64,000 nucleotides of DNA, from contig CAIURC010000186.1 of NCBI GenBank assembly GCA_903901425.1, forward strand, positions 1 to 64,000, read 5' to 3'. Position numbers and translations under genes: made by a program. Of the stretch, positions 1-64,000 are shown one piece after another. The first letter of the stretch is position 1. Each line of letters begins with the position of its first letter. Origin of the DNA: an uncultured Spartobacteria bacterium. Lineage in GTDB: Bacteria > Verrucomicrobiota > Verrucomicrobiia > Chthoniobacterales > Chthoniobacteraceae. The notes below the pieces were generated by a model, which saw only the letters and a list, made by a program, of their open reading frames with translations, was not told the DNA's origin and did not search any database.

Positions 1-97
1 GACGATTTACCACCCTCCGGGCTTCTGCGCCCCGCTTCCAAAAGGTCAATCTCCCTCTTGAAAACCCTTCCCGCTATCGACCGGTCCACCCGGTCAA

Positions 98-133
98 TTT
101 TAATTGTCGTCAGGAGTCAGTTTTAGTTGTCGT
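98..133. repeat. Short direct repeat at the edge of the truncated sulfatase
   Basis: Two 13-bp copies of TTTTA(A/G)TTGTCGT lie at 98-110 and 121-133 with one mismatch. The second copy runs into the point where sulfatase homology begins. Repeated boxes like these are common at the ends of transposons, where transposase binds, so this could be the edge of a mobile element lying to the left of the window. No transposase is visible, so the element is only a hypothesis. Bases 1-97 hold no gene that I can recognise. Confidence 0.4.
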
Positions 134-1458
134 TCTACAAACTGGGGCCGCAGGCTCTTTTTCCCTGGTTCAAGACACCGAATCTGGACCGTCTGGCTGC
201 GGAGGGGGCGCGGTTCCGGAATGTTTTTGCGACGACGTCGCTCTGTTCTCCGAGCCGGGCATCGCTTTTGAGCGGTGTCTATGCGCGCCGGCACAAGGTG
301 GTGAACAATTTCACCGAGCATCCGAGCACGATGCCTGGGTATCCCGGGGTTTTACGGGAAGCCGGCTACGAAACGGCGTACATTGGCAAGTGGCACATGG
401 GAGAGGACAACGATGCAAAGAGGCCCGGGTTTGATTTCTGGGTGAGTCATCGGGGGCAGGGGAATTATAACGACAACGAGTTCAATGTGGATGGGGAGCG
501 GAAAAAGATTCCGGGTTATTACACCCATGTGGTGACGGATCTGGCGGTGGATTGGATCCGGAGGAGGCACGAGAAGCCGTGGTTGATGGTTTTAGGTCAC
601 AAGGCGCCTCATGGCGGGCCGATTGTGCCGGAACCCCGCTATAAGCATGCTTTGGACGAGTTTGCGGTGAAGAAACCGGAGAACGCGGAAAACTACCGGG
701 TGTCGGACGGGAAACCTGGCTGGCTGGAGGAGAGTTTCCGGACATGGCACGGGGCGGGAGGGCCGTTGTATGGGCAGAAGGAGTATGGGAAGTTTGTGCG
801 CGCCTATCTGAGCACGGTGCTTTCGGTGGATGACAGTGTGGGCCGCCTGTACGGGGTGTTGAAGGAGCGGGGAGTTTTGGACAACACGGTGGTGGTTTTC
901 ACCAGTGACAACGGGTTTGTGCTGGGTGAGCACGGGCGCGTGGACAAGCGAACGGCCTACGAGGACAGCCTCCGGATTCCTCTGATTGTGCGGTATCCGC
1001 CCTTGGCGAAGCCTGGCGCACTGGTGGATCGGCTGGTTCTGACCCACGATCTGGCGCCGAGCCTTCTTGAAATCTGCGGTGCGAAGGCGCTGCCCGGGAT
1101 TACCGGGCTTTCCTGGAAGCCGCTTTTGGAAGGGCGGCCGGCGGATTGGAGGGACGCATTTCTCTATGAATACAACTATGAGCGAGAGTTTCCCTACACC
1201 CCCAACGTCCGGGCGATCCGGACGGAGGGCTGGAAATTCATCCGGTATCCGACGGGAAGCGGTGGGCCTGACCGGTACGGGTCGGAACTGTACGATCTCC
1301 AGAACGACCCGCTTGAGATGAAAAACTTGGCGGCAGAGCCGGCGCATCAGGTGCGGAGGAAAGATCTGGAGCGCCGACTTGCGGAACTTTCGGAGGCCGC
1401 CGGCCCGGACCATGTGCCGCTGGATGAGGGAATTTCAGACATTGCGCCGCGGTTTTGA
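127..1458 (+). CDS. Sulfatase (arylsulfatase family), N-terminally truncated, probably a pseudogene
   Basis: Type I sulfatases hydrolyse sulfate esters with a formylglycine made from Cys or Ser in a C-x-P-x-R motif. Here the motif is CSPSRA with the Cys at residue 40 (codon 244-246), preceded by KTPNLDRLAAEG and followed later by TSDNGFVLGEHG, all typical of the family. The C-terminal half looks intact (443 codons in all). What is missing is the first beta-strand with the paired Asp metal ligands that normally lies about 30-40 residues further upstream. The only start available is a TTG at 127, in a stretch with no good ribosome-binding site. Bases 1-126 do not encode the missing part in any frame that I could find. 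The upstream break coincides with short direct repeats. Without the Asp pair the enzyme should be inactive, so I read this as a 5'-truncated remnant whose reading frame is still open. Confidence 0.8.
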   Translation: MSFYKLGPQALFPWFKTPNLDRLAAEGARFRNVFATTSLCSPSRASLLSGVYARRHKVVNNFTEHPSTMPGYPGVLREAGYETAYIGKWHMGEDNDAKRPGFDFWVSHRGQGNYNDNEFNVDGERKKIPGYYTHVVTDLAVDWIRRRHEKPWLMVLGHKAPHGGPIVPEPRYKHALDEFAVKKPENAENYRVSDGKPGWLEESFRTWHGAGGPLYGQKEYGKFVRAYLSTVLSVDDSVGRLYGVLKERGVLDNTVVVFTSDNGFVLGEHGRVDKRTAYEDSLRIPLIVRYPPLAKPGALVDRLVLTHDLAPSLLEICGAKALPGITGLSWKPLLEGRPADWRDAFLYEYNYEREFPYTPNVRAIRTEGWKFIRYPTGSGGPDRYGSELYDLQNDPLEMKNLAAEPAHQVRRKDLERRLAELSEAAGPDHVPLDEGISDIAPRF

Positions 1459-1586
1459 GGTGTGGGATTGCGCGGTGGGCGCTCTTTGGGACGGCGAGTC
1501 CTGAGGGGGGCAGGGCGGAGGTGGTTGAGGGCGTTGCGGAAAAGCGGGTTGATTCGGTCCGTATTCTGGTGTAGTCTGTGGGTTCG

Positions 1587-2486
1587 ATGTCCGCTTCTCC
1601 CCAAAGCTGGATAGAAAAAACGGATGGCACTCACCTGCATCTGGTGGGCAATCTGACGATTGGTCGGTCCGGTTCAAATACGGTGGTGCTTTGTTCGCCG
1701 GCAGTTTCGCGCAAACACGCCACGATCCATGCGCAGGATTCTGGGGAATTCTGGTTGATCGACCTCGGCAGCGCCAACGGGACGTTTTTGAACAATCGGC
1801 GAGTTTTCCAGCCTGTGGGTTTGCAGGATGGCGATGCCATTGAGATTGCGGATGAGAAGATGGTGTTCCGGACCCGCGAAGAGGCGAGGAATTCGAAGGG
1901 AAACTCGCCGACGGTGCGGTTGCACAATTTCCGAAGCGAGACCTGCTGGTTGTTGGTGGCGGATGTGGTGGGGTTCACACGGCTGAGCCAGCAGTTGAAT
2001 CCCGAGGACTTGGCGTTGTCCGTTGGGTCTTGGCTGAAGGAGTCTCGGGAGATTGTGGAGCGCCATGGAGGAGTGGTGAACAAGTACCTGGGCGACGGGT
2101 ATCTCGCGTTCTGGCGCGGGGGGGAGGGGATGATGCGGCGGGTGCTTGCTGCCATGGAAGACACGGTGGCGTTGCGTGGGGCCGGCGGGTTGCCGTTCCG
2201 GACTGTGCTGCACGTGGGGCCGGTTCTTTTTGGCGGGGGCGGAGGGATGGCGGAGGAAAGTCTTTCCGGGCCGGATGTGAACTTTGCGTTCCGCTTGGAG
2301 AAACTGGCCGGGAAGCTGAAGCACGAGATGTTGCTGAGTGAAAGTGCGTATCTGGAGTTCAAGGACGTAGCGGTGTGTCAGCCGTTGCCGCAGAAGTATG
2401 CGGTGCACGGGTTTGAAGGGGAACACGCGTTGTTTTTGTTTGGGGGCATGATTCAGCCTCGGATTGCCGGGACGGAGGCGGCGTAG
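1587..2486 (+). CDS. FHA domain plus class III adenylate/guanylate cyclase domain protein
   Basis: This is a two-domain signalling protein of 299 residues with no membrane segment. Residues about 5-95 form an FHA phosphothreonine-binding domain, with the family signatures IGRSGSN, SRKHA and GSANGTF. Residues about 115-290 form a class III nucleotidyl cyclase domain. It contains VADVVGFTRLS, with the first metal-binding Asp, then YLGDGYLAF with the second Asp, and GPDVNFAFRLEKLA, which keeps the Asn and Arg that stabilise the transition state. The domain therefore looks catalytically competent and would make cAMP or cGMP. The ATG at 1587 was chosen over an in-frame GTG three codons earlier. 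The gene stands alone, 128 bp after the sulfatase. Fusion of FHA to a cyclase domain is known in several bacterial phyla; the signal it senses cannot be told from sequence. Confidence 0.88.
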   Translation: MSASPQSWIEKTDGTHLHLVGNLTIGRSGSNTVVLCSPAVSRKHATIHAQDSGEFWLIDLGSANGTFLNNRRVFQPVGLQDGDAIEIADEKMVFRTREEARNSKGNSPTVRLHNFRSETCWLLVADVVGFTRLSQQLNPEDLALSVGSWLKESREIVERHGGVVNKYLGDGYLAFWRGGEGMMRRVLAAMEDTVALRGAGGLPFRTVLHVGPVLFGGGGGMAEESLSGPDVNFAFRLEKLAGKLKHEMLLSESAYLEFKDVAVCQPLPQKYAVHGFEGEHALFLFGGMIQPRIAGTEAA

Positions 2487-2610
2487 GCCGGAGTGTTTTG
2501 TTTATCAAGCTGTGGAGAGGGTTTGAATCGGACTGGTGGGGGGAATAATGGGAGTTGTGCTTTGCGCCGGGCCTAATTTTCGTTAGCGTCCGCGGGTTTT
2601 AAAGGAACAG

Positions 2611-5151
2611 GTGAAGCGATTCTTGAAGAGCCCGCAGATGCTTGAAGCCGCCCGGTGGTTGTTGCCCGGGATGGTTTGTGGGGGGATTTTGGCCGGAGGA
2701 TGCACCCGTTCGGCGTACCGGCGCCAGGCGGACCGGGAGGTGGCTTCGGCAATTGCCGGGAAGGAGGAGCAGTTGGGGATCGTTTCGCAGCGGACCGGGG
2801 TGAGTCCCGGGCCGGAATCGCGATTTTTTGATCCGTCAGACCCGGATTATCCCGCGATGCCGGAGGACGATCCGGTGTCGCACCAGCAGATGGCGAAGGC
2901 GAAAGTGGGTTTTTGGAACAAACCGGCCGGGAGTGGAGCGAAGGAGAGTTCGGTTTGGAGGAGTGTGTTGAAGAAAGGGGGGGAGGGGGAGTTGGTGTTG
3001 GACCTGCCCGGGGCTGTGCGCGTGGGGATTCTGAATTCGCGGGAGTTCCAGAATGAGCGCGAGGATTTGTATTTGTCGGCATTGGACGTGACGTTTGAGC
3101 GGTTCCAGTTTTCGCCGCAGCTGGCGTTGCGGAACCAGACGCAGTTCAGCGTGGACGGCAAGCTCAGGCGGGGGAGCCCTGCGGCTGGGGGGCAGGAGGT
3201 GCAGCGGCTGGGGGTGCTGACCGACGGGAGTGTTCGCTGGATGACGGCCACTGGGGGCGAGCTTCTGGCCGGGTTTGCGAATTCGCTGGTCTGGGATTTT
3301 CGCGGGGATGCGGCGACCCAGGTGAGCGGGAGTTTGTTGAATTTCAGCGTGGTCCAGCCGTTGTTGAGGCTTGGGGGGCGTGCGCGGACGCTGGAATCGC
3401 TGACGCAGTCCGAGCGGACGCTGCTGGCGAATGTGCGTCAGATGGAGCAGTACCAGCACGGGTTTTATGTGCGGCTGGCGGCGGGGCGTTCGAGTGGGGA
3501 GGGGCCCTCAAGGCGGGGGGCGGTGGGCGCCAGCGGCCTTGGGCTGATCGCGGGAACACCGGCAGGTCGGACAGGGGCGCCGAGGGCGGATGGATATCTG
3601 GGGTTGTTGGAGGACCAACAGCGGATCCGGAATCTGGAGGCGAACGTGGCGCGGTTGCGGGAGAGTTACGATCAGTTGGCGGCGGCATTTGACGCGGGTC
3701 GGATCAGCAGCCGGCTTCAGGTGGATCAGGCGCGTCAGGCGCTGTTCAACGGGCAGAGCACGTTGCTGTCGTCCCGTGCGGCGTACCAGTCGCGTCTGGA
3801 CTCGTACAAGATGGAGCTGGGTTTGCCGCCGAGTCTGGATGTGGCAGTGCGGGATTCGATCTTGGACCAGTGGATTCCCTCGGATCCTTCGTCGGCGGAG
3901 TTGGACCGGCGTCTGGAACTGGTGGAGGACGGTTTGCGGCGTCCGGACCAGTTTACAAAGAGGGAGCAGGTGGAGGCGGCTCTGGACCAGCTTCTGGCGC
4001 TGGAACAACCGTTCCGGGCTTTGTTGAGGGTGGCGGAGAAAGATTTGGAGGGGTTGAAACGGGGTTTGCCGGTGCGTGCAGCCCAGTTGCAGCGGCTGCG
4101 TCGGAGCGAGGTGGGGCGTGACATCAGTTTCGACATGCAGCGTCTGGACGAAAAGGCGCTGGTCAAGCGGGCGGAACAGTTGGAGGAAAGAATCAAGCGG
4201 CAGGCGGTCGAACTGGACCAGATGCTGGAGGGGTTCCGGAAATTCCGTGGGGAACTGGCCGGGCTGGAGGTGGAGCCTGGGCGCGCGCAGTTGAGCGAGA
4301 TGGCAACGGATTTTTCGGGGCTGCTGCTGGCGCTTTCGCTGGACCAGACAGCGACCCGGCTGGAGCGCGCGACGCTGGCACCGGTGGATTTGGGAGAGGA
4401 GCAGGCCCTTGAAATTGCGCGTGGCAACCGGCTGGACTGGATGAACGCCCGCGCGAATCTGGTGGATGCATGGCGGAAGATCGGGTTTGCGGCCAACCCG
4501 CTGATGAGTGGCCTGGATTTGACGCTGGACGGCAACATGGGGACGGTCCGGAACGGCGTGGCCAATCTCGATGCGCGCACGGGCCTGATGCGAGCCGGGC
4601 TCAGGTTTGACACCCCCCTAAACCGGTTGGCCGAGCGGAACGACTATCGGGAGGCGTTGCTGACCTACCAGAGGGCGCGCCGGGATTACCAACTGTTCGA
4701 GGACCGTGTCACCCAAAGCCTGCGGAACACGTTGCGGATCTTGAAGCTGAGCGAGCTCAACTTCGAACTGCGCCGTTCTGCGGTGCAGGTGGCGATTTCC
4801 CAGGTGGACTTGGCCCGTCTGCGTTTGGCGGAGCCGCCGCGGCCCGGGGTACAGGCGACCATCGGAGCAACCACGGCGCGCGACTTGGTGTCGGCATTGA
4901 ACGATCTGCTGGAGGCGCAGAATGATTTTCTGAGTCTTCAGGTGGGTTACACGGTACTTCGGCTGGTGCTCGACTTTGAGTTGGGCACCATGCAGCTCGA
5001 CCGGGAAGGACTTTGGCTCGATCCGGGCCCGATCTCTGCTGAGTTGTTGGCAAAACGGAGACCTGTCTGGCAGGAGGTTCCGGGCCGGAAAGAGCCTGGG
5101 ATGGAGGTTGCCAAGCGGGAAACCAAAGACAGGAAAGTAATCGAGCGATGA
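2611..5151 (+). CDS. TolC-family outer-membrane efflux lipoprotein with long coiled-coil insertion
   Basis: First gene of a three-gene efflux operon. TolC-family proteins form trimeric outer-membrane channels that dock onto HlyD/MacA adaptors. The N-terminus is basic and hydrophobic and ends in LAGGC, a plausible lipobox, so the protein is probably lipid-anchored. Family features are repeated Gln/Leu/Ala/Arg-rich helices, including the segment around residues 340-400 (VARLRESYDQLAAAFDAGRIS) and the C-terminal helices (VSALNDLLEAQNDFLSLQVGY). At 846 residues it is nearly twice the usual 420-500. The excess is mostly a charged, heptad-rich region at about residues 425-570. The start is a GTG preceded by AAAGGAAC. 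The stop overlaps the start of the next gene (ATGA at 5148-5151), which indicates translational coupling. Confidence 0.85.
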   Translation: MKRFLKSPQMLEAARWLLPGMVCGGILAGGCTRSAYRRQADREVASAIAGKEEQLGIVSQRTGVSPGPESRFFDPSDPDYPAMPEDDPVSHQQMAKAKVGFWNKPAGSGAKESSVWRSVLKKGGEGELVLDLPGAVRVGILNSREFQNEREDLYLSALDVTFERFQFSPQLALRNQTQFSVDGKLRRGSPAAGGQEVQRLGVLTDGSVRWMTATGGELLAGFANSLVWDFRGDAATQVSGSLLNFSVVQPLLRLGGRARTLESLTQSERTLLANVRQMEQYQHGFYVRLAAGRSSGEGPSRRGAVGASGLGLIAGTPAGRTGAPRADGYLGLLEDQQRIRNLEANVARLRESYDQLAAAFDAGRISSRLQVDQARQALFNGQSTLLSSRAAYQSRLDSYKMELGLPPSLDVAVRDSILDQWIPSDPSSAELDRRLELVEDGLRRPDQFTKREQVEAALDQLLALEQPFRALLRVAEKDLEGLKRGLPVRAAQLQRLRRSEVGRDISFDMQRLDEKALVKRAEQLEERIKRQAVELDQMLEGFRKFRGELAGLEVEPGRAQLSEMATDFSGLLLALSLDQTATRLERATLAPVDLGEEQALEIARGNRLDWMNARANLVDAWRKIGFAANPLMSGLDLTLDGNMGTVRNGVANLDARTGLMRAGLRFDTPLNRLAERNDYREALLTYQRARRDYQLFEDRVTQSLRNTLRILKLSELNFELRRSAVQVAISQVDLARLRLAEPPRPGVQATIGATTARDLVSALNDLLEAQNDFLSLQVGYTVLRLVLDFELGTMQLDREGLWLDPGPISAELLAKRRPVWQEVPGRKEPGMEVAKRETKDRKVIER

Positions 5152-6824
5152 GCGAAAACCAGAGCACAACGAGCCAGCCGCCAGAGGCTGGCGTGGGTGG
5201 GTCCGGCAAAGAAACCTTGCCTATGGGCGGTTGGCGCCAGCGCCGCCGCTGGGTCTGGCTGGGGGGCACCGCTCTCGCTGTGGTCCTCGGTTTTGTCTGG
5301 CTCCGCCCGAGCCCCAGTCGCGGAACGCGTCCGGCGAACGGCGGGAAGGGCGGGAAGGCCGCTGCATGGAACTCGGAGCCGGCGGGGCCGCTGCTCACAG
5401 AGGCGAAGGCGGGTGCGTTTGTTCAGGAGGTGGTGGAGCGCGGCGAGGTGGAAAGCTCCAGCAACGTGGAGATCCGCTGCGAGGTGCAGTCGCGGCAGGT
5501 GGCTGGAACACCGATCATCGAGATTGTGGCCGAGGGGAGCTATGTGAAGGAGGGGGATTTTCTGGTCAAGCTGGACGATGCCGGTCTGCAGGCGGAACTG
5601 GTCCAGCAGCAGATCACGGCAAATACCAGCCGGTCGATGGTGGTCGAGGCGCAGGCGGATTTCGATGCCGCCAAGCTGGCGTTGGACGAGTACGAGTCGG
5701 GCACCTTCCGGCAGGAGGAGGGGGCGATGGAGGGCGACCAGTTTGTGGCCCGGGAGAACCTGCGGCGCGCCGAAGAGTACCTGCGGTACAGCCAGAAACT
5801 CGCCCAACGGGGGTACGTGACCGAGGTGCAGTTGGAGGCGGACCGGTTTGCGGTGGAAAAGGCCAGGAAAGAGCTGGAGAGTTCGACCACCAAGCTGGAG
5901 GTACTCCGCCGGTTCACCAAGGTGAAAACCCTCAACCGCCTCAAGGCGGGACTCGAAACCGCCGAGGCCAAGCTCCGGGCCCGGAAGAACAGCTTTGCCT
6001 TGGACGAGGAACGGCTCAAGAACCTGGAAGACCAGCTTGCCAAATGTGTGATTCGGGCCCCCAGCTCGGGTCAGGTCGTCTACGCCAACCCGGCCACGGG
6101 GGATCCGGTGATTGCCGAGGGGAAAATGGTCCGGGAACGGCAGCTCATTATCCGGCTGCCGGATCCCAAACGGATGCAGGTCAATGCCCGGGTGAACGAG
6201 TCCCGGATCGACCGGGTGAAGGTGGGGATGCTGACCCGGGTCCGGTTGGATGCATTTCCGAGCATGGAACTCATGGGGCGCGTGCGCTCCGTCAGCGAGT
6301 ACCCTTTGCCCCAGGCGTCCGTCTACAGCCTGACCAAGGAGTACGGCGCTGAGGTGGACATTGAGGATCCCCCGGCGGGGGTCCGGACCGGGATGACAGC
6401 GCAGGTGTCCATCGAGGTGCAGCGTCGGGAGGAAGCGCTCCAGATCCCGATCCAGGCTGTGCTGGAGCGCGGGGACCGCTTTTTCTGCCTGATGCCTGTC
6501 AAAAACGGGTTGGTGCCGCGCGAAGTGGCGGTGGGGGCCTCCAACGACCAAAACGTGGTTGTGGAGGATGGCTTGGCTGCCGGGGACAAAGTGTTGCTGG
6601 CGCCCCAGAGTTACGAGGATCAGGTGCAATTGCCGGCTGCGCCGCCCAAGAAAAAGGTGACCAAGACTTCCAAGGAACCCCGGGAACCCTCGCAGGCGCC
6701 TGCCGGGCCGGCCAAACCCCGGGGCGTGTTGAGCCGGACCGAGGCCGGTGCCTCCAAGACGCGGGTGGCGGGGGTGCCCAAACCGGAGAAGCGGGCAGGT
6801 GCGCAGGCGGCCTCCCTGCCCTAG
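5148..6824 (+). CDS. HlyD/MacA-type periplasmic adaptor (membrane fusion) protein
   Basis: This adaptor links the inner-membrane MacB-type transporter to the TolC-like channel. One membrane helix lies near residues 30-48 (WVWLGGTALAVVLGFVWL). A biotinyl-lipoyl-like half follows (GSYVKEGDFLVKLDDAGLQAEL), then a long alpha-helical hairpin at about residues 150-300. The second lipoyl half has IRAPSSGQVVYANPATGD, and beta-barrel and membrane-proximal domains follow (MQVNARVNESRIDRVKVG; GMTAQVSIEV; IPIQAVLERGD). The last 60 residues are Pro/Ala/Lys-rich and look disordered, which is uncommon for the family. The gene overlaps its upstream neighbour by 4 bp and is followed after 3 bp by the transporter gene, so the three genes are almost certainly one transcript. 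The substrate is unknown; macrolides, peptides or lipopeptides are exported by relatives. Confidence 0.9.
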   Translation: MSENQSTTSQPPEAGVGGSGKETLPMGGWRQRRRWVWLGGTALAVVLGFVWLRPSPSRGTRPANGGKGGKAAAWNSEPAGPLLTEAKAGAFVQEVVERGEVESSSNVEIRCEVQSRQVAGTPIIEIVAEGSYVKEGDFLVKLDDAGLQAELVQQQITANTSRSMVVEAQADFDAAKLALDEYESGTFRQEEGAMEGDQFVARENLRRAEEYLRYSQKLAQRGYVTEVQLEADRFAVEKARKELESSTTKLEVLRRFTKVKTLNRLKAGLETAEAKLRARKNSFALDEERLKNLEDQLAKCVIRAPSSGQVVYANPATGDPVIAEGKMVRERQLIIRLPDPKRMQVNARVNESRIDRVKVGMLTRVRLDAFPSMELMGRVRSVSEYPLPQASVYSLTKEYGAEVDIEDPPAGVRTGMTAQVSIEVQRREEALQIPIQAVLERGDRFFCLMPVKNGLVPREVAVGASNDQNVVVEDGLAAGDKVLLAPQSYEDQVQLPAAPPKKKVTKTSKEPREPSQAPAGPAKPRGVLSRTEAGASKTRVAGVPKPEKRAGAQAASLP

Positions 6825-6827
6825 CGC

Positions 6828-8936
6828 ATGGCCACGGCGATCCGGTTGACGCAGGTCCGCAAGGATTACCGGCTTGCGGATGAGACCGTGCGGGTCCTCA
6901 AGGGGATCGACCTTGAGGTGCCGGAGGGGGATTACATCGCCATCATGGGGCCCTCCGGTTCGGGAAAAAGCACCCTGCTCAATCTGCTGGGCTGCCTCGA
7001 CCAGCCTACCGGAGGCGATTTTTTCCTTGGCTCCGACAACGTGGCTCACATGGACGATGAGCAACTGGCTGAGGTGCGTTCGAAAAGAATCGGGTTCGTG
7101 TTTCAGTCCTACAACCTGATCCCGCAGCTGACGGTTCTTGAAAACATCGAGGTGCCCCTCTCCTATCAGGGGCCGATTACGGCCGAGGGCGCTGCCCGGT
7201 GCCAGGACCTGGCGGAACTCGTGGGGCTGGGGCATCGGTTGACGCACCGGCCGCCGCAGTTGTCCGGTGGACAGCAGCAGCGGGCCGGGATTGCCCGGGG
7301 ACTGGCCAACCAGCCCCAGTATATCCTTGCCGACGAGCCCACGGGGAACCTGGACACGGCCACCACGGCGGAAATTCTGGCGCTGATGGCGCGGCTGAAC
7401 GAGGAGGGCAAGACGATTGTCCTCGTCACCCATGAGGAGGAGGTCGCTGCGCATGCCCGGCGCGTGGTCCGGCTCAGGGACGGGTTGATCCAGTCCGACC
7501 TGCGATTGCGGCCTCCCGCGGAAAAGCCGGTGAACCCGGTGCCGGTGGCGAGCCTCGCTCTGCCGGAGGGCGTTCCGGGTGCGGTTGGGGAGGAAGGTGC
7601 TGAGGCGGGGGGCGGCTGGCGCGGGGTTTGGGAATCGCTGTGGCGGCCGGCCCAGTTGGGAATCAAGAATCTGCAGCTGCATCCGCTGCGGTCGCTTTTG
7701 ACGATCCTGGGGATCTTCATCGGGGTGGCGAGCGTGATCTGGCTTCTGGCGGTGGGCGAGGGGATCAGCGCCAAGGCGCAGGAACAGATCGCGGAACTCG
7801 GGGCCAACAACATCATTCTGACCTCGACGTTGCCCCCGCCCAGCCAGGGAAAAGCCAAGACCAAGGCCTATGGCGTGACCCGGAACGATTACGAGACCCT
7901 CTCGGCCACCGTGCCCAGTATCAACACCGTGATTCCGGTGCGGGAACTCAGCCGGCGCCTGTTTTCCCAAGGCACCCGCCAGATGTACGGGCGTCTGATC
8001 GGATGCACTCCAGAGTATGTGGAGTTAAACCGGCTCGAGACAGCCCGGGGCAGGTTTCTGGCCGGCACGGATGTCCGGGAGGGAGCCAAAATCTGCGTCC
8101 TGGCGGAGGCGGTGGCCCTGGAGCTTTTCGGATACAACGACCCGATTGGGCGGGCCATTCACATCGGGGGAGATTTTTTCAACGTGGTCGGCGTCATGAA
8201 GGCCCGGGCCGCCATGGCGGAAATCCCCGGGGCGCGCGCCCGGCAGGAGTTTGACCGGGACGTGTATGTGCCGATCTCGACGATGTGGGCCCGGCTGCCG
8301 GATTCGTATGCGCACACCGAGAGCGGGGTGCCGATTGCGACGCAGGTGACATTGTCCCTGCGGGATGCGCGGGAGGTGATGGACACGGCGGAGGTGGTGC
8401 GCCAGACCCTCGCCCGGACCCATCAGCGCGAGGATTACGCGATCGCAGTACCGTTGGAGCTTCTCCAGCAGGCCCGGAACAGCCGGCTGATGTTCATCGC
8501 AATGATGGGGCTGGTGGCCGCCATTTCGCTGGTGGTCGGCGGGATTGGCATCATGAACATCATGCTGGCGACTGTCACCGAACGGACCCGGGAGATTGGG
8601 ATCCGGCGCGCTATCGGGGCGCGGAAGGCCGACATCACCCGGCAGTTTTTGGTGGAAACCGTGGTGCTTTCGGTCATCGGCGGGTTGACGGGGATTTTGG
8701 GTGGCCTCGCCTGTGCGCCGTTCTTCCGGTTGGCGATGTGGGGGGTGGAGAAGGCCTTGCCCACGGCTTTTTCCTCCCTGCCGGATGTGGTCCGGACGAT
8801 GGTGCCGGTGGTGGTTCCCTGGTCGATCCCGGTGGCATTTGGGATTTCGGTGGCGGTGGGTGTGTTGTTTGGGATTTATCCGGCCCGGCGGGCGGCTGAG
8901 ATGAACCCGATTGAGGCGCTCCGGCATGTCACCTGA
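6828..8936 (+). CDS. MacB-type ABC transporter, fused ATPase and permease
   Basis: A 702-residue ABC transporter of the MacB/mechanotransmission type. Residues 1-230 are the ATPase domain. It has Walker A GPSGSGKST near residue 42, the Q-loop in FVFQSYN, the signature LSGGQQQR, Walker B ILADEPTGNLD and the switch His in VLVTHEEE. A linker of about 60 residues follows, then the first membrane helix near residue 290 (SLLTILGIFIGVASVIWLLAV). A large periplasmic domain comes next, and then three C-terminal helices, the first in LMFIAMMGLVAAISLVVGGIGIM-like sequence, with the family motif TREIGIRRAIGA. Length and order match MacB. With the TolC-like and MacA-like partners immediately upstream it makes a complete tripartite pump. 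No regulator gene adjoins the operon. Confidence 0.92.
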   Translation: MATAIRLTQVRKDYRLADETVRVLKGIDLEVPEGDYIAIMGPSGSGKSTLLNLLGCLDQPTGGDFFLGSDNVAHMDDEQLAEVRSKRIGFVFQSYNLIPQLTVLENIEVPLSYQGPITAEGAARCQDLAELVGLGHRLTHRPPQLSGGQQQRAGIARGLANQPQYILADEPTGNLDTATTAEILALMARLNEEGKTIVLVTHEEEVAAHARRVVRLRDGLIQSDLRLRPPAEKPVNPVPVASLALPEGVPGAVGEEGAEAGGGWRGVWESLWRPAQLGIKNLQLHPLRSLLTILGIFIGVASVIWLLAVGEGISAKAQEQIAELGANNIILTSTLPPPSQGKAKTKAYGVTRNDYETLSATVPSINTVIPVRELSRRLFSQGTRQMYGRLIGCTPEYVELNRLETARGRFLAGTDVREGAKICVLAEAVALELFGYNDPIGRAIHIGGDFFNVVGVMKARAAMAEIPGARARQEFDRDVYVPISTMWARLPDSYAHTESGVPIATQVTLSLRDAREVMDTAEVVRQTLARTHQREDYAIAVPLELLQQARNSRLMFIAMMGLVAAISLVVGGIGIMNIMLATVTERTREIGIRRAIGARKADITRQFLVETVVLSVIGGLTGILGGLACAPFFRLAMWGVEKALPTAFSSLPDVVRTMVPVVVPWSIPVAFGISVAVGVLFGIYPARRAAEMNPIEALRHVT

Positions 8937-8982
8937 GCCGGCGCGAACCCGATTCAGAGGCGGAAAAAGGCGCAAATTTTTC

Positions 8983-9009
8983 TAAAGGCGGCGTGTAACC
9001 GACCGATCA
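8983..9009 (+). promoter_or_regulatory. Sigma-28 (FliA)-type promoter upstream of flagellin
   Basis: TAAA at 8983-8986 and ACCGATCA at 9002-9009 are separated by exactly 15 bases. The consensus flagellar sigma-28 promoter is TAAA-N15-GCCGATAA; the -35 matches fully and the -10 in six of eight bases. The site lies about 105 bases before the flagellin start, in the only sizeable gap of this region, exactly where class III flagellar promoters occur. Transcription would start near 9015-9020, giving a leader of roughly 95 nt. Confidence 0.75.
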
Positions 9010-9113
9010 GAGAGAAAGCGGGGCAAAAAAGCCCTGCACGGTGAGGCCAGGCACCGGACAAAAGCTGGCCCGTCTGCGGCACGGACGCCGTGATTCAAAT
9101 CAAGGAACCGATT

Positions 9114-9929
9114 ATGTCAGTAGTCATCAATACGAACACGGCGGCCACCACGGCTGCGGCCAACCTCGCCAAAACCAACAGCCTCCTCCAGAAGAGCCTG
9201 GGCCGCCTTTCCAGCGGTTCGCGTCTGGTGAACGCGGCAGACGACGCCGCTGGCTTGGGCGTTTCCATGAAGCTCAGCGCTGCGATCCGCCGGACCTCGG
9301 CTGCGACCAACAGCGTGGCGAACGCTGTTTCCCTGCTGCAGGTGCAGGATGGCGCCCTCAAGATCGCGGGCGATGTTCTGGACCGCATCTCGGAACTGGC
9401 TGGCCTCTACCAGGATGTGACCAAGTCCACCGCAGACAAGGCCAACTACGACCTGGAGTTCACCGCCCTCAAGGCGCAGCTCACCTCGCTGAATTCTGAG
9501 AAGTTCAATGGAATTTCCCTGTTCAACGCCGGTGGCCTCCTGACGGTTATCATCTCGGAAGACGGTTCCCAGAGCCAGACGGTTACCCAGTCCGACCTGT
9601 TGAGCGCTACAGTGGCGGCTGGCAGCACCGGTGTGGCATCGCTGACCACGCTCACCGGCTCTGGTACCACTCTGGTAACCTCGGCCATTGAGGCGATCGC
9701 CGGGATGCGCGCCCAGAACGGCGCTGAAGCGAGCCGCCTCGGGTTCTCTGCCGACCTGCTGTCGGTGAACAAGACCAACCTTGAAGCCGCCAACAGCCGC
9801 ATTGCGGATGTGGACGTGGCCCAGGAAAGCACCCAGCTGGCCAAGTACAACATCCTCCAGCAGGCTGGCACTGCGATGCTCGCTCAGGCGAACGTCAGCA
9901 CCCAGTCCGTGCTCCGGTTGCTCCAGTAA
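9114..9929 (+). CDS. fliC: Flagellin
   Basis: Structural subunit of the flagellar filament, 271 residues. The conserved N-terminal D0/D1 region is clear (SVVINTNTAATTAAANLAKTN, then LGRLSSGSRLVNAADDAAGLGVSMKL), as is the C-terminal D0 (SRIADVDVAQESTQLAKYNILQQAG and LAQANVSTQSVLRLLQ). The middle variable region is only about 70 residues, so the surface-exposed D2/D3 domains are mostly absent, as in other short flagellins. The ATG at 9114 is preferred over the in-frame ATT-led extension at 9090 because AAGGA precedes it at the right distance and the protein then starts at the usual flagellin position. It follows a sigma-28-type promoter and is followed by a strong hairpin terminator, so it is probably transcribed at high level as a single gene. 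Confidence 0.96.
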   Translation: MSVVINTNTAATTAAANLAKTNSLLQKSLGRLSSGSRLVNAADDAAGLGVSMKLSAAIRRTSAATNSVANAVSLLQVQDGALKIAGDVLDRISELAGLYQDVTKSTADKANYDLEFTALKAQLTSLNSEKFNGISLFNAGGLLTVIISEDGSQSQTVTQSDLLSATVAAGSTGVASLTTLTGSGTTLVTSAIEAIAGMRAQNGAEASRLGFSADLLSVNKTNLEAANSRIADVDVAQESTQLAKYNILQQAGTAMLAQANVSTQSVLRLLQ

Positions 9930-9966
9930 CCGTTCCGCAGGCTTGAGCCTGCCGTGTGAGTCTCAA

Positions 9967-10000
9967 GGGGCTCCCTTCACCGGGAGCCCCTTTTGCTTTT
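9967..10000 (+). terminator. Rho-independent terminator after flagellin
   Basis: GGGGCTCCC at 9967-9975 pairs perfectly with GGGAGCCCC at 9982-9990 across a 6-base loop and is followed by TTTTGCTTTT. The hairpin lies 37 bases after the flagellin stop and is a textbook intrinsic terminator that would isolate the flagellin transcript from the genes downstream. Confidence 0.9.
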
Positions 10001-10042
10001 CCAGAAGACGGCTGGCACCCGACGTGCTAAGAGGAACGTCGG

Positions 10043-10423
10043 ATGAACACCCTCGAGGCGCTGGAAAAATTTTCCCTCCTCTGCGACGAGATCGCCGCGT
10101 CGCAGCAGGCCGAAAATACGTTGCTCCGGTCAGGATCCCTTTCCGGGGCCGCTGCCGAGTCTGCAACCGCCCGTCAGAAGGAAGTTTCTGCCCGTCTGGA
10201 TGGGATGCTGGCCGAGGTCAGGCAGGCAAATCCTTCCGCCGCGCCGGAACGGGCCAAGGCGCGGGCACTCCGGGACCGGGTGATGCAGAAGATTTTGAAG
10301 CTGATGCTGTTGAGCCGGGAAAGCGAACAGTTGCTCCTTCGGCCCGTTGCCGGGCAGGCCGTTGCAGCGCCCCGGCCGAGTGCGAACCGCGTCGCAGACG
10401 CATACCGGGCGGGATCCCAATGA
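10043..10423 (+). CDS. Small helical protein of the flagellar cluster, possibly a FlgN/FliT-like chaperone
   Basis: A 126-residue soluble protein with no recognisable motif. Residues 1-100 are predicted to be mostly helical, rich in Ala, Glu, Leu and Arg (LEALEKFSLLCDEIAASQQ; VMQKILKLMLLSRESEQLLL), and the last 25 residues look unstructured. Size, charge pattern and location just after flagellin resemble flagellar export chaperones such as FlgN or FliT, which bind hook-associated proteins or FliD before export. That role is an inference from context only. GAGGAA precedes the ATG at a proper distance, and the TGA stop overlaps the next gene's ATG by 4 bp (10420-10423), so the two are translationally coupled. 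It is transcribed separately from flagellin unless the terminator between them is read through. Confidence 0.6.
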   Translation: MNTLEALEKFSLLCDEIAASQQAENTLLRSGSLSGAAAESATARQKEVSARLDGMLAEVRQANPSAAPERAKARALRDRVMQKILKLMLLSRESEQLLLRPVAGQAVAAPRPSANRVADAYRAGSQ

Positions 10424-11517
10424 GTACTCCGGTCCAGACTCCCGGTGTTCCCGGGCAGAAATACAAGTTTGTGGTGAGTTCGGCCGAGGAGGCCGTCACG
10501 GTGATCCGCGAGCGTCTGGGAGACAAGGCCCAGGTGCTTTCGGTCCGTCAGGTGGAGGGGGAGGGGCTTGCGCGGTTTCTCCGGTCGCCCAAGCTTCAGG
10601 TGATTGCGACGGTTCCCGAGGCGGGTGCAAAGTCCGAAGCCCCCGAGGGAGCGGCGATGCCTGGGAGGGCGGCCCCGGCCGCGGCGGCTTTTGCTGCAAC
10701 GGCTCAGGGATCCTCAGAGGAGGTCAACCGGGTTTCCCCGCAGGCAGATTCCCCTCGGCGGACGGCGGCAGCCGGTTCCGGGACGCGGTTCTGGTCGATT
10801 TTGGAGAAGGCGGGGTTGCCGAAGGAGTTTCTAGGGCGGTTGCGGCAGGGCGAGGCGTGGCGGGATCTTGGGGAGCAGCCGTTGCCCATGGCGCTGGGGC
10901 GGGCCGCGCTTCTTCTGAAGGAAGCGGTGCCGGTCCGTCCGGGGGGTGTGCTGGGGGATCGGGTGGCCTTTTTTGGGTCGCCCGGAGTGGGCGCGACGAC
11001 CGCATTGTGCAAGCAACTGGCGAATGACGTTTTTTTTCAGCAGCGCACGCCGACCGTTCTGAAACTGGACTCCGAGGAGCCAAACTCGACGGAGGGGCTC
11101 GCGACGTTCTGCGAGGTGTTGGGGGTGCCCCTGCTGCGCTCAGAGGCGGAATTGGGCGAGACGGGTGCTCCTCTGTACTTGGATGTGCCGGGAGCGATTC
11201 TGGGGGGGGCGGGAGGAGAACGGCTGGGCCGGCTTCTGGATGCGCATCGGGTGTCCTCCCGGGTTCTGGTGGTGAACGCAGCGTATGACCGGGAGCTCAT
11301 CCAGCATGCTTACACGCACGGGGCCGCCTTGGGTGCCACCCATGTGGTGTTCACGCATCTCGACGAGTTGCCCAGGACCGGCAAACTCTGGGAGTTTGCC
11401 TTGGACGAGAAGCTGGCGCCGCTGTTTGCCTGCACGGGACGGAACTTGGCAGGCGATCTGGAAGCCAACGTGGTCGAGTTTCTTGTGGAACGGACTTTTG
11501 CAGTGGCCTGCGCGTGA
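10420..11517 (+). CDS. FlhF-like protein with degenerate GTPase motifs
   Basis: FlhF is an SRP-type GTPase that sets the position and number of polar flagella. This 365-residue protein has the FlhF-like N-terminal B domain (KFVVSSAEEAVTVIRERLGD; VLSVRQVEG), an Ala/Gly/Pro-rich linker and an NG-type C-terminal domain with the right order of segments (EVLGVPLLR; ALGATHVVFTHLDELPRTGKLW; PLFACTGRNLAGDLE). The nucleotide-binding signatures are broken. The P-loop reads GSPGVGATT (residues 186-194), with Ala replacing the essential Lys at 192. The DTYR-like box is DSEEPNS, the DTAGR box is DVPGA, and TKLDE is THLDE. It is therefore probably a pseudo-GTPase. The start is the ATG overlapping the previous stop; a longer in-frame extension reaching back into flagellin is not real. 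Family placement is firm for the architecture but rests on reading by eye. Confidence 0.72.
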   Translation: MSTPVQTPGVPGQKYKFVVSSAEEAVTVIRERLGDKAQVLSVRQVEGEGLARFLRSPKLQVIATVPEAGAKSEAPEGAAMPGRAAPAAAAFAATAQGSSEEVNRVSPQADSPRRTAAAGSGTRFWSILEKAGLPKEFLGRLRQGEAWRDLGEQPLPMALGRAALLLKEAVPVRPGGVLGDRVAFFGSPGVGATTALCKQLANDVFFQQRTPTVLKLDSEEPNSTEGLATFCEVLGVPLLRSEAELGETGAPLYLDVPGAILGGAGGERLGRLLDAHRVSSRVLVVNAAYDRELIQHAYTHGAALGATHVVFTHLDELPRTGKLWEFALDEKLAPLFACTGRNLAGDLEANVVEFLVERTFAVACA

Positions 11518-11556
11518 AAAAACCTGTTTTCCCAAACCCTCAAACCCAAAGACGCT

Positions 11557-12000
11557 ATGATTGATCCCCTGACAGCATGCCAAGCCGTGAGCCTCGGTCG
11601 TGAACTGGTCGGTCTCCTCCAGGGAAAACCCTCCGGGGGCAGCCCAGAAAAGCCATTTGGCACGGTGCTCGCCAACCACGTGCAAGGGCCTCAGCCCGTT
11701 TCTTCCTCTCCCACGGTGATGAACCGGGTCGAGGAGCTTGCCCAGCAACTGCTCCAGAGCCCGGCCCTGCGGTCGGCTGCGGGGGCTGGCGGGGTTTCGG
11801 TCGCCCTTCTCCCGGACAACTCGGCTCTGGTGCGCGCGGAGGATGGCACCCAGTGGACCATTGGATCCGGGGATTCCACGGTGCGCGGGTTGCGCGAGGC
11901 GGTGGCGCAGATGCGTCAGGGGCAGCCCGGGGCCGCACCCGCCGAGGGCGTGATGGCACTCCGGATTTCAGCTTCGGGCCGGGCGGCCATTCTGGGCTAG
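11557..12000 (+). CDS. Unknown protein in flagellar cluster
   Basis: I do not recognise this 147-residue protein. It is soluble and has no signal peptide. Residues 1-50 are partly helical (CQAVSLGRELVGLLQG). The central segment has helices (VEELAQQLLQS) and a beta-type stretch (GVSVALLPDNSALVRAEDGTQWTIGSGD). The C-terminus is ALRISASGRAAILG. The ATG at 11557 comes 40 bp after the FlhF-like gene, in the same direction and with matching codon use, and 90 bp before fliD, so it is likely part of the flagellar transcript. It could be a cluster-specific accessory or chaperone protein; nothing in the sequence decides this. Confidence 0.55.
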   Translation: MIDPLTACQAVSLGRELVGLLQGKPSGGSPEKPFGTVLANHVQGPQPVSSSPTVMNRVEELAQQLLQSPALRSAAGAGGVSVALLPDNSALVRAEDGTQWTIGSGDSTVRGLREAVAQMRQGQPGAAPAEGVMALRISASGRAAILG

Positions 12001-12089
12001 CCCTGCACGCTGGCCTGGCCAGAGTCGGACAGGCCTGAAATCGATCAAAAGGGGCTTAAGTCGTCCCGGAATCTGCCGAGTCAGAAAGA

Positions 12090-13802
12090 ATGGCCGGAAC
12101 ACAGCTGACAGGACTTGCATCGGGATTCGACTGGAGACCCGTCGTGGACCAGTTGATTGCGGCCAGCCGGATTCCTCAGGACCGGTTGAAGGCCGAGAAA
12201 ACGCAGGTCTCACAGAAACAGGCTGCGCTGAGCGAGGTTGCTTCGCTCGCGTCCGGGTTGGATTCTGCCTTGGACGCGCTGAAGGACGGGGCGGGTCTGG
12301 GGAAGCGCTCGGCTACGATTGCGGATTCGGACACCACGTGGACTGCCGCTGCGGCAGACGGGGCTGAGGCGGGCGAATACGTGTTCAACGTGACGAGCCT
12401 GGCCACCAGTGCCCGGATCGATGGAGCCGGCAACATCGGTTCTGCGTTGAATGATCCGAATGTCGCTCTCGCTTCCCTGCGCATTGCAACCACCGTGACC
12501 GCGGGGACCTTCAGCGTGAACGGCGTGCCGGTTTCCGTGGCTGTCACCGACACCCTTCAGGACGTTCTGGACGCGATCGGATCGGCCACCGGGGGCGCCG
12601 TGACGGCCTCGTACGATGCTGGGACCGACAGGGTCACGCTTTCTTCCGGTTCGGCGATCACTCTGGGCAGTGGCGCTGATACGAGCAATTTTCTGGCGGC
12701 CCTCCGGTTGTCCCAGAACGGCACCGGGACGGTGAACAGCGCAGCCGCGCTGGGAACCGTGAGCCGCACCGCGTTGCTTTCGAACGCGGGGTTCGGAGTG
12801 TCGCCCAACGCCAGCGGGAGTTTTTTGGTGAATGGCGTGAGCATCTCCTACGACGCGGGAGCGGACTCGCTTCAGGACGTCATCAACCGCATCAACGCCT
12901 CCTCGGCGGGGGTATCGGCGTCCTACGATGCGGTCCAGGACCGGATGGTGCTCAAGAGCAAGGCCACGGGCGACATCGGCATCACCGTGTCCGAATCGCC
13001 TGCCAGTGGGACGCCATTGATTGAAATTCTCGGGCTAACCGTTGGCGCGACGCAGGTGGCTGGCACGGATGCCGTTTTCACGGTGAACGGCGGTCCTGCG
13101 ATGACCAGCAAGAGCAACACGCTGGATGCTGCGGCGCACGGGATCACGGGCCTGACGGTGACGGCGCGGACGCCAAAGACTGGCGGCCTTCCCCGCTCGG
13201 AGACGGTCACGGTGGCGGGCGACACCTCGACGGCAAAGACGCGTCTGGAGACGTTCGTCTCCAAGTTCAATGCGTTGCAGGCGGCGATTACCAAGTACAC
13301 CAAGACCGAGGTGAGCAACGGAAAGATCACGCGCGGGGTGCTGGCAGATGCCCGCGAGGTTTTGGAGTTTAGCAAAAAGTTGCGGTCCGTGGCCTTTGCG
13401 GCTGGAACGGGCCTGACCGGGTCCATCACGCAGCTCTCGAATCTCGGTCTGGATTTTGACGGGAAAGATTCCGTTTTGAAGGTGGCGCAGTCGACCCTGC
13501 TGAGCAGTCAGTTGGAAAACGCGGCGCTGAGTGTGGAACAGTTTCTGGACGGAAGCAGCGAGGGCCTCGTGCAACGGCTGCAGGCCGTGATTGACGCCCA
13601 GACCCTGACCGGTGGCGGGCTCAAGAACAAAGCGTCCACGTATTCCTCGCGGCAACTGGCTTTGGACGACCAGATCGCGACATTTGAACGGCGGCTCTCT
13701 GCGGAAAAGGCGCGGTTGGAATCCAAGTTCATTGCGATGGAGCAGGCACAGGCCAGAATCCAAGAGCAGCAGAAGGCGTTTGCCCGAGCTTTCCCGGCGT
13801 AA
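12090..13802 (+). CDS. fliD: Flagellar hook-associated protein 2 (filament cap)
   Basis: FliD forms the pentameric cap at the filament tip that helps flagellin fold and assemble. The 570-residue protein begins with the conserved N-terminal signature GTQLTGLASGFDWRPVVDQL, followed by helices rich in Lys, Gln and Ala (KTQVSQKQAALSEVASL). The central region holds tandem beta-rich modules typical of the cap's head domains. Two of these share a similar sentence (FSVNGVPVSVAVTDTLQDVLDAI and FLVNGVSISYDAGADSLQDVIN). The C-terminal helical region (FERRLSAEKARLESKFIAMEQAQARIQEQQ) closes the coiled coil with the N-terminus. Length is within the family range. No fliS chaperone gene follows, unlike many bacteria; the small unknown genes upstream may take that role. 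Confidence 0.93.
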   Translation: MAGTQLTGLASGFDWRPVVDQLIAASRIPQDRLKAEKTQVSQKQAALSEVASLASGLDSALDALKDGAGLGKRSATIADSDTTWTAAAADGAEAGEYVFNVTSLATSARIDGAGNIGSALNDPNVALASLRIATTVTAGTFSVNGVPVSVAVTDTLQDVLDAIGSATGGAVTASYDAGTDRVTLSSGSAITLGSGADTSNFLAALRLSQNGTGTVNSAAALGTVSRTALLSNAGFGVSPNASGSFLVNGVSISYDAGADSLQDVINRINASSAGVSASYDAVQDRMVLKSKATGDIGITVSESPASGTPLIEILGLTVGATQVAGTDAVFTVNGGPAMTSKSNTLDAAAHGITGLTVTARTPKTGGLPRSETVTVAGDTSTAKTRLETFVSKFNALQAAITKYTKTEVSNGKITRGVLADAREVLEFSKKLRSVAFAAGTGLTGSITQLSNLGLDFDGKDSVLKVAQSTLLSSQLENAALSVEQFLDGSSEGLVQRLQAVIDAQTLTGGGLKNKASTYSSRQLALDDQIATFERRLSAEKARLESKFIAMEQAQARIQEQQKAFARAFPA

Positions 13803-13872
13803 TCGATGCCGCCAGGTTCGGGTTTCAGGGAACTGGTCCCCGGCTTGGTCCCGGATGATTCGCTCCTGAGGG

Positions 13873-14364
13873 CTAGTCGCGGAAGTTTTTGAACGCGAGC
13901 GCCACTCCGAAATCCTTGCTCCTGCAGAAGGCGATCACCTCTTGGAGGTCGTCCTTTTTCTTGCCTGTGACCCGGATTTGGCGGTCTTGCAGGGCGCACT
14001 GGACTTTGAGGTTGCCGGCCTTGATCGCCTTGGTGATTTCCTTGGCTTGATCGCCTTCGAGCCCCTGCTGGATCCGAAACTCCTGGGTGGCATGGCCGAG
14101 CGGAGAGATGACTGGATCCATCCGCTCCACATTGCGGAGGTCCACGTTCCGTTTGGCCAGTTTGCCCGTAAGAATCTCGTGAAGGCTGTTCAGGCGGGCG
14201 GCATCTTCCGCGGACAGCAGGATCTTCCCCGCCTTCAGATCCAGTTCAATGGAGGCGGAGGAGCCTTTGAAATCAAAGCGGGTGGCCAGTTCCTTTCTGG
14301 CTTGATTGACGGCGTTGTCGAGTTCCTGCCGGTCCACCTCGGAGACAATGTCAAAGGAGGGCAT
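13873..14364 (-). CDS. yajQ: YajQ family (DUF520) nucleotide-binding protein
   Basis: A cytoplasmic protein of 163 residues, exactly the usual family length. It starts MPSFDIVSEVDRQELDNAVN and contains the family blocks ATRFDFKGS, LTGKLAKRNVDLR and the C-terminal KVQCALQDRQIRVTGKKKDDLQ, which form two ferredoxin-like folds. Members of this family bind cyclic di-GMP or RNA and can act as effectors of gene expression. The open frame continues further upstream on the minus strand, but the ATG at 14364 gives the canonical N-terminus. It ends 9 bp before the next minus-strand gene's stop, so it may be co-transcribed from upstream. It converges with fliD across 70 bp. Confidence 0.93.
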   Translation of the reverse strand: MPSFDIVSEVDRQELDNAVNQARKELATRFDFKGSSASIELDLKAGKILLSAEDAARLNSLHEILTGKLAKRNVDLRNVERMDPVISPLGHATQEFRIQQGLEGDQAKEITKAIKAGNLKVQCALQDRQIRVTGKKKDDLQEVIAFCRSKDFGVALAFKNFRD

Positions 14365-14375
14365 GGGGCGCTGGG

Positions 14376-15287
14376 CTAGAATTGCATCCGGACCTCGGCC
14401 TGAAGGTAGGCGGCGCCATCCTCGGTTCGGTACGCGATGTTTTCCCGGGCGTAATCGAACTGGCGCATGAATGAGTACCCGCCCCCGATCTCCGCAGAAA
14501 GCGCGTCTGCAGTCCAACGGACGCCCGCGCCGGCGCGGTATTCGGAGTAGGTGACGACGGTGCCGGAAAGGCCAGAGGGCCGGCCTGGATTGCGGTCGAC
14601 TTGGTAGCCGCCGCCAATGATCTGGCCACCCAGCCAGAAGGAAAGGTGATCGACGGGTTGGAAGGTGATCCGGGGTTCTGGAGCGGAAGCGAGCACCGTC
14701 CACTGGGGGTTGATCCTCCAGAAAAAGCCGAGCGCGGGGATGATGGGGACGGAGCGGAGGAAGGAGGCGTTGAGTCCGACCAATGCGTAGAAATCCTTGA
14801 AAACGGGGATGGCGACGCCTGCGGTGATTGGGGCGTCAAAAGAGCCGGAACCAGGATCATTCTCGAAATAGAAGCCCGGGCGCACCTGTACGAGGACACC
14901 CAAATCGCCGTCATGGAAATATTCGAGAGCAACGAGCGCGGAGGCTTCTTGGAGGGAGTTGGGGAGGGGCAGGCCGCCTTCGTGGCCGAACGCGAACCGT
15001 TCGTATCGGGAGCCCAGTTGGAGGAACCAGCCTGAGTTCGGGTCGATGATCTGGAGCGGGATCCGCCAACCGACATCGACGGTGCCCATGTAGGCGTTTC
15101 CGGAGGCTTCAGGATGGTTTTCGAACTGGCTCCCGAAGACGAACGAGGAGGCGACCCGCGAGGTCACCAAGGGGATCTCGGTGGACTTGGAGACCCAGCT
15201 TCCGTCGGCTACCGGGTGCCCTGCGAAGACCGGAACAATCGGGGAAAGAAGAAGGGCAAGCGACAGGAGCCGGAGGAGCGGGGTCAT
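14376..15287 (-). CDS. Predicted outer-membrane beta-barrel protein
   Basis: A 303-residue exported protein with a clean signal peptide (MTPLLRLLSLALLLSPIVPVFA, cleavage after residue 22). The mature part consists of alternating hydrophobic/polar strands with turns rich in Gly, Asn and Pro (VLVQVRPGFYFENDPG; HLSFWLGGQIIGGGYQ), and the last residue is Phe after VRM, the usual barrel-insertion signal. It resembles uncharacterised outer-membrane proteins common in Verrucomicrobiota (DUF6268-like), but I cannot confirm the family. It overlaps no neighbour and lies between yajQ and the LolC/E permease, all on the minus strand. Function unknown; pore or small-molecule channel is possible. Confidence 0.75.
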   Translation of the reverse strand: MTPLLRLLSLALLLSPIVPVFAGHPVADGSWVSKSTEIPLVTSRVASSFVFGSQFENHPEASGNAYMGTVDVGWRIPLQIIDPNSGWFLQLGSRYERFAFGHEGGLPLPNSLQEASALVALEYFHDGDLGVLVQVRPGFYFENDPGSGSFDAPITAGVAIPVFKDFYALVGLNASFLRSVPIIPALGFFWRINPQWTVLASAPEPRITFQPVDHLSFWLGGQIIGGGYQVDRNPGRPSGLSGTVVTYSEYRAGAGVRWTADALSAEIGGGYSFMRQFDYARENIAYRTEDGAAYLQAEVRMQF

Positions 15288-15362
15288 GGTGAAACCCGAT
15301 ATTCTAGCCTGCGGAGTGGGGGTGAATGCAAGCGGTAGAATTTTTGGCGGACTCCGATTGGC

Positions 15363-16730
15363 TTACTCGGAGCGCAAGGCCTTCACCGGGTCGAGCCGGG
15401 CCGCTGCGTAAGCGGGGAACAGCGCCGCGGCCGAACAGATCAGAAACGCGCTGATGCAGACCACCGCCACGTCGCGCGGCACGATTTCCGCCGGGATCGT
15501 GCTGAACTGGTAGATGCTGGCCGGGAACGGGTCAAATTTGAGGGTGGACGAAAGGAAGTCCCGGAACTCGTTCCGCCACCGGATCACACTCATCCCGGCT
15601 GCGAGGCCCGCGATGTTCCCAAACAACCCGACAACCATACCCTGGACCAGAAAGACCCCCACAATCTGGCCCCGGGTCGCTCCCAGCGCTTTCAGAACCC
15701 CGATCTCCCGCGTTTTTTGCACGGTGACTGTGATCAGGGTGTTCATCACGCCAAACGCCGCCACAATCACAATGAACAGGAGCAGAAAAAACATCACATT
15801 CCGCTCCATGTGGATCGCATCAAAAATTTGCTGGTTGAGTTCGATCCAAGTCCGGAGATGCAGGGGCTGTTCCGGGTCCGAGTGCGGGGCCATCAGAGGG
15901 CGGAGCCGGTCGCGGAGCGGTTCAGGATGGTTCGGGTCCTCGGAGCGGACTCCGAGGCCGTGGACGCCATCCCGGAGTCCGTAAAGCTCCTGACCCACAT
16001 GGAGGGGGACCAGAATGAACTCGGAGTCGAACACGTATCGGCCGGTTTCGTAGATCCCGGATACGGTGAGTTGCTGGGGGGCGACGAGGGACTGGATATC
16101 CTCGAGGGATTTTTTGTTGCTTGGATCCTGCTTGGCCTTTTGGAACTCATCGAGGATCTGGTCGAAGTTGCCTGGGGAAAAAACGGTGAGGGTGTCGCCC
16201 ACCGAAACCTCGAGTTCCTCGGCGAGCGCTGAGCCCACCAGAACGTTGTCGCCGTCCAAGTCGAACTTGCCCTGCTTGACGGTGGCGCGGATGTCGCTGA
16301 CCCGGACCTCCTTCTGGGGGTCGATCCCTCGCATCTGCGGGGTGAGCCGCCGGCCTCTGTATTCCACCAGAACCGGTCCCTGAACAAAAGGGGCGACTGC
16401 GACGACCCCGGGTTGCGAGGCCAAGGTCTTTTCCATGGGGCGCCACTTGTTCAGAACCTTGGCGTTGTGGAGCACCAGATGCGGGTCGAAGCCGAGAACT
16501 TTCCGGCGCAATTCGCGGTCGAACCCGGTCATGACGGAGATCACCACAATGAGGACGGTGATTCCCAGGGTGACCCCCAGAACCGAGATCAGGGTGATGG
16601 TGGAGACGAAAGTGCGCTTGGGTTTGAGGTACCTGAGCGCAAGGAAAAGGCTGAAGGAAGGTTTCAAGGGAGCGTCCGGGAGACGGATACAGGGGATCCG
16701 GGGGACATCAAGAGCATTCCGAGGGCGCAT
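15363..16730 (-). CDS. Lipoprotein-releasing ABC permease, LolC/LolE family
   Basis: Inner-membrane permease that, with the ATPase LolD, extracts lipoproteins destined for the outer membrane. The N-terminal sequence FSLFLALRYLKPKRTFVSTI and the first helix TLISVLGVTLGITVLIVVIS are signatures of the family. A large periplasmic domain follows, then three C-terminal helices with TREIGVLKALGATRGQIVGVF. The end, AARLDPVKALRSE, is also typical. The true start is uncertain. The ATG at 16730 gives 455 residues with a 20-residue odd leader; a TTG at 16667 would give MKPSFSLFLALRYL, the standard N-terminus, in 434 residues. No lolD ATPase gene adjoins it, whereas lolC-lolD operons are the rule, so the ATPase must be encoded elsewhere. 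Confidence 0.88.
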   Translation of the reverse strand: MRPRNALDVPRIPCIRLPDAPLKPSFSLFLALRYLKPKRTFVSTITLISVLGVTLGITVLIVVISVMTGFDRELRRKVLGFDPHLVLHNAKVLNKWRPMEKTLASQPGVVAVAPFVQGPVLVEYRGRRLTPQMRGIDPQKEVRVSDIRATVKQGKFDLDGDNVLVGSALAEELEVSVGDTLTVFSPGNFDQILDEFQKAKQDPSNKKSLEDIQSLVAPQQLTVSGIYETGRYVFDSEFILVPLHVGQELYGLRDGVHGLGVRSEDPNHPEPLRDRLRPLMAPHSDPEQPLHLRTWIELNQQIFDAIHMERNVMFFLLLFIVIVAAFGVMNTLITVTVQKTREIGVLKALGATRGQIVGVFLVQGMVVGLFGNIAGLAAGMSVIRWRNEFRDFLSSTLKFDPFPASIYQFSTIPAEIVPRDVAVVCISAFLICSAAALFPAYAAARLDPVKALRSE

Positions 16731-16778
16731 TATGCGGTTGACTGGAGTTGGGAAACCCGCCTGTATGGTGAGGATTTT

Positions 16779-17522
16779 ATGACCAGAGCATTTTCCCTCC
16801 TTCTCGTCTTCCTTCTGGTGCATTCCCAGGCGTGGGCCATCAGTGGGGAACCCATTTTTCAGGTCAATCGGCTCAGCTTCTCAGGAACCTACGCTGGCGT
16901 GGTGATTCCTGTGGTGGGCGACACGGCCCAGTACAGCACCGGCGTGAATGCGGACGGTTCCACTTCTTCGACGGGCGGAGGTGGCACGGGGGTTCCTGGT
17001 TCAGGCAGCACCGGCAGCACTTCCACGTCCTCTACGACCGATGGGTTGTTTTCCTTGACCGAAGACGAAAAAGCGCAACTGGGGCTGTTCTCGTTTGCCA
17101 AGCCTTTCGGATCGGGCTCTGCCCAAGGCTACATTGCCATGTTCGTGGGCGGCACCGTGTTCACGGGACTGATCGAGGGTTTGCTGAACCCCAAAAATGG
17201 CAAGCTGACCGGAATGATCACGGCCACCTCTCAATTCTCGCAGGACTCGGATGTTTACACCTCGGGGTTCGGCACGATCCGGGCACGGGTGAAAAATTAC
17301 GTGGAATCGGGGCTGGGGACGACAGGTGCAGCCACGAGCACAACCACCACCGCAGGCAACCCGGTGGCAGCCCGGGTCGTGGGATCAGTCACGCTCCGAC
17401 TCTTTGACCCGTCCTCAGCGACCACGTTTGCCACCCAGCGCAGTTTCGGCCTGAAATACCAGATCGAAGGCTGGCAGCAGTCGTTTGGAACGGCGGTTCC
17501 GGCGTTCAACGACATTTTCTGA
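16779..17522 (+). CDS. Exported protein of unknown function
   Basis: A 247-residue protein with a signal peptide (MTRAFSLLLVFLLVHSQAWA, cleavage after residue 20). The mature protein starts with a beta-rich segment and then a 35-residue low-complexity linker of Ser, Thr and Gly (about residues 50-85). A globular part follows, with GYIAMFVGGTVFTGLIEGLLNPKNGKL and several beta strands (RVVGSVTLRLFDPSS; GLKYQIEGWQQSF). I recognise no family. GTGAGG precedes the ATG. The gene is divergent from the LolC/E permease and lies 22 bp before a pseudopilin gene, so it may be co-expressed with that pseudopilin and be exported or displayed with it. Confidence 0.65.
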   Translation: MTRAFSLLLVFLLVHSQAWAISGEPIFQVNRLSFSGTYAGVVIPVVGDTAQYSTGVNADGSTSSTGGGGTGVPGSGSTGSTSTSSTTDGLFSLTEDEKAQLGLFSFAKPFGSGSAQGYIAMFVGGTVFTGLIEGLLNPKNGKLTGMITATSQFSQDSDVYTSGFGTIRARVKNYVESGLGTTGAATSTTTTAGNPVAARVVGSVTLRLFDPSSATTFATQRSFGLKYQIEGWQQSFGTAVPAFNDIF

Positions 17523-17544
17523 TCGGGAGCCGAGCTTACACCGG

Positions 17545-18120
17545 GTGAAAAGCTCCAGGGCCTGGAGGATGGCGGCTGCCGCGGGGTCAGGCCAGTGTCA
17601 GGCGTACACCCTGATCGAGTTGATGGTGGCCATCCTCCTGGTGGTTTTTTTGGCCGCCCTGAGCATCCCCTCCTTCAATTGGGTTCGCAACCGGATGGAC
17701 CGTGCAGCCTGCGCCAACAACTTGAGGGGGTTGCACCTTGGGGCCTCCTCCTTTCTTCAGGAACAGGGGACTTGGCCTCAGATTGGGTCCTCAGATCCCG
17801 GCTCGGAGATCTACGCGCGGGCATGGATCGCAGCTCTCGAGCGGTACGGCGTTTCCGAGGAGGCCTGGCACTGTCCCAGCGTCGATCGGACCCTTGGCAA
17901 AAGCCTGAGGTCCAGCGGGGTCACCCAGAAGCGGGTGGACTACTACGCAACGCCCTTTGGCGATGGTCCCCGCGTGGCTTATCGCTGGCCTACCCAGCCC
18001 TGGTTTGCCGAGCGCGGCGACCTGCACGGGGACGGCAACCTACTCATCTTGGGCACCGGCGAGGTTCTTTCCCTCAGAGAAGTCTACAAGGACGCACGGT
18101 TCCGCCGCCGAACCCCTTGA
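17545..18120 (+). CDS. Type II secretion/type IV pilus pseudopilin-like protein
   Basis: Contains a class III (prepilin) signal, QA-YTLIELMVAILLVVFLAALSI, with the conserved Glu at position +5. The residue before the cleavage site is Ala instead of the usual Gly, which prepilin peptidase sometimes accepts. The mature part is about 170 residues and follows the bacterial pseudopilin plan of a long N-terminal helix (NRMDRAACANNLRGLHLGASSFL) and a C-terminal globular domain. Start choice is uncertain. The GTG at 17545 gives a basic 20-residue leader (191 residues in total); the ATG at 17569 gives a 12-residue leader but sits directly against a GGAGG. No secretion ATPase, secretin or peptidase gene is present, so it depends on machinery encoded elsewhere. 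Its stop is 2 bp from the start of a tandem repeat. Confidence 0.78.
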   Translation: MKSSRAWRMAAAAGSGQCQAYTLIELMVAILLVVFLAALSIPSFNWVRNRMDRAACANNLRGLHLGASSFLQEQGTWPQIGSSDPGSEIYARAWIAALERYGVSEEAWHCPSVDRTLGKSLRSSGVTQKRVDYYATPFGDGPRVAYRWPTQPWFAERGDLHGDGNLLILGTGEVLSLREVYKDARFRRRTP

Positions 18121-18121
18121 C

Positions 18122-18191
18122 CGTCCATAGCGTCCATAGCGTCCATAGCGTCCATAGCGTCCATAGCGTCCATAGCGTCCATAGCGTCCAT
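18122..18191. repeat. 9-bp tandem repeat (TCCATAGCG family) filling a convergent gene junction
   Basis: About 7.7 perfect copies of GTCCATAGC, with phase starting at 18123, occupy the whole interval between the pseudopilin stop (18118-18120) and the rdgB stop (18191-18193). No spacers separate the units, so it is not a CRISPR array. The same unit with one base changed (GTCCATAGA) recurs at 57736-57790 in another convergent junction. Confidence 0.95.
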
Positions 18192-18799
18192 CAGGAGCCC
18201 GACTCCAGCGCGAGCCGGAGATGCTGAACGACTCGGGTGAGCGCGCGGCTCCGGTGGCTGAGCGAGTTTTTCACTTCCTGAGAAAGTTCGCCGAAGGTGC
18301 GGGTGTGGCCCTCTGGAACAAAGAGCGGGTCGTACCCAAAACCGCCCCCGCCGCGTTCCTCGCAAATCAGGGATCCCTCGACGGCGCCTGAGAATGAGCC
18401 CAGGACCTCGCCGTTGAGGACCAGACACATCACGCAGCGGAATCGGGCCGGTGATCCGGCCGGATCGGCACCTGCAAGGCGCAATTCCTCCAGAAGTTTC
18501 GCCCGGTTGTCGGCATCCGTGGCTCCGGGACCCGCGTAGCGGGCAGAATGCACCCCGGGCGCCCCTTGCAGCGCATCGGATTCCAGACCGGAATCGTCCG
18601 AAAGAATCCAGCCTTCAAAATGGGGAGAAGCGGCCAGGGCCTTGATTTGGGCGTTCTCAGCGAAGGTGGCGCCGGTTTCGTCGGGGACTGGAAGCCCGGG
18701 ATGCGCCCGGAGATCCGAAACGGCGAATTCCGGGCCGAGCATGGCCTGAATTTCTGCGGTTTTATGGGCGTTATGGGTGGCAACGAGCAGGCGGTGCAT
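18191..18799 (-). CDS. rdgB: XTP/dITP pyrophosphatase (Ham1/RdgB)
   Basis: House-cleaning enzyme that hydrolyses non-canonical purine nucleoside triphosphates (XTP, dITP, ITP) to monophosphates, keeping them out of DNA and RNA. The 202-residue protein shows the family motifs: the N-terminal substrate loop VATHNAHKTAEIQAML (normally TxNxxK), FAENAQIKALAAS, LSDDSGLESDALQGAPGVHSARY, and the C-terminal GGGGFGYDPLFVPEG and SHRSRAL. The first motif reads THNAHK, a normal variant. The gene is divergent from leuS across 111 bp and its stop codon directly abuts the 9-bp tandem repeat. Confidence 0.96.
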   Translation of the reverse strand: MHRLLVATHNAHKTAEIQAMLGPEFAVSDLRAHPGLPVPDETGATFAENAQIKALAASPHFEGWILSDDSGLESDALQGAPGVHSARYAGPGATDADNRAKLLEELRLAGADPAGSPARFRCVMCLVLNGEVLGSFSGAVEGSLICEERGGGGFGYDPLFVPEGHTRTFGELSQEVKNSLSHRSRALTRVVQHLRLALESGS

Positions 18800-18910
18800 C
18801 CCCTGAGGATGGGGGGTGCTGGCAGGCGCAGTCGAGGCCGGAGTGGGACGGGCGCCGGATTGACGTGAGCGGCGCGGCCCTGTTCACTCGGGGGTTTTTC
18901 CAAACCTGTC

Positions 18911-21508
18911 ATGAGCACCGAGCGCCGCAAACCCTATCCCTTTGACCAGATCGAGCCCAGATGGCAGGCCTATTGGGAGCGGGAATCCGTGTTCCATGCG
19001 CCGAATCCCGGCGATCCAGGGTTCGATCCGGGGCGCCCGAAATACTACGTGCTGGATATGTTTCCGTACCCCAGCGGGGCCGGGCTGCATGTGGGGCATC
19101 CGGAAGGTTACACGGCCACCGACATTCTGGCCCGGTACAAGCGGATGAAGGGGTTCAACGTGCTGCATCCCATGGGTTGGGACGCCTTCGGGCTTCCCGC
19201 CGAGCAGTACGCCATCAAGACCGGCCAGCATCCGGCTGTCACCACCGCCCAGAACGTGGGGCGGTTCAAGGCCCAGCTCAAACGGATCGGGTTCGCCTAT
19301 GACTGGGAACGCGAGGTCAACACCACCGACCCCGGATATTTCCGGTGGACCCAGTGGATCTTTCTCCAGATCTACAACTCCTGGTTCAATCCCGCCACGG
19401 GACGGGCTGAGCCCATTGCCACCTACAAGGGTCCTGATCCGGATCAAGTGCGTCTGGCTTTTGTGGCCGAGGTGCCGGTGAACTGGTGCCCGGAGTTGGG
19501 CACGGTGCTGGCCAACGAGGAGGTTGTGGATGGCAAAAGCGAGGTGGGCGGGTTTCCTGTGGTCCGGCGTCCAATGCGGCAGTGGATGCTCCGGATCACG
19601 GCATACGCGGAACGGCTGATTCGGGAACTGGATGGTTTGGACTGGCCGGACTCCATCAAAGCGCTTCAGCGGAACTGGATCGGACGCAGCGAAGGCGCGG
19701 AAGTCGAGTTCAGTGTGGCCGGCGGCAACGGGCGGATCCGGGTGTTCACGACCCGGCCTGACACGCTCTATGGGGCAACCTATCTGGTGCTTGCACCCGA
19801 ACATCCGCTCGTGGATGGCATCACTACCGCCGAACAGCGGGTGGCAGTGGACGCCTACCGGGAGGCGGCGTCGCGGAAAAGCGACTTGGAGCGGACCGAA
19901 CTGGCCAAGGAAAAAACGGGGGTGTTCACCGGCGCGTTTGCCGTGAACCCGGTCAACGGCGAAAAAATCCCCGTCTGGATCGCGGATTACGTGCTGTCCG
20001 GCTACGGCACGGGCGCCATCATGGCGGTTCCCGCGCATGACGAGCGCGACTGGGAGTTTGCACGGAAGTTTGCGTTGCCGATCCGGGCGGTGGTCTCCGA
20101 GAGCGCACGGTTGGGGCTGGGCGGGGGCGGTGTCTGCGCGGCAGAACCGGCTGAATGTTTTGTGGGCGAAGGGTACGCAGTGCATTCCGGCCCGCTGGAC
20201 GGGTTGCCGACCGCGGAGGCGAAGGCGGAGATCATCCGGCGGTTGGAGGCGCTGGGGGTGGGGCGCGGGACAGTGACGTACAAGCTCAGGGACTGGCTGT
20301 TTTCGCGCCAGCGCTACTGGGGTGAGCCGTTTCCCGTGGTCTGGGAGGAAGGCCGCCACCGCGGTCTGGGTGTGGAGGAGTTGCCGGTGCTTCCGCCGTC
20401 CCTCGAAGATTTCCGGCCGACCGGCACGGGGGAACCGCCTTTGGCAAAGGCGGTGGATTGGGTTCGGTACAGTGAGAACGCGCTCCGGGAGACGAACACG
20501 ATGCCGCAATGGGCGGGCTCCTGCTGGTATTACCTGAGGTACATGGATGCCCAGAACGCCAGCCGGTTCGTGGGGTGTGAAGCGGAGCGGTACTGGACCA
20601 CGGGCCGGGTGGACGGGCAAGGGCAGGCCCACGGAGGCGTGGACCTGTACGTGGGCGGGACAGAGCACGCGGTGCTTCACCTGCTTTACGCCCGGTTCTG
20701 GCACAAGGTGTTGTTTGATCTGGGGCACGTTTCAACGCCGGAACCGTTCCAGAAACTGGTCAACCAGGGGATCATTCTGGGGCAGGACGGCCAGAAAATG
20801 TCCAAGTCGCGCGGGAACGTGGTGAACCCCGATGACGTGATCGACCAGTACGGCGCCGATGCATTCCGGTGTTACGAGATGTTCATGGGCCCGCTGGAAC
20901 AGATGAAGCCGTGGAGCATGACGGGCGTTGAGGGCGTGTCCCGCTTTCTGGCACGGGTCTGGAGGCTGGTGATGGAGGAGAACCAAGCCGGCGAATGGGT
21001 GCGGTCGGGGGCCGTCGCGGATGCGGAACTGGACCGCGCCCAGACCAAGGTCCTGCATGCCACGGTGAAGAAGGTGACCGAGGATATCGAAACCCTCAGC
21101 TTCAACACCGCAATTTCGCAGATGATGATCTTTGTCAACGCGTTCATCCCGGCATCGCCCCGGCCCCGTGCGGCGCTGCGGGTGTTGATGCAGCTTTTGA
21201 ACCCGTTTGCTCCCCACCTGACTGAGGAACTTTGGGAGCAACTGCATCCCGAAGGCGGCGCTGGGCGGCTGGCGGAACAGCCCTGGCCGGCCTGGGATCC
21301 CGCCTGCCTCGTGGAGGACGAGGTGGAGTTGCCGGTCCAGGTCAATGGCAAGCTCAGGGACAAACTCACTGTAAAACGCGAGGCGACACCCGCCGAAGTC
21401 GAGGCGCTCGCTCTGGCCTCGCCCCGGGTTCAGGAGCACATCGCCGGAAAGACCGTGCGCAAGGTGATTGTTGTGCCCGGCAAACTGGTGAACGTGGTGG
21501 CCAGTTGA
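18911..21508 (+). CDS. leuS: Leucyl-tRNA synthetase
   Basis: Class I aminoacyl-tRNA synthetase of 865 residues that charges tRNA-Leu with leucine. The HIGH motif appears as [12 protein letters not shown] near residue 57 and the KMSKS loop as [15 protein letters not shown] near residue 630. Between them is the CP1 editing domain, with the threonine-rich [19 protein letters not shown] and AVPAHDERD signatures. The anticodon-binding and C-terminal domains follow ([13 protein letters not shown]). Length is typical of bacterial LeuRS. It is a single gene divergent from rdgB. Confidence 0.98.
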
Positions 21509-21610
21509 GCCGACCAGGATGCCGGCTCCCCCAGGAAACCCCGCGGCGCGGCTGTTAAAAATCAGGGTTCTTTGTAACCTGCGGGAGTTTTTGAGCGTCC
21601 ATGTTCAAAG

Positions 21611-22615
21611 ATGAACCGTGTTGTGATGCTGTTGGGGGTGCTGGCCCTGTTGGCTCTCGCAAATTTTGGGTATTACCTCTGGCGGGGCTGGGGCGTGATC
21701 ACGGTGCACGCCGAAGACCGCCCGGTGGCCGAAGTGGTGCGCGCCATTGAAAAACAGGGGCACATCAAAATCCGTTCCCAGATCGATCCCGCCACCCAAG
21801 TCCGGATGCATCTGGACCGGGTTTCGCTCCAGGAAGCCTTGGAGTCGCTCGCGGCTGTCACCGACGCCCGCTGGCGCCTCACGTACCTGCTGGGGGAGGC
21901 CCCCGCCCTTTCCGCTGCCCTCGGGAGCCTCGGCTCTGGCCAGAAACTGGCCGGCTGGAAGTTTTACCATTATCCGCTCCCCGCAATGCCCGGGGAGGAT
22001 ACCCTCCCCCTGGAGGATCCCCGCAGAGACCGGTGGGAGGTGGAGCCGGTGTCTGACGGGAAACTCTCCGGGTATTTGGACGGGGGCGCGCGCAAGGTCT
22101 CCGCCACCTTTGGGGCCCCGGAAGGATGGGATTCTCAGGTCCAACACCCGCCCAAACCGGGCCCAGTCAACCGCGTGGCCGCGGCCCTCGCAAAGGCCGC
22201 TGGCTGCCGGCTGGAAGAATTTGTCATGCTCGAACCCAGTCGCCGCGAGCGGCGGGGGGACGAGGATCGCGGCGAGGTTTCCGGCGATGGTGGACGGTTC
22301 CGGGGCCGCGATTTTAATCCGGAAAAAATCGAGCAGCGGGTTTTGGCGGAGATTGCCAAGCTGCCTCCGGAAAAACAGGCAGCCGCCCGTGCGGAATTGG
22401 AGGAAAGAAAGGCCTTTTTTGCCGGGATCCAGAACCTGTCCCGGGAGGAGCGGATGGCAAAGTTCCAGGAGCTTTTTGAGCGACCGGAGGTGCAGGAGCG
22501 TTTTGAAAAGGACCGGGCAGAGAGGGATGCCCGACAGAGCCCGGCGCAGCGGATGGCGCGCGCTCAGAGGTATCGGGAACGGAGGGCGCAGGTGCTGGGA
22601 GGAACCAAGCCATGA
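21611..22615 (+). CDS. Membrane-anchored protein with secretin/TonB short N-terminal (STN)-like domain
   Basis: A 334-residue protein with one N-terminal membrane helix (residues 5-22, MLLGVLALLALANFGYYLW). An STN-like domain follows at about residues 30-90 (VTVHAEDRPVAEVVRAIEKQGHIKI..., ...LQEALESLAAVTDARW), the fold found at the start of secretins and in TonB-dependent signalling receptors. The last 100 residues are highly charged and helical (KLPPEKQAAARAELEERKAFF; ERFEKDRAERDARQ). There is no secretin pore domain. It overlaps the following pseudopilin gene by 4 bp (ATGA at 22612), so the two products are made together and may interact at the inner membrane. Function unknown; a role in assembling or docking pseudopili is the most natural guess. 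Confidence 0.65.
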   Translation: MNRVVMLLGVLALLALANFGYYLWRGWGVITVHAEDRPVAEVVRAIEKQGHIKIRSQIDPATQVRMHLDRVSLQEALESLAAVTDARWRLTYLLGEAPALSAALGSLGSGQKLAGWKFYHYPLPAMPGEDTLPLEDPRRDRWEVEPVSDGKLSGYLDGGARKVSATFGAPEGWDSQVQHPPKPGPVNRVAAALAKAAGCRLEEFVMLEPSRRERRGDEDRGEVSGDGGRFRGRDFNPEKIEQRVLAEIAKLPPEKQAAARAELEERKAFFAGIQNLSREERMAKFQELFERPEVQERFEKDRAERDARQSPAQRMARAQRYRERRAQVLGGTKP

Positions 22616-23163
22616 AACGGCCACAGAAATTCCGGGCCGGATTCACCCTGATCGAATTGATGGTGGTCATGGGGATTCTCGCCCTGATGGCCACACTGGT
22701 GTATCCAGTCCTTCAGGGTGTGAAGTCCCGGGCCGAGACCGTGGCCTGTCAGGGCAACCTGCGCCAGATCTGGATGGGGGTGAACGCTGCCGCCACCGAC
22801 AACCAGAACAAATATCCTTCCATCAAGTTCGGTCCGGACGATGCCGGGGCTGAGCCAGGCGCCAAAGACCTCGCTGGAACTCTGCTCCCCTACGGAATCA
22901 CGGCGGAGGTTTTGAAATGCCCCACCGATGTCCGGGGGCCAAACTGGTTCGCAAAAATGGGTGCCAGCTACCTCTGGCAACCCATGGCGGAGGATGAGGC
23001 CCTTGGAAATGTCCGGGTCGTGACCCCATGGCGGACCGTGGTTGCAGCCAAAGGTTCGCGGGTGCGCCTCCTGACCGACCTCGAGGCGATCCATCAAGCC
23101 GAGGAGGGCGGACGCCGGCGGATGAACGTCATCTACGTGGATGGCCATGTCCTCACCCGCTGA
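22612..23163 (+). CDS. Pseudopilin-like protein with prepilin signal
   Basis: A 183-residue protein with a textbook prepilin leader, MKRPQKFRAG cleaved before FTLIELMVVMGILALMATLV, with Glu at +5. A helix with the usual pseudopilin consensus follows (VKSRAETVACQGNLRQIWMGVNAAATDNQNKYP), then a small globular domain that ends NVIYVDGHVLTR. That closing motif is characteristic of the very large orphan pseudopilin families of Verrucomicrobiota and Planctomycetota. It is translationally coupled to the STN-like gene upstream and may be co-transcribed with the GYF-domain gene 250 bp downstream. Confidence 0.85.
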   Translation: MKRPQKFRAGFTLIELMVVMGILALMATLVYPVLQGVKSRAETVACQGNLRQIWMGVNAAATDNQNKYPSIKFGPDDAGAEPGAKDLAGTLLPYGITAEVLKCPTDVRGPNWFAKMGASYLWQPMAEDEALGNVRVVTPWRTVVAAKGSRVRLLTDLEAIHQAEEGGRRRMNVIYVDGHVLTR

Positions 23164-23299
23164 GCCTCCGCCCGCGTCGGGACGCAGGCTTGATTTCCGG
23201 GGCTGGAACCCGCAGTCTCCACCAACAACCCAGAGGCCTCAAACGGAGCCCGGCGGAGTGCCTGATTCCGCCCCGGATCCATCCCCGAATTCATCTTTT

Positions 23300-23326
23300 C
23301 TCCCCATCCTCCCCATCCTCCCCACA
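23300..23326. repeat. Short 9-bp tandem repeat (CTCCCCATC) in intergenic region
   Basis: Nearly three copies of CTCCCCATC lie in the 250-bp gap between the pseudopilin and GYF-domain genes. The unit has the same 9-bp length as the two GTCCATAG(A/C) arrays but a different sequence. The rest of the gap (23164-23413) shows no gene or clear promoter. Confidence 0.6.
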
Positions 23327-23413
23327 GGGGTTCCATTTCCGGGCGTCCGGAGACGGCTCCCCCAAGGAAGCAAACCAGCGATCACAACCATCGAACCCCG
23401 GAAAAAAGCGAGT

Positions 23414-25027
23414 ATGGAGATCTACATTCTTAGGAACGGCGAGACTGCCGGCCCTTACGGCGAAGAGCAGGTGCACGGTTTCCTGAAGCGGGGTGAGGTG
23501 GTCACCACCGATCTGGCCTGGGTGGCTGGCATGGAGCAGTGGGCGGAACTCCATCGCGTCCTTTTTCCTGGCAGCCTGACCCCCGCCCAGATTCCTCACG
23601 CTCAGACGGACATTGCAAGGCGCACGCCGATCCCGGGCACGGTCTTTGGGAGAAGCGAGGCCGGCGAAGCGGCAAGGCGCGCTATGGAATCGGGCACGGT
23701 CCGGGCCCATGAGGCGGCGGACTCCAAGACCGGCGGTTCTACGCGGCTCTCCACTCCCGCTGAAAAGAAGAATGAAAAGCTGGCGCAACCCGCCACCGAG
23801 AAGCAGAAGGCGTTTCTGGCCTTCATGGGAGTCCGCGTGGAGCCAGAGCTCTCCATGGAGCATGCGGGTGACCTGATCAACCGGGCCAGCGCAGATCCGG
23901 CAAACCGGGAGCGGATGGCTCTCTGGAACGTCGAACGGCTACGCCTCCACCCCGAACTGTTCGCAGAAGAGATCCATACCCAGAAAGAGCAGCGCCCCGC
24001 CAAGTACTTGGAGGTGGTCCAGAAAAACGGGGGCGCTTATTTCCAGAAAGTCACCAAGGCGCACTGCCAGGTCCTGCTGAACCACCTCGATGTCCAGCAT
24101 CCCGGCTGGGAGCAGCGGCCTGAGGCCGTGAAGGACTACTTTTTCCCGGCCATCGTCGAGAAGTTTCCAAAACTGGTTCTGCCCGCCGGACGCGGCAAGT
24201 TTGCGTATCCCCAACGGTCCGGGGGAGCCACCTCGGAGGTTGCCAGGAAGGATTCTGGAAAAGCGGCCTCCCGAGGAGTGGCAGTCCGGAGGGACACGCC
24301 TGCGAAGGCCGTGCTCCGGGGCGCAATTCATGGGGGCGTGCTCCTGGCGCTGTTGTACGGAGGGGAAATGGGCTGGAGCGCCCTCAAAACTTCCGGGACA
24401 CGCCAGACGGCTGCCAGCCCCGGTGCCTCTGCCGCCTCCCCGTCTGGAGCCGGAAAAGCCGAGCCCAGCGGCGGCACGGCATCTGCCGTTGCTGCCGCGC
24501 CCGTAGTCGCGCCTCCAGAACCCGCCAAGAAGACCGCGCCGTCCAAGGAAAACGACCTGGGAAGTTTGATTTTGGACGCCACAAAGGAGGCGCCAATGGT
24601 TGCTTCCGCTCCCAAACAGGAGAAGCCGCCAGAAGCCACGCCGGTTCCGAAAAAAAAGCGGATGCCCCAGCCTGAAATGAAGCCCGAGGAACCGGCGCCG
24701 ATGGAGGAAAAAGTGGCACCGCCTCCGGTCGCAAAGGACCCCAAATCGGAGGCGACCCTGCTCAAGTCCATGACGGTCGAGTTCGCATTCGGACCGGCGA
24801 CCATCGAGGCGGGCACGGTTTTGAAAGTGATTTCCAAAGAAGGCCCCCTGCTGAAACTCCGGTACGGGCCGGACACCGTGACGGTCCAGATCGACCAGAC
24901 CGATTATGCGGATCGCGAGGCCGGCAAGCCTCTGAAAACGGCGCCCAAGCCCGCCGCGCCTGCCGAGACCAAACCCGGTGCGAAGGGGGCCACACCCGCG
25001 CCCAAGCCCGGTGGGGCGCTGTTCTAA
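23414..25027 (+). CDS. GYF_2-domain membrane protein with Pro/Ala-rich region and SH3-like C-terminus
   Basis: A 537-residue protein. Residues 1-52 are a bacterial GYF_2 domain (MEIYILRNGETAGPYGEEQV, then DLAWVAGMEQWAELH), which in other proteins binds proline-rich peptides. Residues about 140-260 form a helical domain that I do not recognise (EKQKAFLAFMGVRVEPELSM; PAKYLEVVQKNGGAYFQKVT). One membrane helix lies near 300-322 (LRGAIHGGVLLALLYGGEMGW). It is followed by a long Ala/Pro/Lys-rich stretch (about 325-445) and a compact beta-rich SH3-like domain (about 448-505, FAFGPATIEAGTVLKVISKE). The ATG at 23414 is chosen because the GYF domain starts there; the longer open frame upstream has no coding character. 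It probably acts as an inner-membrane scaffold with the neighbouring STN and pseudopilin proteins. Confidence 0.7.
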   Translation: MEIYILRNGETAGPYGEEQVHGFLKRGEVVTTDLAWVAGMEQWAELHRVLFPGSLTPAQIPHAQTDIARRTPIPGTVFGRSEAGEAARRAMESGTVRAHEAADSKTGGSTRLSTPAEKKNEKLAQPATEKQKAFLAFMGVRVEPELSMEHAGDLINRASADPANRERMALWNVERLRLHPELFAEEIHTQKEQRPAKYLEVVQKNGGAYFQKVTKAHCQVLLNHLDVQHPGWEQRPEAVKDYFFPAIVEKFPKLVLPAGRGKFAYPQRSGGATSEVARKDSGKAASRGVAVRRDTPAKAVLRGAIHGGVLLALLYGGEMGWSALKTSGTRQTAASPGASAASPSGAGKAEPSGGTASAVAAAPVVAPPEPAKKTAPSKENDLGSLILDATKEAPMVASAPKQEKPPEATPVPKKKRMPQPEMKPEEPAPMEEKVAPPPVAKDPKSEATLLKSMTVEFAFGPATIEAGTVLKVISKEGPLLKLRYGPDTVTVQIDQTDYADREAGKPLKTAPKPAAPAETKPGAKGATPAPKPGGALF

Positions 25028-25046
25028 CCCAAAGCTGCAGGCCGGC

Positions 25047-25799
25047 TCAGGCCGGGTTCAGGCCGCCCAGAATCCGGAGTCCCTGCAGGGTGAGATCTTG
25101 GCGGACCGTTTGGATTTCGGGCAGTGCCGCCGCAATCAACTCGGCGTAGCCCCCGGTCGCCACCACGGAAAGTTTCCGCGGACTGCCCAGCTCCCGCGTG
25201 AGCTCAATCAGGATCTGCCGGATCAGGCCGCGGTAGCCGTACACCGCACCGGAAAGCATCGCTGTGCGCGTCGATTTGCCGATGGCGGCAGGCGGTTCCA
25301 GAAGCGTGATTTTCGGAAGCAACGCCGTGCGCTGGTGAAGGTAGTCCGTCATGGCTTCCAGGCCAGGTGCGATCACGCCGCCCACGTAGTTTCCGTTCTC
25401 CGCAAGAATGTCGAAGCTCACCGCCGTGCCGAAGTCCACCACAATGGCCGGGGCGCCGTAGAACGCGGCGGCAGCCGCGGCGTTTGCCAGCCGGTCCGCC
25501 CCAATGGTGGCAGGCTTCGGATAGTCGATCCCGACGCCCAACTCGATCCGTGCACTCACCTCTAAAACCGGATCCGCGCGGAACACCTGTTTCAAAACCG
25601 CGGCTTTGGCCGGCACCACGGAGCAGAGGACCACCCTCTGGAATTCCCAGCCCTTGAGCAGCGCCCGCACCCGGGCCGGGGAAACCTCCGGCGTCGGAAG
25701 TTTGCGCACGGCACCCAGCCGGTTCTGTGAGGAGAGCGCAAACTTGGTGAACGAGTTGCTGTTGTCCACCAGGAGGAACTCGGCGCGTCGGGCAGGCAT
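25047..25799 (-). CDS. coaX: Type III pantothenate kinase
   Basis: Catalyses the first step of coenzyme A synthesis, ATP-dependent phosphorylation of pantothenate. The 250-residue protein has the ASKHA-fold motifs. The phosphate-1 loop LLVDNSNSFTKFAL carries Ser where the family usually has Gly (DxGNT/S). The pantothenate-binding region is TIGADRLANAAAAAAFYG, the phosphate-2 motif is VVDFGTAVSFDIL and the dimer-interface region is GGVIAPGLEAM, followed by VATGGYAELI. The gene is divergent from hemB across 82 bp and convergent with the GYF-domain gene. Confidence 0.93.
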   Translation of the reverse strand: MPARRAEFLLVDNSNSFTKFALSSQNRLGAVRKLPTPEVSPARVRALLKGWEFQRVVLCSVVPAKAAVLKQVFRADPVLEVSARIELGVGIDYPKPATIGADRLANAAAAAAFYGAPAIVVDFGTAVSFDILAENGNYVGGVIAPGLEAMTDYLHQRTALLPKITLLEPPAAIGKSTRTAMLSGAVYGYRGLIRQILIELTRELGSPRKLSVVATGGYAELIAAALPEIQTVRQDLTLQGLRILGGLNPA

Positions 25800-25881
25800 C
25801 TGTCCACTTCACCCGCTGCCGCCCGGCAGGTCAAGGGGCGGGCTTGCAGGAGGCGCAGACTGGCCGCTAGGGTCTCCACCC

Positions 25882-26871
25882 ATGAACCTCCTCCGCCGTC
25901 CCCGGCGTCTCCGTACCACAGCGGCGCTCCGCAGCATGGTCCGGGAAAACCAGCTCCGCGCCACGGACCTCATCCTGCCCCTGTTTGTCAGCGAAAAAAT
26001 CGCGGCTCCCGTGCCGGTTCAAAGCATGCCGGGAGTTTTCCAGTGGCCCTTGGAAAACGTGGTCAAGGAGGCGGCGGCCGCTTATGCGGAGGGTATCCCG
26101 GCAGTGCTTTTGTTTGGGATCCCGGCAAAAAAAGACGAGCTGGGTTCGGAAGCTTATGCCCCAGAGGGAATCGTCCAGCGGGCCGTCCGTGCCATCAAAC
26201 AGCAGTGCCCGGATCTGGTCGTGATCACCGACGTCTGCCTCTGCGAATTTACCAGCCACGGCCACTGCGGGATCGCCGATTTCCACGGCCATCATGTCCA
26301 TGTGCGCAACGACGAATCCGTTGAGCTCCTGGTCCGCGAGGCCGTTTCCCATGCCGCCGCCGGGGCCGACGTGGTGGCTCCCAGCGACATGATGGACGGC
26401 CGTGTGGGCGCCATCCGAAGGGGCTTGGATGCCGCGGGATACGAGAACGTGGTCATCCTCAGTTACGCCGCCAAGTTTGCTTCCGCCCATTACGGGCCGT
26501 TCCGGGATGCCGCGGAGAGCACCCCGCAGGCCGGGGACCGCCGGGGGTACCAGATGGATGCTGCCAACGGACGCGAGGCGCTCCGGGAAGTGGAGCTCGA
26601 CATCGAGGAGGGCGCCGATCTGGTCATGGTGAAGCCGGGGTTGCCCTACCTCGACATACTCTGGCGCGTCAAGGAACGGTTCGGTCTGCCCACCGCTGTC
26701 TACAACGTCAGCGGCGAGTACGCCATGGTCAAGGCCGCTTCGGAACGCGGCTGGCTGGATGAAAAGGCCACCGTGCTTGAGCAGATGCTCGCCTTCAAAC
26801 GGGCTGGCGCTGACCTCATCATCACCTACTGGGCCCGGCAGATCACCCAGTGGCTTGCCGACCCCAAGTAG
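25882..26871 (+). CDS. hemB: Porphobilinogen synthase (delta-aminolevulinic acid dehydratase)
   Basis: Condenses two molecules of 5-aminolevulinate to porphobilinogen in tetrapyrrole synthesis. The 329-residue protein begins with MNLLRRPRRLRTTAALRSMV. It holds the zinc-type metal site DVCLCEFTSHGHCG with three cysteines. The first Schiff-base lysine is in LSYAAKFASAHYGPFRDAA and the second, catalytic lysine is in MVKPGLPYLDI, followed by YNVSGEYAM. The three cysteines suggest the zinc-dependent class. The ATG at 25882 is preferred to an upstream in-frame extension that overlaps coaX. The 3' end overlaps the convergent plsC gene by 29 bp. Confidence 0.97.
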   Translation: MNLLRRPRRLRTTAALRSMVRENQLRATDLILPLFVSEKIAAPVPVQSMPGVFQWPLENVVKEAAAAYAEGIPAVLLFGIPAKKDELGSEAYAPEGIVQRAVRAIKQQCPDLVVITDVCLCEFTSHGHCGIADFHGHHVHVRNDESVELLVREAVSHAAAGADVVAPSDMMDGRVGAIRRGLDAAGYENVVILSYAAKFASAHYGPFRDAAESTPQAGDRRGYQMDAANGREALREVELDIEEGADLVMVKPGLPYLDILWRVKERFGLPTAVYNVSGEYAMVKAASERGWLDEKATVLEQMLAFKRAGADLIITYWARQITQWLADPK

Positions 26872-27685
26872 CGCGCTCCCGCAGCGCCGCCACTTCAGCG
26901 CGCAACTCCATGGCCAGCGTCTTCCGGGGCACGGCTGCACGCCGGACCTTTCCAAAGCGGATGCTTGCCAGGACCCATTCCTGTCCCATCAGCCCGTAGA
27001 GGTGCGGCGCCAACTCCATGTCCCCCCAAAAACACACGTGTTCTCCGGGGTCGTCCACGGCCAGAAAATAGTCGATCCCGGCCGGCACCACCGGATGCGT
27101 TCCCTGCGCTGCCGCCTCCAGCAGGGAAGGGTAAAAAGGCAACACGTCCTGCCCATTGCTACTGGTGCCTTCGGGGAAAATGCAGACCGGCACCCCGGCC
27201 CCCAGCGGTTCCTCCAGTGCAGTGCCCACACGCGCCACGTCCGCCCGGCGTTGGCGATCCACAAAAACACAGCCTGCTGCGAATGCGAGAAAGCCGAACA
27301 ACGGCCAGTGCCGGACTTCCGCCTTCGCCACAAAAACCGTGGGCTGGAGCGCTGAGATGATCAGAATGTCGAGGTAGGAGAGGTGGTTGGCCACCAAGAG
27401 CCCCGATGCCGGTGGAGTGCCTGACACCCGGAGGCCAACCCCCAAAATCTTCAGCACCCGTGCGCACAGCCCCGACAGCCAGAGGGCTTTTCGCCGGGCG
27501 TCCCAATTCCCATTCCGGAAATGGAAATCCAGCAGTGCCAAGCCGAAGGTCGGAACCAGCAGCAGGATCCGGAGAAACCGCCTTGCCGTTCGGATCCCGG
27601 GTCCCGCAGTTCTCGAAACCGCAGGAAAGCACCCGGGAGCCAAGGTAGTCTCGGGTTCTGAAACAGAATGCTGCGCCGGGCTCAA
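26843..27685 (-). CDS. Acyltransferase of the PlsC/OlsA family
   Basis: Membrane-associated 1-acyl-glycerol-3-phosphate-type acyltransferase, 280 residues. The catalytic motif NHLSYLD (the HX4D box) and the glycerophosphate-binding motif FPEGTSSNGQ are both present, after an N-terminal hydrophobic segment (FLRILLLVPTFGLALLDF). It starts at a TTG whose last two bases form part of the upstream gene's TGA stop (TTGA at 27685-27682), so it is translationally coupled to an OlsB-like gene. In ornithine-lipid synthesis OlsB makes lyso-ornithine lipid and OlsA, a PlsC homologue, adds the second fatty acid. The pairing here makes OlsA the likely role, although general phosphatidate synthesis cannot be excluded. 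Confidence 0.88.
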   Translation of the reverse strand: MSPAQHSVSEPETTLAPGCFPAVSRTAGPGIRTARRFLRILLLVPTFGLALLDFHFRNGNWDARRKALWLSGLCARVLKILGVGLRVSGTPPASGLLVANHLSYLDILIISALQPTVFVAKAEVRHWPLFGFLAFAAGCVFVDRQRRADVARVGTALEEPLGAGVPVCIFPEGTSSNGQDVLPFYPSLLEAAAQGTHPVVPAGIDYFLAVDDPGEHVCFWGDMELAPHLYGLMGQEWVLASIRFGKVRRAAVPRKTLAMELRAEVAALRERATWGRQATG

Positions 27686-28470
27686 TCCAGAAAGTTCCGG
27701 GCGCTCTCCGGCAAGTTGTGCAGATCCAGTAAGGTCAGGAAATCGATGGTGCCGAACTCGCGGTCAATGGCTGGCGTGGAGGCAATCTGTGCTCCCAGCG
27801 ACAGGTAGGCGGCGAGGAGTTTGGGCATCCGGACGGGCGTGGCGTGATCCATCGGACATGCAAATGCCGGGAGCGGCTGGGTGCGCAGTTCGGGCCGGAC
27901 GAGCTGTTGCGGCTGGAGGCTGGCATACAGACCTGCTCCCTCGGCCGGGTCCTGCGAAGTCAGCGAGCTACAGCCAATCAGATAGCGGCAGCCTGCCTCG
28001 CGTGCGTACTGGGCGATGCCGCGCCAGAGCATCCCGAGCACCACCAGGTTGCGGTGTTCCTTCGCCACACACGCCCGGCCCAGTTCCAATGCCTCATGGG
28101 TGATCGGGGCCAGTGGCGCAAAGTCGAACTCGCTGGCACTGTAAAACCCGTGGGCGGTCGCAGCTTTCCGCCCGGTCTGCATCCGGTATGTCCCCACAAT
28201 CTGGTCCTCATGCTCCACCAGCAAATGGTCGCAGACCGCGTCAAACCGGTCCGAGTCGCGGCCGGTCAGGAAAGACTGGGCCAGCCCCTCCGAAAGCTCC
28301 AGATTGAACACTTGAAACCGCAGCCGCTGGGCCGCTGCGAGATCCGCCGGAGATTCCGCCAGCCGCGTCCGGTAACTGGATGCGGAGGCGCGTCTGGCCA
28401 GCACTCGGGCTCCGGTGCGAGCTTTGGGCGCGTCAGAGACTGGGGGCGAGATGTGCGGTTGCAGGTCCAT
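27682..28470 (-). CDS. OlsB-like GNAT acyltransferase (lyso-ornithine lipid synthesis)
   Basis: A 262-residue protein of the OlsB/hemolysin-like GNAT family, which transfers a 3-hydroxyacyl chain from acyl carrier protein to the alpha-amino group of ornithine. Family signs are RLRFQVFNLELSEGL near residue 48, DAVCDHLLVEHEDQIVGTYRM, GRACVAKEHRNLVVLGMLWRGI and YLIGCSSLTSQDP. A PlsC-type gene follows with a TTGA overlap, the usual olsB-olsA order. Ornithine lipids are phosphorus-free membrane lipids often made under phosphate limitation. The gene is divergent from the giant 27.7-kb gene across 256 bp, so the two share a promoter region. Confidence 0.88.
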   Translation of the reverse strand: MDLQPHISPPVSDAPKARTGARVLARRASASSYRTRLAESPADLAAAQRLRFQVFNLELSEGLAQSFLTGRDSDRFDAVCDHLLVEHEDQIVGTYRMQTGRKAATAHGFYSASEFDFAPLAPITHEALELGRACVAKEHRNLVVLGMLWRGIAQYAREAGCRYLIGCSSLTSQDPAEGAGLYASLQPQQLVRPELRTQPLPAFACPMDHATPVRMPKLLAAYLSLGAQIASTPAIDREFGTIDFLTLLDLHNLPESARNFLD

Positions 28471-28726
28471 ACGGGGATAAACCTACAGGCCGAAATGGGG
28501 TGGCTCAAGCCGTCCCGCGCACAAAAAAGGCAACAATTTGAAGGCGGAGGGAGTTTAGGGGGTGTTTTACTCAGTGTTCGGGGTGTGCCGCAGAAAAGGG
28601 TGGAGTCCAAGCGGCGAATTTGGTAAATTCAAGTGTTGATTGTGATATTTATCGGGCCCCCATTTCCCCCCCCGATTTTCCCGCAATTCCCCTGATCGCC
28701 CCCGATTTTTCGCCGTTCTCCGGCCT
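28471..28726. other. Divergent intergenic region between olsB-like gene and giant gene; C-rich leader
   Basis: This 256-bp gap must hold the promoter of the giant gene and that of the olsBA pair. The only AT-rich patch is 28619-28651. A weak sigma-70-like pair, TTGGTA (28620-28625) and TGATAT (28643-28648) with 17-base spacing, lies there, but the -10 is poor. From 28656 to the ATG the plus strand is C-rich and contains a repeated 11-mer CCCCCGATTTT (28669-28679 and 28699-28709). No purine-rich Shine-Dalgarno sequence precedes the ATG at 28727. Confidence 0.45.
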
Positions 28727-31700
28727 ATGAAACGTTCCATTCTCCCTCGCTTCCTGGAATCCGCAGGTTTGATTCAGGCACCCTTCCGCCTTCCACGCCG
28801 CCAGAAACCCAAAGGCTTCACCCGGGCACTGCGCCGCGCTTCCGGCCGGGTCCGGCCCTTGGGCAGTTCCCTGGGCGGCATGCCGACCGCACTGGCGGTG
28901 TGCGGGTTGTTGATGGCTGGCACCGGCGTTTCCGGGGCTGCCCAGCTCTACTGGGACACCGACGGCACGGCCGTGGGAAACGCGGTCGCGACCGGGGCCG
29001 GGCTGGGAGGCGGTTCCACGGTGTTTAGTTCGAATCCGTGGAATACTTCGAGCAACCTTTTTTGGGATGGCACCAGCGCCGCGCTGATGCTCTGGAACAA
29101 CGCCAACAACGACACCGCGATTTTTGCCGGAACGGCGGGACTGGTGAACATTGGCAACGACCCCATCCTGGCCGGCGGACTGCGCTTTCAAACGACCGGG
29201 TACACGCTGTCTCAGGTATCGGGTGCCGCGGGAAGTCTCACGCTTTCCGATGGAGCGGAAATCCACACGGGAACCGGGGTGTCCACGATCATCAGCATGC
29301 CGCTGACTGGGACCAACGTGTCGAAGACGGGTGCGGGGAGTCTGACTCTCTCGGGCGACAACAGTGGAATCACCGGGGCGATCACCCTGAATGCGGGCAT
29401 TTTGCGGGCTGCTGGCACCACCGCCAATACGCTGGGTACGGGGACCCTCGTCCTCGCGGGCGGCCGTCTGGAACTGGCCAACGAGGCGGCGGCCGCCTTG
29501 AACCGGAACACCACGGTCTCGGGAAATGCCGAAATTGTGATGGACCGCAGCGTGTTGGGCAATGCGCTCACGTACACTCTTGGTACCCTCGCGATGGGGA
29601 GCCAGGACCTTCAGGTCCGGTACGCCAATGCGATCAATACGCAGTTTTCGCGGTTGAACTTCGGGGCTTCCACGTTCTCGGGAACACCCACGTTCACGGT
29701 GGCAGCTAACGCCGAACTCGGGTTGGGCGCTCTGACGGGTGCCGGCGGCCTGGTCAAGCGGGGATTCGGTCTCCTCGCGCTGGGCACCCCTGCCGCAGGT
29801 TTCAGCGGCACCGTCGACATTCAAGCCGGTTCCATTCCGATCCGATTGACCCACCAGGACGCACTGGGTACCGCCGATGTTTCCTTTGATACCGCTGCAG
29901 GGCTCGAGTTTTACTCGGACTCGGCGGTGACCATCCCGAACAACCTCACCCTGAAGGGCAGCACCTACCTGACCGTCTTGCGGGCGACATCCGGGACGAA
30001 CGTCACCCAGACGTTTTCGGGCAGCCTGACGTTTGGAAACAATAGCTTGTTTTTGCTGAACAACAACGCGTACGCGTACAATTTCACCGGCCAGTGGAAT
30101 CTGAACGGGCCGGTTGCCACCCTCAATCACAACGGAGTGGGTGTCACCGTTGGCGGAAAAATCACCGGGCCCGGTCTTTTCAGCAAAGTCTCCGGGAATT
30201 CGTTGAACATCTCGAACGCGGCCAACGATTACACGGGTGGCACCAACGTCTTTGGAGCCTCGTTTGCGCTAAACGTAGTGGCGGGCGGGAAACTCGGGAA
30301 TGGGGGTTTGGTGTATGTTGCGCCTCAGGGGCTGCTCCGGGTCAATGCCGCCTCCGCCTTCACCGGGGCTGACAACGCCACGCTCCCGATGGCGGTGCAA
30401 TCCTCCCTCGTGGCGAGCGCCGGCGGCATCCTGAGCAACGTGTACCAGCAGCCGTTTGGGAATACCACCGCCACTCCGGGCGCCGGCATGGGGATTCTGG
30501 AGTTGGGCACGGATTTCGCCTTGGGCACGGCGGCCAATACCGTGGCAGTGAGCCCGTTTGGCGCCGCGCTCCGGCTCAACACTGCCGTTGCCAACAACCT
30601 CGATTTCTCAGCGATCGGCGCCCAGACGGCAGGCAACGGTCGGTTCTTCCTCGGCGCGGCCACAGACCGTACTTACAGCGGTGTGTTGACGGCCGACGGC
30701 GGGGCGGCTGCGGGCGGGGTTTACCGGCTGGGCGCGAATGATACCGGGGCCACCGTGCTGACGCTCAGCGCCACCGGAGCCGGCGGCGCATTGCCTGATC
30801 CGAGCAGCGGCAGCAACTCGGTGGTGATCGGGTCCCCTGTGTTCAACGTGAACACGGGGTTCACCCTGTCCACGGGCACCGTGGAGTACGGCGGGGCCCA
30901 GGGTTACACAGGAAGCACCACGATCAACCGGGGCAGCACCCTGCGCGTGACCAGCACCGCCAACACCCAAAACCTCGTTCCCAGCGCCAGCCAGCTCAAC
31001 GTGTTCGGCCAGATGCTGTTTTCCGGGGCGTACAACGCCGCCGCCACCAGCCCCCAGCAGACCAGCACCGGCGCCATCAACGTGATGAACACCCAGTTCA
31101 CCACCGGCGCGGGCCAGAACGTGGGTCTGGTGGTCAATAACAACGCCTACGCTTCCAGTGCCATCCAGCCCCGTCTGGCCGCCACCACCGGGCTCAACCT
31201 GAGCAGCGGCAATTTCCGGTACCTCGGGCCCACCGGTGCGTTTACCTCCAGCCAGAACCTCGGCACCGTCACGTTCGACGGCGGCAACCTCATCGAAGTC
31301 AGCCGCGGCAACGCCGCTGCCGACAATGCCAGTGTCGTCGTCAGCAACTTGGTCCGTTCCAACAATGGCGTCCTGACTCTCGTCACGACCGGAGGCGCCT
31401 TCAATGCCGCAACCGGGTCGGACACGAAGTTTACCGCCACCCAGATCAACGGGGCGGCTCCCTTGGTAACCAACGGAATGCTCGCACCGTGGATCATTGC
31501 CCAGACGGCTGCGCCCACCTTTGTGACTTCCGGTGCGACGGGGCTCGGCCCGGTGGCCTATGATGTCACGGCCACCACGAACACCGCGCTTCAGGGCGCC
31601 ACCGCCACCCAGAAGGTGGACGTGACAACGGCGCTGACCACCGGTGCGAACGCCTCCGTCTACGCGCTGCGCGTGGGGAACGTGGCCATCTCCGGCACCA

Positions 31701-34700
31701 ACACCGTTACCGTGGGCGCCAATGCTTCCGCCACCGACGGCGCTGGCGTCATTTTCAACAGCACGGGTGCCCAGACCCACGCCGTAAACTGGTCTTTTGG
31801 CACCTCGGGAGCGCGCGAAGCGGTCATTTACAACTCCACGCTCAACCAAGCCACCACCCTTTCCGGGACCGTCAATGCCACCGGGCTCACCAAGTCCGGC
31901 CCGGGCAACCTGACGCTCACCGGAACCAACACAGGGGCAGGCGCCACCTCGCTGCTCTCCGGCACCATCACCATCAACCAAGGGACCCTGACTGCGGCCA
32001 CGCCCGCGAACGTCGGTACCCGCGCCAATCCGACTGCTCCGTACACGGTCGACTCCGCGCCCATCCGTCTGGCTGGCGGCAATTTTGCCGTGACTGGTGC
32101 GACGGTTGGCAACGCGAACTATCTGCAGAACTGGACTGTCGCCAATGACTCCACGTTCACCTCGGTCACCCAGATCCTGCCCCGGTTCGGAAGCCTGACT
32201 TTCCCCACCCGCCTGGGGGGTGCTCCAGATCCCACCCTCCTCACGCTGAACGGAGGCGGCATCCTGTTCACAGGAAGCACGGTGTTGAATCAGGCCGCCA
32301 TCCTGAATGCCACGGCTGGCACCGGCGGGATCGGCGCCCTGGACCACAACTATCTGGCAGGCGCAGTGTCCGGCACGGGCCGCCTTGAAAAGTGGGGGAC
32401 GGGCGATGTGACGTTGCTCAACGGGTTGAGTTCCTCGGCGTCAGTGACCCAGAACAGTTACTCCGGAGGAACCATCGTCCAGCAGGGGGTTTTGGCCAGC
32501 GGTGCGGGGGCGGCTGCGGACACGCCATTCGGATCCGGATCCGTCACGGTTCAGCCAGGTGCCACGCTGCGTCTGGCGCATCCCAGCAACGTTCCGGGCG
32601 GGATCATCGTGAACAGCGACCTGACCGGTCTCGGTACGGTGGGTCTTGCATACGTTGGGCCGGTTCCGACCCTGACGTTCAACAACACCAACCTGCGGGG
32701 GCCGTTCAATGGCGTTCTCGGGATTGACGTGGTCGGGTTCAACACCACCATCGACCAGGCTGCGATTGGCGGCGGAACCACCTTCCTAGGGGCCACCGTG
32801 GGCCGGGCTAACACCGGCACTGGGATCGCCGTGTATGGATCCAGCGTTTTCACGGGGAACCTGCTGCCGAGCGGCTCTGTGTATCGAATCGGCGGGGGCG
32901 GGGGCACCCTGAACCTACACCGGGCCAACCAACTCACCGGTGCCCGGACCGTCCAGTTTGGCGCGCTCTCCAACGGGCTCCAGGCGGCTTCCGTTGCCTT
33001 GATCAACGGCACCAATGGCATCGTCGTGTTGAACCAGCCCAACGATATTTCCGGCGAGTCCTGGTTCAACACGGGCCAGACAGTCCAACTCGGACACGAC
33101 CAGGCTCTGGGCACCAGCACTCTCGTCTTCAATGGCGGCATCCTACAGGGGGACGCCTTCCAGCGGGTCAATGGATTCGCCCAAGGCCGTGTTCTCGCGA
33201 ACCCGGTCAAGTTTGCAGGAGACATCACACTCAACTCGGCGTTCAACGGTTCTCCTTCGGACCTGACCTTTACCGGGCCGGTCAGCCTCTCCAACAGCAC
33301 CGTTGGCGGCGCGCTCCGGGTGATCACCGTGAACACCCCGACATACGCTCCGGGATTGGGCTCGATCGCCACGTTCTCCGGCGTGATCAGTGACGGCGAC
33401 AGCGCCAACAACGGCCTCGTCAAAAACGGGACCGGCACGCTCCGTCTCACAAACACCAACACCTATTCCGGTGTCACCACCATCAATGGGGGAAACATCG
33501 TCATCTCTTCCGACGCCAACCTCGGAACCAATCCGGTCGTTTACCTGAACAACGGCGCCCTGAGCACCTGGCAAACCAGTTTTACCCTTGGCAAACGGCT
33601 CGTGGTTCCCTTCAGCACCACTGGCTGGCTGGATTCGGGCGAGGGTCTCACGCTCACACAAAGCCCGTCCAGCACGTGGGAAGGCGGCGGCCGACTGACC
33701 AAGATCGGTTCCGGAACTCTGGTCCTGACCGCACCCAACTCCTTCGCCAATTTCACGGTGTCCAGCGGGGTGGTGGAGGCCAGTTCCGCGGATCAGTTGG
33801 GGGTAGGTGACATCGAGTTCCAAAACAGCCCAAGTGCTTTCTACAGCAATGGCGGCATTCCCATGCTCCGGTTCACGGAAAACATCCCGGCCCTGAACCG
33901 GCCCCTTCGGCCCAATTCCACCGGCGCCATCAGCGTGGCGCCGGGCAAAACCGTGACCCTCACCACGGGTGCCCTCGCAGGTGGAGTCATCCACAAGCTC
34001 GGCACGGGCACCCTGCAGCTGGCAGCCGCTGGCGGCACCGCAGTTCCGTGGTCGGTCAACAACGGCGTCTTGGAAATCCTCTCCACAGCCGGCGCCAATC
34101 CGCTCGGCAACAACGCCACCCTCAACGGCGGTACCCTGCGCATTACCAACACTTCCGCTGCGGACTATTCTGCCGGGAACAGTGGCGGCACATTCAATTT
34201 CAACGGCGGCGGCATGGTCTATCTCGACCCGCAGTCGGACAACCTCGCCCAGCTCTCCGTCGGCAGCCTGGTCCGTAACAACCAGGGCACCTTTCTCTTG
34301 GGCGTGTCCCCAGTCGGCAACCTCGCCGGTGCCGCTGCTTCCGGGATCCGGTCCCGGGTGATTGCCACCAACGTCCTCGGGGCCCCTGCGGCCTCTGCCA
34401 ATTTCAATGGAATCCTTTCCCCCTCCATGCTCCGGCTCGGAGACGGCCTCACCAGTGGGGACGCGAATTTCCTCAGTTACGGCGCCAACGGGCTCGAGAC
34501 CGGCACCCCAACCACGCCTGTGACCACGCTGACCGGCCTGCAGCCGGCTGCCGTGGCGACCATCACCACGCCGCAGACCCTGACGGGCAATAACTCGATT
34601 TACGCCCTCAAAACCACGGCAGACATCACCGGCGGCTCCCTGCAGGTGGTCGCCAACAATGCCACCACCCAGCTCGGCGGGATCCTCCTCAATGGCGCGG

Positions 34701-37700
34701 GTCTGGCTGCGCCCACAGTCAGTTCCAACCTGTTTTTCGGCCTCGACGGCCAGAACGTAACGCTCCTCAACGGCCTCCACTACGGCGAAGGCCTTGTCTA
34801 CACCAGCGGCGGTTATTCCACCGGCACGCCCACCCTTTCCGGAACTGTTACCGCCAACAACTTCACCAAATCCGGGTTCGGACCGCTTCTCCTGAGCGGC
34901 ACCAACCGGATCTCGGGTTTCATCGCCGCCCAGTCCGGTTCCATCCAGTTTGCGGGTGCAGGCGCGCAGCCTGCCCACAACACCCTGCAGCTCAACGATG
35001 CTGCCACCCTGGATCTGGCGGGCGGCACCGTGAAGCTGGGCGCGCTTTCGGGCACGGCCGGGGTCGTCACCAACACGTCCGCCATGCCGGGCACCTTGAA
35101 CCTGCTCTCCCCGGGCGATTACACCTTCACCGGCAACCTCCGGGACGGCGCCGGATCGGTCCGCGTCTTCAAGGGGGGCACCGGTATTCTGAGGCTCGGC
35201 CAGAACTCCGGAAACAATCCCGTGGCAAACGTCAACACGCACACGGGCGGTTTTGCCCTGTTCGCGGGTCAGCTTTTCCTGAACACCCCGTATGCCCTCG
35301 GGGCCAATAACTCCACGTTCGAGTTCCTTGGCGGCCTGCTCACATTGAACATGACCGGCGCAGGTCCGGGTCTGCCCACCATCATTGGGAGTCCGGGCGC
35401 CACGAGTGGCGGAGTGAACATGGTGGTCAAGGGCACCTCCACTGCCTTGGGCACGGACAACAACGGAGTGTTTAGCACAGGGTTTCAAGACCAGTATTAC
35501 CAGTTCAACAACCTGACACTTGGCGGCTCAATTTTCACCACCACGCCCCAGACCGATGCGCAGAACCTGCGTTTTGCCGGAACCATCACCGGCCACAACG
35601 CCGCCGTGTTCAACGTGACCACCGGTGGTACTGCTGCGGGTCGCAGTGTGGTCGATCTGTCCGGCACCATCGTGGATGCCGCTTCCAATGCCTTTGCGGT
35701 AAACAAAACCGGCTCGGGTACCCTCCGGATCAGCGGCACCGCCAACACCTACACGGGCGGCACCAATGTGTTCTCCGGGGGTGCCATCCAAATCACCTCC
35801 ACCACCGGGACTCCCGTCGGCACGGGGCCGGTCACGGTCTATCCGGGCGGTTTCCTGCGCCTGGGCGGCTCGGGTTCCCTCTCCGGCGCGTCCAGCGTCA
35901 GGGTGCTTTCCAGTATCAGTGCGTACGGGGCTGTGGTCTTGGATAACAACTTCCAGCCCACCCTCAGTGCCACTGCGATGAATTCGTTCCTCGGCGGTGC
36001 CGTGCAGATCGGGATGCCCACCTTCGCCGGCAATCTCGACATGAGCCAGATCGGGGACGGTCGCCAGTTCCTCGGGACGTACGCCAGCAACAACCTCTCG
36101 ACCAACGGATCCCAGTTCATTGGTACCCTGCAGCCAGGGGCCGAAAACCGGTACCGGGTGGGGGCCAATACCAATGCAGGGCACCAGCTCTATTTCAGCG
36201 GGCCGGACAATGTGTTCACCGGGGCAGGCACCACTCTGGAAGTGGGCAGCCCTATTCCCACAGTGACCTACGCGCAGAATGTCCCGACCAATTCCACCGG
36301 GATTGTTGTGATCCAAAACTCCAACAACTACACCGGCGGCACCCTGGTGAACCGAGGCAGCCAGCTCTATGTCTCCGCCGGGGGGGCCACCACGGCCTCC
36401 ACACCGCTTGGAACCGGCCCCGTGGAAATCCGGGACAGCGCCGCACTCCTTTATCTCGGGCCGCTGGGGTCCGCCTTCAACAACGGCGCCCAGAACAACG
36501 TCCACAGGCTCCGGATCCTTGGGGAAATTGGATTGGACAACAACAACGGCCTGTACACGGGCGCCGGGGGCCAGGGCCGCTGGGGCGATGCCGCAGGAAT
36601 CACGCTGGATGGTGGCAGGTTCCGGCTCCGGGGTGGCCCCAACTTTGATATCTACGAAAAAATCGGGACGGTGAACCTCGGTCTTGGTCACGGGTACCTG
36701 ACCCTGAACCGGGTCAACTCGGGCACGGCGGTTCTGGAGGTGGAAGACATCGTACGCGGCTCGGACCGGGGCACCCTGCTCCTGGAAAGCACCGCTGCCG
36801 GAACATTGAACGCGGCTACCGCATTTGAACGGCTTCTAGTCAAGACGCCGACCTTTGCCAACGCAGGTGCCACCAACACCGGTGCAGGAGCCACGGCTGG
36901 GATCGCCCCGGTCTGGATGCTGGACAACACCAGCAACACCTTCCTCTCTTACCAGGGACCGACGCTTGGCCTGCAGCCGCTCCTGAGCACCGCCACGCCT
37001 CAGGCCGGACAGGTCGCGTTCTCGCACATCATCAGCGGCGCGTTCACGACCGGACTCAACGCCGGGACCGCCACGGTGGACGTCACCGCCAACTCAGCAC
37101 TCGGCGACAGCCCGTCCATCTACGCTCTCCGTCTGGGAACCATGGCCCTGACCACGGCCAATGCCGCAGCAGTCACCGCCAACACGGTGTCCGGTTCCAA
37201 CCTGCTCACCAACACCAATACCACCAACCTGGTGGTGGGCCAGCCTGTCTCCGGCACCGGCATCGCCGCGGGAACCGTCATTACCCGGATCGTGGACGGC
37301 ACCAGCTTCGAGATCTCAAATGCCGTGGGTCTCACCCAGACCGGCGCCAGCGTCACCCCACAGTTTGTCCTCAATGTCACCTCAGGCGGCGTCATCGCCA
37401 ACAACACCAGCGAAATCACCCACAACGCGCCGATCCGGAATCCCGGCGGGGAAGTGATTCTGTTCCGCCCGAATGTGGCCGGCATCACCATCTTCAATGG
37501 TCCCATCACGGCGACCGGCATCACCAAGGCCGGGCTCGGCGATGTCCGGATGAACATGGACAACCGCGGGACGCTCACCGGCGACATCGTGGTCAGCGGC
37601 GACAACTGGTTCCGGCTCGAGAACCAGTATGTGGCAGGCGGCGACCCGGCCAATCCCTACGCCCCCACCAACAAGGTCATTTCCAACGGCGCACGGCTGC

Positions 37701-40700
37701 ACAGCGCAACCGCCCTCTCCTTCCTCGGCACCGAGGTTGTGGTCAACCAGGACACCCGGTTTGGCTGGAACTTCGCCACCCTCGGCAAACTGACGGTGAA
37801 CGGCCCCACCAACAACACGTTCAACACCCCGACGGTCATTGGAAACCTCTCGAACGGCGGGTTCTTTGTGGCCGGTGCCACCACGCTCAACGGCCCCACT
37901 TCCATCTTCACCGCCAATGGCAGCGACGGCTGGCTCCAAGGCGGGCTCACGGGTACGGGCGCCCTGCAAAAATGGGGGGACGCTGCTCTGCAGATCGGCG
38001 GCGATTCCTCCAGCTACAGTCAGCCCATCACGGTTAACCGTGGCACCCTGATCTCAATGAACGGCTCCACCCTGAAACCGTTCGGAACCGGGCCCATCAC
38101 GGTCAACCCCGGTTCGGTCATCGGCATTACAGCCCCCTCAAACGTCAACCCAGGGCAGCTCACCATCAATACGGACGGGTCCGGCGTGGGCGTCCTGAAC
38201 ATGCAGTACGTCGGCGCGCTTCCCAGCGTCACCTGGAACAGTTCGCTTTCCACAGCCGACGGTGTGATCGCCATCGACGTGGTCGGCTACAGCACCCCGC
38301 TGAATCTGGCCACCGCTTCGCCGAACGGCAGACTGTTCCTTGGCGCAGGCGCCTTCAACCAAGGAGCTTCCTACACCGCTCCCACCCTCGGAGTCGGTGC
38401 CAACAACACCTACCGGATTGGCGGCGGCGGCGGCCAGTTTTGGATCAACAGCCCGGTCCTGACCGGCACCGCCTCCGTCCAGGCCGGTGTGTACACCGCA
38501 GGCCCGCAGGCCCAAGGCATCGCTCCGGACCGCGGCGGCACCAGCATCCTCCTCCTGAACACCCCCAACTCCTTCACCGGGGGACTCACGCTCAACTCAG
38601 GGACCCTGCTCGAGGTCAACCACGAGAACGCGCTCGGCACAGGGCCTCTGATCTTCAACGGCGGCAGCTTGCGGTCCACCGATCAGGGCCTGGTCCGGAT
38701 GACTCAGGTGATGAACATCCCCAACGAGGTGGTTCTCCTTGGAAACGCCGATTTCCAGAACCGCGGAACCAATGCCAACCTGATCCTCTCCGGTCCGGTG
38801 CGCCTGTCCTCCAGCGCATACGGCACCGCGGAGGGCGCCGCCCGCACCATTTTCCAAAATAATCCCGTCAACCGCGTCATCCTTTCCGGCACTGTTTCCG
38901 ACGGCACCGGCACGACGTTCAACCATCTCCTTAAAAACGGGGCTGGGGTGTTGGAGCTCCGCGGAACCAACACCTACACCGGGATCACCCAAGTCGACCT
39001 CGGTACGCTCCTGATTGGCAGCGATGGCGCGATTCCGGTCGGCTCGCAGGTGCTCATGAACAACACCGGCCTTCTGGCCGTGTGGGATCGGAACTACACG
39101 CTGAACAACGACGTGACGTTCAACTCCATCACTGCCGGGTTCAGTGTGGGCACAGCCCGGGTCTTGACCCAGTCTGTTTCCAGCAACATCGCTGGTCTGA
39201 CCCTAAACAAGATCGGGGACGGCACCCTGCGCCTCCAGGGCAACAACAGTTTCAGCCTGATGAACATCACAGGCGGCGTGGTCGAGGTTTCCGCCAATGC
39301 CAACCTCGGCGATACCCAGCTCGGTGGGGGCAACGCCATCACCTTCAACTCGCCCTCGGCCATGATGCCGTACACGGGCGTCCTGAGGGTGACGGAAAGT
39401 TTCACCACCCAGCGCGCCCTGACCATTGCCGCCTCCACCACCGGCGGTTCCACCGGCGGCACCGTGGACATCGCCACGGGCAAAACCCTGATCCTCAACG
39501 GGCCGGTCCAGAGCAGCACGGCCTCCACCTTCGGCATCAGCAAGACCGGCAACGGCACCCTGCTCCTGAACGGGGCCAGCACATGGTCCGCAGCCAACGC
39601 CAGCAGCCCCGCATTTTCCGTCACGCAGGGCACTGTGGTGATTCCGGCTGCAGCAGGTCTCTCCACCAGCGCCAACGCCAATACCGCCTTGAATGGCGGC
39701 ACGCTCGCCCTGATCACGCCGTCCACTGCTGCTGTGACATTCGGGAACGCCAGCAACAACCGGTTCTTTGCGCAAGGCGGCGGCCGGATCCAACTGGCAC
39801 CGTTCGCCGGGGGCCAGTCCACCCTGAACGCCCTTGCTCTGACCCGACCGGCTGGTTCCAACGGCACCCTCGTGCTCGATGTCGGCGCCGGGTTCACCCT
39901 GGGCAGCAACGCCGCGAACGGGGTCCGCGTGATCCCCACCAACCTCTTCAACGAAGGTCTGGCCCGGGCGTCCTCCTTGGTCAACGGCATTTACGCTCCA
40001 GTGTTTGTCGGCAACAGCGGCGGCGTGCCTTTCTTCCTCGCCAACGATGCCACCCACGGTTTGGTTCCCTACGCTGGCGCCACCGCGACCAGCTTCGGGT
40101 CTGCCACGGCCACGAGCATCAACGATTTCACCACGGCACAAAACCTGGCGGCCACCGCTACCACCTACGCCATTCGGACCAACGCCGACATCACGGCGGC
40201 TCCCGGGGCCCTCCTGCGTGTCTCCAGCGTGGGTGCGGCCCTCGCTGGCGGTCAGGGCGGGCTTTTGACCTACGGCACCCCGACATTGAGCGCTCCGATG
40301 CTGTTTGATCCCACGGGCGCTGCCGGCAACGGCAACTCCGGGGAAGGCGTCCTCTACACAGGCGGCACCACGACGTTGTCTGGGACGGTTTTGGCCAACT
40401 CGCTGACCGTGTTCGGGGGCGGCACCACGGTGCTGGCTGGCAACACGGTGGTGCTCGGAGGCCACCAGGCGCTCGGCCTGAACGTCCAGCAAGGCACCCT
40501 CCAGGTGGGTTCCACGGCCGCGGTGCATCCGATGAACACCGCGGTCAACCTGAACCTCGGGGCAAACCTGGATCTGAATGGGAACACGTTTGCCGTTGGG
40601 GTTCTCAACGGGGCATTCAACAATTCCGGCGGCACCGTCGGTAACAGCAGCACAACCGCCGGCGGCACCCTGCTCGTCAACGGCCAGCTCAACTCCACCT

Positions 40701-43700
40701 TCACCGGCCGCATTGTGGACGCGCTCGGTGCCGGCACCCGGACCACCGCCCTCGTCAAGGCCGGTCCTGGCACGCTGACTCTGGCCGCTCCACGGGCGGA
40801 TTCGCCCGAGGCCAGCAACAACACGTTCACGGGTGGCACCTCCCTCTACCAGGGGACGTTGAAGCTCGAGAACCCATTCGCCTTGGGCGGCTTTAATTCT
40901 GCCACACAGCCCGTGCTCAACCTGTACGGCGGCGTTCTCCAGCTCAATGCCGACGCGGGTTCCGTCAACGGAGTCGCTCAGTTCGGCAGCCAGACCGGCC
41001 CGGGCCTCACGCTGAATGTGCTGGGATCCGCCGTGATCAACGTGGACCGGCTCGGCGCCAGCCTCCAGGTGCCGACCACCGGCAACATGATTCAGGTCGG
41101 CGACCTGAACCTGACCAGCCAGACGCTGAGCATCGGCTCCAGCGGCGTACCCAGCCTCCCGCTCACGGGTTCCACCAACGCGTTTGTCACCACCAACGGC
41201 TCCAATCTTGTCACCGGCCTGAACTCCACGGCCGGCTTGTATGTCGGGATGCCCGTGACCAACGCCAATGTCCCGGCTGGCACCACGATTGCCGCCATCA
41301 ATTCCAACAGCTCGATTACCCTCAGCCAGAACGCCACGGGCGGAACGGCTGGGACGCTCAGCTTCGGCAACAGTTCCATTGGAGTCGCGGGCGTTCTCCA
41401 ACCGTCCTCGTTCGGGAATGTCACCACTGTGGCAAACTCGCCGACGGTCACCGTTCCGTCCACCGCAGGGTTCTATGTTGGCATGGCCGTCAGCGGCACC
41501 AACATCCCGTCCAATACCGTGGTGACTGCCATCACCAACAGCACCACCCTCACGCTCAGCCAGAATGCCACGGCCCCTTCCAGCACGGGCGTACTGAACA
41601 CGCTCGCCGCGACTTCCTTCTTCAGCGCTGTCACCACCCGCGTCAATGACACGCTGGTTACGCTGCCCAGCAATGCAACAACGGCCGGATACTACGTTGG
41701 CATGCCGATTTCTGGCGCCAACATTCCCTTTGGTTCCATCGTGACCGAGGTCGGCGGCGGCGGTTCAGCAAACAACATCCGGATCAGCAACTTCGCAACC
41801 GCCACTTCCACCACCGGCGCCATTTTCCCGGGCCAGTCCAATGCCGGGTACGGTCTCCGGATCGCCGGCACCACCTCCGTGCCGTCCACGTTTGCCATCC
41901 TGAACCTGCTCGGCGCCGGCGGCGCCAGCGGCGGCCGGATGGAACTCGCCGGGCCCATCACCGGCTCCGGCAACCTCGTCCGGACAGGGCTCGGCTTTTC
42001 AGAAAACTATCGGAATTTAGTCATCTCAGGGACCAACAACACCGGGTTCACCGGCGGCCTGGACATCCAGAGCGGTGTGGTCCAGATCACCGGCACCAGC
42101 GGCAGCCCGCTGGGCGATGCCAAGGTCCGCGTTTATCCTCAGGCCACGCTCCGGCTGGCCGGGAACGGCAGCCTGAACAATCCCGCCAACCTCACCGTGC
42201 TCGGCACCACCAACACGGTGCCCTACGTCCTGCTGGACGGCGATTTCAATCCCACTGTACTCAACGCCACCAATTTCAGCTCCGCGTTTGGCCAAGTCTT
42301 GGGACTCGGCCGCGTCATGTGGAACACGCCGCTGAACATGGCCACAATCGGCGACGGCCGGGCGTTCCTTGTCAGCGGTGTAGGGGATTCCTATTACCTC
42401 GCACCCACGCTCGGGGTCGGAGCCGACAACACATACCGGATTGCCGGTGGAAGCAGCACTCTGGTCTTTGCCGGCGCCGACAATGTCCTCACCGGAACCG
42501 CCCGGGTCCAGATCGGCAACGAACGCAACAACTGGCAGGGGGGGGTCGTCGGGTTTACCAACATCGTCACGCTCCGGAACTCCAACAACTATTCCGGCGG
42601 CACCCAAGTCACACGCGGTATCACGCTCAATATCGAAACCGGTGCGGCTCCCGGGGGCGGCACCCCGCTCGGCACCGGTCCCGTGGAAATCTTTGGAACC
42701 GTCGCGCTCAGCAACGACCCGCAAGGGTACAATGGCCAGGCCTCATTCTTCAACGCCGCCACCGGCCAGAACGCCAACACCTTCATCCTGCGCCCTGGCG
42801 GCCGGCTCCTGATCCGGGACATGGTGGGAAGCGTCACGATTGCCGGCGGCCAAGGCCGCTGGGCGGATGCCACAGGCCTGGACCTCAATGGTGGCGAGTT
42901 CCGGTTCGACGGCGGGGACAGAATGCAGTCCGTGGAAACCGTGGGCGACCTGACCATCAGCAAGGGATCTTCCGTGACCGTTGCCCGCACCAACACGGGC
43001 TCTGCCACGCTCAACACTGGCACCCTGATCCGCTCCGGGAACGGCACCCTGAGCCTCGCCAGCAACAGCGCCAACCGGATGGGGATCCCGAACGATTCCA
43101 ACACCAACCAGTTTGACCGGTTCACCGTCAACGCCAACTCCCTGCCCCGGGGCGGCACCACAGTGAACGGCCTGGGTGTGGTCAATGGCGGGATGGCCCC
43201 GGTCTGGATCGTGGACGCCACTTCCAACAGCTATGTGGGCTACGATGCGCTCGGGCAGCGGACCGGTTTCCAGCCTCTGCTGAGCACTGGCGCGCCCGTG
43301 GTGGGCACTCTCGAGTACAACCGGCGGTTGACCTCTGCCGGCACGTTCACCGCCGGGCTCACTGCCGGCACGGACATCGTGGACATCTCAGGCGGCGCAC
43401 AGACCTTTGCGGCGGCCGACAACCCCATCATTTATGCCCTGCGCACCAACCAGAACCTGGTTTCCCCGGGCGGCGCTGGCAACACCCTGACACTCGCCTC
43501 CGGCGGGATGCTGTTCTACGGAAACCCCCCCACGGTGAACCCGGTGCAGGCCAGCGGCACGACAGCCTTGGCCGCCGGCAACACGGCTCCGATGACCCTC
43601 AACTTCGGCGCCAACGAAGCCGTCTTGTTCACGGCGGCGAACACCACCGCCACCGTCAACGCCCAGATCACCCAGACGGCGGGTGGCCTTACCAAGTTCG

Positions 43701-46700
43701 GCACCGGGGCGCTGGTGTTGAACGGCAGCAACACCCTCTCCGGGAACATCACCCTCAACCAGGGCGAAACCCGTCTGATCAACCCGGTTTCCGGCTCGGG
43801 CACACCCATCAATTCCGTGACCAACGGACGGACCATCGTGCTCAACGGCGTCACCCTCACGTTGGATGCGCTGGTGGCTGCGCCCTCCGGCCGGGACTGG
43901 CAGATGCCCCACCCTGTGCGCGTCACGGGTTACTCGGACAGCGACATCCTGCTCAATGCGGACTCGTTCATCGGGAACTTTGATGTGAACAGGAACGCAA
44001 CAGGGTTCCAGCAACGGTTCAACAACCTCACCTTTGCGGATCTCGGTCCGAACAGCGCCGCCCGGCTCGATTCCTCGGGCAACATCACCGTGGGCGGCAC
44101 CACCACGCTCTCCCCGTTTACCTCCGTGGTCCGGGTTTCCTATTTCAACAACGGCCAGAACATTTTTGAAGGCCCCGTGGTGGGTTCGGGCAAGCTGGTC
44201 AAGATCGGGACGGCTGTGCTCGGGCTTTCCAGCCCGAACAACACCTTCGGGACCGACAACCAGATCAGCCTTGAAGTCTATCCGGCCGAACGCGGAGACA
44301 ACGCCGGAAGCACCGTGGCCAGTCTGACCCGGACGGGTACCCCGTTCGGCGTCGGCGATGTCCGGCTCCTGCCCGGGTCCAACCTGCGGCTCGCGGATCC
44401 CAGCAACATTTCCGCGACTCAGAAAGTGCTGGCGCTTTCCGACGGACTCGGTCTTTCGGCGGTAGGATTTGCGTTCAACGTCACCCAAAGCCAGTTGGCC
44501 AACCTGCTCGCCACAACGCCCACCGACGGCAAGGTGGCTTTCTCCACCACGGGCGCGCAACTGGGCGGAATCAACCTCGATGCCGGCTGGCAGTACAGCC
44601 CGCTCGACCTCGGTGCACTCGAGACCCAGCTCGGCGGCGGCAAGCTCTGGCTCGGTTCCACCCATTTCACCCGGTACGTCGCACCCAGCCTCGCTCCGGG
44701 GGCGGATGGCGTGTACCGGTTCGGTTCTGGCGGAAACCAGGGCGGTCTGGCGCTGGGCAACTTCATTGTGGCCAACCAGTTGACCGGTCCCAACCGGGTC
44801 GTGATCGGCGCCAACGTGGCCGACAACGGCCCGCTCTCGCAGGGAATGATCAACTCCCAGACCGGAAACGGAACCGCGGTCTACTTCTACAACCGCAACA
44901 ACTACACCGGCGGCACTCTGTTCAATGCGGGGACCGGCGTCACGGTGAACAACAACTTCGCGTTTGGCTCCGGCACACTCACCTTCGCCCAAAACGGCAA
45001 CGTGAGTTCCATCCGGCCCGACTTCGGGGCCGTGAATAACACCGGCTACATCCGGGTCGATGGCAACCTGTTCAACGTGGATCTGATGAACCCGGTGGAA
45101 CTCTTGGGTGACATCCGGTTCCGGGGCGATACAAACAACCGCAACCTCAATCTCCGTGGCCCGGTCAATCTCTCGCCCGGCGGAATCCCGGGAACCCGGA
45201 CCCTGAGCGCAGGAAACGAGGGTGCAGGCTCCCCGATTCTGGCCATTCAGGGCGTCATTTCCGGCGTGCCTGGCAGCAACGTCATCAAGAACGGGAACAC
45301 GGCCTTGCTTCTCACCGGCAACAACACGTTCCAAGGCAGCACCGAAATCGTGGACGGCCAGTTGATGGTCGGCGGCGATGTTTTCCCGAACGTCGCCGGG
45401 CCGCTGGGGGTCTCCAACACCCCGCTCGCCATCACCGGATCCTCCGGCGCCACCGCGCTGATCCTTGCCGGCAACGTCAACTTCGGACGCGACGCCACGG
45501 TGACTGCGGGTGCCAACGCCTATGTGCTGGCCCAGACGGGCTACCGGGCCGAGTTCTCCGGCGGGCTGAGCATCGGCACCTCCGGGGGTGTCGCTTCCGC
45601 GAACACGTTCACCGTTCTCCGCTCGTTTGCACGCAGTGCGAACCAAGCCCCCAGCAGCAACCTGATCGGTGCCCTGGATGTCACCGGGCCCATCACCGGC
45701 CCGGGCGCGCTCCGGATCGGCGATAACACACTCTTCAACAACGTTCCGGACAATGGCGTTGTCCGGCTCTTGAACAGTGTCCACGGATTCGGCACCAGCA
45801 CTTTCACGGGTGGACTCGAACTCCAAAACGGCCGTTTGGTCCTCGGAGCCGACACGCTCTGGACCGGCACGGCCTCGGCTCCGGTGATCCTCTCCGGCGC
45901 CATGGGCACCGGCGCACTGGCATTCGGCACCGGTGGTTCGGACGGCAATAACGACCGGGTGGGCGCCCTCGGCTCCAACGGACTGAACCTGACTCTACCG
46001 TACCTCCTCAACGGTGCACAGCTCACCACGGACCGCAACCTGACCGTCACGTTTGAAGGCCGGGGCAACCTCAACTTCAACCGGACCGGCTACAGCTTCG
46101 ATCTGGGAGCAGGCACCACTGCCGGCAGTGCCCGGCAGCGCAACCTGAACGTCACCACCCAGCAGGGTCTGGTCACCCTGGCGGCCAATCTGGTCACGAC
46201 CGGTTCGATCGGAGCCATCCCCACCAAGCAGGGTCAAGGGATCCTCGTGTACACCGGGTCCAACAACGCCGGAGTCATCAACTCCAGCGCCGCCTCCAAC
46301 CAGTTCCTGTCCTGGCGCTTGGAAGCCGGTTCCCTGGTCGTGGCCAATGACGCTGCGCTCGGCAACAACCTCACCATCGGCGCCGTGACCCGCCAGTCGG
46401 ATGTGCAGCTTGCAGGCGGCACACTCTCTGTGAACGGCACCTTCACCACCGACCACCAGTATCTGCTGGCCGCCAACAGCACCCTGAACGTCACGCAGGG
46501 CAACACCTTTACCCTGCGCGGCCAGAACACCGGAGCCAACGCCACCACCGCCCAAGCTCTCCAAGGCGCGTTTACCCTGACCAAAACCGGCCTCGGCACC
46601 TTGGCGCTCAACCCCGTGGTCACCGGCTCCACCAGTGGCGCCCTCAACTTCACCGGTTCCTCCGCCAACACCGGCCTGACCCTGGGCGGATTTAACCCGG

Positions 46701-49700
46701 GAGCCGTCTCCAGCGCCACCGTCAGCAACCAGCTCAACGCGGTCACCACGACCAACGTGAGCGGCACGCCTTTCCTGGCTGCCGCTGCCGGCAACGTGAT
46801 CACATTGAACGGCGGTCTCCTCGGTCTCACCGGGTCCACCGCGCAGACCATCACCCACACCGGGCCTGTGGTCCTCGGAGGTGGCGGCTACGTCTCCATC
46901 ACGCGGCCAACCACGGGCACCAACGCCCTCACCGCGCTCACCTTCAATGCGGCGGTCAACAAAGGCACCTTGGTGGTCATGGGAACCGACACCACCACCG
47001 CAGGCGCTTTCGGTACCGCCACAGGGACCCAGAAGTTCGTCCTGTCCGGAACCCTGCCGACGGTCACCAATGGCACCTTGGCGACGCCCAACATCGTTTT
47101 GCGCAACCTCGCGGCCAACTCGGATGCGAACTTCGCCTCCGTGATCGCCACACACGGGTTCCAGCTCCATTCGGCCACCACCACCACCAGTCTTGGCGCA
47201 TCTGCGGCCACCAGCATCGCGGACCTCAGCACGGCCACCACCATCGGTGCCGCCTCCGTCGCCGACGCGTTCGACGTCTACGCTCTGCGCACCTCGGCTA
47301 ACCTGGATGGTACCGACTCCACCGACGTGCTCCGGGTCAATAACGGCGGTCTGATCCTGAACGGCTCCACCGCCCCGGTCCTCGGCGGCACCACACCGTT
47401 CACTCTCCGGTTCGGCACCTCGGCGGCTGCAACGGATGCCTATGTCCATGTCCGCGAAGGCCAGGCCGGCACCGCCACCATCGCTGCCGACGTCCAGGCT
47501 CTCGACTTCATCAAGTTCGGCGCCGGGAACCTCCTCCTGAGCGGCACCAGCAACGTGATGGCTCCCACCACCGCCGGGCTCCGCACCCTGTTTGTCCAGG
47601 AAGGCCTGCTCCGGTTCGGATCGGCCGGAGCCGTGCCCACTGGCGGCGCCAACACCACCAACGGCGTCAACCTCATGGTCAACGACACCGGCGCCCTCGA
47701 CCTCAACGGGCTGAGCCTCGCCTTCGGCGGCCTCACCGGCACCGGGTTCGCCACCAACACCGCCGCCGGCGCAGGCACGCTCGTGCTCAACACGGGCCTT
47801 TCCGCCAGCCCCGTGTTTAGCGGCGTGCTGCAGGACGGCGCGGGGTCCCTCGCGCTGGTCAAGGACGGGATTGGCACCCAGACCATTTCCACGCCGCTCA
47901 CCATTGGCAACGGGGTCGGTCAGAACGCATACACGGGCGGAACCACGGTCCGCGCAGGCCAAGTGCTGAGTGCCACGCCACAGGCTCTCAGCACCGTTTC
48001 CTCGCTTGGTACCTTGGTGGTCAACAACCCGCTCGGACTCGGTACCGGCCCGGTCACCCTCGCGGGCGGCACTCTGACGTTCGGCAACTCGGTCAACGTG
48101 GAGGTGGTCGCGGGCCAGGCCGCACAACAGTTCGGATCTGGAAACGGGTACGACATCACCGTGGCCGCACTGAACAACTTCGGGCAGCCCAACGTGACTT
48201 CCATTTTGAGCGGACCCACGGCCAATGCGGCGGCCGCGCTGAACAACCTGAACGTCCAGTCCTCGGCTGTCACTCTGGCAGGGGGCGCTGTTGCTATTGT
48301 CAACCACGGGATCCTGATCAAGGGCACCACCACCTTCAACCAAGCCACCTCCTATCTCTCCGTATCTGCCTCGAGCCCGGGTACCCTCGCCGGGCCCGTG
48401 GTCGCCGGCGGCGGCACAGGCACCCTCCACAAACTCGGTGACGGCGTTCTGGTGCTGGCTGCCAACGGACAGGCGGCTTCCAACGTGGGCAACTGGGTTG
48501 TCAACCGGGGAATGTTGGAACTCCGGGGCGCGCGCGGGATGAACAACCTGCTGGGGGCTGGAGCCACGCTCACCCTCAACGATTCCAGCCTCAATTTCCG
48601 GTACGATGGCGATGGCCAGTACCTGTCTGAGGTCATTGACACGCACCTTTCCAACAACCTCGTCATTGGTTCCACGGCACCCGTCACTTCCGACCAGTTC
48701 CAAGGCAGCCGGAACTCCGTCATCGATTACAGGGGTTTGCTGGGCATCACCTCCTTCCTCAACAACGTCGGGCCTGGTGTCAAAACGGTGGCCATGGGCA
48801 ACCTCACCTTCGGGGGGCCGCTTGGTTCCCCGATCCTGACGCTCAACGGCGATCTCGGTCGCGGCATTGGCAACTACAACGCCCAGTTCAGCGGGATCAC
48901 CCTGACCCGGGACGGGTATCTGAGCCCAACCATCGAAATGACCGTCTCCGGGCCCGTCACAGGGAACGGCACCTTGTACAAGCAGAACTCCAACAATCTG
49001 TACCTGAACGGGGACAGCTCGGCGACCCTCCCGGGCGGGTTTGTCCAGAACGGCGGCACCACCTTCCTCGGGGCACGCTCCGGCGGGTTGTACACCCCCA
49101 GCGAGACCGCAAAGCTCACCTCGGGCAATATCCTCATCCAGCCCGGGACTGCCATCCAGTTCAACTCCACCGGCAACATCCCCGCCAACTGGACCGGGTT
49201 CCTCGATGTCCGTTCCCATGCCCTGAACTACGGCATCCTCCGCATTGCCACCGATGCCCCGCTGTCGGCCTTTAACTTCCGCGTGCCCACCCTCGGTGGA
49301 CCGCAGGATTCGGCCAACTACGTGTATTCCACCGGCCAGGGCTTTGACGGGATCGGAAGGTCCATGGGGGCCGTCGCTCTCAACCTTGCCTCTGTCTACA
49401 CCCAGAACCTCGACATGGCCCGAATCGGGGACGGCATGGCGTTCCTTGGGTCCTCGAACGACGGCCTCCGCACCGAGGGTGTCTACAACGGCACCACGCT
49501 CGGAGCCGGTGCCGGCAACCGGTACCGCCTCGGCGGCTCCGGGGGCACCCTGTATTTCGGCACCAATGGCGCCAGCAATGTGCTCACCGGCACCGCCAGC
49601 CTCGAGGCTGGCACCCCGTTCAACGGAACCATCATTGACAGCATTTCCACCGGCTCGGCCCGCGGCACGACCGTCCTGCTCCAGAACCAAAACTACACCG

Positions 49701-52700
49701 GCGCAACCATTGTGAACCGGGTTGCCGGGCTCGATTTCCGCGGCTCGTTAGCGTCCTCCTCCTTCGAAACGTGGGGCCGTCTCATCGCGGGCGGGCTCGG
49801 CGGCACTTTCGTGAACTCCGCCCAGACCGCAAACCTCGGCCCAGTCACGCTCCGGCCAGGGGGCGAACTCTGGTTGGATTATTCCACCGGCCTGCTCCCC
49901 GTGGGGCAGACTGAGGAAACAGGTGGCCAAGGCCGGTGGCTCAACTCCGCCCCGATCACGCTCGATAGCACTTGGCTCCGGCTGTACGGGAACCGCACCA
50001 TGGACCTCCAGGAAACCGTCGGCACCGTCACGGTGCGTGGCGGGAGCCAACTGTTTGTCCAGCGCGACATCGGCGGCAGGATTGCCGCGCTCCGCATGGG
50101 CGGCTTGGTTCAGGCCACGGATGTCGGGGGGATTTCCGGCAACAACGGCACACTCAACTTCCGGCCTGCTGCTGCGGACGCCAACGGCAACGCCCAGTTG
50201 GGATCGGATGAACGGGTGATGCTGACCGGTGGCGTTGCTGCGGTCCCAGGCGGAATTACCAACGGCATGGTGGCCCCATGGATGGTCGACATGCAAAGCC
50301 TGCAGTTCCTCACCTACCTCCCCAATAACGGCTTCGTCCATGCGGGATACAACCGGAGCCTCGCTGCCTCCACCATCTCCACCAACGGCATGGTCGCCCC
50401 CACCGACCGGACACGGGTCACAGGCAGCCTGACCATCAACAACAACACCACGCTGGAAACCTACGCGCTCCGGCTCGATGACAACGTCAGTATCGCGGCC
50501 CAGACGCCGGGAAGTGCCAGCAACGCCACGCTCCAGATCTGGAGTGGCGGCCTCATCCTCAACCCCCAGAACACGAGCAGCTCCCTCCGGATCAGTCCAA
50601 ACCGGCTGGTGGTCGGGGACGGTGTCAACCCGGCAGACTTCTACGTGTGGGCAAACAGGGTCGGCACGGTGTTCCTCGGGGATTCCAGCAGCACCGCCAA
50701 CGCCCAGAACGCCGGCCAGCTGGTCAATGCCCGGAACCTAATCTTCACCGGGGGTCAGGCAGACAACCCCATCAGCATCCTGGAACTTCAGGCCGACCAG
50801 CAGACCTTTACGGGCAACGTCATCGTCAATGCGGGCAACCTGGTCCTGCGCACCGCCCAAACCGCCGGCAGCTTCAAGCCGGCCGGCGGCCTCAACGTCG
50901 GCACCGGAGCGCGGTCCATGGTGGTCCTGAACAATCCGGGATACGGAACCTCCGGTTTGCCGACCGGTATCCTGTCTCTCAGGGCGGGTGGCAGTGTGAC
51001 GTTCGAAAACGGTCTGGTGATCGGCCAGAACAATTATTACGCACGGATCAGCACCGACCGTGACGGAAGTTCCGCCACCAACGCCAACATCACCCTCAAC
51101 GGCCCCCTCCGGTTCCTCGGATCGCCCGGCGAACAGGGCCAGTCCATCTATTTCCAGAACGGCAACGATTTCGACCTCGCGTTCTCGGGAGTCACCGATC
51201 TCGGTCCGGACGCCAATCAGGTCCATCTGCTGGTAGAGAGCACGAATGCCACCCACATTGTCCGCCTGGACGGCAAGGTGACCTCCACCGGTCTCAACCG
51301 TTCCGCTGCCCTGTTCAAGGACGGCGGTGGGATTCTCGACCTCGCCAATACCGCAGCGGGTCCGAACGATTTCAAGGGCGGCATCACCATGACCGGGGGC
51401 GAACTCCGGATCCGGGCGGTGTCCGGCACCATCGGATCGGGCACGCCATTTGCCCCGGTTCTTCACGGCGGGATCGGCGAAGGGCCGCTCCGCCTGTACG
51501 GTGGCACCACCCGGATCCGGATCGACGGGTCGGACGCCTCGGTGTTTGGGTATGACCGGATTTCACCGGGGTCGGCAGTGGGCGGCAACAGCCTGATTGT
51601 CAACGGACCATCCACGCTCACCCTGCAGCGGCTCACCAACATGGGGACCAGCACGACTTTCACCATGACCGGCAGCAGCAACTCGATCACCGGCCTTGGA
51701 AACTTCGCTTTCCCCGGAACCGCGGGTACTGCAGGCGGGGTGAACATCAGTCTGTATGTGGGGATGCCGGTGACGCATCCGAACCTGCCTGCGGGCACGG
51801 TGATCACGGCGATCAACTCGGACAGCTCGATCACGCTGAGTCAGAACGCCACCGCTTCCCTAACAGGCAGCCCGACTAGTGCCCCGATCATTTTTGGGGA
51901 TCCCACACGCGGCGTGGCGGCCAGCAACAACAGCTCCAACAAACTGGTCACCTTCAAGGATCTGACGATCGGGTCCCACGTGTTTACGTGGTCTGGGGAC
52001 AACACCTACGCGCTGGACATCGCTGGCCCTGTCAAGCTCGTCGGCAACCCGCGGTTTGATTTCGCCGGCCGGGCGGTCTTTAACGGGCCCATGGACGACA
52101 ACGGCGCCAATCTCCGGTTCGACAAGCTCGGCAGCGCCGATCTCTGGTTGAACAACACCAACGCCAACTTCGGGGGCGGAGTGCTGATCACCAACGCCGG
52201 CAACAACGGCTACGGTCATCTCCGGTTCGGCAGCTCCTTGGGCGGCACCAACTACGACGCAAACACCAGCCTCACCGCCACCGCCGGCACCGGCAGGGTC
52301 CGGATCAACCCCAACGCCGGGATTGTTCTGGAATCCCATCTCAACGTAGCGGGCACAGGTCAGCTCCAGATGGTGAGCGCGCCCTCCAACTACTCCATGC
52401 TGATCGTCCGGCGGCCTTATCCTGAACTCAACCAGGCCTACTTTAACAGGGTCCTGACGGCGGATTCCGAGGGCGTTCTTGCACTGGCCAATGACCAGGT
52501 CTATTTCGAGCCGCTCAACATGGCCGCCATCGGCAATGGCCGGTTCTTCCTGGCCGCCACAAACGGCACCGGCGGTGTCGGAGCCCATGCGTGGTACGCT
52601 GCACCCACCTTGCAGCCCGGAGCTGGCAATGTTTACCGGCTGGGCGGCGGCTTTGGACTGTTCCGGTTGGACACTGGATTCAACGGAGATGCCAACAATG

Positions 52701-55700
52701 GCTACTTGACGGAAACCGGGGTGTTGACGGGAACGGCCTCGGTCCTGATCGGCGCCCAGGGCATCTTGGGGAACGGCGGGGTGGAGTTGTACGATCTGAA
52801 CACGTACACCGGCGGCACCACGGTGAACCGCAGGTCCGGCCTCTATTTCGCCAAGGGCGCGAAAGCCGGGGCAGGTCCGCTTGGGGTGGGTGGTGCAGTC
52901 GATGTGTTCGGATATCTGGAAGCGTTTACACGTCGAAACAACCAGGGGGCTGTGGTCGACAACGGCACGTTCCTGGCCAACGGCAGCACCACGGCCAACG
53001 CCTACACGGTCAACCTGCATCCAGGCGCCCGGTTGCACCTCCAGAACAACAACTTCACCGCTTCAGCCACCATGGTGAACCGTTGGGGTGACACGACTCC
53101 CATCAACCTCAATTCCAATATCTTCACCCTCACCGGGCCGCAGGCGGATGGTAACCTGACAAGCGCCGAAGTGGTCGGAGCCATCAACCTGACAGGCGGC
53201 GGCAACGAGATTGACCTGTTCCAGCAGGCCGGCAACAGGCAGGTGGCACTCCAGGCCGACAGCCTCAACCGGGCCGGCAATGCGACACTCGTTCTCCGTA
53301 CCTCAGGTGCAGGGTTCCTCGGGCTCGCCCCGGCCAACAACAGCGCCCGGTTCACCCTGACCTCCGCACCCACCGTCACCAACGGGATGCTGCCAGGATG
53401 GGTGGTTTCACATACCGACAACCAGTACGTCACCACGGGCGCCAACGGCCTCGTCCCGGCCGGGTGGGACGTTACCGTCTCATCCGCAACCTTCGGCACC
53501 GCCACCACCGCCACGCAGAAAGTCGATCTCACGGCCAGCAGCACGCTCCAGTCCGATGTCTCTGTGTACGCGCTGCGCACCGGAGCCAACAACATCACCA
53601 GTGCCGCCGGCCAGTACAACACCATCACCTTCGGCGGCTCCGGTGCCAACATCGGCGGTTTGCTGTTCTCCGGCAATTCCACCATCAACGCCAACCTTAG
53701 GTTCGGTGCCACGGGCACCAACGAAGCCCTCATTTATACAGGGTCCAACATCACTGGCCAGGTGTCCGGCGACATCTCCGCGTCCGCCATCACCCTGTTC
53801 GGTGCCGGGATATTCCAGGTCAACAAGGACCAGACCGAGGCCGCACGCGGGACCGGCAACGGTCTCACTGCGCCGTGGTTCCTGAACCAGGGCCAGTTGA
53901 ACCTTCAAACCTTCGGTGCCGCCGGCACCGGCCCGATCACGCTCGGTGGCGGCTCAGGCAACAACTCGCTCACACCTGGACTGGGTGTCAACATGCTCAA
54001 CGGCGTCGAAAACAACGCCGCGACCCTTGTCCTCCAGGCCAACCCGGGCTCTGTGCTGTCCACCCCCTACAGCTTTGGACTGGTGACCATTAAGGATCAG
54101 GGCCGGGTATATGTGAATCTCCAGGGCGATGATCGCACGGTCCGGATCTCGGATGTGGCTGTCGATTCCACCGATACCACCGGCCAGGTCCCGGCACGGG
54201 CGCGGTTCGAGATCATCAACGTCCGCTCCATGCTCACCGCAGGCAATCTGACCCTGACCGGGTCTGGCGGCAGCATCGTGGACGTCATGCGGGTGCAGAC
54301 GGATGGCAACATCAACGCCGGCGGTCAGGCTCTGGGAATCAATGGCACCACAGGCCTCAGCACCGGTGTGTCCTTCGCCTCCCTCAACAACGGCGGCAAC
54401 GCCCAGCGCGGCCTCCAGAAATGGGGCAACGGCTACATGTTCATCCGCGGCGACAGCAGCGCCACGTTCAATGGCCCCGTCCGCATCGAACAGGGCCCCA
54501 TTCAGGTCAACCACGATGGCGCACTCGGCACCGGCCCCATCACAGTCGCCCGGTACGGCGTGCTCGACATCAACAAAGCCGGCTGGACCATGACCAACTC
54601 CGGCCTCACCTACAGCGCCGGCTCCGCCGAACGCTGGAGCATCGATGGCGCACGCAACAACCAGACCCTCAACCTCGGTGCCGCCACCCTCCAGATCAAC
54701 AGCGACCAGTTCAACGCCACCGGCGTCACGGTCCGCCTCAACGGCGGCGGGGTCGAAGGCTGGCTCCGCGGCGATGACTTGATTGACGGCAACTCCGGCG
54801 CCCTGTTCCGCACCGTCGGCTCGGGCGTGACCTTCGCTCTCGACGGCAATTCCACCATCGGACAGAACCTCACCGAAGGCGGCCAGTACGGCGGGATCGA
54901 CACCGGCAGGATTGTGACGGCGGACAATGCAATCGGCACGTCTGCCCGGGGCATCATCCTGGATGTCCGGGGCGCCATCACCGGCACCGGCAGCCTGACC
55001 AAACAGGGCTATGACATGGTGATTCTGGCCGGAGCCAACACCTATTCCGGTGGCACCAACGTCACCCAAGGCATCCTCCGGATCGGGCGGACCAATGCCC
55101 TGAACACCAGCGGCGACCTGTTTACCACCAGCACTGCGGTCTTGGACATGAACGGCTTCAACCAGATGGTGCGGAACCTGAGCTCGAGCAGCGCCAACAC
55201 GGCGGGGATCACCAGCGGGTTCATCACCAACAGCGCCACCAACCAGGTCACGCTCACCGCGGGCAACAACAGCACCACCGACAGCACCTACCACGGCGTG
55301 ATCCAGAACAACGTGGCGCTTGCCAAGACCGGCTCCCGCAAACTGACCCTGACCGCCAACCAGACCTATCTCGGTTCCACCACCATCGCCCAAGGCACCC
55401 TCGAGCTCGGCAACGGCGGCGCCTCCGGTTCACTCCCAGCGGGTTCCGCGGTGATCAACAGCGGCACTCTCATGGTCAACCGGAGCGACGCCTACACCCT
55501 CACCAACACCGTGTCGGGCACGGGCGGCGTAACTCAGGCCGGGCTCGGGACCCTGACACTTGCAGCCACCAACACCTTCAGCGGACCGCTGACGGCTGCC
55601 GGGGGCACCCTGGCATTCGCTTCCGGCTCCAACCTCGGGGACGGATCAGCCACCAACTCCCTCAACCTGAACGGCGGTACCGTCACCAGCACGGTGGCCT

Positions 55701-56464
55701 CGCTGAACTTGGGCAACAACCGGGCCGTCAACGTGGGTAGCTTCGGCGGCACCGTCCAGGTCGACACCGCCCGGCAGCTGGAGTTCTCCGGCCAGATCGG
55801 GGGCTCAGGCACCCTGAACAAGACCGGGGCGGGCACCCTGGTGATGTCGAACATGGCCAACGGGTTCACCGGGACGGCCAATGTCAACGACGGCACCCTG
55901 AGCCTCACCGGATCTCTGGGCAGCGCCTCGGCGGTGAACGTGAACAATGGCGGCACCCTGCTTCTGAACAACTCCAACCGGATCTCCGACTCGGCCGGCT
56001 TGGGCTTGGGTGGCGGCCAAGTCCGGTTCGGCACCGGAATTTCAGGGGCGGCCGAGACCATGGGTGCCCTGACGTTGAACTTCGATTCCGTGATCGACCT
56101 CGGAACGGGCTCGGCAAACCAGCTGAAGTTTAGTTCCATCGTGATCGGGCCGAGCTTCAATTCGTTGAAGATCTACAACTACACGGCCGGAGTCGGGGAA
56201 CAGTTCCTCAGTGACCCGAACCGGGACCGGTTGGTGTTTGCCGGGTTGTTGGGGCTCAATGCCGGGCAGCTGAGCCAGATCCAGTTCTTCTCGGATAGCG
56301 GCTCCACATTGCTTGGGCCGGCCGGTCAGATCGCGTTTGGTCTCCCGGGCGAGGTGGAGCTGGCTCCGGTGCCGGAGCCTTCCACATGGATGGCGGGTGG
56401 GTTGCTGCTCGGACTGCTGGGGTACCGGGAACGGCGTCGTCTCCGGAAAGCGCTGGCGCTCTGA
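28727..56464 (+). CDS. Giant autotransporter-associated beta-strand repeat protein with PEP-CTERM sorting signal
   Basis: A single open frame of 9245 codons encodes a huge exported protein. Residues 1-52 are a long basic N-region. Residues 53-72 are the hydrophobic signal core (TALAVCGLLMAGTGVSGAA), after which the mature protein begins QLYWDTDG. The rest is parallel beta-helix-type repeat sequence rich in Gly, Asn, Thr and Ser, with very many 'GTGTLTLSG', 'NTYSGGT' and 'LGTGPV' sentences, as in autotransporter-associated beta-strand repeat proteins. Eight super-repeats carry two alternating landmarks, an IGDGRxFLG box followed by YRxGG and a YALRT box. The C-terminus is VPEPSTWMAGGLLLGLLGYRERRRLRKALAL-like: a PEP motif near residue 9215, a hydrophobic helix and an Arg cluster, the signal recognised by exosortases. 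I saw no autotransporter barrel and no Cys in the mature part by eye. An ATG at 28880 would give a standard-length signal peptide. The product is probably a surface fibre, adhesin or sheath-like protein; the ligand is unknown. Confidence 0.93.
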   Translation: MKRSILPRFLESAGLIQAPFRLPRRQKPKGFTRALRRASGRVRPLGSSLGGMPTALAVCGLLMAGTGVSGAAQLYWDTDGTAVGNAVATGAGLGGGSTVFSSNPWNTSSNLFWDGTSAALMLWNNANNDTAIFAGTAGLVNIGNDPILAGGLRFQTTGYTLSQVSGAAGSLTLSDGAEIHTGTGVSTIISMPLTGTNVSKTGAGSLTLSGDNSGITGAITLNAGILRAAGTTANTLGTGTLVLAGGRLELANEAAAALNRNTTVSGNAEIVMDRSVLGNALTYTLGTLAMGSQDLQVRYANAINTQFSRLNFGASTFSGTPTFTVAANAELGLGALTGAGGLVKRGFGLLALGTPAAGFSGTVDIQAGSIPIRLTHQDALGTADVSFDTAAGLEFYSDSAVTIPNNLTLKGSTYLTVLRATSGTNVTQTFSGSLTFGNNSLFLLNNNAYAYNFTGQWNLNGPVATLNHNGVGVTVGGKITGPGLFSKVSGNSLNISNAANDYTGGTNVFGASFALNVVAGGKLGNGGLVYVAPQGLLRVNAASAFTGADNATLPMAVQSSLVASAGGILSNVYQQPFGNTTATPGAGMGILELGTDFALGTAANTVAVSPFGAALRLNTAVANNLDFSAIGAQTAGNGRFFLGAATDRTYSGVLTADGGAAAGGVYRLGANDTGATVLTLSATGAGGALPDPSSGSNSVVIGSPVFNVNTGFTLSTGTVEYGGAQGYTGSTTINRGSTLRVTSTANTQNLVPSASQLNVFGQMLFSGAYNAAATSPQQTSTGAINVMNTQFTTGAGQNVGLVVNNNAYASSAIQPRLAATTGLNLSSGNFRYLGPTGAFTSSQNLGTVTFDGGNLIEVSRGNAAADNASVVVSNLVRSNNGVLTLVTTGGAFNAATGSDTKFTATQINGAAPLVTNGMLAPWIIAQTAAPTFVTSGATGLGPVAYDVTATTNTALQGATATQKVDVTTALTTGANASVYALRVGNVAISGTNTVTVGANASATDGAGVIFNSTGAQTHAVNWSFGTSGAREAVIYNSTLNQATTLSGTVNATGLTKSGPGNLTLTGTNTGAGATSLLSGTITINQGTLTAATPANVGTRANPTAPYTVDSAPIRLAGGNFAVTGATVGNANYLQNWTVANDSTFTSVTQILPRFGSLTFPTRLGGAPDPTLLTLNGGGILFTGSTVLNQAAILNATAGTGGIGALDHNYLAGAVSGTGRLEKWGTGDVTLLNGLSSSASVTQNSYSGGTIVQQGVLASGAGAAADTPFGSGSVTVQPGATLRLAHPSNVPGGIIVNSDLTGLGTVGLAYVGPVPTLTFNNTNLRGPFNGVLGIDVVGFNTTIDQAAIGGGTTFLGATVGRANTGTGIAVYGSSVFTGNLLPSGSVYRIGGGGGTLNLHRANQLTGARTVQFGALSNGLQAASVALINGTNGIVVLNQPNDISGESWFNTGQTVQLGHDQALGTSTLVFNGGILQGDAFQRVNGFAQGRVLANPVKFAGDITLNSAFNGSPSDLTFTGPVSLSNSTVGGALRVITVNTPTYAPGLGSIATFSGVISDGDSANNGLVKNGTGTLRLTNTNTYSGVTTINGGNIVISSDANLGTNPVVYLNNGALSTWQTSFTLGKRLVVPFSTTGWLDSGEGLTLTQSPSSTWEGGGRLTKIGSGTLVLTAPNSFANFTVSSGVVEASSADQLGVGDIEFQNSPSAFYSNGGIPMLRFTENIPALNRPLRPNSTGAISVAPGKTVTLTTGALAGGVIHKLGTGTLQLAAAGGTAVPWSVNNGVLEILSTAGANPLGNNATLNGGTLRITNTSAADYSAGNSGGTFNFNGGGMVYLDPQSDNLAQLSVGSLVRNNQGTFLLGVSPVGNLAGAAASGIRSRVIATNVLGAPAASANFNGILSPSMLRLGDGLTSGDANFLSYGANGLETGTPTTPVTTLTGLQPAAVATITTPQTLTGNNSIYALKTTADITGGSLQVVANNATTQLGGILLNGAGLAAPTVSSNLFFGLDGQNVTLLNGLHYGEGLVYTSGGYSTGTPTLSGTVTANNFTKSGFGPLLLSGTNRISGFIAAQSGSIQFAGAGAQPAHNTLQLNDAATLDLAGGTVKLGALSGTAGVVTNTSAMPGTLNLLSPGDYTFTGNLRDGAGSVRVFKGGTGILRLGQNSGNNPVANVNTHTGGFALFAGQLFLNTPYALGANNSTFEFLGGLLTLNMTGAGPGLPTIIGSPGATSGGVNMVVKGTSTALGTDNNGVFSTGFQDQYYQFNNLTLGGSIFTTTPQTDAQNLRFAGTITGHNAAVFNVTTGGTAAGRSVVDLSGTIVDAASNAFAVNKTGSGTLRISGTANTYTGGTNVFSGGAIQITSTTGTPVGTGPVTVYPGGFLRLGGSGSLSGASSVRVLSSISAYGAVVLDNNFQPTLSATAMNSFLGGAVQIGMPTFAGNLDMSQIGDGRQFLGTYASNNLSTNGSQFIGTLQPGAENRYRVGANTNAGHQLYFSGPDNVFTGAGTTLEVGSPIPTVTYAQNVPTNSTGIVVIQNSNNYTGGTLVNRGSQLYVSAGGATTASTPLGTGPVEIRDSAALLYLGPLGSAFNNGAQNNVHRLRILGEIGLDNNNGLYTGAGGQGRWGDAAGITLDGGRFRLRGGPNFDIYEKIGTVNLGLGHGYLTLNRVNSGTAVLEVEDIVRGSDRGTLLLESTAAGTLNAATAFERLLVKTPTFANAGATNTGAGATAGIAPVWMLDNTSNTFLSYQGPTLGLQPLLSTATPQAGQVAFSHIISGAFTTGLNAGTATVDVTANSALGDSPSIYALRLGTMALTTANAAAVTANTVSGSNLLTNTNTTNLVVGQPVSGTGIAAGTVITRIVDGTSFEISNAVGLTQTGASVTPQFVLNVTSGGVIANNTSEITHNAPIRNPGGEVILFRPNVAGITIFNGPITATGITKAGLGDVRMNMDNRGTLTGDIVVSGDNWFRLENQYVAGGDPANPYAPTNKVISNGARLHSATALSFLGTEVVVNQDTRFGWNFATLGKLTVNGPTNNTFNTPTVIGNLSNGGFFVAGATTLNGPTSIFTANGSDGWLQGGLTGTGALQKWGDAALQIGGDSSSYSQPITVNRGTLISMNGSTLKPFGTGPITVNPGSVIGITAPSNVNPGQLTINTDGSGVGVLNMQYVGALPSVTWNSSLSTADGVIAIDVVGYSTPLNLATASPNGRLFLGAGAFNQGASYTAPTLGVGANNTYRIGGGGGQFWINSPVLTGTASVQAGVYTAGPQAQGIAPDRGGTSILLLNTPNSFTGGLTLNSGTLLEVNHENALGTGPLIFNGGSLRSTDQGLVRMTQVMNIPNEVVLLGNADFQNRGTNANLILSGPVRLSSSAYGTAEGAARTIFQNNPVNRVILSGTVSDGTGTTFNHLLKNGAGVLELRGTNTYTGITQVDLGTLLIGSDGAIPVGSQVLMNNTGLLAVWDRNYTLNNDVTFNSITAGFSVGTARVLTQSVSSNIAGLTLNKIGDGTLRLQGNNSFSLMNITGGVVEVSANANLGDTQLGGGNAITFNSPSAMMPYTGVLRVTESFTTQRALTIAASTTGGSTGGTVDIATGKTLILNGPVQSSTASTFGISKTGNGTLLLNGASTWSAANASSPAFSVTQGTVVIPAAAGLSTSANANTALNGGTLALITPSTAAVTFGNASNNRFFAQGGGRIQLAPFAGGQSTLNALALTRPAGSNGTLVLDVGAGFTLGSNAANGVRVIPTNLFNEGLARASSLVNGIYAPVFVGNSGGVPFFLANDATHGLVPYAGATATSFGSATATSINDFTTAQNLAATATTYAIRTNADITAAPGALLRVSSVGAALAGGQGGLLTYGTPTLSAPMLFDPTGAAGNGNSGEGVLYTGGTTTLSGTVLANSLTVFGGGTTVLAGNTVVLGGHQALGLNVQQGTLQVGSTAAVHPMNTAVNLNLGANLDLNGNTFAVGVLNGAFNNSGGTVGNSSTTAGGTLLVNGQLNSTFTGRIVDALGAGTRTTALVKAGPGTLTLAAPRADSPEASNNTFTGGTSLYQGTLKLENPFALGGFNSATQPVLNLYGGVLQLNADAGSVNGVAQFGSQTGPGLTLNVLGSAVINVDRLGASLQVPTTGNMIQVGDLNLTSQTLSIGSSGVPSLPLTGSTNAFVTTNGSNLVTGLNSTAGLYVGMPVTNANVPAGTTIAAINSNSSITLSQNATGGTAGTLSFGNSSIGVAGVLQPSSFGNVTTVANSPTVTVPSTAGFYVGMAVSGTNIPSNTVVTAITNSTTLTLSQNATAPSSTGVLNTLAATSFFSAVTTRVNDTLVTLPSNATTAGYYVGMPISGANIPFGSIVTEVGGGGSANNIRISNFATATSTTGAIFPGQSNAGYGLRIAGTTSVPSTFAILNLLGAGGASGGRMELAGPITGSGNLVRTGLGFSENYRNLVISGTNNTGFTGGLDIQSGVVQITGTSGSPLGDAKVRVYPQATLRLAGNGSLNNPANLTVLGTTNTVPYVLLDGDFNPTVLNATNFSSAFGQVLGLGRVMWNTPLNMATIGDGRAFLVSGVGDSYYLAPTLGVGADNTYRIAGGSSTLVFAGADNVLTGTARVQIGNERNNWQGGVVGFTNIVTLRNSNNYSGGTQVTRGITLNIETGAAPGGGTPLGTGPVEIFGTVALSNDPQGYNGQASFFNAATGQNANTFILRPGGRLLIRDMVGSVTIAGGQGRWADATGLDLNGGEFRFDGGDRMQSVETVGDLTISKGSSVTVARTNTGSATLNTGTLIRSGNGTLSLASNSANRMGIPNDSNTNQFDRFTVNANSLPRGGTTVNGLGVVNGGMAPVWIVDATSNSYVGYDALGQRTGFQPLLSTGAPVVGTLEYNRRLTSAGTFTAGLTAGTDIVDISGGAQTFAAADNPIIYALRTNQNLVSPGGAGNTLTLASGGMLFYGNPPTVNPVQASGTTALAAGNTAPMTLNFGANEAVLFTAANTTATVNAQITQTAGGLTKFGTGALVLNGSNTLSGNITLNQGETRLINPVSGSGTPINSVTNGRTIVLNGVTLTLDALVAAPSGRDWQMPHPVRVTGYSDSDILLNADSFIGNFDVNRNATGFQQRFNNLTFADLGPNSAARLDSSGNITVGGTTTLSPFTSVVRVSYFNNGQNIFEGPVVGSGKLVKIGTAVLGLSSPNNTFGTDNQISLEVYPAERGDNAGSTVASLTRTGTPFGVGDVRLLPGSNLRLADPSNISATQKVLALSDGLGLSAVGFAFNVTQSQLANLLATTPTDGKVAFSTTGAQLGGINLDAGWQYSPLDLGALETQLGGGKLWLGSTHFTRYVAPSLAPGADGVYRFGSGGNQGGLALGNFIVANQLTGPNRVVIGANVADNGPLSQGMINSQTGNGTAVYFYNRNNYTGGTLFNAGTGVTVNNNFAFGSGTLTFAQNGNVSSIRPDFGAVNNTGYIRVDGNLFNVDLMNPVELLGDIRFRGDTNNRNLNLRGPVNLSPGGIPGTRTLSAGNEGAGSPILAIQGVISGVPGSNVIKNGNTALLLTGNNTFQGSTEIVDGQLMVGGDVFPNVAGPLGVSNTPLAITGSSGATALILAGNVNFGRDATVTAGANAYVLAQTGYRAEFSGGLSIGTSGGVASANTFTVLRSFARSANQAPSSNLIGALDVTGPITGPGALRIGDNTLFNNVPDNGVVRLLNSVHGFGTSTFTGGLELQNGRLVLGADTLWTGTASAPVILSGAMGTGALAFGTGGSDGNNDRVGALGSNGLNLTLPYLLNGAQLTTDRNLTVTFEGRGNLNFNRTGYSFDLGAGTTAGSARQRNLNVTTQQGLVTLAANLVTTGSIGAIPTKQGQGILVYTGSNNAGVINSSAASNQFLSWRLEAGSLVVANDAALGNNLTIGAVTRQSDVQLAGGTLSVNGTFTTDHQYLLAANSTLNVTQGNTFTLRGQNTGANATTAQALQGAFTLTKTGLGTLALNPVVTGSTSGALNFTGSSANTGLTLGGFNPGAVSSATVSNQLNAVTTTNVSGTPFLAAAAGNVITLNGGLLGLTGSTAQTITHTGPVVLGGGGYVSITRPTTGTNALTALTFNAAVNKGTLVVMGTDTTTAGAFGTATGTQKFVLSGTLPTVTNGTLATPNIVLRNLAANSDANFASVIATHGFQLHSATTTTSLGASAATSIADLSTATTIGAASVADAFDVYALRTSANLDGTDSTDVLRVNNGGLILNGSTAPVLGGTTPFTLRFGTSAAATDAYVHVREGQAGTATIAADVQALDFIKFGAGNLLLSGTSNVMAPTTAGLRTLFVQEGLLRFGSAGAVPTGGANTTNGVNLMVNDTGALDLNGLSLAFGGLTGTGFATNTAAGAGTLVLNTGLSASPVFSGVLQDGAGSLALVKDGIGTQTISTPLTIGNGVGQNAYTGGTTVRAGQVLSATPQALSTVSSLGTLVVNNPLGLGTGPVTLAGGTLTFGNSVNVEVVAGQAAQQFGSGNGYDITVAALNNFGQPNVTSILSGPTANAAAALNNLNVQSSAVTLAGGAVAIVNHGILIKGTTTFNQATSYLSVSASSPGTLAGPVVAGGGTGTLHKLGDGVLVLAANGQAASNVGNWVVNRGMLELRGARGMNNLLGAGATLTLNDSSLNFRYDGDGQYLSEVIDTHLSNNLVIGSTAPVTSDQFQGSRNSVIDYRGLLGITSFLNNVGPGVKTVAMGNLTFGGPLGSPILTLNGDLGRGIGNYNAQFSGITLTRDGYLSPTIEMTVSGPVTGNGTLYKQNSNNLYLNGDSSATLPGGFVQNGGTTFLGARSGGLYTPSETAKLTSGNILIQPGTAIQFNSTGNIPANWTGFLDVRSHALNYGILRIATDAPLSAFNFRVPTLGGPQDSANYVYSTGQGFDGIGRSMGAVALNLASVYTQNLDMARIGDGMAFLGSSNDGLRTEGVYNGTTLGAGAGNRYRLGGSGGTLYFGTNGASNVLTGTASLEAGTPFNGTIIDSISTGSARGTTVLLQNQNYTGATIVNRVAGLDFRGSLASSSFETWGRLIAGGLGGTFVNSAQTANLGPVTLRPGGELWLDYSTGLLPVGQTEETGGQGRWLNSAPITLDSTWLRLYGNRTMDLQETVGTVTVRGGSQLFVQRDIGGRIAALRMGGLVQATDVGGISGNNGTLNFRPAAADANGNAQLGSDERVMLTGGVAAVPGGITNGMVAPWMVDMQSLQFLTYLPNNGFVHAGYNRSLAASTISTNGMVAPTDRTRVTGSLTINNNTTLETYALRLDDNVSIAAQTPGSASNATLQIWSGGLILNPQNTSSSLRISPNRLVVGDGVNPADFYVWANRVGTVFLGDSSSTANAQNAGQLVNARNLIFTGGQADNPISILELQADQQTFTGNVIVNAGNLVLRTAQTAGSFKPAGGLNVGTGARSMVVLNNPGYGTSGLPTGILSLRAGGSVTFENGLVIGQNNYYARISTDRDGSSATNANITLNGPLRFLGSPGEQGQSIYFQNGNDFDLAFSGVTDLGPDANQVHLLVESTNATHIVRLDGKVTSTGLNRSAALFKDGGGILDLANTAAGPNDFKGGITMTGGELRIRAVSGTIGSGTPFAPVLHGGIGEGPLRLYGGTTRIRIDGSDASVFGYDRISPGSAVGGNSLIVNGPSTLTLQRLTNMGTSTTFTMTGSSNSITGLGNFAFPGTAGTAGGVNISLYVGMPVTHPNLPAGTVITAINSDSSITLSQNATASLTGSPTSAPIIFGDPTRGVAASNNSSNKLVTFKDLTIGSHVFTWSGDNTYALDIAGPVKLVGNPRFDFAGRAVFNGPMDDNGANLRFDKLGSADLWLNNTNANFGGGVLITNAGNNGYGHLRFGSSLGGTNYDANTSLTATAGTGRVRINPNAGIVLESHLNVAGTGQLQMVSAPSNYSMLIVRRPYPELNQAYFNRVLTADSEGVLALANDQVYFEPLNMAAIGNGRFFLAATNGTGGVGAHAWYAAPTLQPGAGNVYRLGGGFGLFRLDTGFNGDANNGYLTETGVLTGTASVLIGAQGILGNGGVELYDLNTYTGGTTVNRRSGLYFAKGAKAGAGPLGVGGAVDVFGYLEAFTRRNNQGAVVDNGTFLANGSTTANAYTVNLHPGARLHLQNNNFTASATMVNRWGDTTPINLNSNIFTLTGPQADGNLTSAEVVGAINLTGGGNEIDLFQQAGNRQVALQADSLNRAGNATLVLRTSGAGFLGLAPANNSARFTLTSAPTVTNGMLPGWVVSHTDNQYVTTGANGLVPAGWDVTVSSATFGTATTATQKVDLTASSTLQSDVSVYALRTGANNITSAAGQYNTITFGGSGANIGGLLFSGNSTINANLRFGATGTNEALIYTGSNITGQVSGDISASAITLFGAGIFQVNKDQTEAARGTGNGLTAPWFLNQGQLNLQTFGAAGTGPITLGGGSGNNSLTPGLGVNMLNGVENNAATLVLQANPGSVLSTPYSFGLVTIKDQGRVYVNLQGDDRTVRISDVAVDSTDTTGQVPARARFEIINVRSMLTAGNLTLTGSGGSIVDVMRVQTDGNINAGGQALGINGTTGLSTGVSFASLNNGGNAQRGLQKWGNGYMFIRGDSSATFNGPVRIEQGPIQVNHDGALGTGPITVARYGVLDINKAGWTMTNSGLTYSAGSAERWSIDGARNNQTLNLGAATLQINSDQFNATGVTVRLNGGGVEGWLRGDDLIDGNSGALFRTVGSGVTFALDGNSTIGQNLTEGGQYGGIDTGRIVTADNAIGTSARGIILDVRGAITGTGSLTKQGYDMVILAGANTYSGGTNVTQGILRIGRTNALNTSGDLFTTSTAVLDMNGFNQMVRNLSSSSANTAGITSGFITNSATNQVTLTAGNNSTTDSTYHGVIQNNVALAKTGSRKLTLTANQTYLGSTTIAQGTLELGNGGASGSLPAGSAVINSGTLMVNRSDAYTLTNTVSGTGGVTQAGLGTLTLAATNTFSGPLTAAGGTLAFASGSNLGDGSATNSLNLNGGTVTSTVASLNLGNNRAVNVGSFGGTVQVDTARQLEFSGQIGGSGTLNKTGAGTLVMSNMANGFTGTANVNDGTLSLTGSLGSASAVNVNNGGTLLLNNSNRISDSAGLGLGGGQVRFGTGISGAAETMGALTLNFDSVIDLGTGSANQLKFSSIVIGPSFNSLKIYNYTAGVGEQFLSDPNRDRLVFAGLLGLNAGQLSQIQFFSDSGSTLLGPAGQIAFGLPGEVELAPVPEPSTWMAGGLLLGLLGYRERRRLRKALAL
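37190..37380 (+). repeat. VGMPV-type cassette 1 in giant protein
   Basis: Encodes SGSNLLTNTNTTNLVVGQPV followed by SGTGIAAGTVITRIVDGTSF. This short cassette differs in style from the beta-strand repeats around it and recurs four more times in the gene. Confidence 0.65.
41190..41815 (+). repeat. VGMPV-type cassettes 2-4, tandem, in giant protein
   Basis: Three tandem copies of a 60-75 residue cassette. They have the pattern (L)YVGMPVxxAN(V/I)PxGTxxxAI, then SxxITLSQNAT. They lie at about 41190-41365, 41420-41590 and 41635-41815. The third copy is the most divergent (YYVGMPISGANIPFGSIVTE). Confidence 0.7.
51655..51895 (+). repeat. VGMPV-type cassette 5 in giant protein
   Basis: Encodes LYVGMPVTHPNLPAGTVITA followed by INSDSSITLSQNATA, very close to cassette 2. 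Its codons are mostly G-ending (GTG, CTG, ACG, GCG), unlike the C-ending codons of the surrounding gene. Confidence 0.7.
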
Positions 56465-56480
56465 GTGGGCCCAGAGATCT

Positions 56481-56513
56481 GGGCGCGGTCTTCCGGGGCC
56501 GCGCCCGACTTGC
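56481..56513 (+). terminator. Possible terminator hairpin after the giant gene
   Basis: GGGCGCGG (56481-56488) can pair with CCGCGCCC (56499-56506) across a 10-base loop, 17 bp after the stop codon. No clean T-run follows, so it may be a Rho-assisted or processing stem instead of a classical intrinsic terminator. Confidence 0.45.
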
Positions 56514-56544
56514 CTCCCTTAAATTGACAGGTTAAGATCAGGCC

Positions 56545-57702
56545 ATGACTCCGCCCGTCCTCCCAGCTCCCCCGGCTGTTCAGGAGCCCTTTTGGGCGTC
56601 CTGTCCTCACAGACCCGCGCCTTCCAGAGCCACGCCGTTCCAACGGGGTAATCTCATGGGCAATCTCATGGGCAATCTCATGGGCGTTCCCCTGCGTATT
56701 CTGGCACTTGCGCTCTGGTGTTGGGGGATTCTGTGTCTTGGCCGGGTGGAAGCCGGCTACGGGATTTCCGACGAGGCCCGGTTTTTTTCGGAGTACGCCA
56801 AGGGTGAGTCCCTGAAGATCGTGGAGCAGATTTCCGACACGCTGAGGAAAGACCTGTATGTGGAGACGTTTGAACAGGTGCCGGAGGCGATTTTGAAAGA
56901 GTTCAAGGGGGTGGACCTGAAGAACCCGGCGCAGGCGGGGCGCTTGTATGAGGCATGGGCGGCCCGGCAGGCCTCGAAGCGGCGGGTGAACGGGGTTTAT
57001 GCGCTGCTGGTCCGCCAGCCAGCCCACCTTCAGGTCGTGGTGGGCAACGAAACGCGCAAGGGGGCGTTTACGGGGAAAGACCGGGACCAGCTGGTGAAGC
57101 TGATGCTCGGACGGCTCCGGGAAAAACGTTACGACGAGGCGCTCCTGGAGGGGACGGGATTTGTGTCGGCGGTCATGCATGCCAACGCGCCTGGGGGCCG
57201 CGCCGCGGGCCGCGCCGCTGCATTGGACGCCCCGGGCCGCGGGGACCTGCGCGGGGGCGGTCTGGTTGAAAAGCTCGGCGGCTGGTGGACCATCCTTGGC
57301 GGAGTTTTTGTCGTCTGGCTCCTGTTCCGGCTTTTGGGTGGGCTTTTGGGTGGGCTTTTGGGCGGCCTCGGTGGCGGGGGGGGAATGGGCGGCGGCATGG
57401 GTGGCGGGATGAACCCCGGGAACGCCGGCGGCGGCGGATTTTTCCGGTCCCTGATGGGCGGATTGTTTGGCGCTGCCGCCGGCATGTGGATCTACGACCA
57501 GTTTTTTGGGAGCCACGGCCATGCCTCCGGGTTCGAGGGAGACGCCGGGCACGGCAGCCAGGACACCGATTATTCCGGGAGCGGTGGTGATTTCGGCGGC
57601 GGCTCCGACAGCGGCGGGGATTATGGTTCTGGAGATTCCGGCGGGTTCGACAGCGGGGATTTCGGCGGCGGCGGCGATTTTGGTGGAGATTCTGGCGACT
57701 GA
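56545..57702 (+). CDS. TPM-domain membrane protein with glycine-rich C-terminal tail
   Basis: The TPM domain (about 150 residues) is found in membrane-anchored bacterial proteins of the YgcG type, some with phosphatase or photosystem-repair roles. Here the mature domain starts after a signal or anchor helix (LRILALALWCWGILCLGRVEAG) and includes FEQVPEAILKEFKG, GVYALLVRQPAHLQVVVGN and GKDRDQLVKLMLGRLREKRY. A second membrane segment follows (GGWWTILGGVFVVWLLFRLLG) and then a tail of about 110 residues that is largely Gly, Ser and Asp, a common ending in this family. The total is 385 residues from the first ATG. The start is ambiguous: an in-frame 12-bp triplication at 56651-56686 supplies three further ATGs, and the one at 56680 gives the most ordinary signal peptide. 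Function unknown. Confidence 0.78.
   Translation: MTPPVLPAPPAVQEPFWASCPHRPAPSRATPFQRGNLMGNLMGNLMGVPLRILALALWCWGILCLGRVEAGYGISDEARFFSEYAKGESLKIVEQISDTLRKDLYVETFEQVPEAILKEFKGVDLKNPAQAGRLYEAWAARQASKRRVNGVYALLVRQPAHLQVVVGNETRKGAFTGKDRDQLVKLMLGRLREKRYDEALLEGTGFVSAVMHANAPGGRAAGRAAALDAPGRGDLRGGGLVEKLGGWWTILGGVFVVWLLFRLLGGLLGGLLGGLGGGGGMGGGMGGGMNPGNAGGGGFFRSLMGGLFGAAAGMWIYDQFFGSHGHASGFEGDAGHGSQDTDYSGSGGDFGGGSDSGGDYGSGDSGGFDSGDFGGGGDFGGDSGD
56651..56686 (+). repeat. 12-bp tandem triplication creating three in-frame ATG codons
   Basis: Three copies of AATCTCATGGGC (the first begins one base earlier as TAATCTCATGGGC) put ATG codons at 56656, 56668 and 56680, all in the TPM gene's frame, just before its signal peptide. 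The peptide product would be LMGN repeated. Confidence 0.9.
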
Positions 57703-57735
57703 GCCCGCGCCACCCGTGCTCAGTGAGCCCCGCAG

Positions 57736-57790
57736 GAGTCCATAGAGTCCATAGAGTCCATAGAGTCCATAGAGTCCATAGAGTCCATAG
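57736..57790. repeat. 9-bp tandem repeat (GAGTCCATA) in a convergent gene junction
   Basis: Six perfect copies of GAGTCCATA fill most of the 103-bp gap between the TPM gene stop (57702) and the M16 peptidase stop (57806). The unit differs by one base from the GTCCATAGC array at 18122-18191, which also separates two convergent genes. Confidence 0.95.
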
Positions 57791-57805
57791 ATCCCCCCTT
57801 CTCCA

Positions 57806-59077
57806 TCAGGCGCCCAGCCATTCTCTGGCCGCTGCCTCTTGGAGCCCGGGGCCGATCAGCGCGGCACACAGGTGTCCCAGCCGAAAACATTCGGCGGCCA
57901 CTTCCCGGATTTCCTCCCGGGTCACTCCGGCAAAACGCTGTTCCGTTTCGGTAGGATTCAAAATCCGCCCATAAGCCAGAAGGGATTCCCCAGCCCACAT
58001 CATCCGGCTTGTGGTGCTTTCAAGCCCCAGCAGGTTCTGGCCAATCGCGTAATCCCGGGCGTTCTGAACCTCAGCGACCGATGGGGCACGTTCCGTCAGT
58101 CGTCGGAGTTCGGCGAGAATCATCCTGAGGGATTGAGGAAGACGCCCGGGATCCACTCCGGCAGCGATGTCGAGCGTCCCGGTGTCTCCAAGAGTCATGA
58201 CGCTGGAGGAAATGTTGTAGCACAGGCCTTCGCGTTCCCTGAGTTGTTGGAAGAGGCGCGAACTCATGTTTTCCCCCAGCAGAATGCTGAGGAGCTTGAG
58301 CGCAAACCGGCGCGGGTCTTTCCGTCCAAAAGTCGGAAATCCAAGGGCGATCTGAGCCTGCTCCGTGTCCTCGTGAATCGCGGTGATTCTCGGGCGGCGG
58401 GCCGGGGCGGGCGCCGGTTTCGATGGGGAGCGTGTGCCTGCGGGAAGCTTGGACAGCGCCGGGGCGAGGTGTTTGAGCACCTCGGAGTGATCCAGTTTTC
58501 CGGCGGCGGTCACGATGGTATTCCGGCCGCAGTAGTGGCGTTCAAAGAAGGAGCGCAATTGGCCAGCATCGAGAGCGGCAAGGCTGGCGGCGGTTCCGGT
58601 GATGGGCCGGCCGAGCGGGTGCCCGGGCCAGAGGGTCTGAGCCAGCAGATCCTGGACATGCTGGGAGGGGTCATCCCGGTACATGGCGATTTCCTCGAGG
58701 ATCACCTCGCGTTCCCGGCGGAATTCCTGTTTGGCCAGTCGGCTGCGGGTGTACATGTCGCCCAATACATCGCAGAGCCTCCCCAGATGGCGCGCCGGCG
58801 CTTTGGCGTAGTAACAGGTATGGTCTTCGCTCGTGAACGCGTTGGTGGTTCCGCCCACGCTTTCCACCGCTTCGCTCAGTTCCTGTGCGGTGCGCGTCCG
58901 CGTTCCTTTGAAAAGCAGATGCTCCAGAAAATGCGCCGCTCCATTCAGGGCCTCGGATTCATGCCGGCCACCCACGGTCGCCCAGAACCCGAGGCAGACG
59001 CTCTCCATGTGCGGCATCGGGATCGAGGCAATGCGGACCCCGTTCGGGAGCCGGGTCAGCACAGGGGCAAACTCCAT
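57806..59077 (-). CDS. M16 family zinc metallopeptidase (processing peptidase-like)
   Basis: A 423-residue insulinase/mitochondrial-processing-peptidase-type protease. The inverted zinc motif is HFLEH near residue 49, with the third ligand Glu in REVILEEIAMYRDDP about 75 residues later. The C-terminal non-catalytic half has FGRKDPRRFALKLLSILLGENMSSRLFQQLRE and the substrate-binding Arg/Tyr motif EREGLCYNISS. Size and arrangement match single-chain bacterial M16B proteins that dimerise or pair with an inactive partner. No signal peptide is present, so it is probably cytoplasmic. It starts 3 bp after the ispD stop and is the last gene of a yqeY-ispD-M16 operon on the minus strand. Confidence 0.94.
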   Translation of the reverse strand: MEFAPVLTRLPNGVRIASIPMPHMESVCLGFWATVGGRHESEALNGAAHFLEHLLFKGTRTRTAQELSEAVESVGGTTNAFTSEDHTCYYAKAPARHLGRLCDVLGDMYTRSRLAKQEFRREREVILEEIAMYRDDPSQHVQDLLAQTLWPGHPLGRPITGTAASLAALDAGQLRSFFERHYCGRNTIVTAAGKLDHSEVLKHLAPALSKLPAGTRSPSKPAPAPARRPRITAIHEDTEQAQIALGFPTFGRKDPRRFALKLLSILLGENMSSRLFQQLREREGLCYNISSSVMTLGDTGTLDIAAGVDPGRLPQSLRMILAELRRLTERAPSVAEVQNARDYAIGQNLLGLESTTSRMMWAGESLLAYGRILNPTETEQRFAGVTREEIREVAAECFRLGHLCAALIGPGLQEAAAREWLGA

Positions 59078-59080
59078 GAC

Positions 59081-59932
59081 TCAGACGCTCTTTTTCGCTG
59101 ACCGACCGGGAGCCTTTCCGCTGGGCTTGGTCGGGCGGGTCGGCTGGGAGGATGGCTTCTTCTTGGGGCGGCTTTTTGGTGCGGGCTGTGCAAACGGGGC
59201 GCGGCCAGAAGTCACCGCCACCGCCTTTGCAAGGCCCCGAGGGGCGCGCGGCGCTTTTTTCCGGCGAAGCTCAAGCACATGCGCCGCGAGCACGAGATCA
59301 TTCGGATAAGTGATCTTAAAGTTCCAGTCCTCGTTCTTCAGCAGCGCGATCTTCCGGCCCAGCCGTTGCACCGCAGACACCTCGTCCGTCACCATTTCGT
59401 GCTGGGCCATCACGCTCGCGTAGGCTTCCAAAATCAGGCCGCGACCGAAAATCTGCGGCGTTTGCATCGCCCAGAGACCGTTCCGGTCCACGCTCTCCTG
59501 CACCACCTGATCCGTGGACGCGCGCTTCACGGTGTCCGGGATCGGCGAGGCGCAGCACGCCGCCCCGTGGGTTTCCGCCAGTTGAAGACAGGCCCGGATC
59601 AGGTGCGGAGTCACCAACGGGCGCGCGCCATCATGGATCGCCACAAACTCGGTCTTGGCCAGCGACTGCAGCCCGTTCCAGACCGACAGATGGCGTTCGT
59701 CGCCTCCTCCCACCAATTTGATTTCGCGGCCCACAGAATCCGCCGCGAGCCGGTCTGCAAACTCCGTCAGCCGGTCTTCCTGGACCACCAGCAGGATCTC
59801 CGCGACCTCCGGGGTGTCGGCAAATCCCTTGAGCGTGTGCCAGAGAACGGTGTGCTGGCCGAGGGGGGCGCAGAGCTTGTCAAAACCCATCCGTCGGGAA
59901 CGGCCTGCGGCTACAATGATCGCGGAAAGCAT
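59081..59932 (-). CDS. ispD: 2-C-methyl-D-erythritol 4-phosphate cytidylyltransferase with basic C-terminal tail
   Basis: Third enzyme of the non-mevalonate isoprenoid pathway; it transfers CMP from CTP to MEP. The N-terminal nucleotide loop IIVAAGRSRRMGFDKLCAPLG, the GGGDERHLSVWNGL motif, VAIHDGARPLVTP and VTDEVSAVQRLGRKIALL are all present and complete. The enzyme core ends near residue 228. A further 55 residues rich in Lys, Arg, Pro and Ala (KKAPRAPRGLAKAV; PKSRPKKKPSSQPTRP) follow and are not part of the normal enzyme of about 230 residues. The tail looks disordered and could bind RNA or membrane. The gene sits 6 bp after yqeY. No ispF is fused or adjacent. Confidence 0.94.
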   Translation of the reverse strand: MLSAIIVAAGRSRRMGFDKLCAPLGQHTVLWHTLKGFADTPEVAEILLVVQEDRLTEFADRLAADSVGREIKLVGGGDERHLSVWNGLQSLAKTEFVAIHDGARPLVTPHLIRACLQLAETHGAACCASPIPDTVKRASTDQVVQESVDRNGLWAMQTPQIFGRGLILEAYASVMAQHEMVTDEVSAVQRLGRKIALLKNEDWNFKITYPNDLVLAAHVLELRRKKAPRAPRGLAKAVAVTSGRAPFAQPAPKSRPKKKPSSQPTRPTKPSGKAPGRSAKKSV

Positions 59933-59938
59933 GGGGAA

Positions 59939-60391
59939 TCAGGTCAGCCGGGCAGCCAGCGCCTGGCTGAGCGTTCTCCCATCCACGCGGCCCCCGGCAA
60001 GTTCGGTGGCGCGTTTCATCACCAGCCCCATCTGCGCTTTTCCGGTGGCTCCGGTTTCTGCGATGCACTGGTCCAGAAGCGCCGCGATTTCTTCCGGAGA
60101 AAACGGTTTGGGCAGGAACGTCCCGAGCACCTCGAGTTCGGCCCGCTCCTTGGCTGCCAGATCAGGCCGGTTGCCTTTGGTAAATCCCTCAATCGCGTCG
60201 TGCCGTTTCTTGGATTCCTTCCGCACCACTGCGAGCGCCGCCCCCTCGTCCAACCTGACCTCGGCGCCGCCCGCCTCAATCGCGGCGTTTTTCAGTGCGC
60301 TCTTCAGCATCCTCAGCACAGAGAGCCGGTCGGCGTCTCTCGCCTTCATCGCGGCTTTGAGTTCCTCATCAACGCGGGCTTGCAGATCCAT
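59939..60391 (-). CDS. YqeY/GatB-related domain protein
   Basis: A 150-residue soluble protein of the YqeY family, related to the C-terminal tRNA-binding domain of the amidotransferase subunit GatB. Typical features are the N-terminal helices (LQARVDEELKAAMKARDADRLSVLRMLKSALKNAAIE), VVRKESKKRHDAIEGFTKGNRPDLAAKERAE and LEVLGTFLPKPFSPEEI, followed by GKAQMGLVMKRATELAGGRVDG. Its precise role is unknown although it is widely conserved. First gene of the minus-strand operon with ispD and the M16 peptidase; divergent from mscL across 103 bp. Confidence 0.93.
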   Translation of the reverse strand: MDLQARVDEELKAAMKARDADRLSVLRMLKSALKNAAIEAGGAEVRLDEGAALAVVRKESKKRHDAIEGFTKGNRPDLAAKERAELEVLGTFLPKPFSPEEIAALLDQCIAETGATGKAQMGLVMKRATELAGGRVDGRTLSQALAARLT

Positions 60392-60494
60392 GGCTCCAAC
60401 CTAACCCGGAGAGCAGGCCGTGCAACCCATTTCCCGGCTCCCGCCGCCGGAGCGCACGGGCTGGACAGGCCTGTCTGGCATGGTAGTGGGGGGG

Positions 60495-60938
60495 ATGACC
60501 TTCCTCAAAGAATTCAAGGAGTTTGTCAACCGGGGCAGCGTGATCGATCTGGCCATCGGCGTCGTCGTCGGAGGCGGGTTTGGCCGGATTGTCTCTTCCC
60601 TCGTCGAGGACCTAGTCCTGCCTCTCACCGGGATGCTCACGGGGAGCCTCGATTTCACCGCCCAGTACGTCCCGCTGGCCAGCCGGGTGCCGCTCGGATT
60701 GCCTCTGGCCGAAGCCCGGAAACTCGGACCAGTGCTGGCATGGGGCAGTTTCCTGACCGTGGTCCTCAATTTCCTAGTCATCGCCTTCTGCCTGTTCCTG
60801 CTCATCAAAGCCGCCAACGCCCTCCGCCGCAGCGAAGCCCTCAAGACACCCGCTCCAGAAGAGGTGCTGTTGCTCCGCGAAATCCGGGACCTGCTCAAAC
60901 AGGAGCCGGTTGGGCCGCCTACGGCTGAAAAGCCCTGA
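60495..60938 (+). CDS. mscL: Large-conductance mechanosensitive channel
   Basis: Homopentameric inner-membrane channel that opens under membrane tension to release solutes on hypo-osmotic shock. The 147-residue protein shows the conserved N-terminal helix MTFLKEFKEFVNRGSVIDLA, the pore-lining first membrane helix IGVVVGGGFGRIVSSLVEDLVLPL, a short periplasmic loop, the second helix (WGSFLTVVLNFLVIAFCLFLLI) and the charged C-terminal bundle (PAPEEVLLLREIRDLLKQ). The ATG at 60495 is chosen because the family N-terminus begins there; the open frame upstream is not coding. Confidence 0.97.
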   Translation: MTFLKEFKEFVNRGSVIDLAIGVVVGGGFGRIVSSLVEDLVLPLTGMLTGSLDFTAQYVPLASRVPLGLPLAEARKLGPVLAWGSFLTVVLNFLVIAFCLFLLIKAANALRRSEALKTPAPEEVLLLREIRDLLKQEPVGPPTAEKP

Positions 60939-61243
60939 CCGGGGGAACGCCGCGACGGCGGCTCAGCCGAGGCCAAGAACCACGAACCGGTCGCCGCCCC
61001 CCCCAGCGGAACGCGACCTGCGCCCGGATCCTCGCCAAAGTGGCCCGTGCCCGGAGAAAGCTTCCGCGCAAACAAAAGTCCTACGAATGCCGAAGCGCTA
61101 CACTCGGGATAGCGCTTTGTGAGATACCGCAACGGTATTTTCTCAGCCGGGAACCCATCTTCAAGTGGTGAGCGTGCGCTCCTGCCTGAGCCGGGTCCGG
61201 CGGGGGCTTGATTTTCAGAGGGGTGCAGGCGAAATGATGGCTC
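60939..61243. other. Intergenic region with two hairpins
   Basis: No gene is seen in these 305 bp. A perfect 8-bp inverted repeat, AAGCGCTA and TAGCGCTT with a 9-base loop, lies at 61093-61117. A second hairpin, ATACCG-CAA-CGGTAT followed by TTTT, lies at 61124-61141 and could end the mscL transcript. Confidence 0.55.
61124..61141 (+). terminator. Candidate intrinsic terminator upstream of the pRiA4b-like gene
   Basis: ATACCG (61124-61129) pairs with CGGTAT (61133-61138) across a CAA loop, followed directly by further Ts (61139-61141). The stem is short (6 bp), so termination may be inefficient. It could serve mscL, 185 bp upstream. Confidence 0.45.
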
Positions 61244-61876
61244 ATGCCAAGCCGGATCCCGATGTTGCAGATCGAAGTGACGCTGTATCGCGTCCGGCCA
61301 GAGATCTGGCGGCGCCTTTTGGTTCCCGCCAATGCAAGGCTGGACTGGCTGCACGCGGTGCTGCAGGTGGCCATGGGGTGGAACAACAGCCATCTGCATC
61401 GGTTCAACGTGAACGGTCGACTCTACTCCAACACCCAGTACCATTTTGCGGAGTACGAAGACGACCCGGTGATTTTGGAGGAAGCGGATTTCAAGCTGGG
61501 CGATGTCGTGTACGGAGAAGGCGCCATTTTTTCTTACGAGTATGATTTCGGCGATGATTGGCAGCATCAGATGGTGGTGGATCGAGTGCTGCCGCCCGAT
61601 TCCGGTGTTCCGCGGGCTGCACTGTGTACGGACGGTCAGCGGGCCTGCCCGCCGGAGGACTGCGGTGGATCCTGGGGATACGAGGAGCTTCTTTCGGCTT
61701 TGAGGAACCGAAGACATCCGGAGCATGCCCGGATGCGGCAATGGGTGGGGCGTGAGTTCGACGCGGAAGCGTTTGACATTGCGTACACCAACTTATGGCT
61801 GCGGAAACTTCCATGGCCCCATGTCAGCGTTCCGCAATTGGGCCGCGTGCTGACGGGGCGTGATAAAGCTTCGTAG
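61244..61876 (+). CDS. Plasmid pRiA4b ORF-3 family protein
   Basis: A 210-residue protein of the pRiA4b ORF-3 family (Pfam PF07929), named after a gene on an Agrobacterium rhizogenes plasmid. Typical blocks are LQIEVTLYRVRPEIWRRLLV, RLDWLHAVLQVAMGWNNSHL, FSYEYDFGDDWQHQMVVDRV and PPEDCGGSWGYEELL. The conserved acidic, Trp- and Cys-containing motifs suggest an enzyme or metal-binding fold, but no activity is established. Genes of this family often travel on mobile or accessory DNA, consistent with the change of neighbourhood here. An internal ATG at 61262 is an alternative start. It converges with the large gene downstream across 122 bp, which contains nothing recognisable. Confidence 0.88.
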   Translation: MPSRIPMLQIEVTLYRVRPEIWRRLLVPANARLDWLHAVLQVAMGWNNSHLHRFNVNGRLYSNTQYHFAEYEDDPVILEEADFKLGDVVYGEGAIFSYEYDFGDDWQHQMVVDRVLPPDSGVPRAALCTDGQRACPPEDCGGSWGYEELLSALRNRRHPEHARMRQWVGREFDAEAFDIAYTNLWLRKLPWPHVSVPQLGRVLTGRDKAS

Positions 61877-61998
61877 CAGGCGTCCTTGGGGCACGGTTGC
61901 GTTTCCTCTTTCAGAGTGCTGGGAATCCCGGCGTGGTCTGACGCACGGAAAAACAAAAGATGGGCGCCGCCTCCGGACTCCACCTTCCAGTGGGCGCG

Positions 61999-64000
61999 TT
62001 ACTTGTGTTTCTGAAAAAAACCTTTGTCGGAAAGTTTGCGTCTCTGGGCGGAGGTGAGCGGCTCGTGGATTTGGACCACGGTGGGGGTGAGGAGAGTGGC
62101 ATTGGATCCGAGTGCGGCCCGTAACAGGATGGCAGACTGCGGATCCTCACAGCGGAGCGCCACGATGACTTCCGGGGTGAAGTGGCGGATCGCTGAGCCC
62201 CAGGTGGCCATCTCTTTGCGGACATTGTCCGGGACGGATTTGGCTGTGATCTCCTCGAGTGTTTCGAGGATGGACTCCATGGTTTTGCCGGAGTCGATCG
62301 CATTTTGAACGCGAGGTTTGGAGAGACGGAAGAGGGTGCCGGTGCCGTGGCCGAGTCTTTCGCAGAGGGGTTCAAGTGCGCCTTCCGCCCGGATGTTCGT
62401 GCCAAGAAAAACGATCTCGAAATTGGGTTGGAGCACGACCTTGCCGGAGTCCGGTTCCTTGAGGTCTGGAAATTCCTTGGTGAGCTTGAGAAAATACCGG
62501 CCGATGGGCGTAAGCCGAAAACAGACCTGATCATCTGCGGTGCGGCCCAGATCCGCGCCTCCGATCGGAACCAGGATCAGATCCAGAAAGTCTGTGATCA
62601 TCTGAAGCGCAAGGTTGCTGAGCGACTCCGCATCGGTTCGAGTGTAGGCAAAGTTCCCAAACTCCGTCACAGATTTGAGGTCAACCATGCCGCCGGATTC
62701 AGCGGCGACCGTTTCAATCGGGTTCCATTTCTGGAGGACGTACCGCACCCAAAGGTCGATATTCAACCACTGATCCGGGGGACACGTTTTCCATGCCGCC
62801 ACAATCGTTTCCGCCAGTTCCAACCGTTTTTTTGTGGGATGCCCCTGAATGCCGGACGCGGAAGATTTTTCGGGAAAAAACAGCCTATCGATGCCGTTCA
62901 CCCAACGCTTGGGTCCGCCGCTCAGGAGGTTGTCCACCAAGAACTTGACGCGGTCCCGGAACGATTTTCGGAGCCATGCGGAGCCCGCGGCGGTGGGTGA
63001 GATCGCAGGGGGTCTGAATCCGCTCTTCGCGAACTGCAGAGAGAGCAGGGTCGTGACGGCACCCTCAATCCGCTGTCCTTTGTCCGGCAGTCGCTTCCAT
63101 CCGGGGGTTTCCCGCAACTTGGGCAGGATGCCGTCCGTGGTCGCCTTGTAAAGGGAGAGTGCCGCGCCTTTTTTTAGCCGAAGCGGTTCTCCTATCGCGG
63201 TTGCAAGGACCGATTCCAAGTCCGTGGCGAGTGTGGGGAGGGAAAACACCTCGGCGGGTTCCGCCAGAGGTTTTGGCTTCTGGGCTGGAGTCGACCGTTC
63301 TCGCAGTCTCCGGTGGATGCCAGGCCAAAGGCCGATCCGGATGGAGTCGAGTTCAGCATCGGTTTGCATCACCATAAACCCCCACTGCAGAAGGCCGCGG
63401 AGGGCTTTGGGAAGAAACGCAGATTCTTTTTCGGAGAGAATTTCAGCCAGGCGCTCGGCGGGGATGGGGGCCGGATGATCCAACAAGTTGCGGGCAATCT
63501 TTTGTGCCGCACTGAAGACATGGACCCCGGAAAAGAGGGTGAGGGAGTCTTTGTGTCGGGACTCGTCCCGTTCCCACGCGCGGCCAGTACCAGGTTCTGC
63601 CGCAAGGAAGCGTTGGAGGCGGGCTGTGGAGGAGAGACGGCCCAAATTCAGGGGCTGGGTTCGTCTGATCTGCCCGCCGTAGAAGATTTTGTGATGGCTG
63701 TCAGCCAGTTCGTTTTGCGAGGCGGGCATCAGGACAAAACCGCGCAAAATTCTCTCGATCCGCTGTTCGTCAGCCAGAGGCGGTTCGATCGCACCGATTC
63801 TGTGGGCAATTTGAAAAAGCCGCGCCAGGCGGAGCGGTTCCTGCGCATCCCTCGGTGTTCCCGGGCCCTGAAACTTGCTGAGCACGTAGGCCTCGGGGAG
63901 GAGAGCGGGGGGCTGTGGGTCCCATGGCGTAACATTGCCGTGAGACAGAACGGGTTGTTCGACGATTTCGTTCCGTTGGGGGAACGGGATTTTTCTCCAG
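61999..64000 (-). CDS. Large protein with XPB/Ssl2-type helicase-associated domain, partial at right edge
   Basis: About 666 residues are visible and the frame is still open at the window edge, so the start lies beyond 64000; a GTG at 63885 is possible but no better than reading through. The C-terminal third resembles the helicase C-terminal domain 3 (XPB/Ssl2-like) that occurs in proteins encoded beside XPB-type helicases: VVLQPNFEIVFLGTNIRA, LCERLGHGTGTLFRLSKPRV, MESILETLEEITAKSVPDNV and ALRCEDPQSAILLRAALG. The rest is helical winged-helix-like sequence (AERLAEILSEKESAFLPKALRGLL) without a Walker motif. It thus lacks a motor in the visible part and may act with a helicase encoded past the edge. 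Role in DNA repair or genome defence is a guess. Confidence 0.65.
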   Translation of the reverse strand, partial: WRKIPFPQRNEIVEQPVLSHGNVTPWDPQPPALLPEAYVLSKFQGPGTPRDAQEPLRLARLFQIAHRIGAIEPPLADEQRIERILRGFVLMPASQNELADSHHKIFYGGQIRRTQPLNLGRLSSTARLQRFLAAEPGTGRAWERDESRHKDSLTLFSGVHVFSAAQKIARNLLDHPAPIPAERLAEILSEKESAFLPKALRGLLQWGFMVMQTDAELDSIRIGLWPGIHRRLRERSTPAQKPKPLAEPAEVFSLPTLATDLESVLATAIGEPLRLKKGAALSLYKATTDGILPKLRETPGWKRLPDKGQRIEGAVTTLLSLQFAKSGFRPPAISPTAAGSAWLRKSFRDRVKFLVDNLLSGGPKRWVNGIDRLFFPEKSSASGIQGHPTKKRLELAETIVAAWKTCPPDQWLNIDLWVRYVLQKWNPIETVAAESGGMVDLKSVTEFGNFAYTRTDAESLSNLALQMITDFLDLILVPIGGADLGRTADDQVCFRLTPIGRYFLKLTKEFPDLKEPDSGKVVLQPNFEIVFLGTNIRAEGALEPLCERLGHGTGTLFRLSKPRVQNAIDSGKTMESILETLEEITAKSVPDNVRKEMATWGSAIRHFTPEVIVALRCEDPQSAILLRAALGSNATLLTPTVVQIHEPLTSAQRRKLSDKGFFQKHK

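Follow-up and report, generated by a model that had tools for sequence, protein, structure and literature searches.

A 9245-residue PATR-repeat protein encoded by one unbroken, selected gene in a verrucomicrobial draft genome: a probable exosortase-sorted surface fibre

Introduction

Can a single reading frame of nearly 28 kb in a draft bacterial genome be a real gene, and if so, what kind of protein does it make? The question is raised by a frame in a stretch of 64,000 nucleotides (hereafter the window, to which all coordinates refer). The window comes from contig C186 of a draft genome that totals 5.1 Mb in 224 contigs, and the organism is probably close to Chthoniobacteraceae, in the Verrucomicrobiota. 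According to a survey of UniProt (PMC11573180), proteins of more than 5000 residues number in the tens of thousands across life, and bacteria of the PVC group are among those enriched in them. The product of the frame, here called the giant, falls in this size class, but giants with PATR repeats and a PEP-CTERM tail are not described in the accessible text of that survey. No description of such proteins from Verrucomicrobiota was found in the literature searched, which mostly lay outside subscription journals.

Results and Discussion

Integrity of the reading frame

28727..56464, + strand: coding sequence of the giant, 9245 aa, ATG start, about 920-929 kDa (ORF list and translation)

The translation contained no internal stop over 9245 codons, compared with about 115 expected by chance in 9246 codons (order-1 Markov simulation, same DNA) or about 91 from position-specific base frequencies; the remaining five frames held 35-524 stops. 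GC was highest at the third codon position in each of the 31 blocks of 900 bp across the gene. Codon choice was similar to that of the neighbouring housekeeping genes, with some shifts (e.g. Val, Phe), and the ATG start is backed by conservation from residue 2 on in the giants of a congener. The single uninterrupted frame reported in the initial annotation was thus borne out over its whole length, and the gene is one real, selected, unbroken frame.

That several genes or repeats were misjoined or collapsed during assembly is extremely improbable. The genome is a draft in 224 contigs, and in a homologue from another genome (G018 C44) two frames, of 3549 and 4323 aa, take the place of one, indicating that errors or decay do happen in such genes. 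However, the longest exact repeat within the gene was 21 bp and no tandem array was found in it, which makes collapse of repeats in short reads, a danger raised in the initial annotation, very unlikely; repeat collapse or misjoining was rejected on these two grounds. Moreover, codon phase is kept along the whole gene, and giants collinear with it are present in independent assemblies, one of them a complete frame of 7486 aa (G018 C31).

Exclusion of cysteine

Position-specific base frequencies predict about 170 cysteines for the giant. It has one, residue 59, which lies within the signal peptide, and each of the five remaining frames contains 92-785. Cysteine is also nearly absent from two further giants of the source genome (on contigs C208 and C127) and from one of a congener (G002 C3), and the exclusion is less strict in the giant of genome G020 (18 cysteines in a frame of 10747 residues). 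Since type 5 secreted proteins have been described as poor in cysteine (PMC8151025), the near-absence of this residue is evidence for the reading frame and also for export of the product.

Conservation between genera

The closest complete homologue is the 7486-residue giant G018 C31, from another genus. It is collinear with the giant in three blocks, 5590 residues of the window protein in total, at 33-40% identity:

31520..35113, + strand: residues 932-2129, similar to G018 giant residues 825-2081 (collinear, 33% identity)
41849..51562, + strand: residues 4375-7612, similar to G018 giant residues 2306-5393 (collinear, 35% identity, E = 0)
51947..55408, + strand: residues 7741-8894, similar to G018 giant residues 5424-6487 (collinear, 40% identity)

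Residues 2130-4374 had no counterpart in this homologue. Over 5095 aligned codons, identity at codon positions 1, 2 and 3 was 0.537, 0.620 and 0.392, compared with 0.298, 0.258 and 0.354 when the pairing was shuffled; where the amino acids were identical, four-fold sites agreed at chance level (0.365 vs 0.352). These codon comparisons indicate that purifying selection has acted on the giant protein since the split from another genus. The initial annotation had argued for selection from the length of the frame; the argument now has the conservation by codon position and the exclusion of cysteine behind it.

Taken together, homologues in other genomes (G018 C31, G018 C44 and G012 C72) cover 9038 of the 9245 residues. 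The G012 C72 homologue has at least 7886 residues and is limited by its contig. Identity of the giant to the homologues in G018 and G012 is 33-45%. The G018 C44 homologue (L156/L157, G018:C44:38000-70000) consists of two consecutive frames, whose matches follow one another along the window protein; the split arose either by decay or by assembly error.

A matching N-terminus was found in one congener only, with which the giants align over approximately 220-370 N-terminal and 490 C-terminal residues. In that congener, a PATR frame of 5247 aa is followed just downstream by a giant frame that reaches at least 10301 aa and runs off its contig end (G002 C3; L135/L136, 118000-151581).

Genomic setting and distribution

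The flanking genes are unrelated to the giant: leuS, hemB and a gene for a GNAT protein, then genes for a TPM-domain protein (weak match) and an M16 peptidase, and ispD. In three congeners, no giant was present beside hemB or beside the M16 peptidase gene and ispD (stretches of about 9-18 kb), which makes it an accessory gene. No neighbours common to the giant and its G018 homologue were found, and consensus scans for a promoter and a terminator near the gene were empty.

Residues 7741-8873 were matched at E <= 1e-20 in 6 of the 213 genomes of the order, in three genera of one family. Judged from these sequence matches, the homologous giants form a patchy, accessory group in three genera. A gene without current use, kept only briefly after its acquisition, would fit both this narrow distribution and the lack of the giant at the hemB and M16 peptidase loci of the three congeners. 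It would hardly be expected to have stayed under purifying selection after the two genera separated, as the 5095 aligned codons show, nor to have a frame with zero stops, and we consider this explanation improbable.

Large frames of this type are widespread beyond the homologous group. PATR frames of 5000-10747 residues, some of which run off contig ends, were detected in at least 10 of the 40 genomes of the same family (G000, G002, G006, G007, G012, G013, G018, G020, G024 and G030 at least). The initial annotation gave one to a few thousand residues as the usual length of proteins of this class; that figure, and the exceptional size it would imply, find no support in this family, where lengths of 5000-10747 residues are frequent. 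Giants of such size are already common there, and the protein of the source genome is a striking example.

Several other features of the window were recorded. A 549-aa frame at 59279-60928 is partly antisense to ispD (59081-59932) and is probably spurious, since family support was found on the ispD strand only. An operon-like set at 2611-8936 encodes a MacB-type tripartite efflux system (outer-membrane factor, HlyD, MacB). An intergenic 9-bp minisatellite, (GTCCATAGA)n, occurs at 18122-18191 and 57736-57791; the 26-mer TCCATAGAGTCCATAGAGTCCATAGA has exact copies at five places in the source genome, and none was found when 17 relatives were searched.

N-terminus and export

28727..28939, + strand: long signal peptide, residues 1-71 (sequence and N-terminal alignment; cleavage placed by eye near SGA/AQLYWD)
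28760..28804, + strand: basic N-terminal extension motif SAGLIQAPFRLPRRQ (consensus SSGLLRAPFRLPRRK), common to three giants of the congener G002
28946..29206, + strand: conserved N-terminal module, LYWD..W..NNDTA.FWGTAG (alignment and profile search)

The signal peptide was read from the sequence and its conservation in the alignment, not from a predictor. A profile of the conserved module recurred in 18 of the 40 family genomes. Even with the threshold relaxed to E 10, residues 1-130 matched no Pfam family. Membership of the basic extension in the ESPR family (PF13018) was ruled out, as there was no Pfam match, and the extension is only analogous. Nor was there a Pfam match in the giant to the N-terminal TPS (haemagglutination activity) domain of two-partner secretion exoproteins. 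Export of the giant is probable and strongly suggested by the evidence as a whole.

PATR repeats and internal modules

29324..55906, + strand: 32-37 scattered PATR repeats, residues 200-9060 (PF12951/TIGR02601 matches)
48881..50350, + strand: PATR-poor module copy 1, residues 6719-7208
51929..53326, + strand: PATR-poor module copy 2, residues 7735-8200

Matches to PF12951 and TIGR02601 extended along the whole protein, and together with the PEP-CTERM-type tail described below they agree with the class of protein named in the initial annotation. Spacing of the repeats was irregular (about 70-780 residues), with eleven gaps of more than 250 residues. Both copies of the PATR-poor module (approximately 470 residues) matched one stretch of a relative (L080). 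Between the PATR repeats, no other domains were found in Pfam or NCBIfam. The composition is even along the chain, which is rich in Gly, Thr and Asn, has few charges and is almost without Cys.

C-terminal region

54947..55963, + strand: C-terminal part of the modelled right-handed parallel beta-helix, model residues 1-339 (AF2 model, structural matches)
55964..56365, + strand: conserved C-terminal cap, residues 9080-9213, apparently autochaperone-like (alignment, model, structural matches)
56366..56437, + strand: PEP-CTERM-type tail, PVPEPSTW followed by a hydrophobic helix and RERRRLR (alignment, profile scores, model)

The last 505 residues were modelled by AF2 as an all-beta solenoid followed by a C-terminal helix (pLDDT 75, pTM 0.72), the tail helix being model residues 478-504. 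For a PATR-poor piece from the middle of the chain (residues 6600-7350), confidence was too low for the model to be used (pLDDT 43). The continuous beta-helix suggested in the initial annotation is therefore supported for the last 475 or so residues before the tail helix and not for the middle piece. From these models, the giant probably folds as a beta-helix at least in part.

A Foldseek search of the C-terminal model against the PDB gave no match at E <= 0.001, and its list was headed by autotransporter passengers. In a second-look alignment of this list, from which the Z scores are taken, the model aligned with Ssp (Z 14.9, rmsd 3.5, 186 aligned residues) and with IcsA (Z 14.3, rmsd 3.1, 204 aligned residues; chain range 483-736). 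The alignments ran to model residue 474-475, Ssp residue 635 and IcsA residue 736. The autochaperone of IcsA comprises residues 606-720 (PMC5767081). As the IcsA range spans this region and the count of aligned residues puts at least about 79 of them in the cap, the modelled cap appears to resemble the autochaperone region of autotransporter passengers. Sequence matches of the giant were obtained to IcsA (1.6e-5), Ssp (2.6e-7) and fusolisin (7e-5); the profile matches to Ssp and fusolisin cover PATR and adjoining strands only and end before the autochaperone.

The tail (VPEPSTW, hydrophobic stretch, RERRRLRK) scored 19.4 bits against PF07589 (E 0.0011), just under the cut-off of 20.7, and taken alone 12.3 bits against TIGR02595, below the cut-off of 16. 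The tail of the C127 paralogue passes, and PF07589 was matched by all 13 of the 13 aligned sequences. An exosortase gene (TIGR02602, 115.5 bits vs a cut-off of 105.55) is located on contig C88, with a second, weaker copy on C34. Four PATR proteins with PEP-CTERM-type tails are encoded in the source genome (C186, C12, C208 and C127). These results strongly suggest that the giant is sorted by exosortase. An ice-binding-like domain (PF11999, E 3e-46) precedes the PATR/PEP-CTERM end of one relative in the C-terminal alignment; the row of this relative, judged by eye, is probably L079:9200-10717.

Proposed role and mechanism

Starting from what was observed (the gene, its selection, the exclusion of cysteine, the domain order and the exosortase genes), we infer a route in five steps and a role. 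The chain would enter Sec via the long basic signal peptide and, being without cysteine, could cross the periplasm unfolded and with no disulfides. The PEP-CTERM helix would then stop it in the inner membrane, where exosortase would cut or transfer it. After passage of the outer membrane, the autochaperone-like cap may seed a beta-helix as the PATR-rich chain folds. On balance it is likely that the giant is an exported, exosortase-sorted protein of the surface or extracellular matrix, folded as a long beta-helical fibre and probably serving adhesion or a biofilm matrix.

A beta-helix contains about 20-25 residues and rises 0.48 nm per turn. By this general geometry, a continuous helix over the length of the giant would be roughly 180-220 nm long. 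The irregular spacing of the PATR repeats with its eleven long gaps, the PATR-poor module present twice, and the presence or absence of large blocks between homologues (e.g. residues 2130-4374 vs G018 C31) would also suit separate beta-solenoid modules joined by linkers, giving a long flexible surface polymer and not one rigid fibre. The even composition is that expected of one fold type and speaks against such an arrangement, to which we nevertheless assign a substantial probability, a little below even.

With regard to function, PEP-CTERM proteins have been tied to exopolysaccharide, soil and biofilm, and have been proposed as a protein component added to exopolysaccharide (PMC1569441). Pfam and NCBIfam searches with the giant found no domain for binding sugars or other ligands. 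Both points would suit a bulk component of a matrix built of extracellular polysaccharide, or else a coat with a shielding role, in place of an adhesin. Solved PATR-type beta-helix structures, however, include surface adhesins as well as proteases, and we put this reading forward tentatively, at appreciably less than an even chance. For the fibre preferred here, the role may be in adhesion or in the matrix.

Relation to known systems

The giant has PATR repeats, the beta-helix of the modelled C-terminal region, a cap that appears autochaperone-like, a long signal peptide and very low cysteine in common with type Va autotransporter passengers (IcsA, Ssp, fusolisin). Unlike type Va autotransporters, it has no C-terminal beta-barrel, ends in a PEP-CTERM-type tail and is far longer. 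The barrel family PF03797 was absent from the giant and had its only match in the genome on contig C170. Lacking the barrel, the giant is not a classical autotransporter; it is passenger-like in fold and lies outside the autotransporter family. The C170 protein (L013, G000:C170:1-6000, frame 2-3172), which combines PATR repeats with a PF03797 barrel, is a true autotransporter and shares the genome with the PATR proteins that end in PEP-CTERM-type tails.

With substrates of the PEP-CTERM/exosortase (EpsH) system from environmental bacteria, of which Verrucomicrobium spinosum has 65 (PMC1569441), the giant shares a signal peptide, a PEP-type tail with a helix and a basic end, an exosortase gene elsewhere in the genome and a Ser/Thr/Asn-rich product of a stand-alone gene. 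It differs from them in its size and in a tail that, taken alone, scores slightly below the curated cut-offs. Apilactobacillus kunkeei has surface proteins, Giant1-5 (3000-8000 aa; PMC12863079), that are likewise very long and extracellular, with predicted beta-solenoid parts and several per genome, but they come from a Gram-positive organism and consecutive genes, and the likeness is one of description.

A more speculative and rather unlikely proposal is that, in this lineage, passengers of the autotransporter type became single-chain fibres sorted by exosortase. The cap would have been kept and the PEP-CTERM tail would replace the barrel; a continuous beta-helix near 200 nm could then be possible without a barrel, and the lineage-specific extension (SSGLLRAPFRLPRRK) would serve export of giants.

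Significance

The giant group raises the question of how a chain of approximately 920 kDa without its own barrel passes the outer membrane. The near-absence of cysteine from a frame of 9000 residues offers an easy check that can assist in separating true exported giants from artefacts, and it could serve for many predicted huge proteins. The results show that one gene of about 28 kb in a bacterium can be genuine and under selection, with amino acids kept across genera while synonymous sites are saturated.
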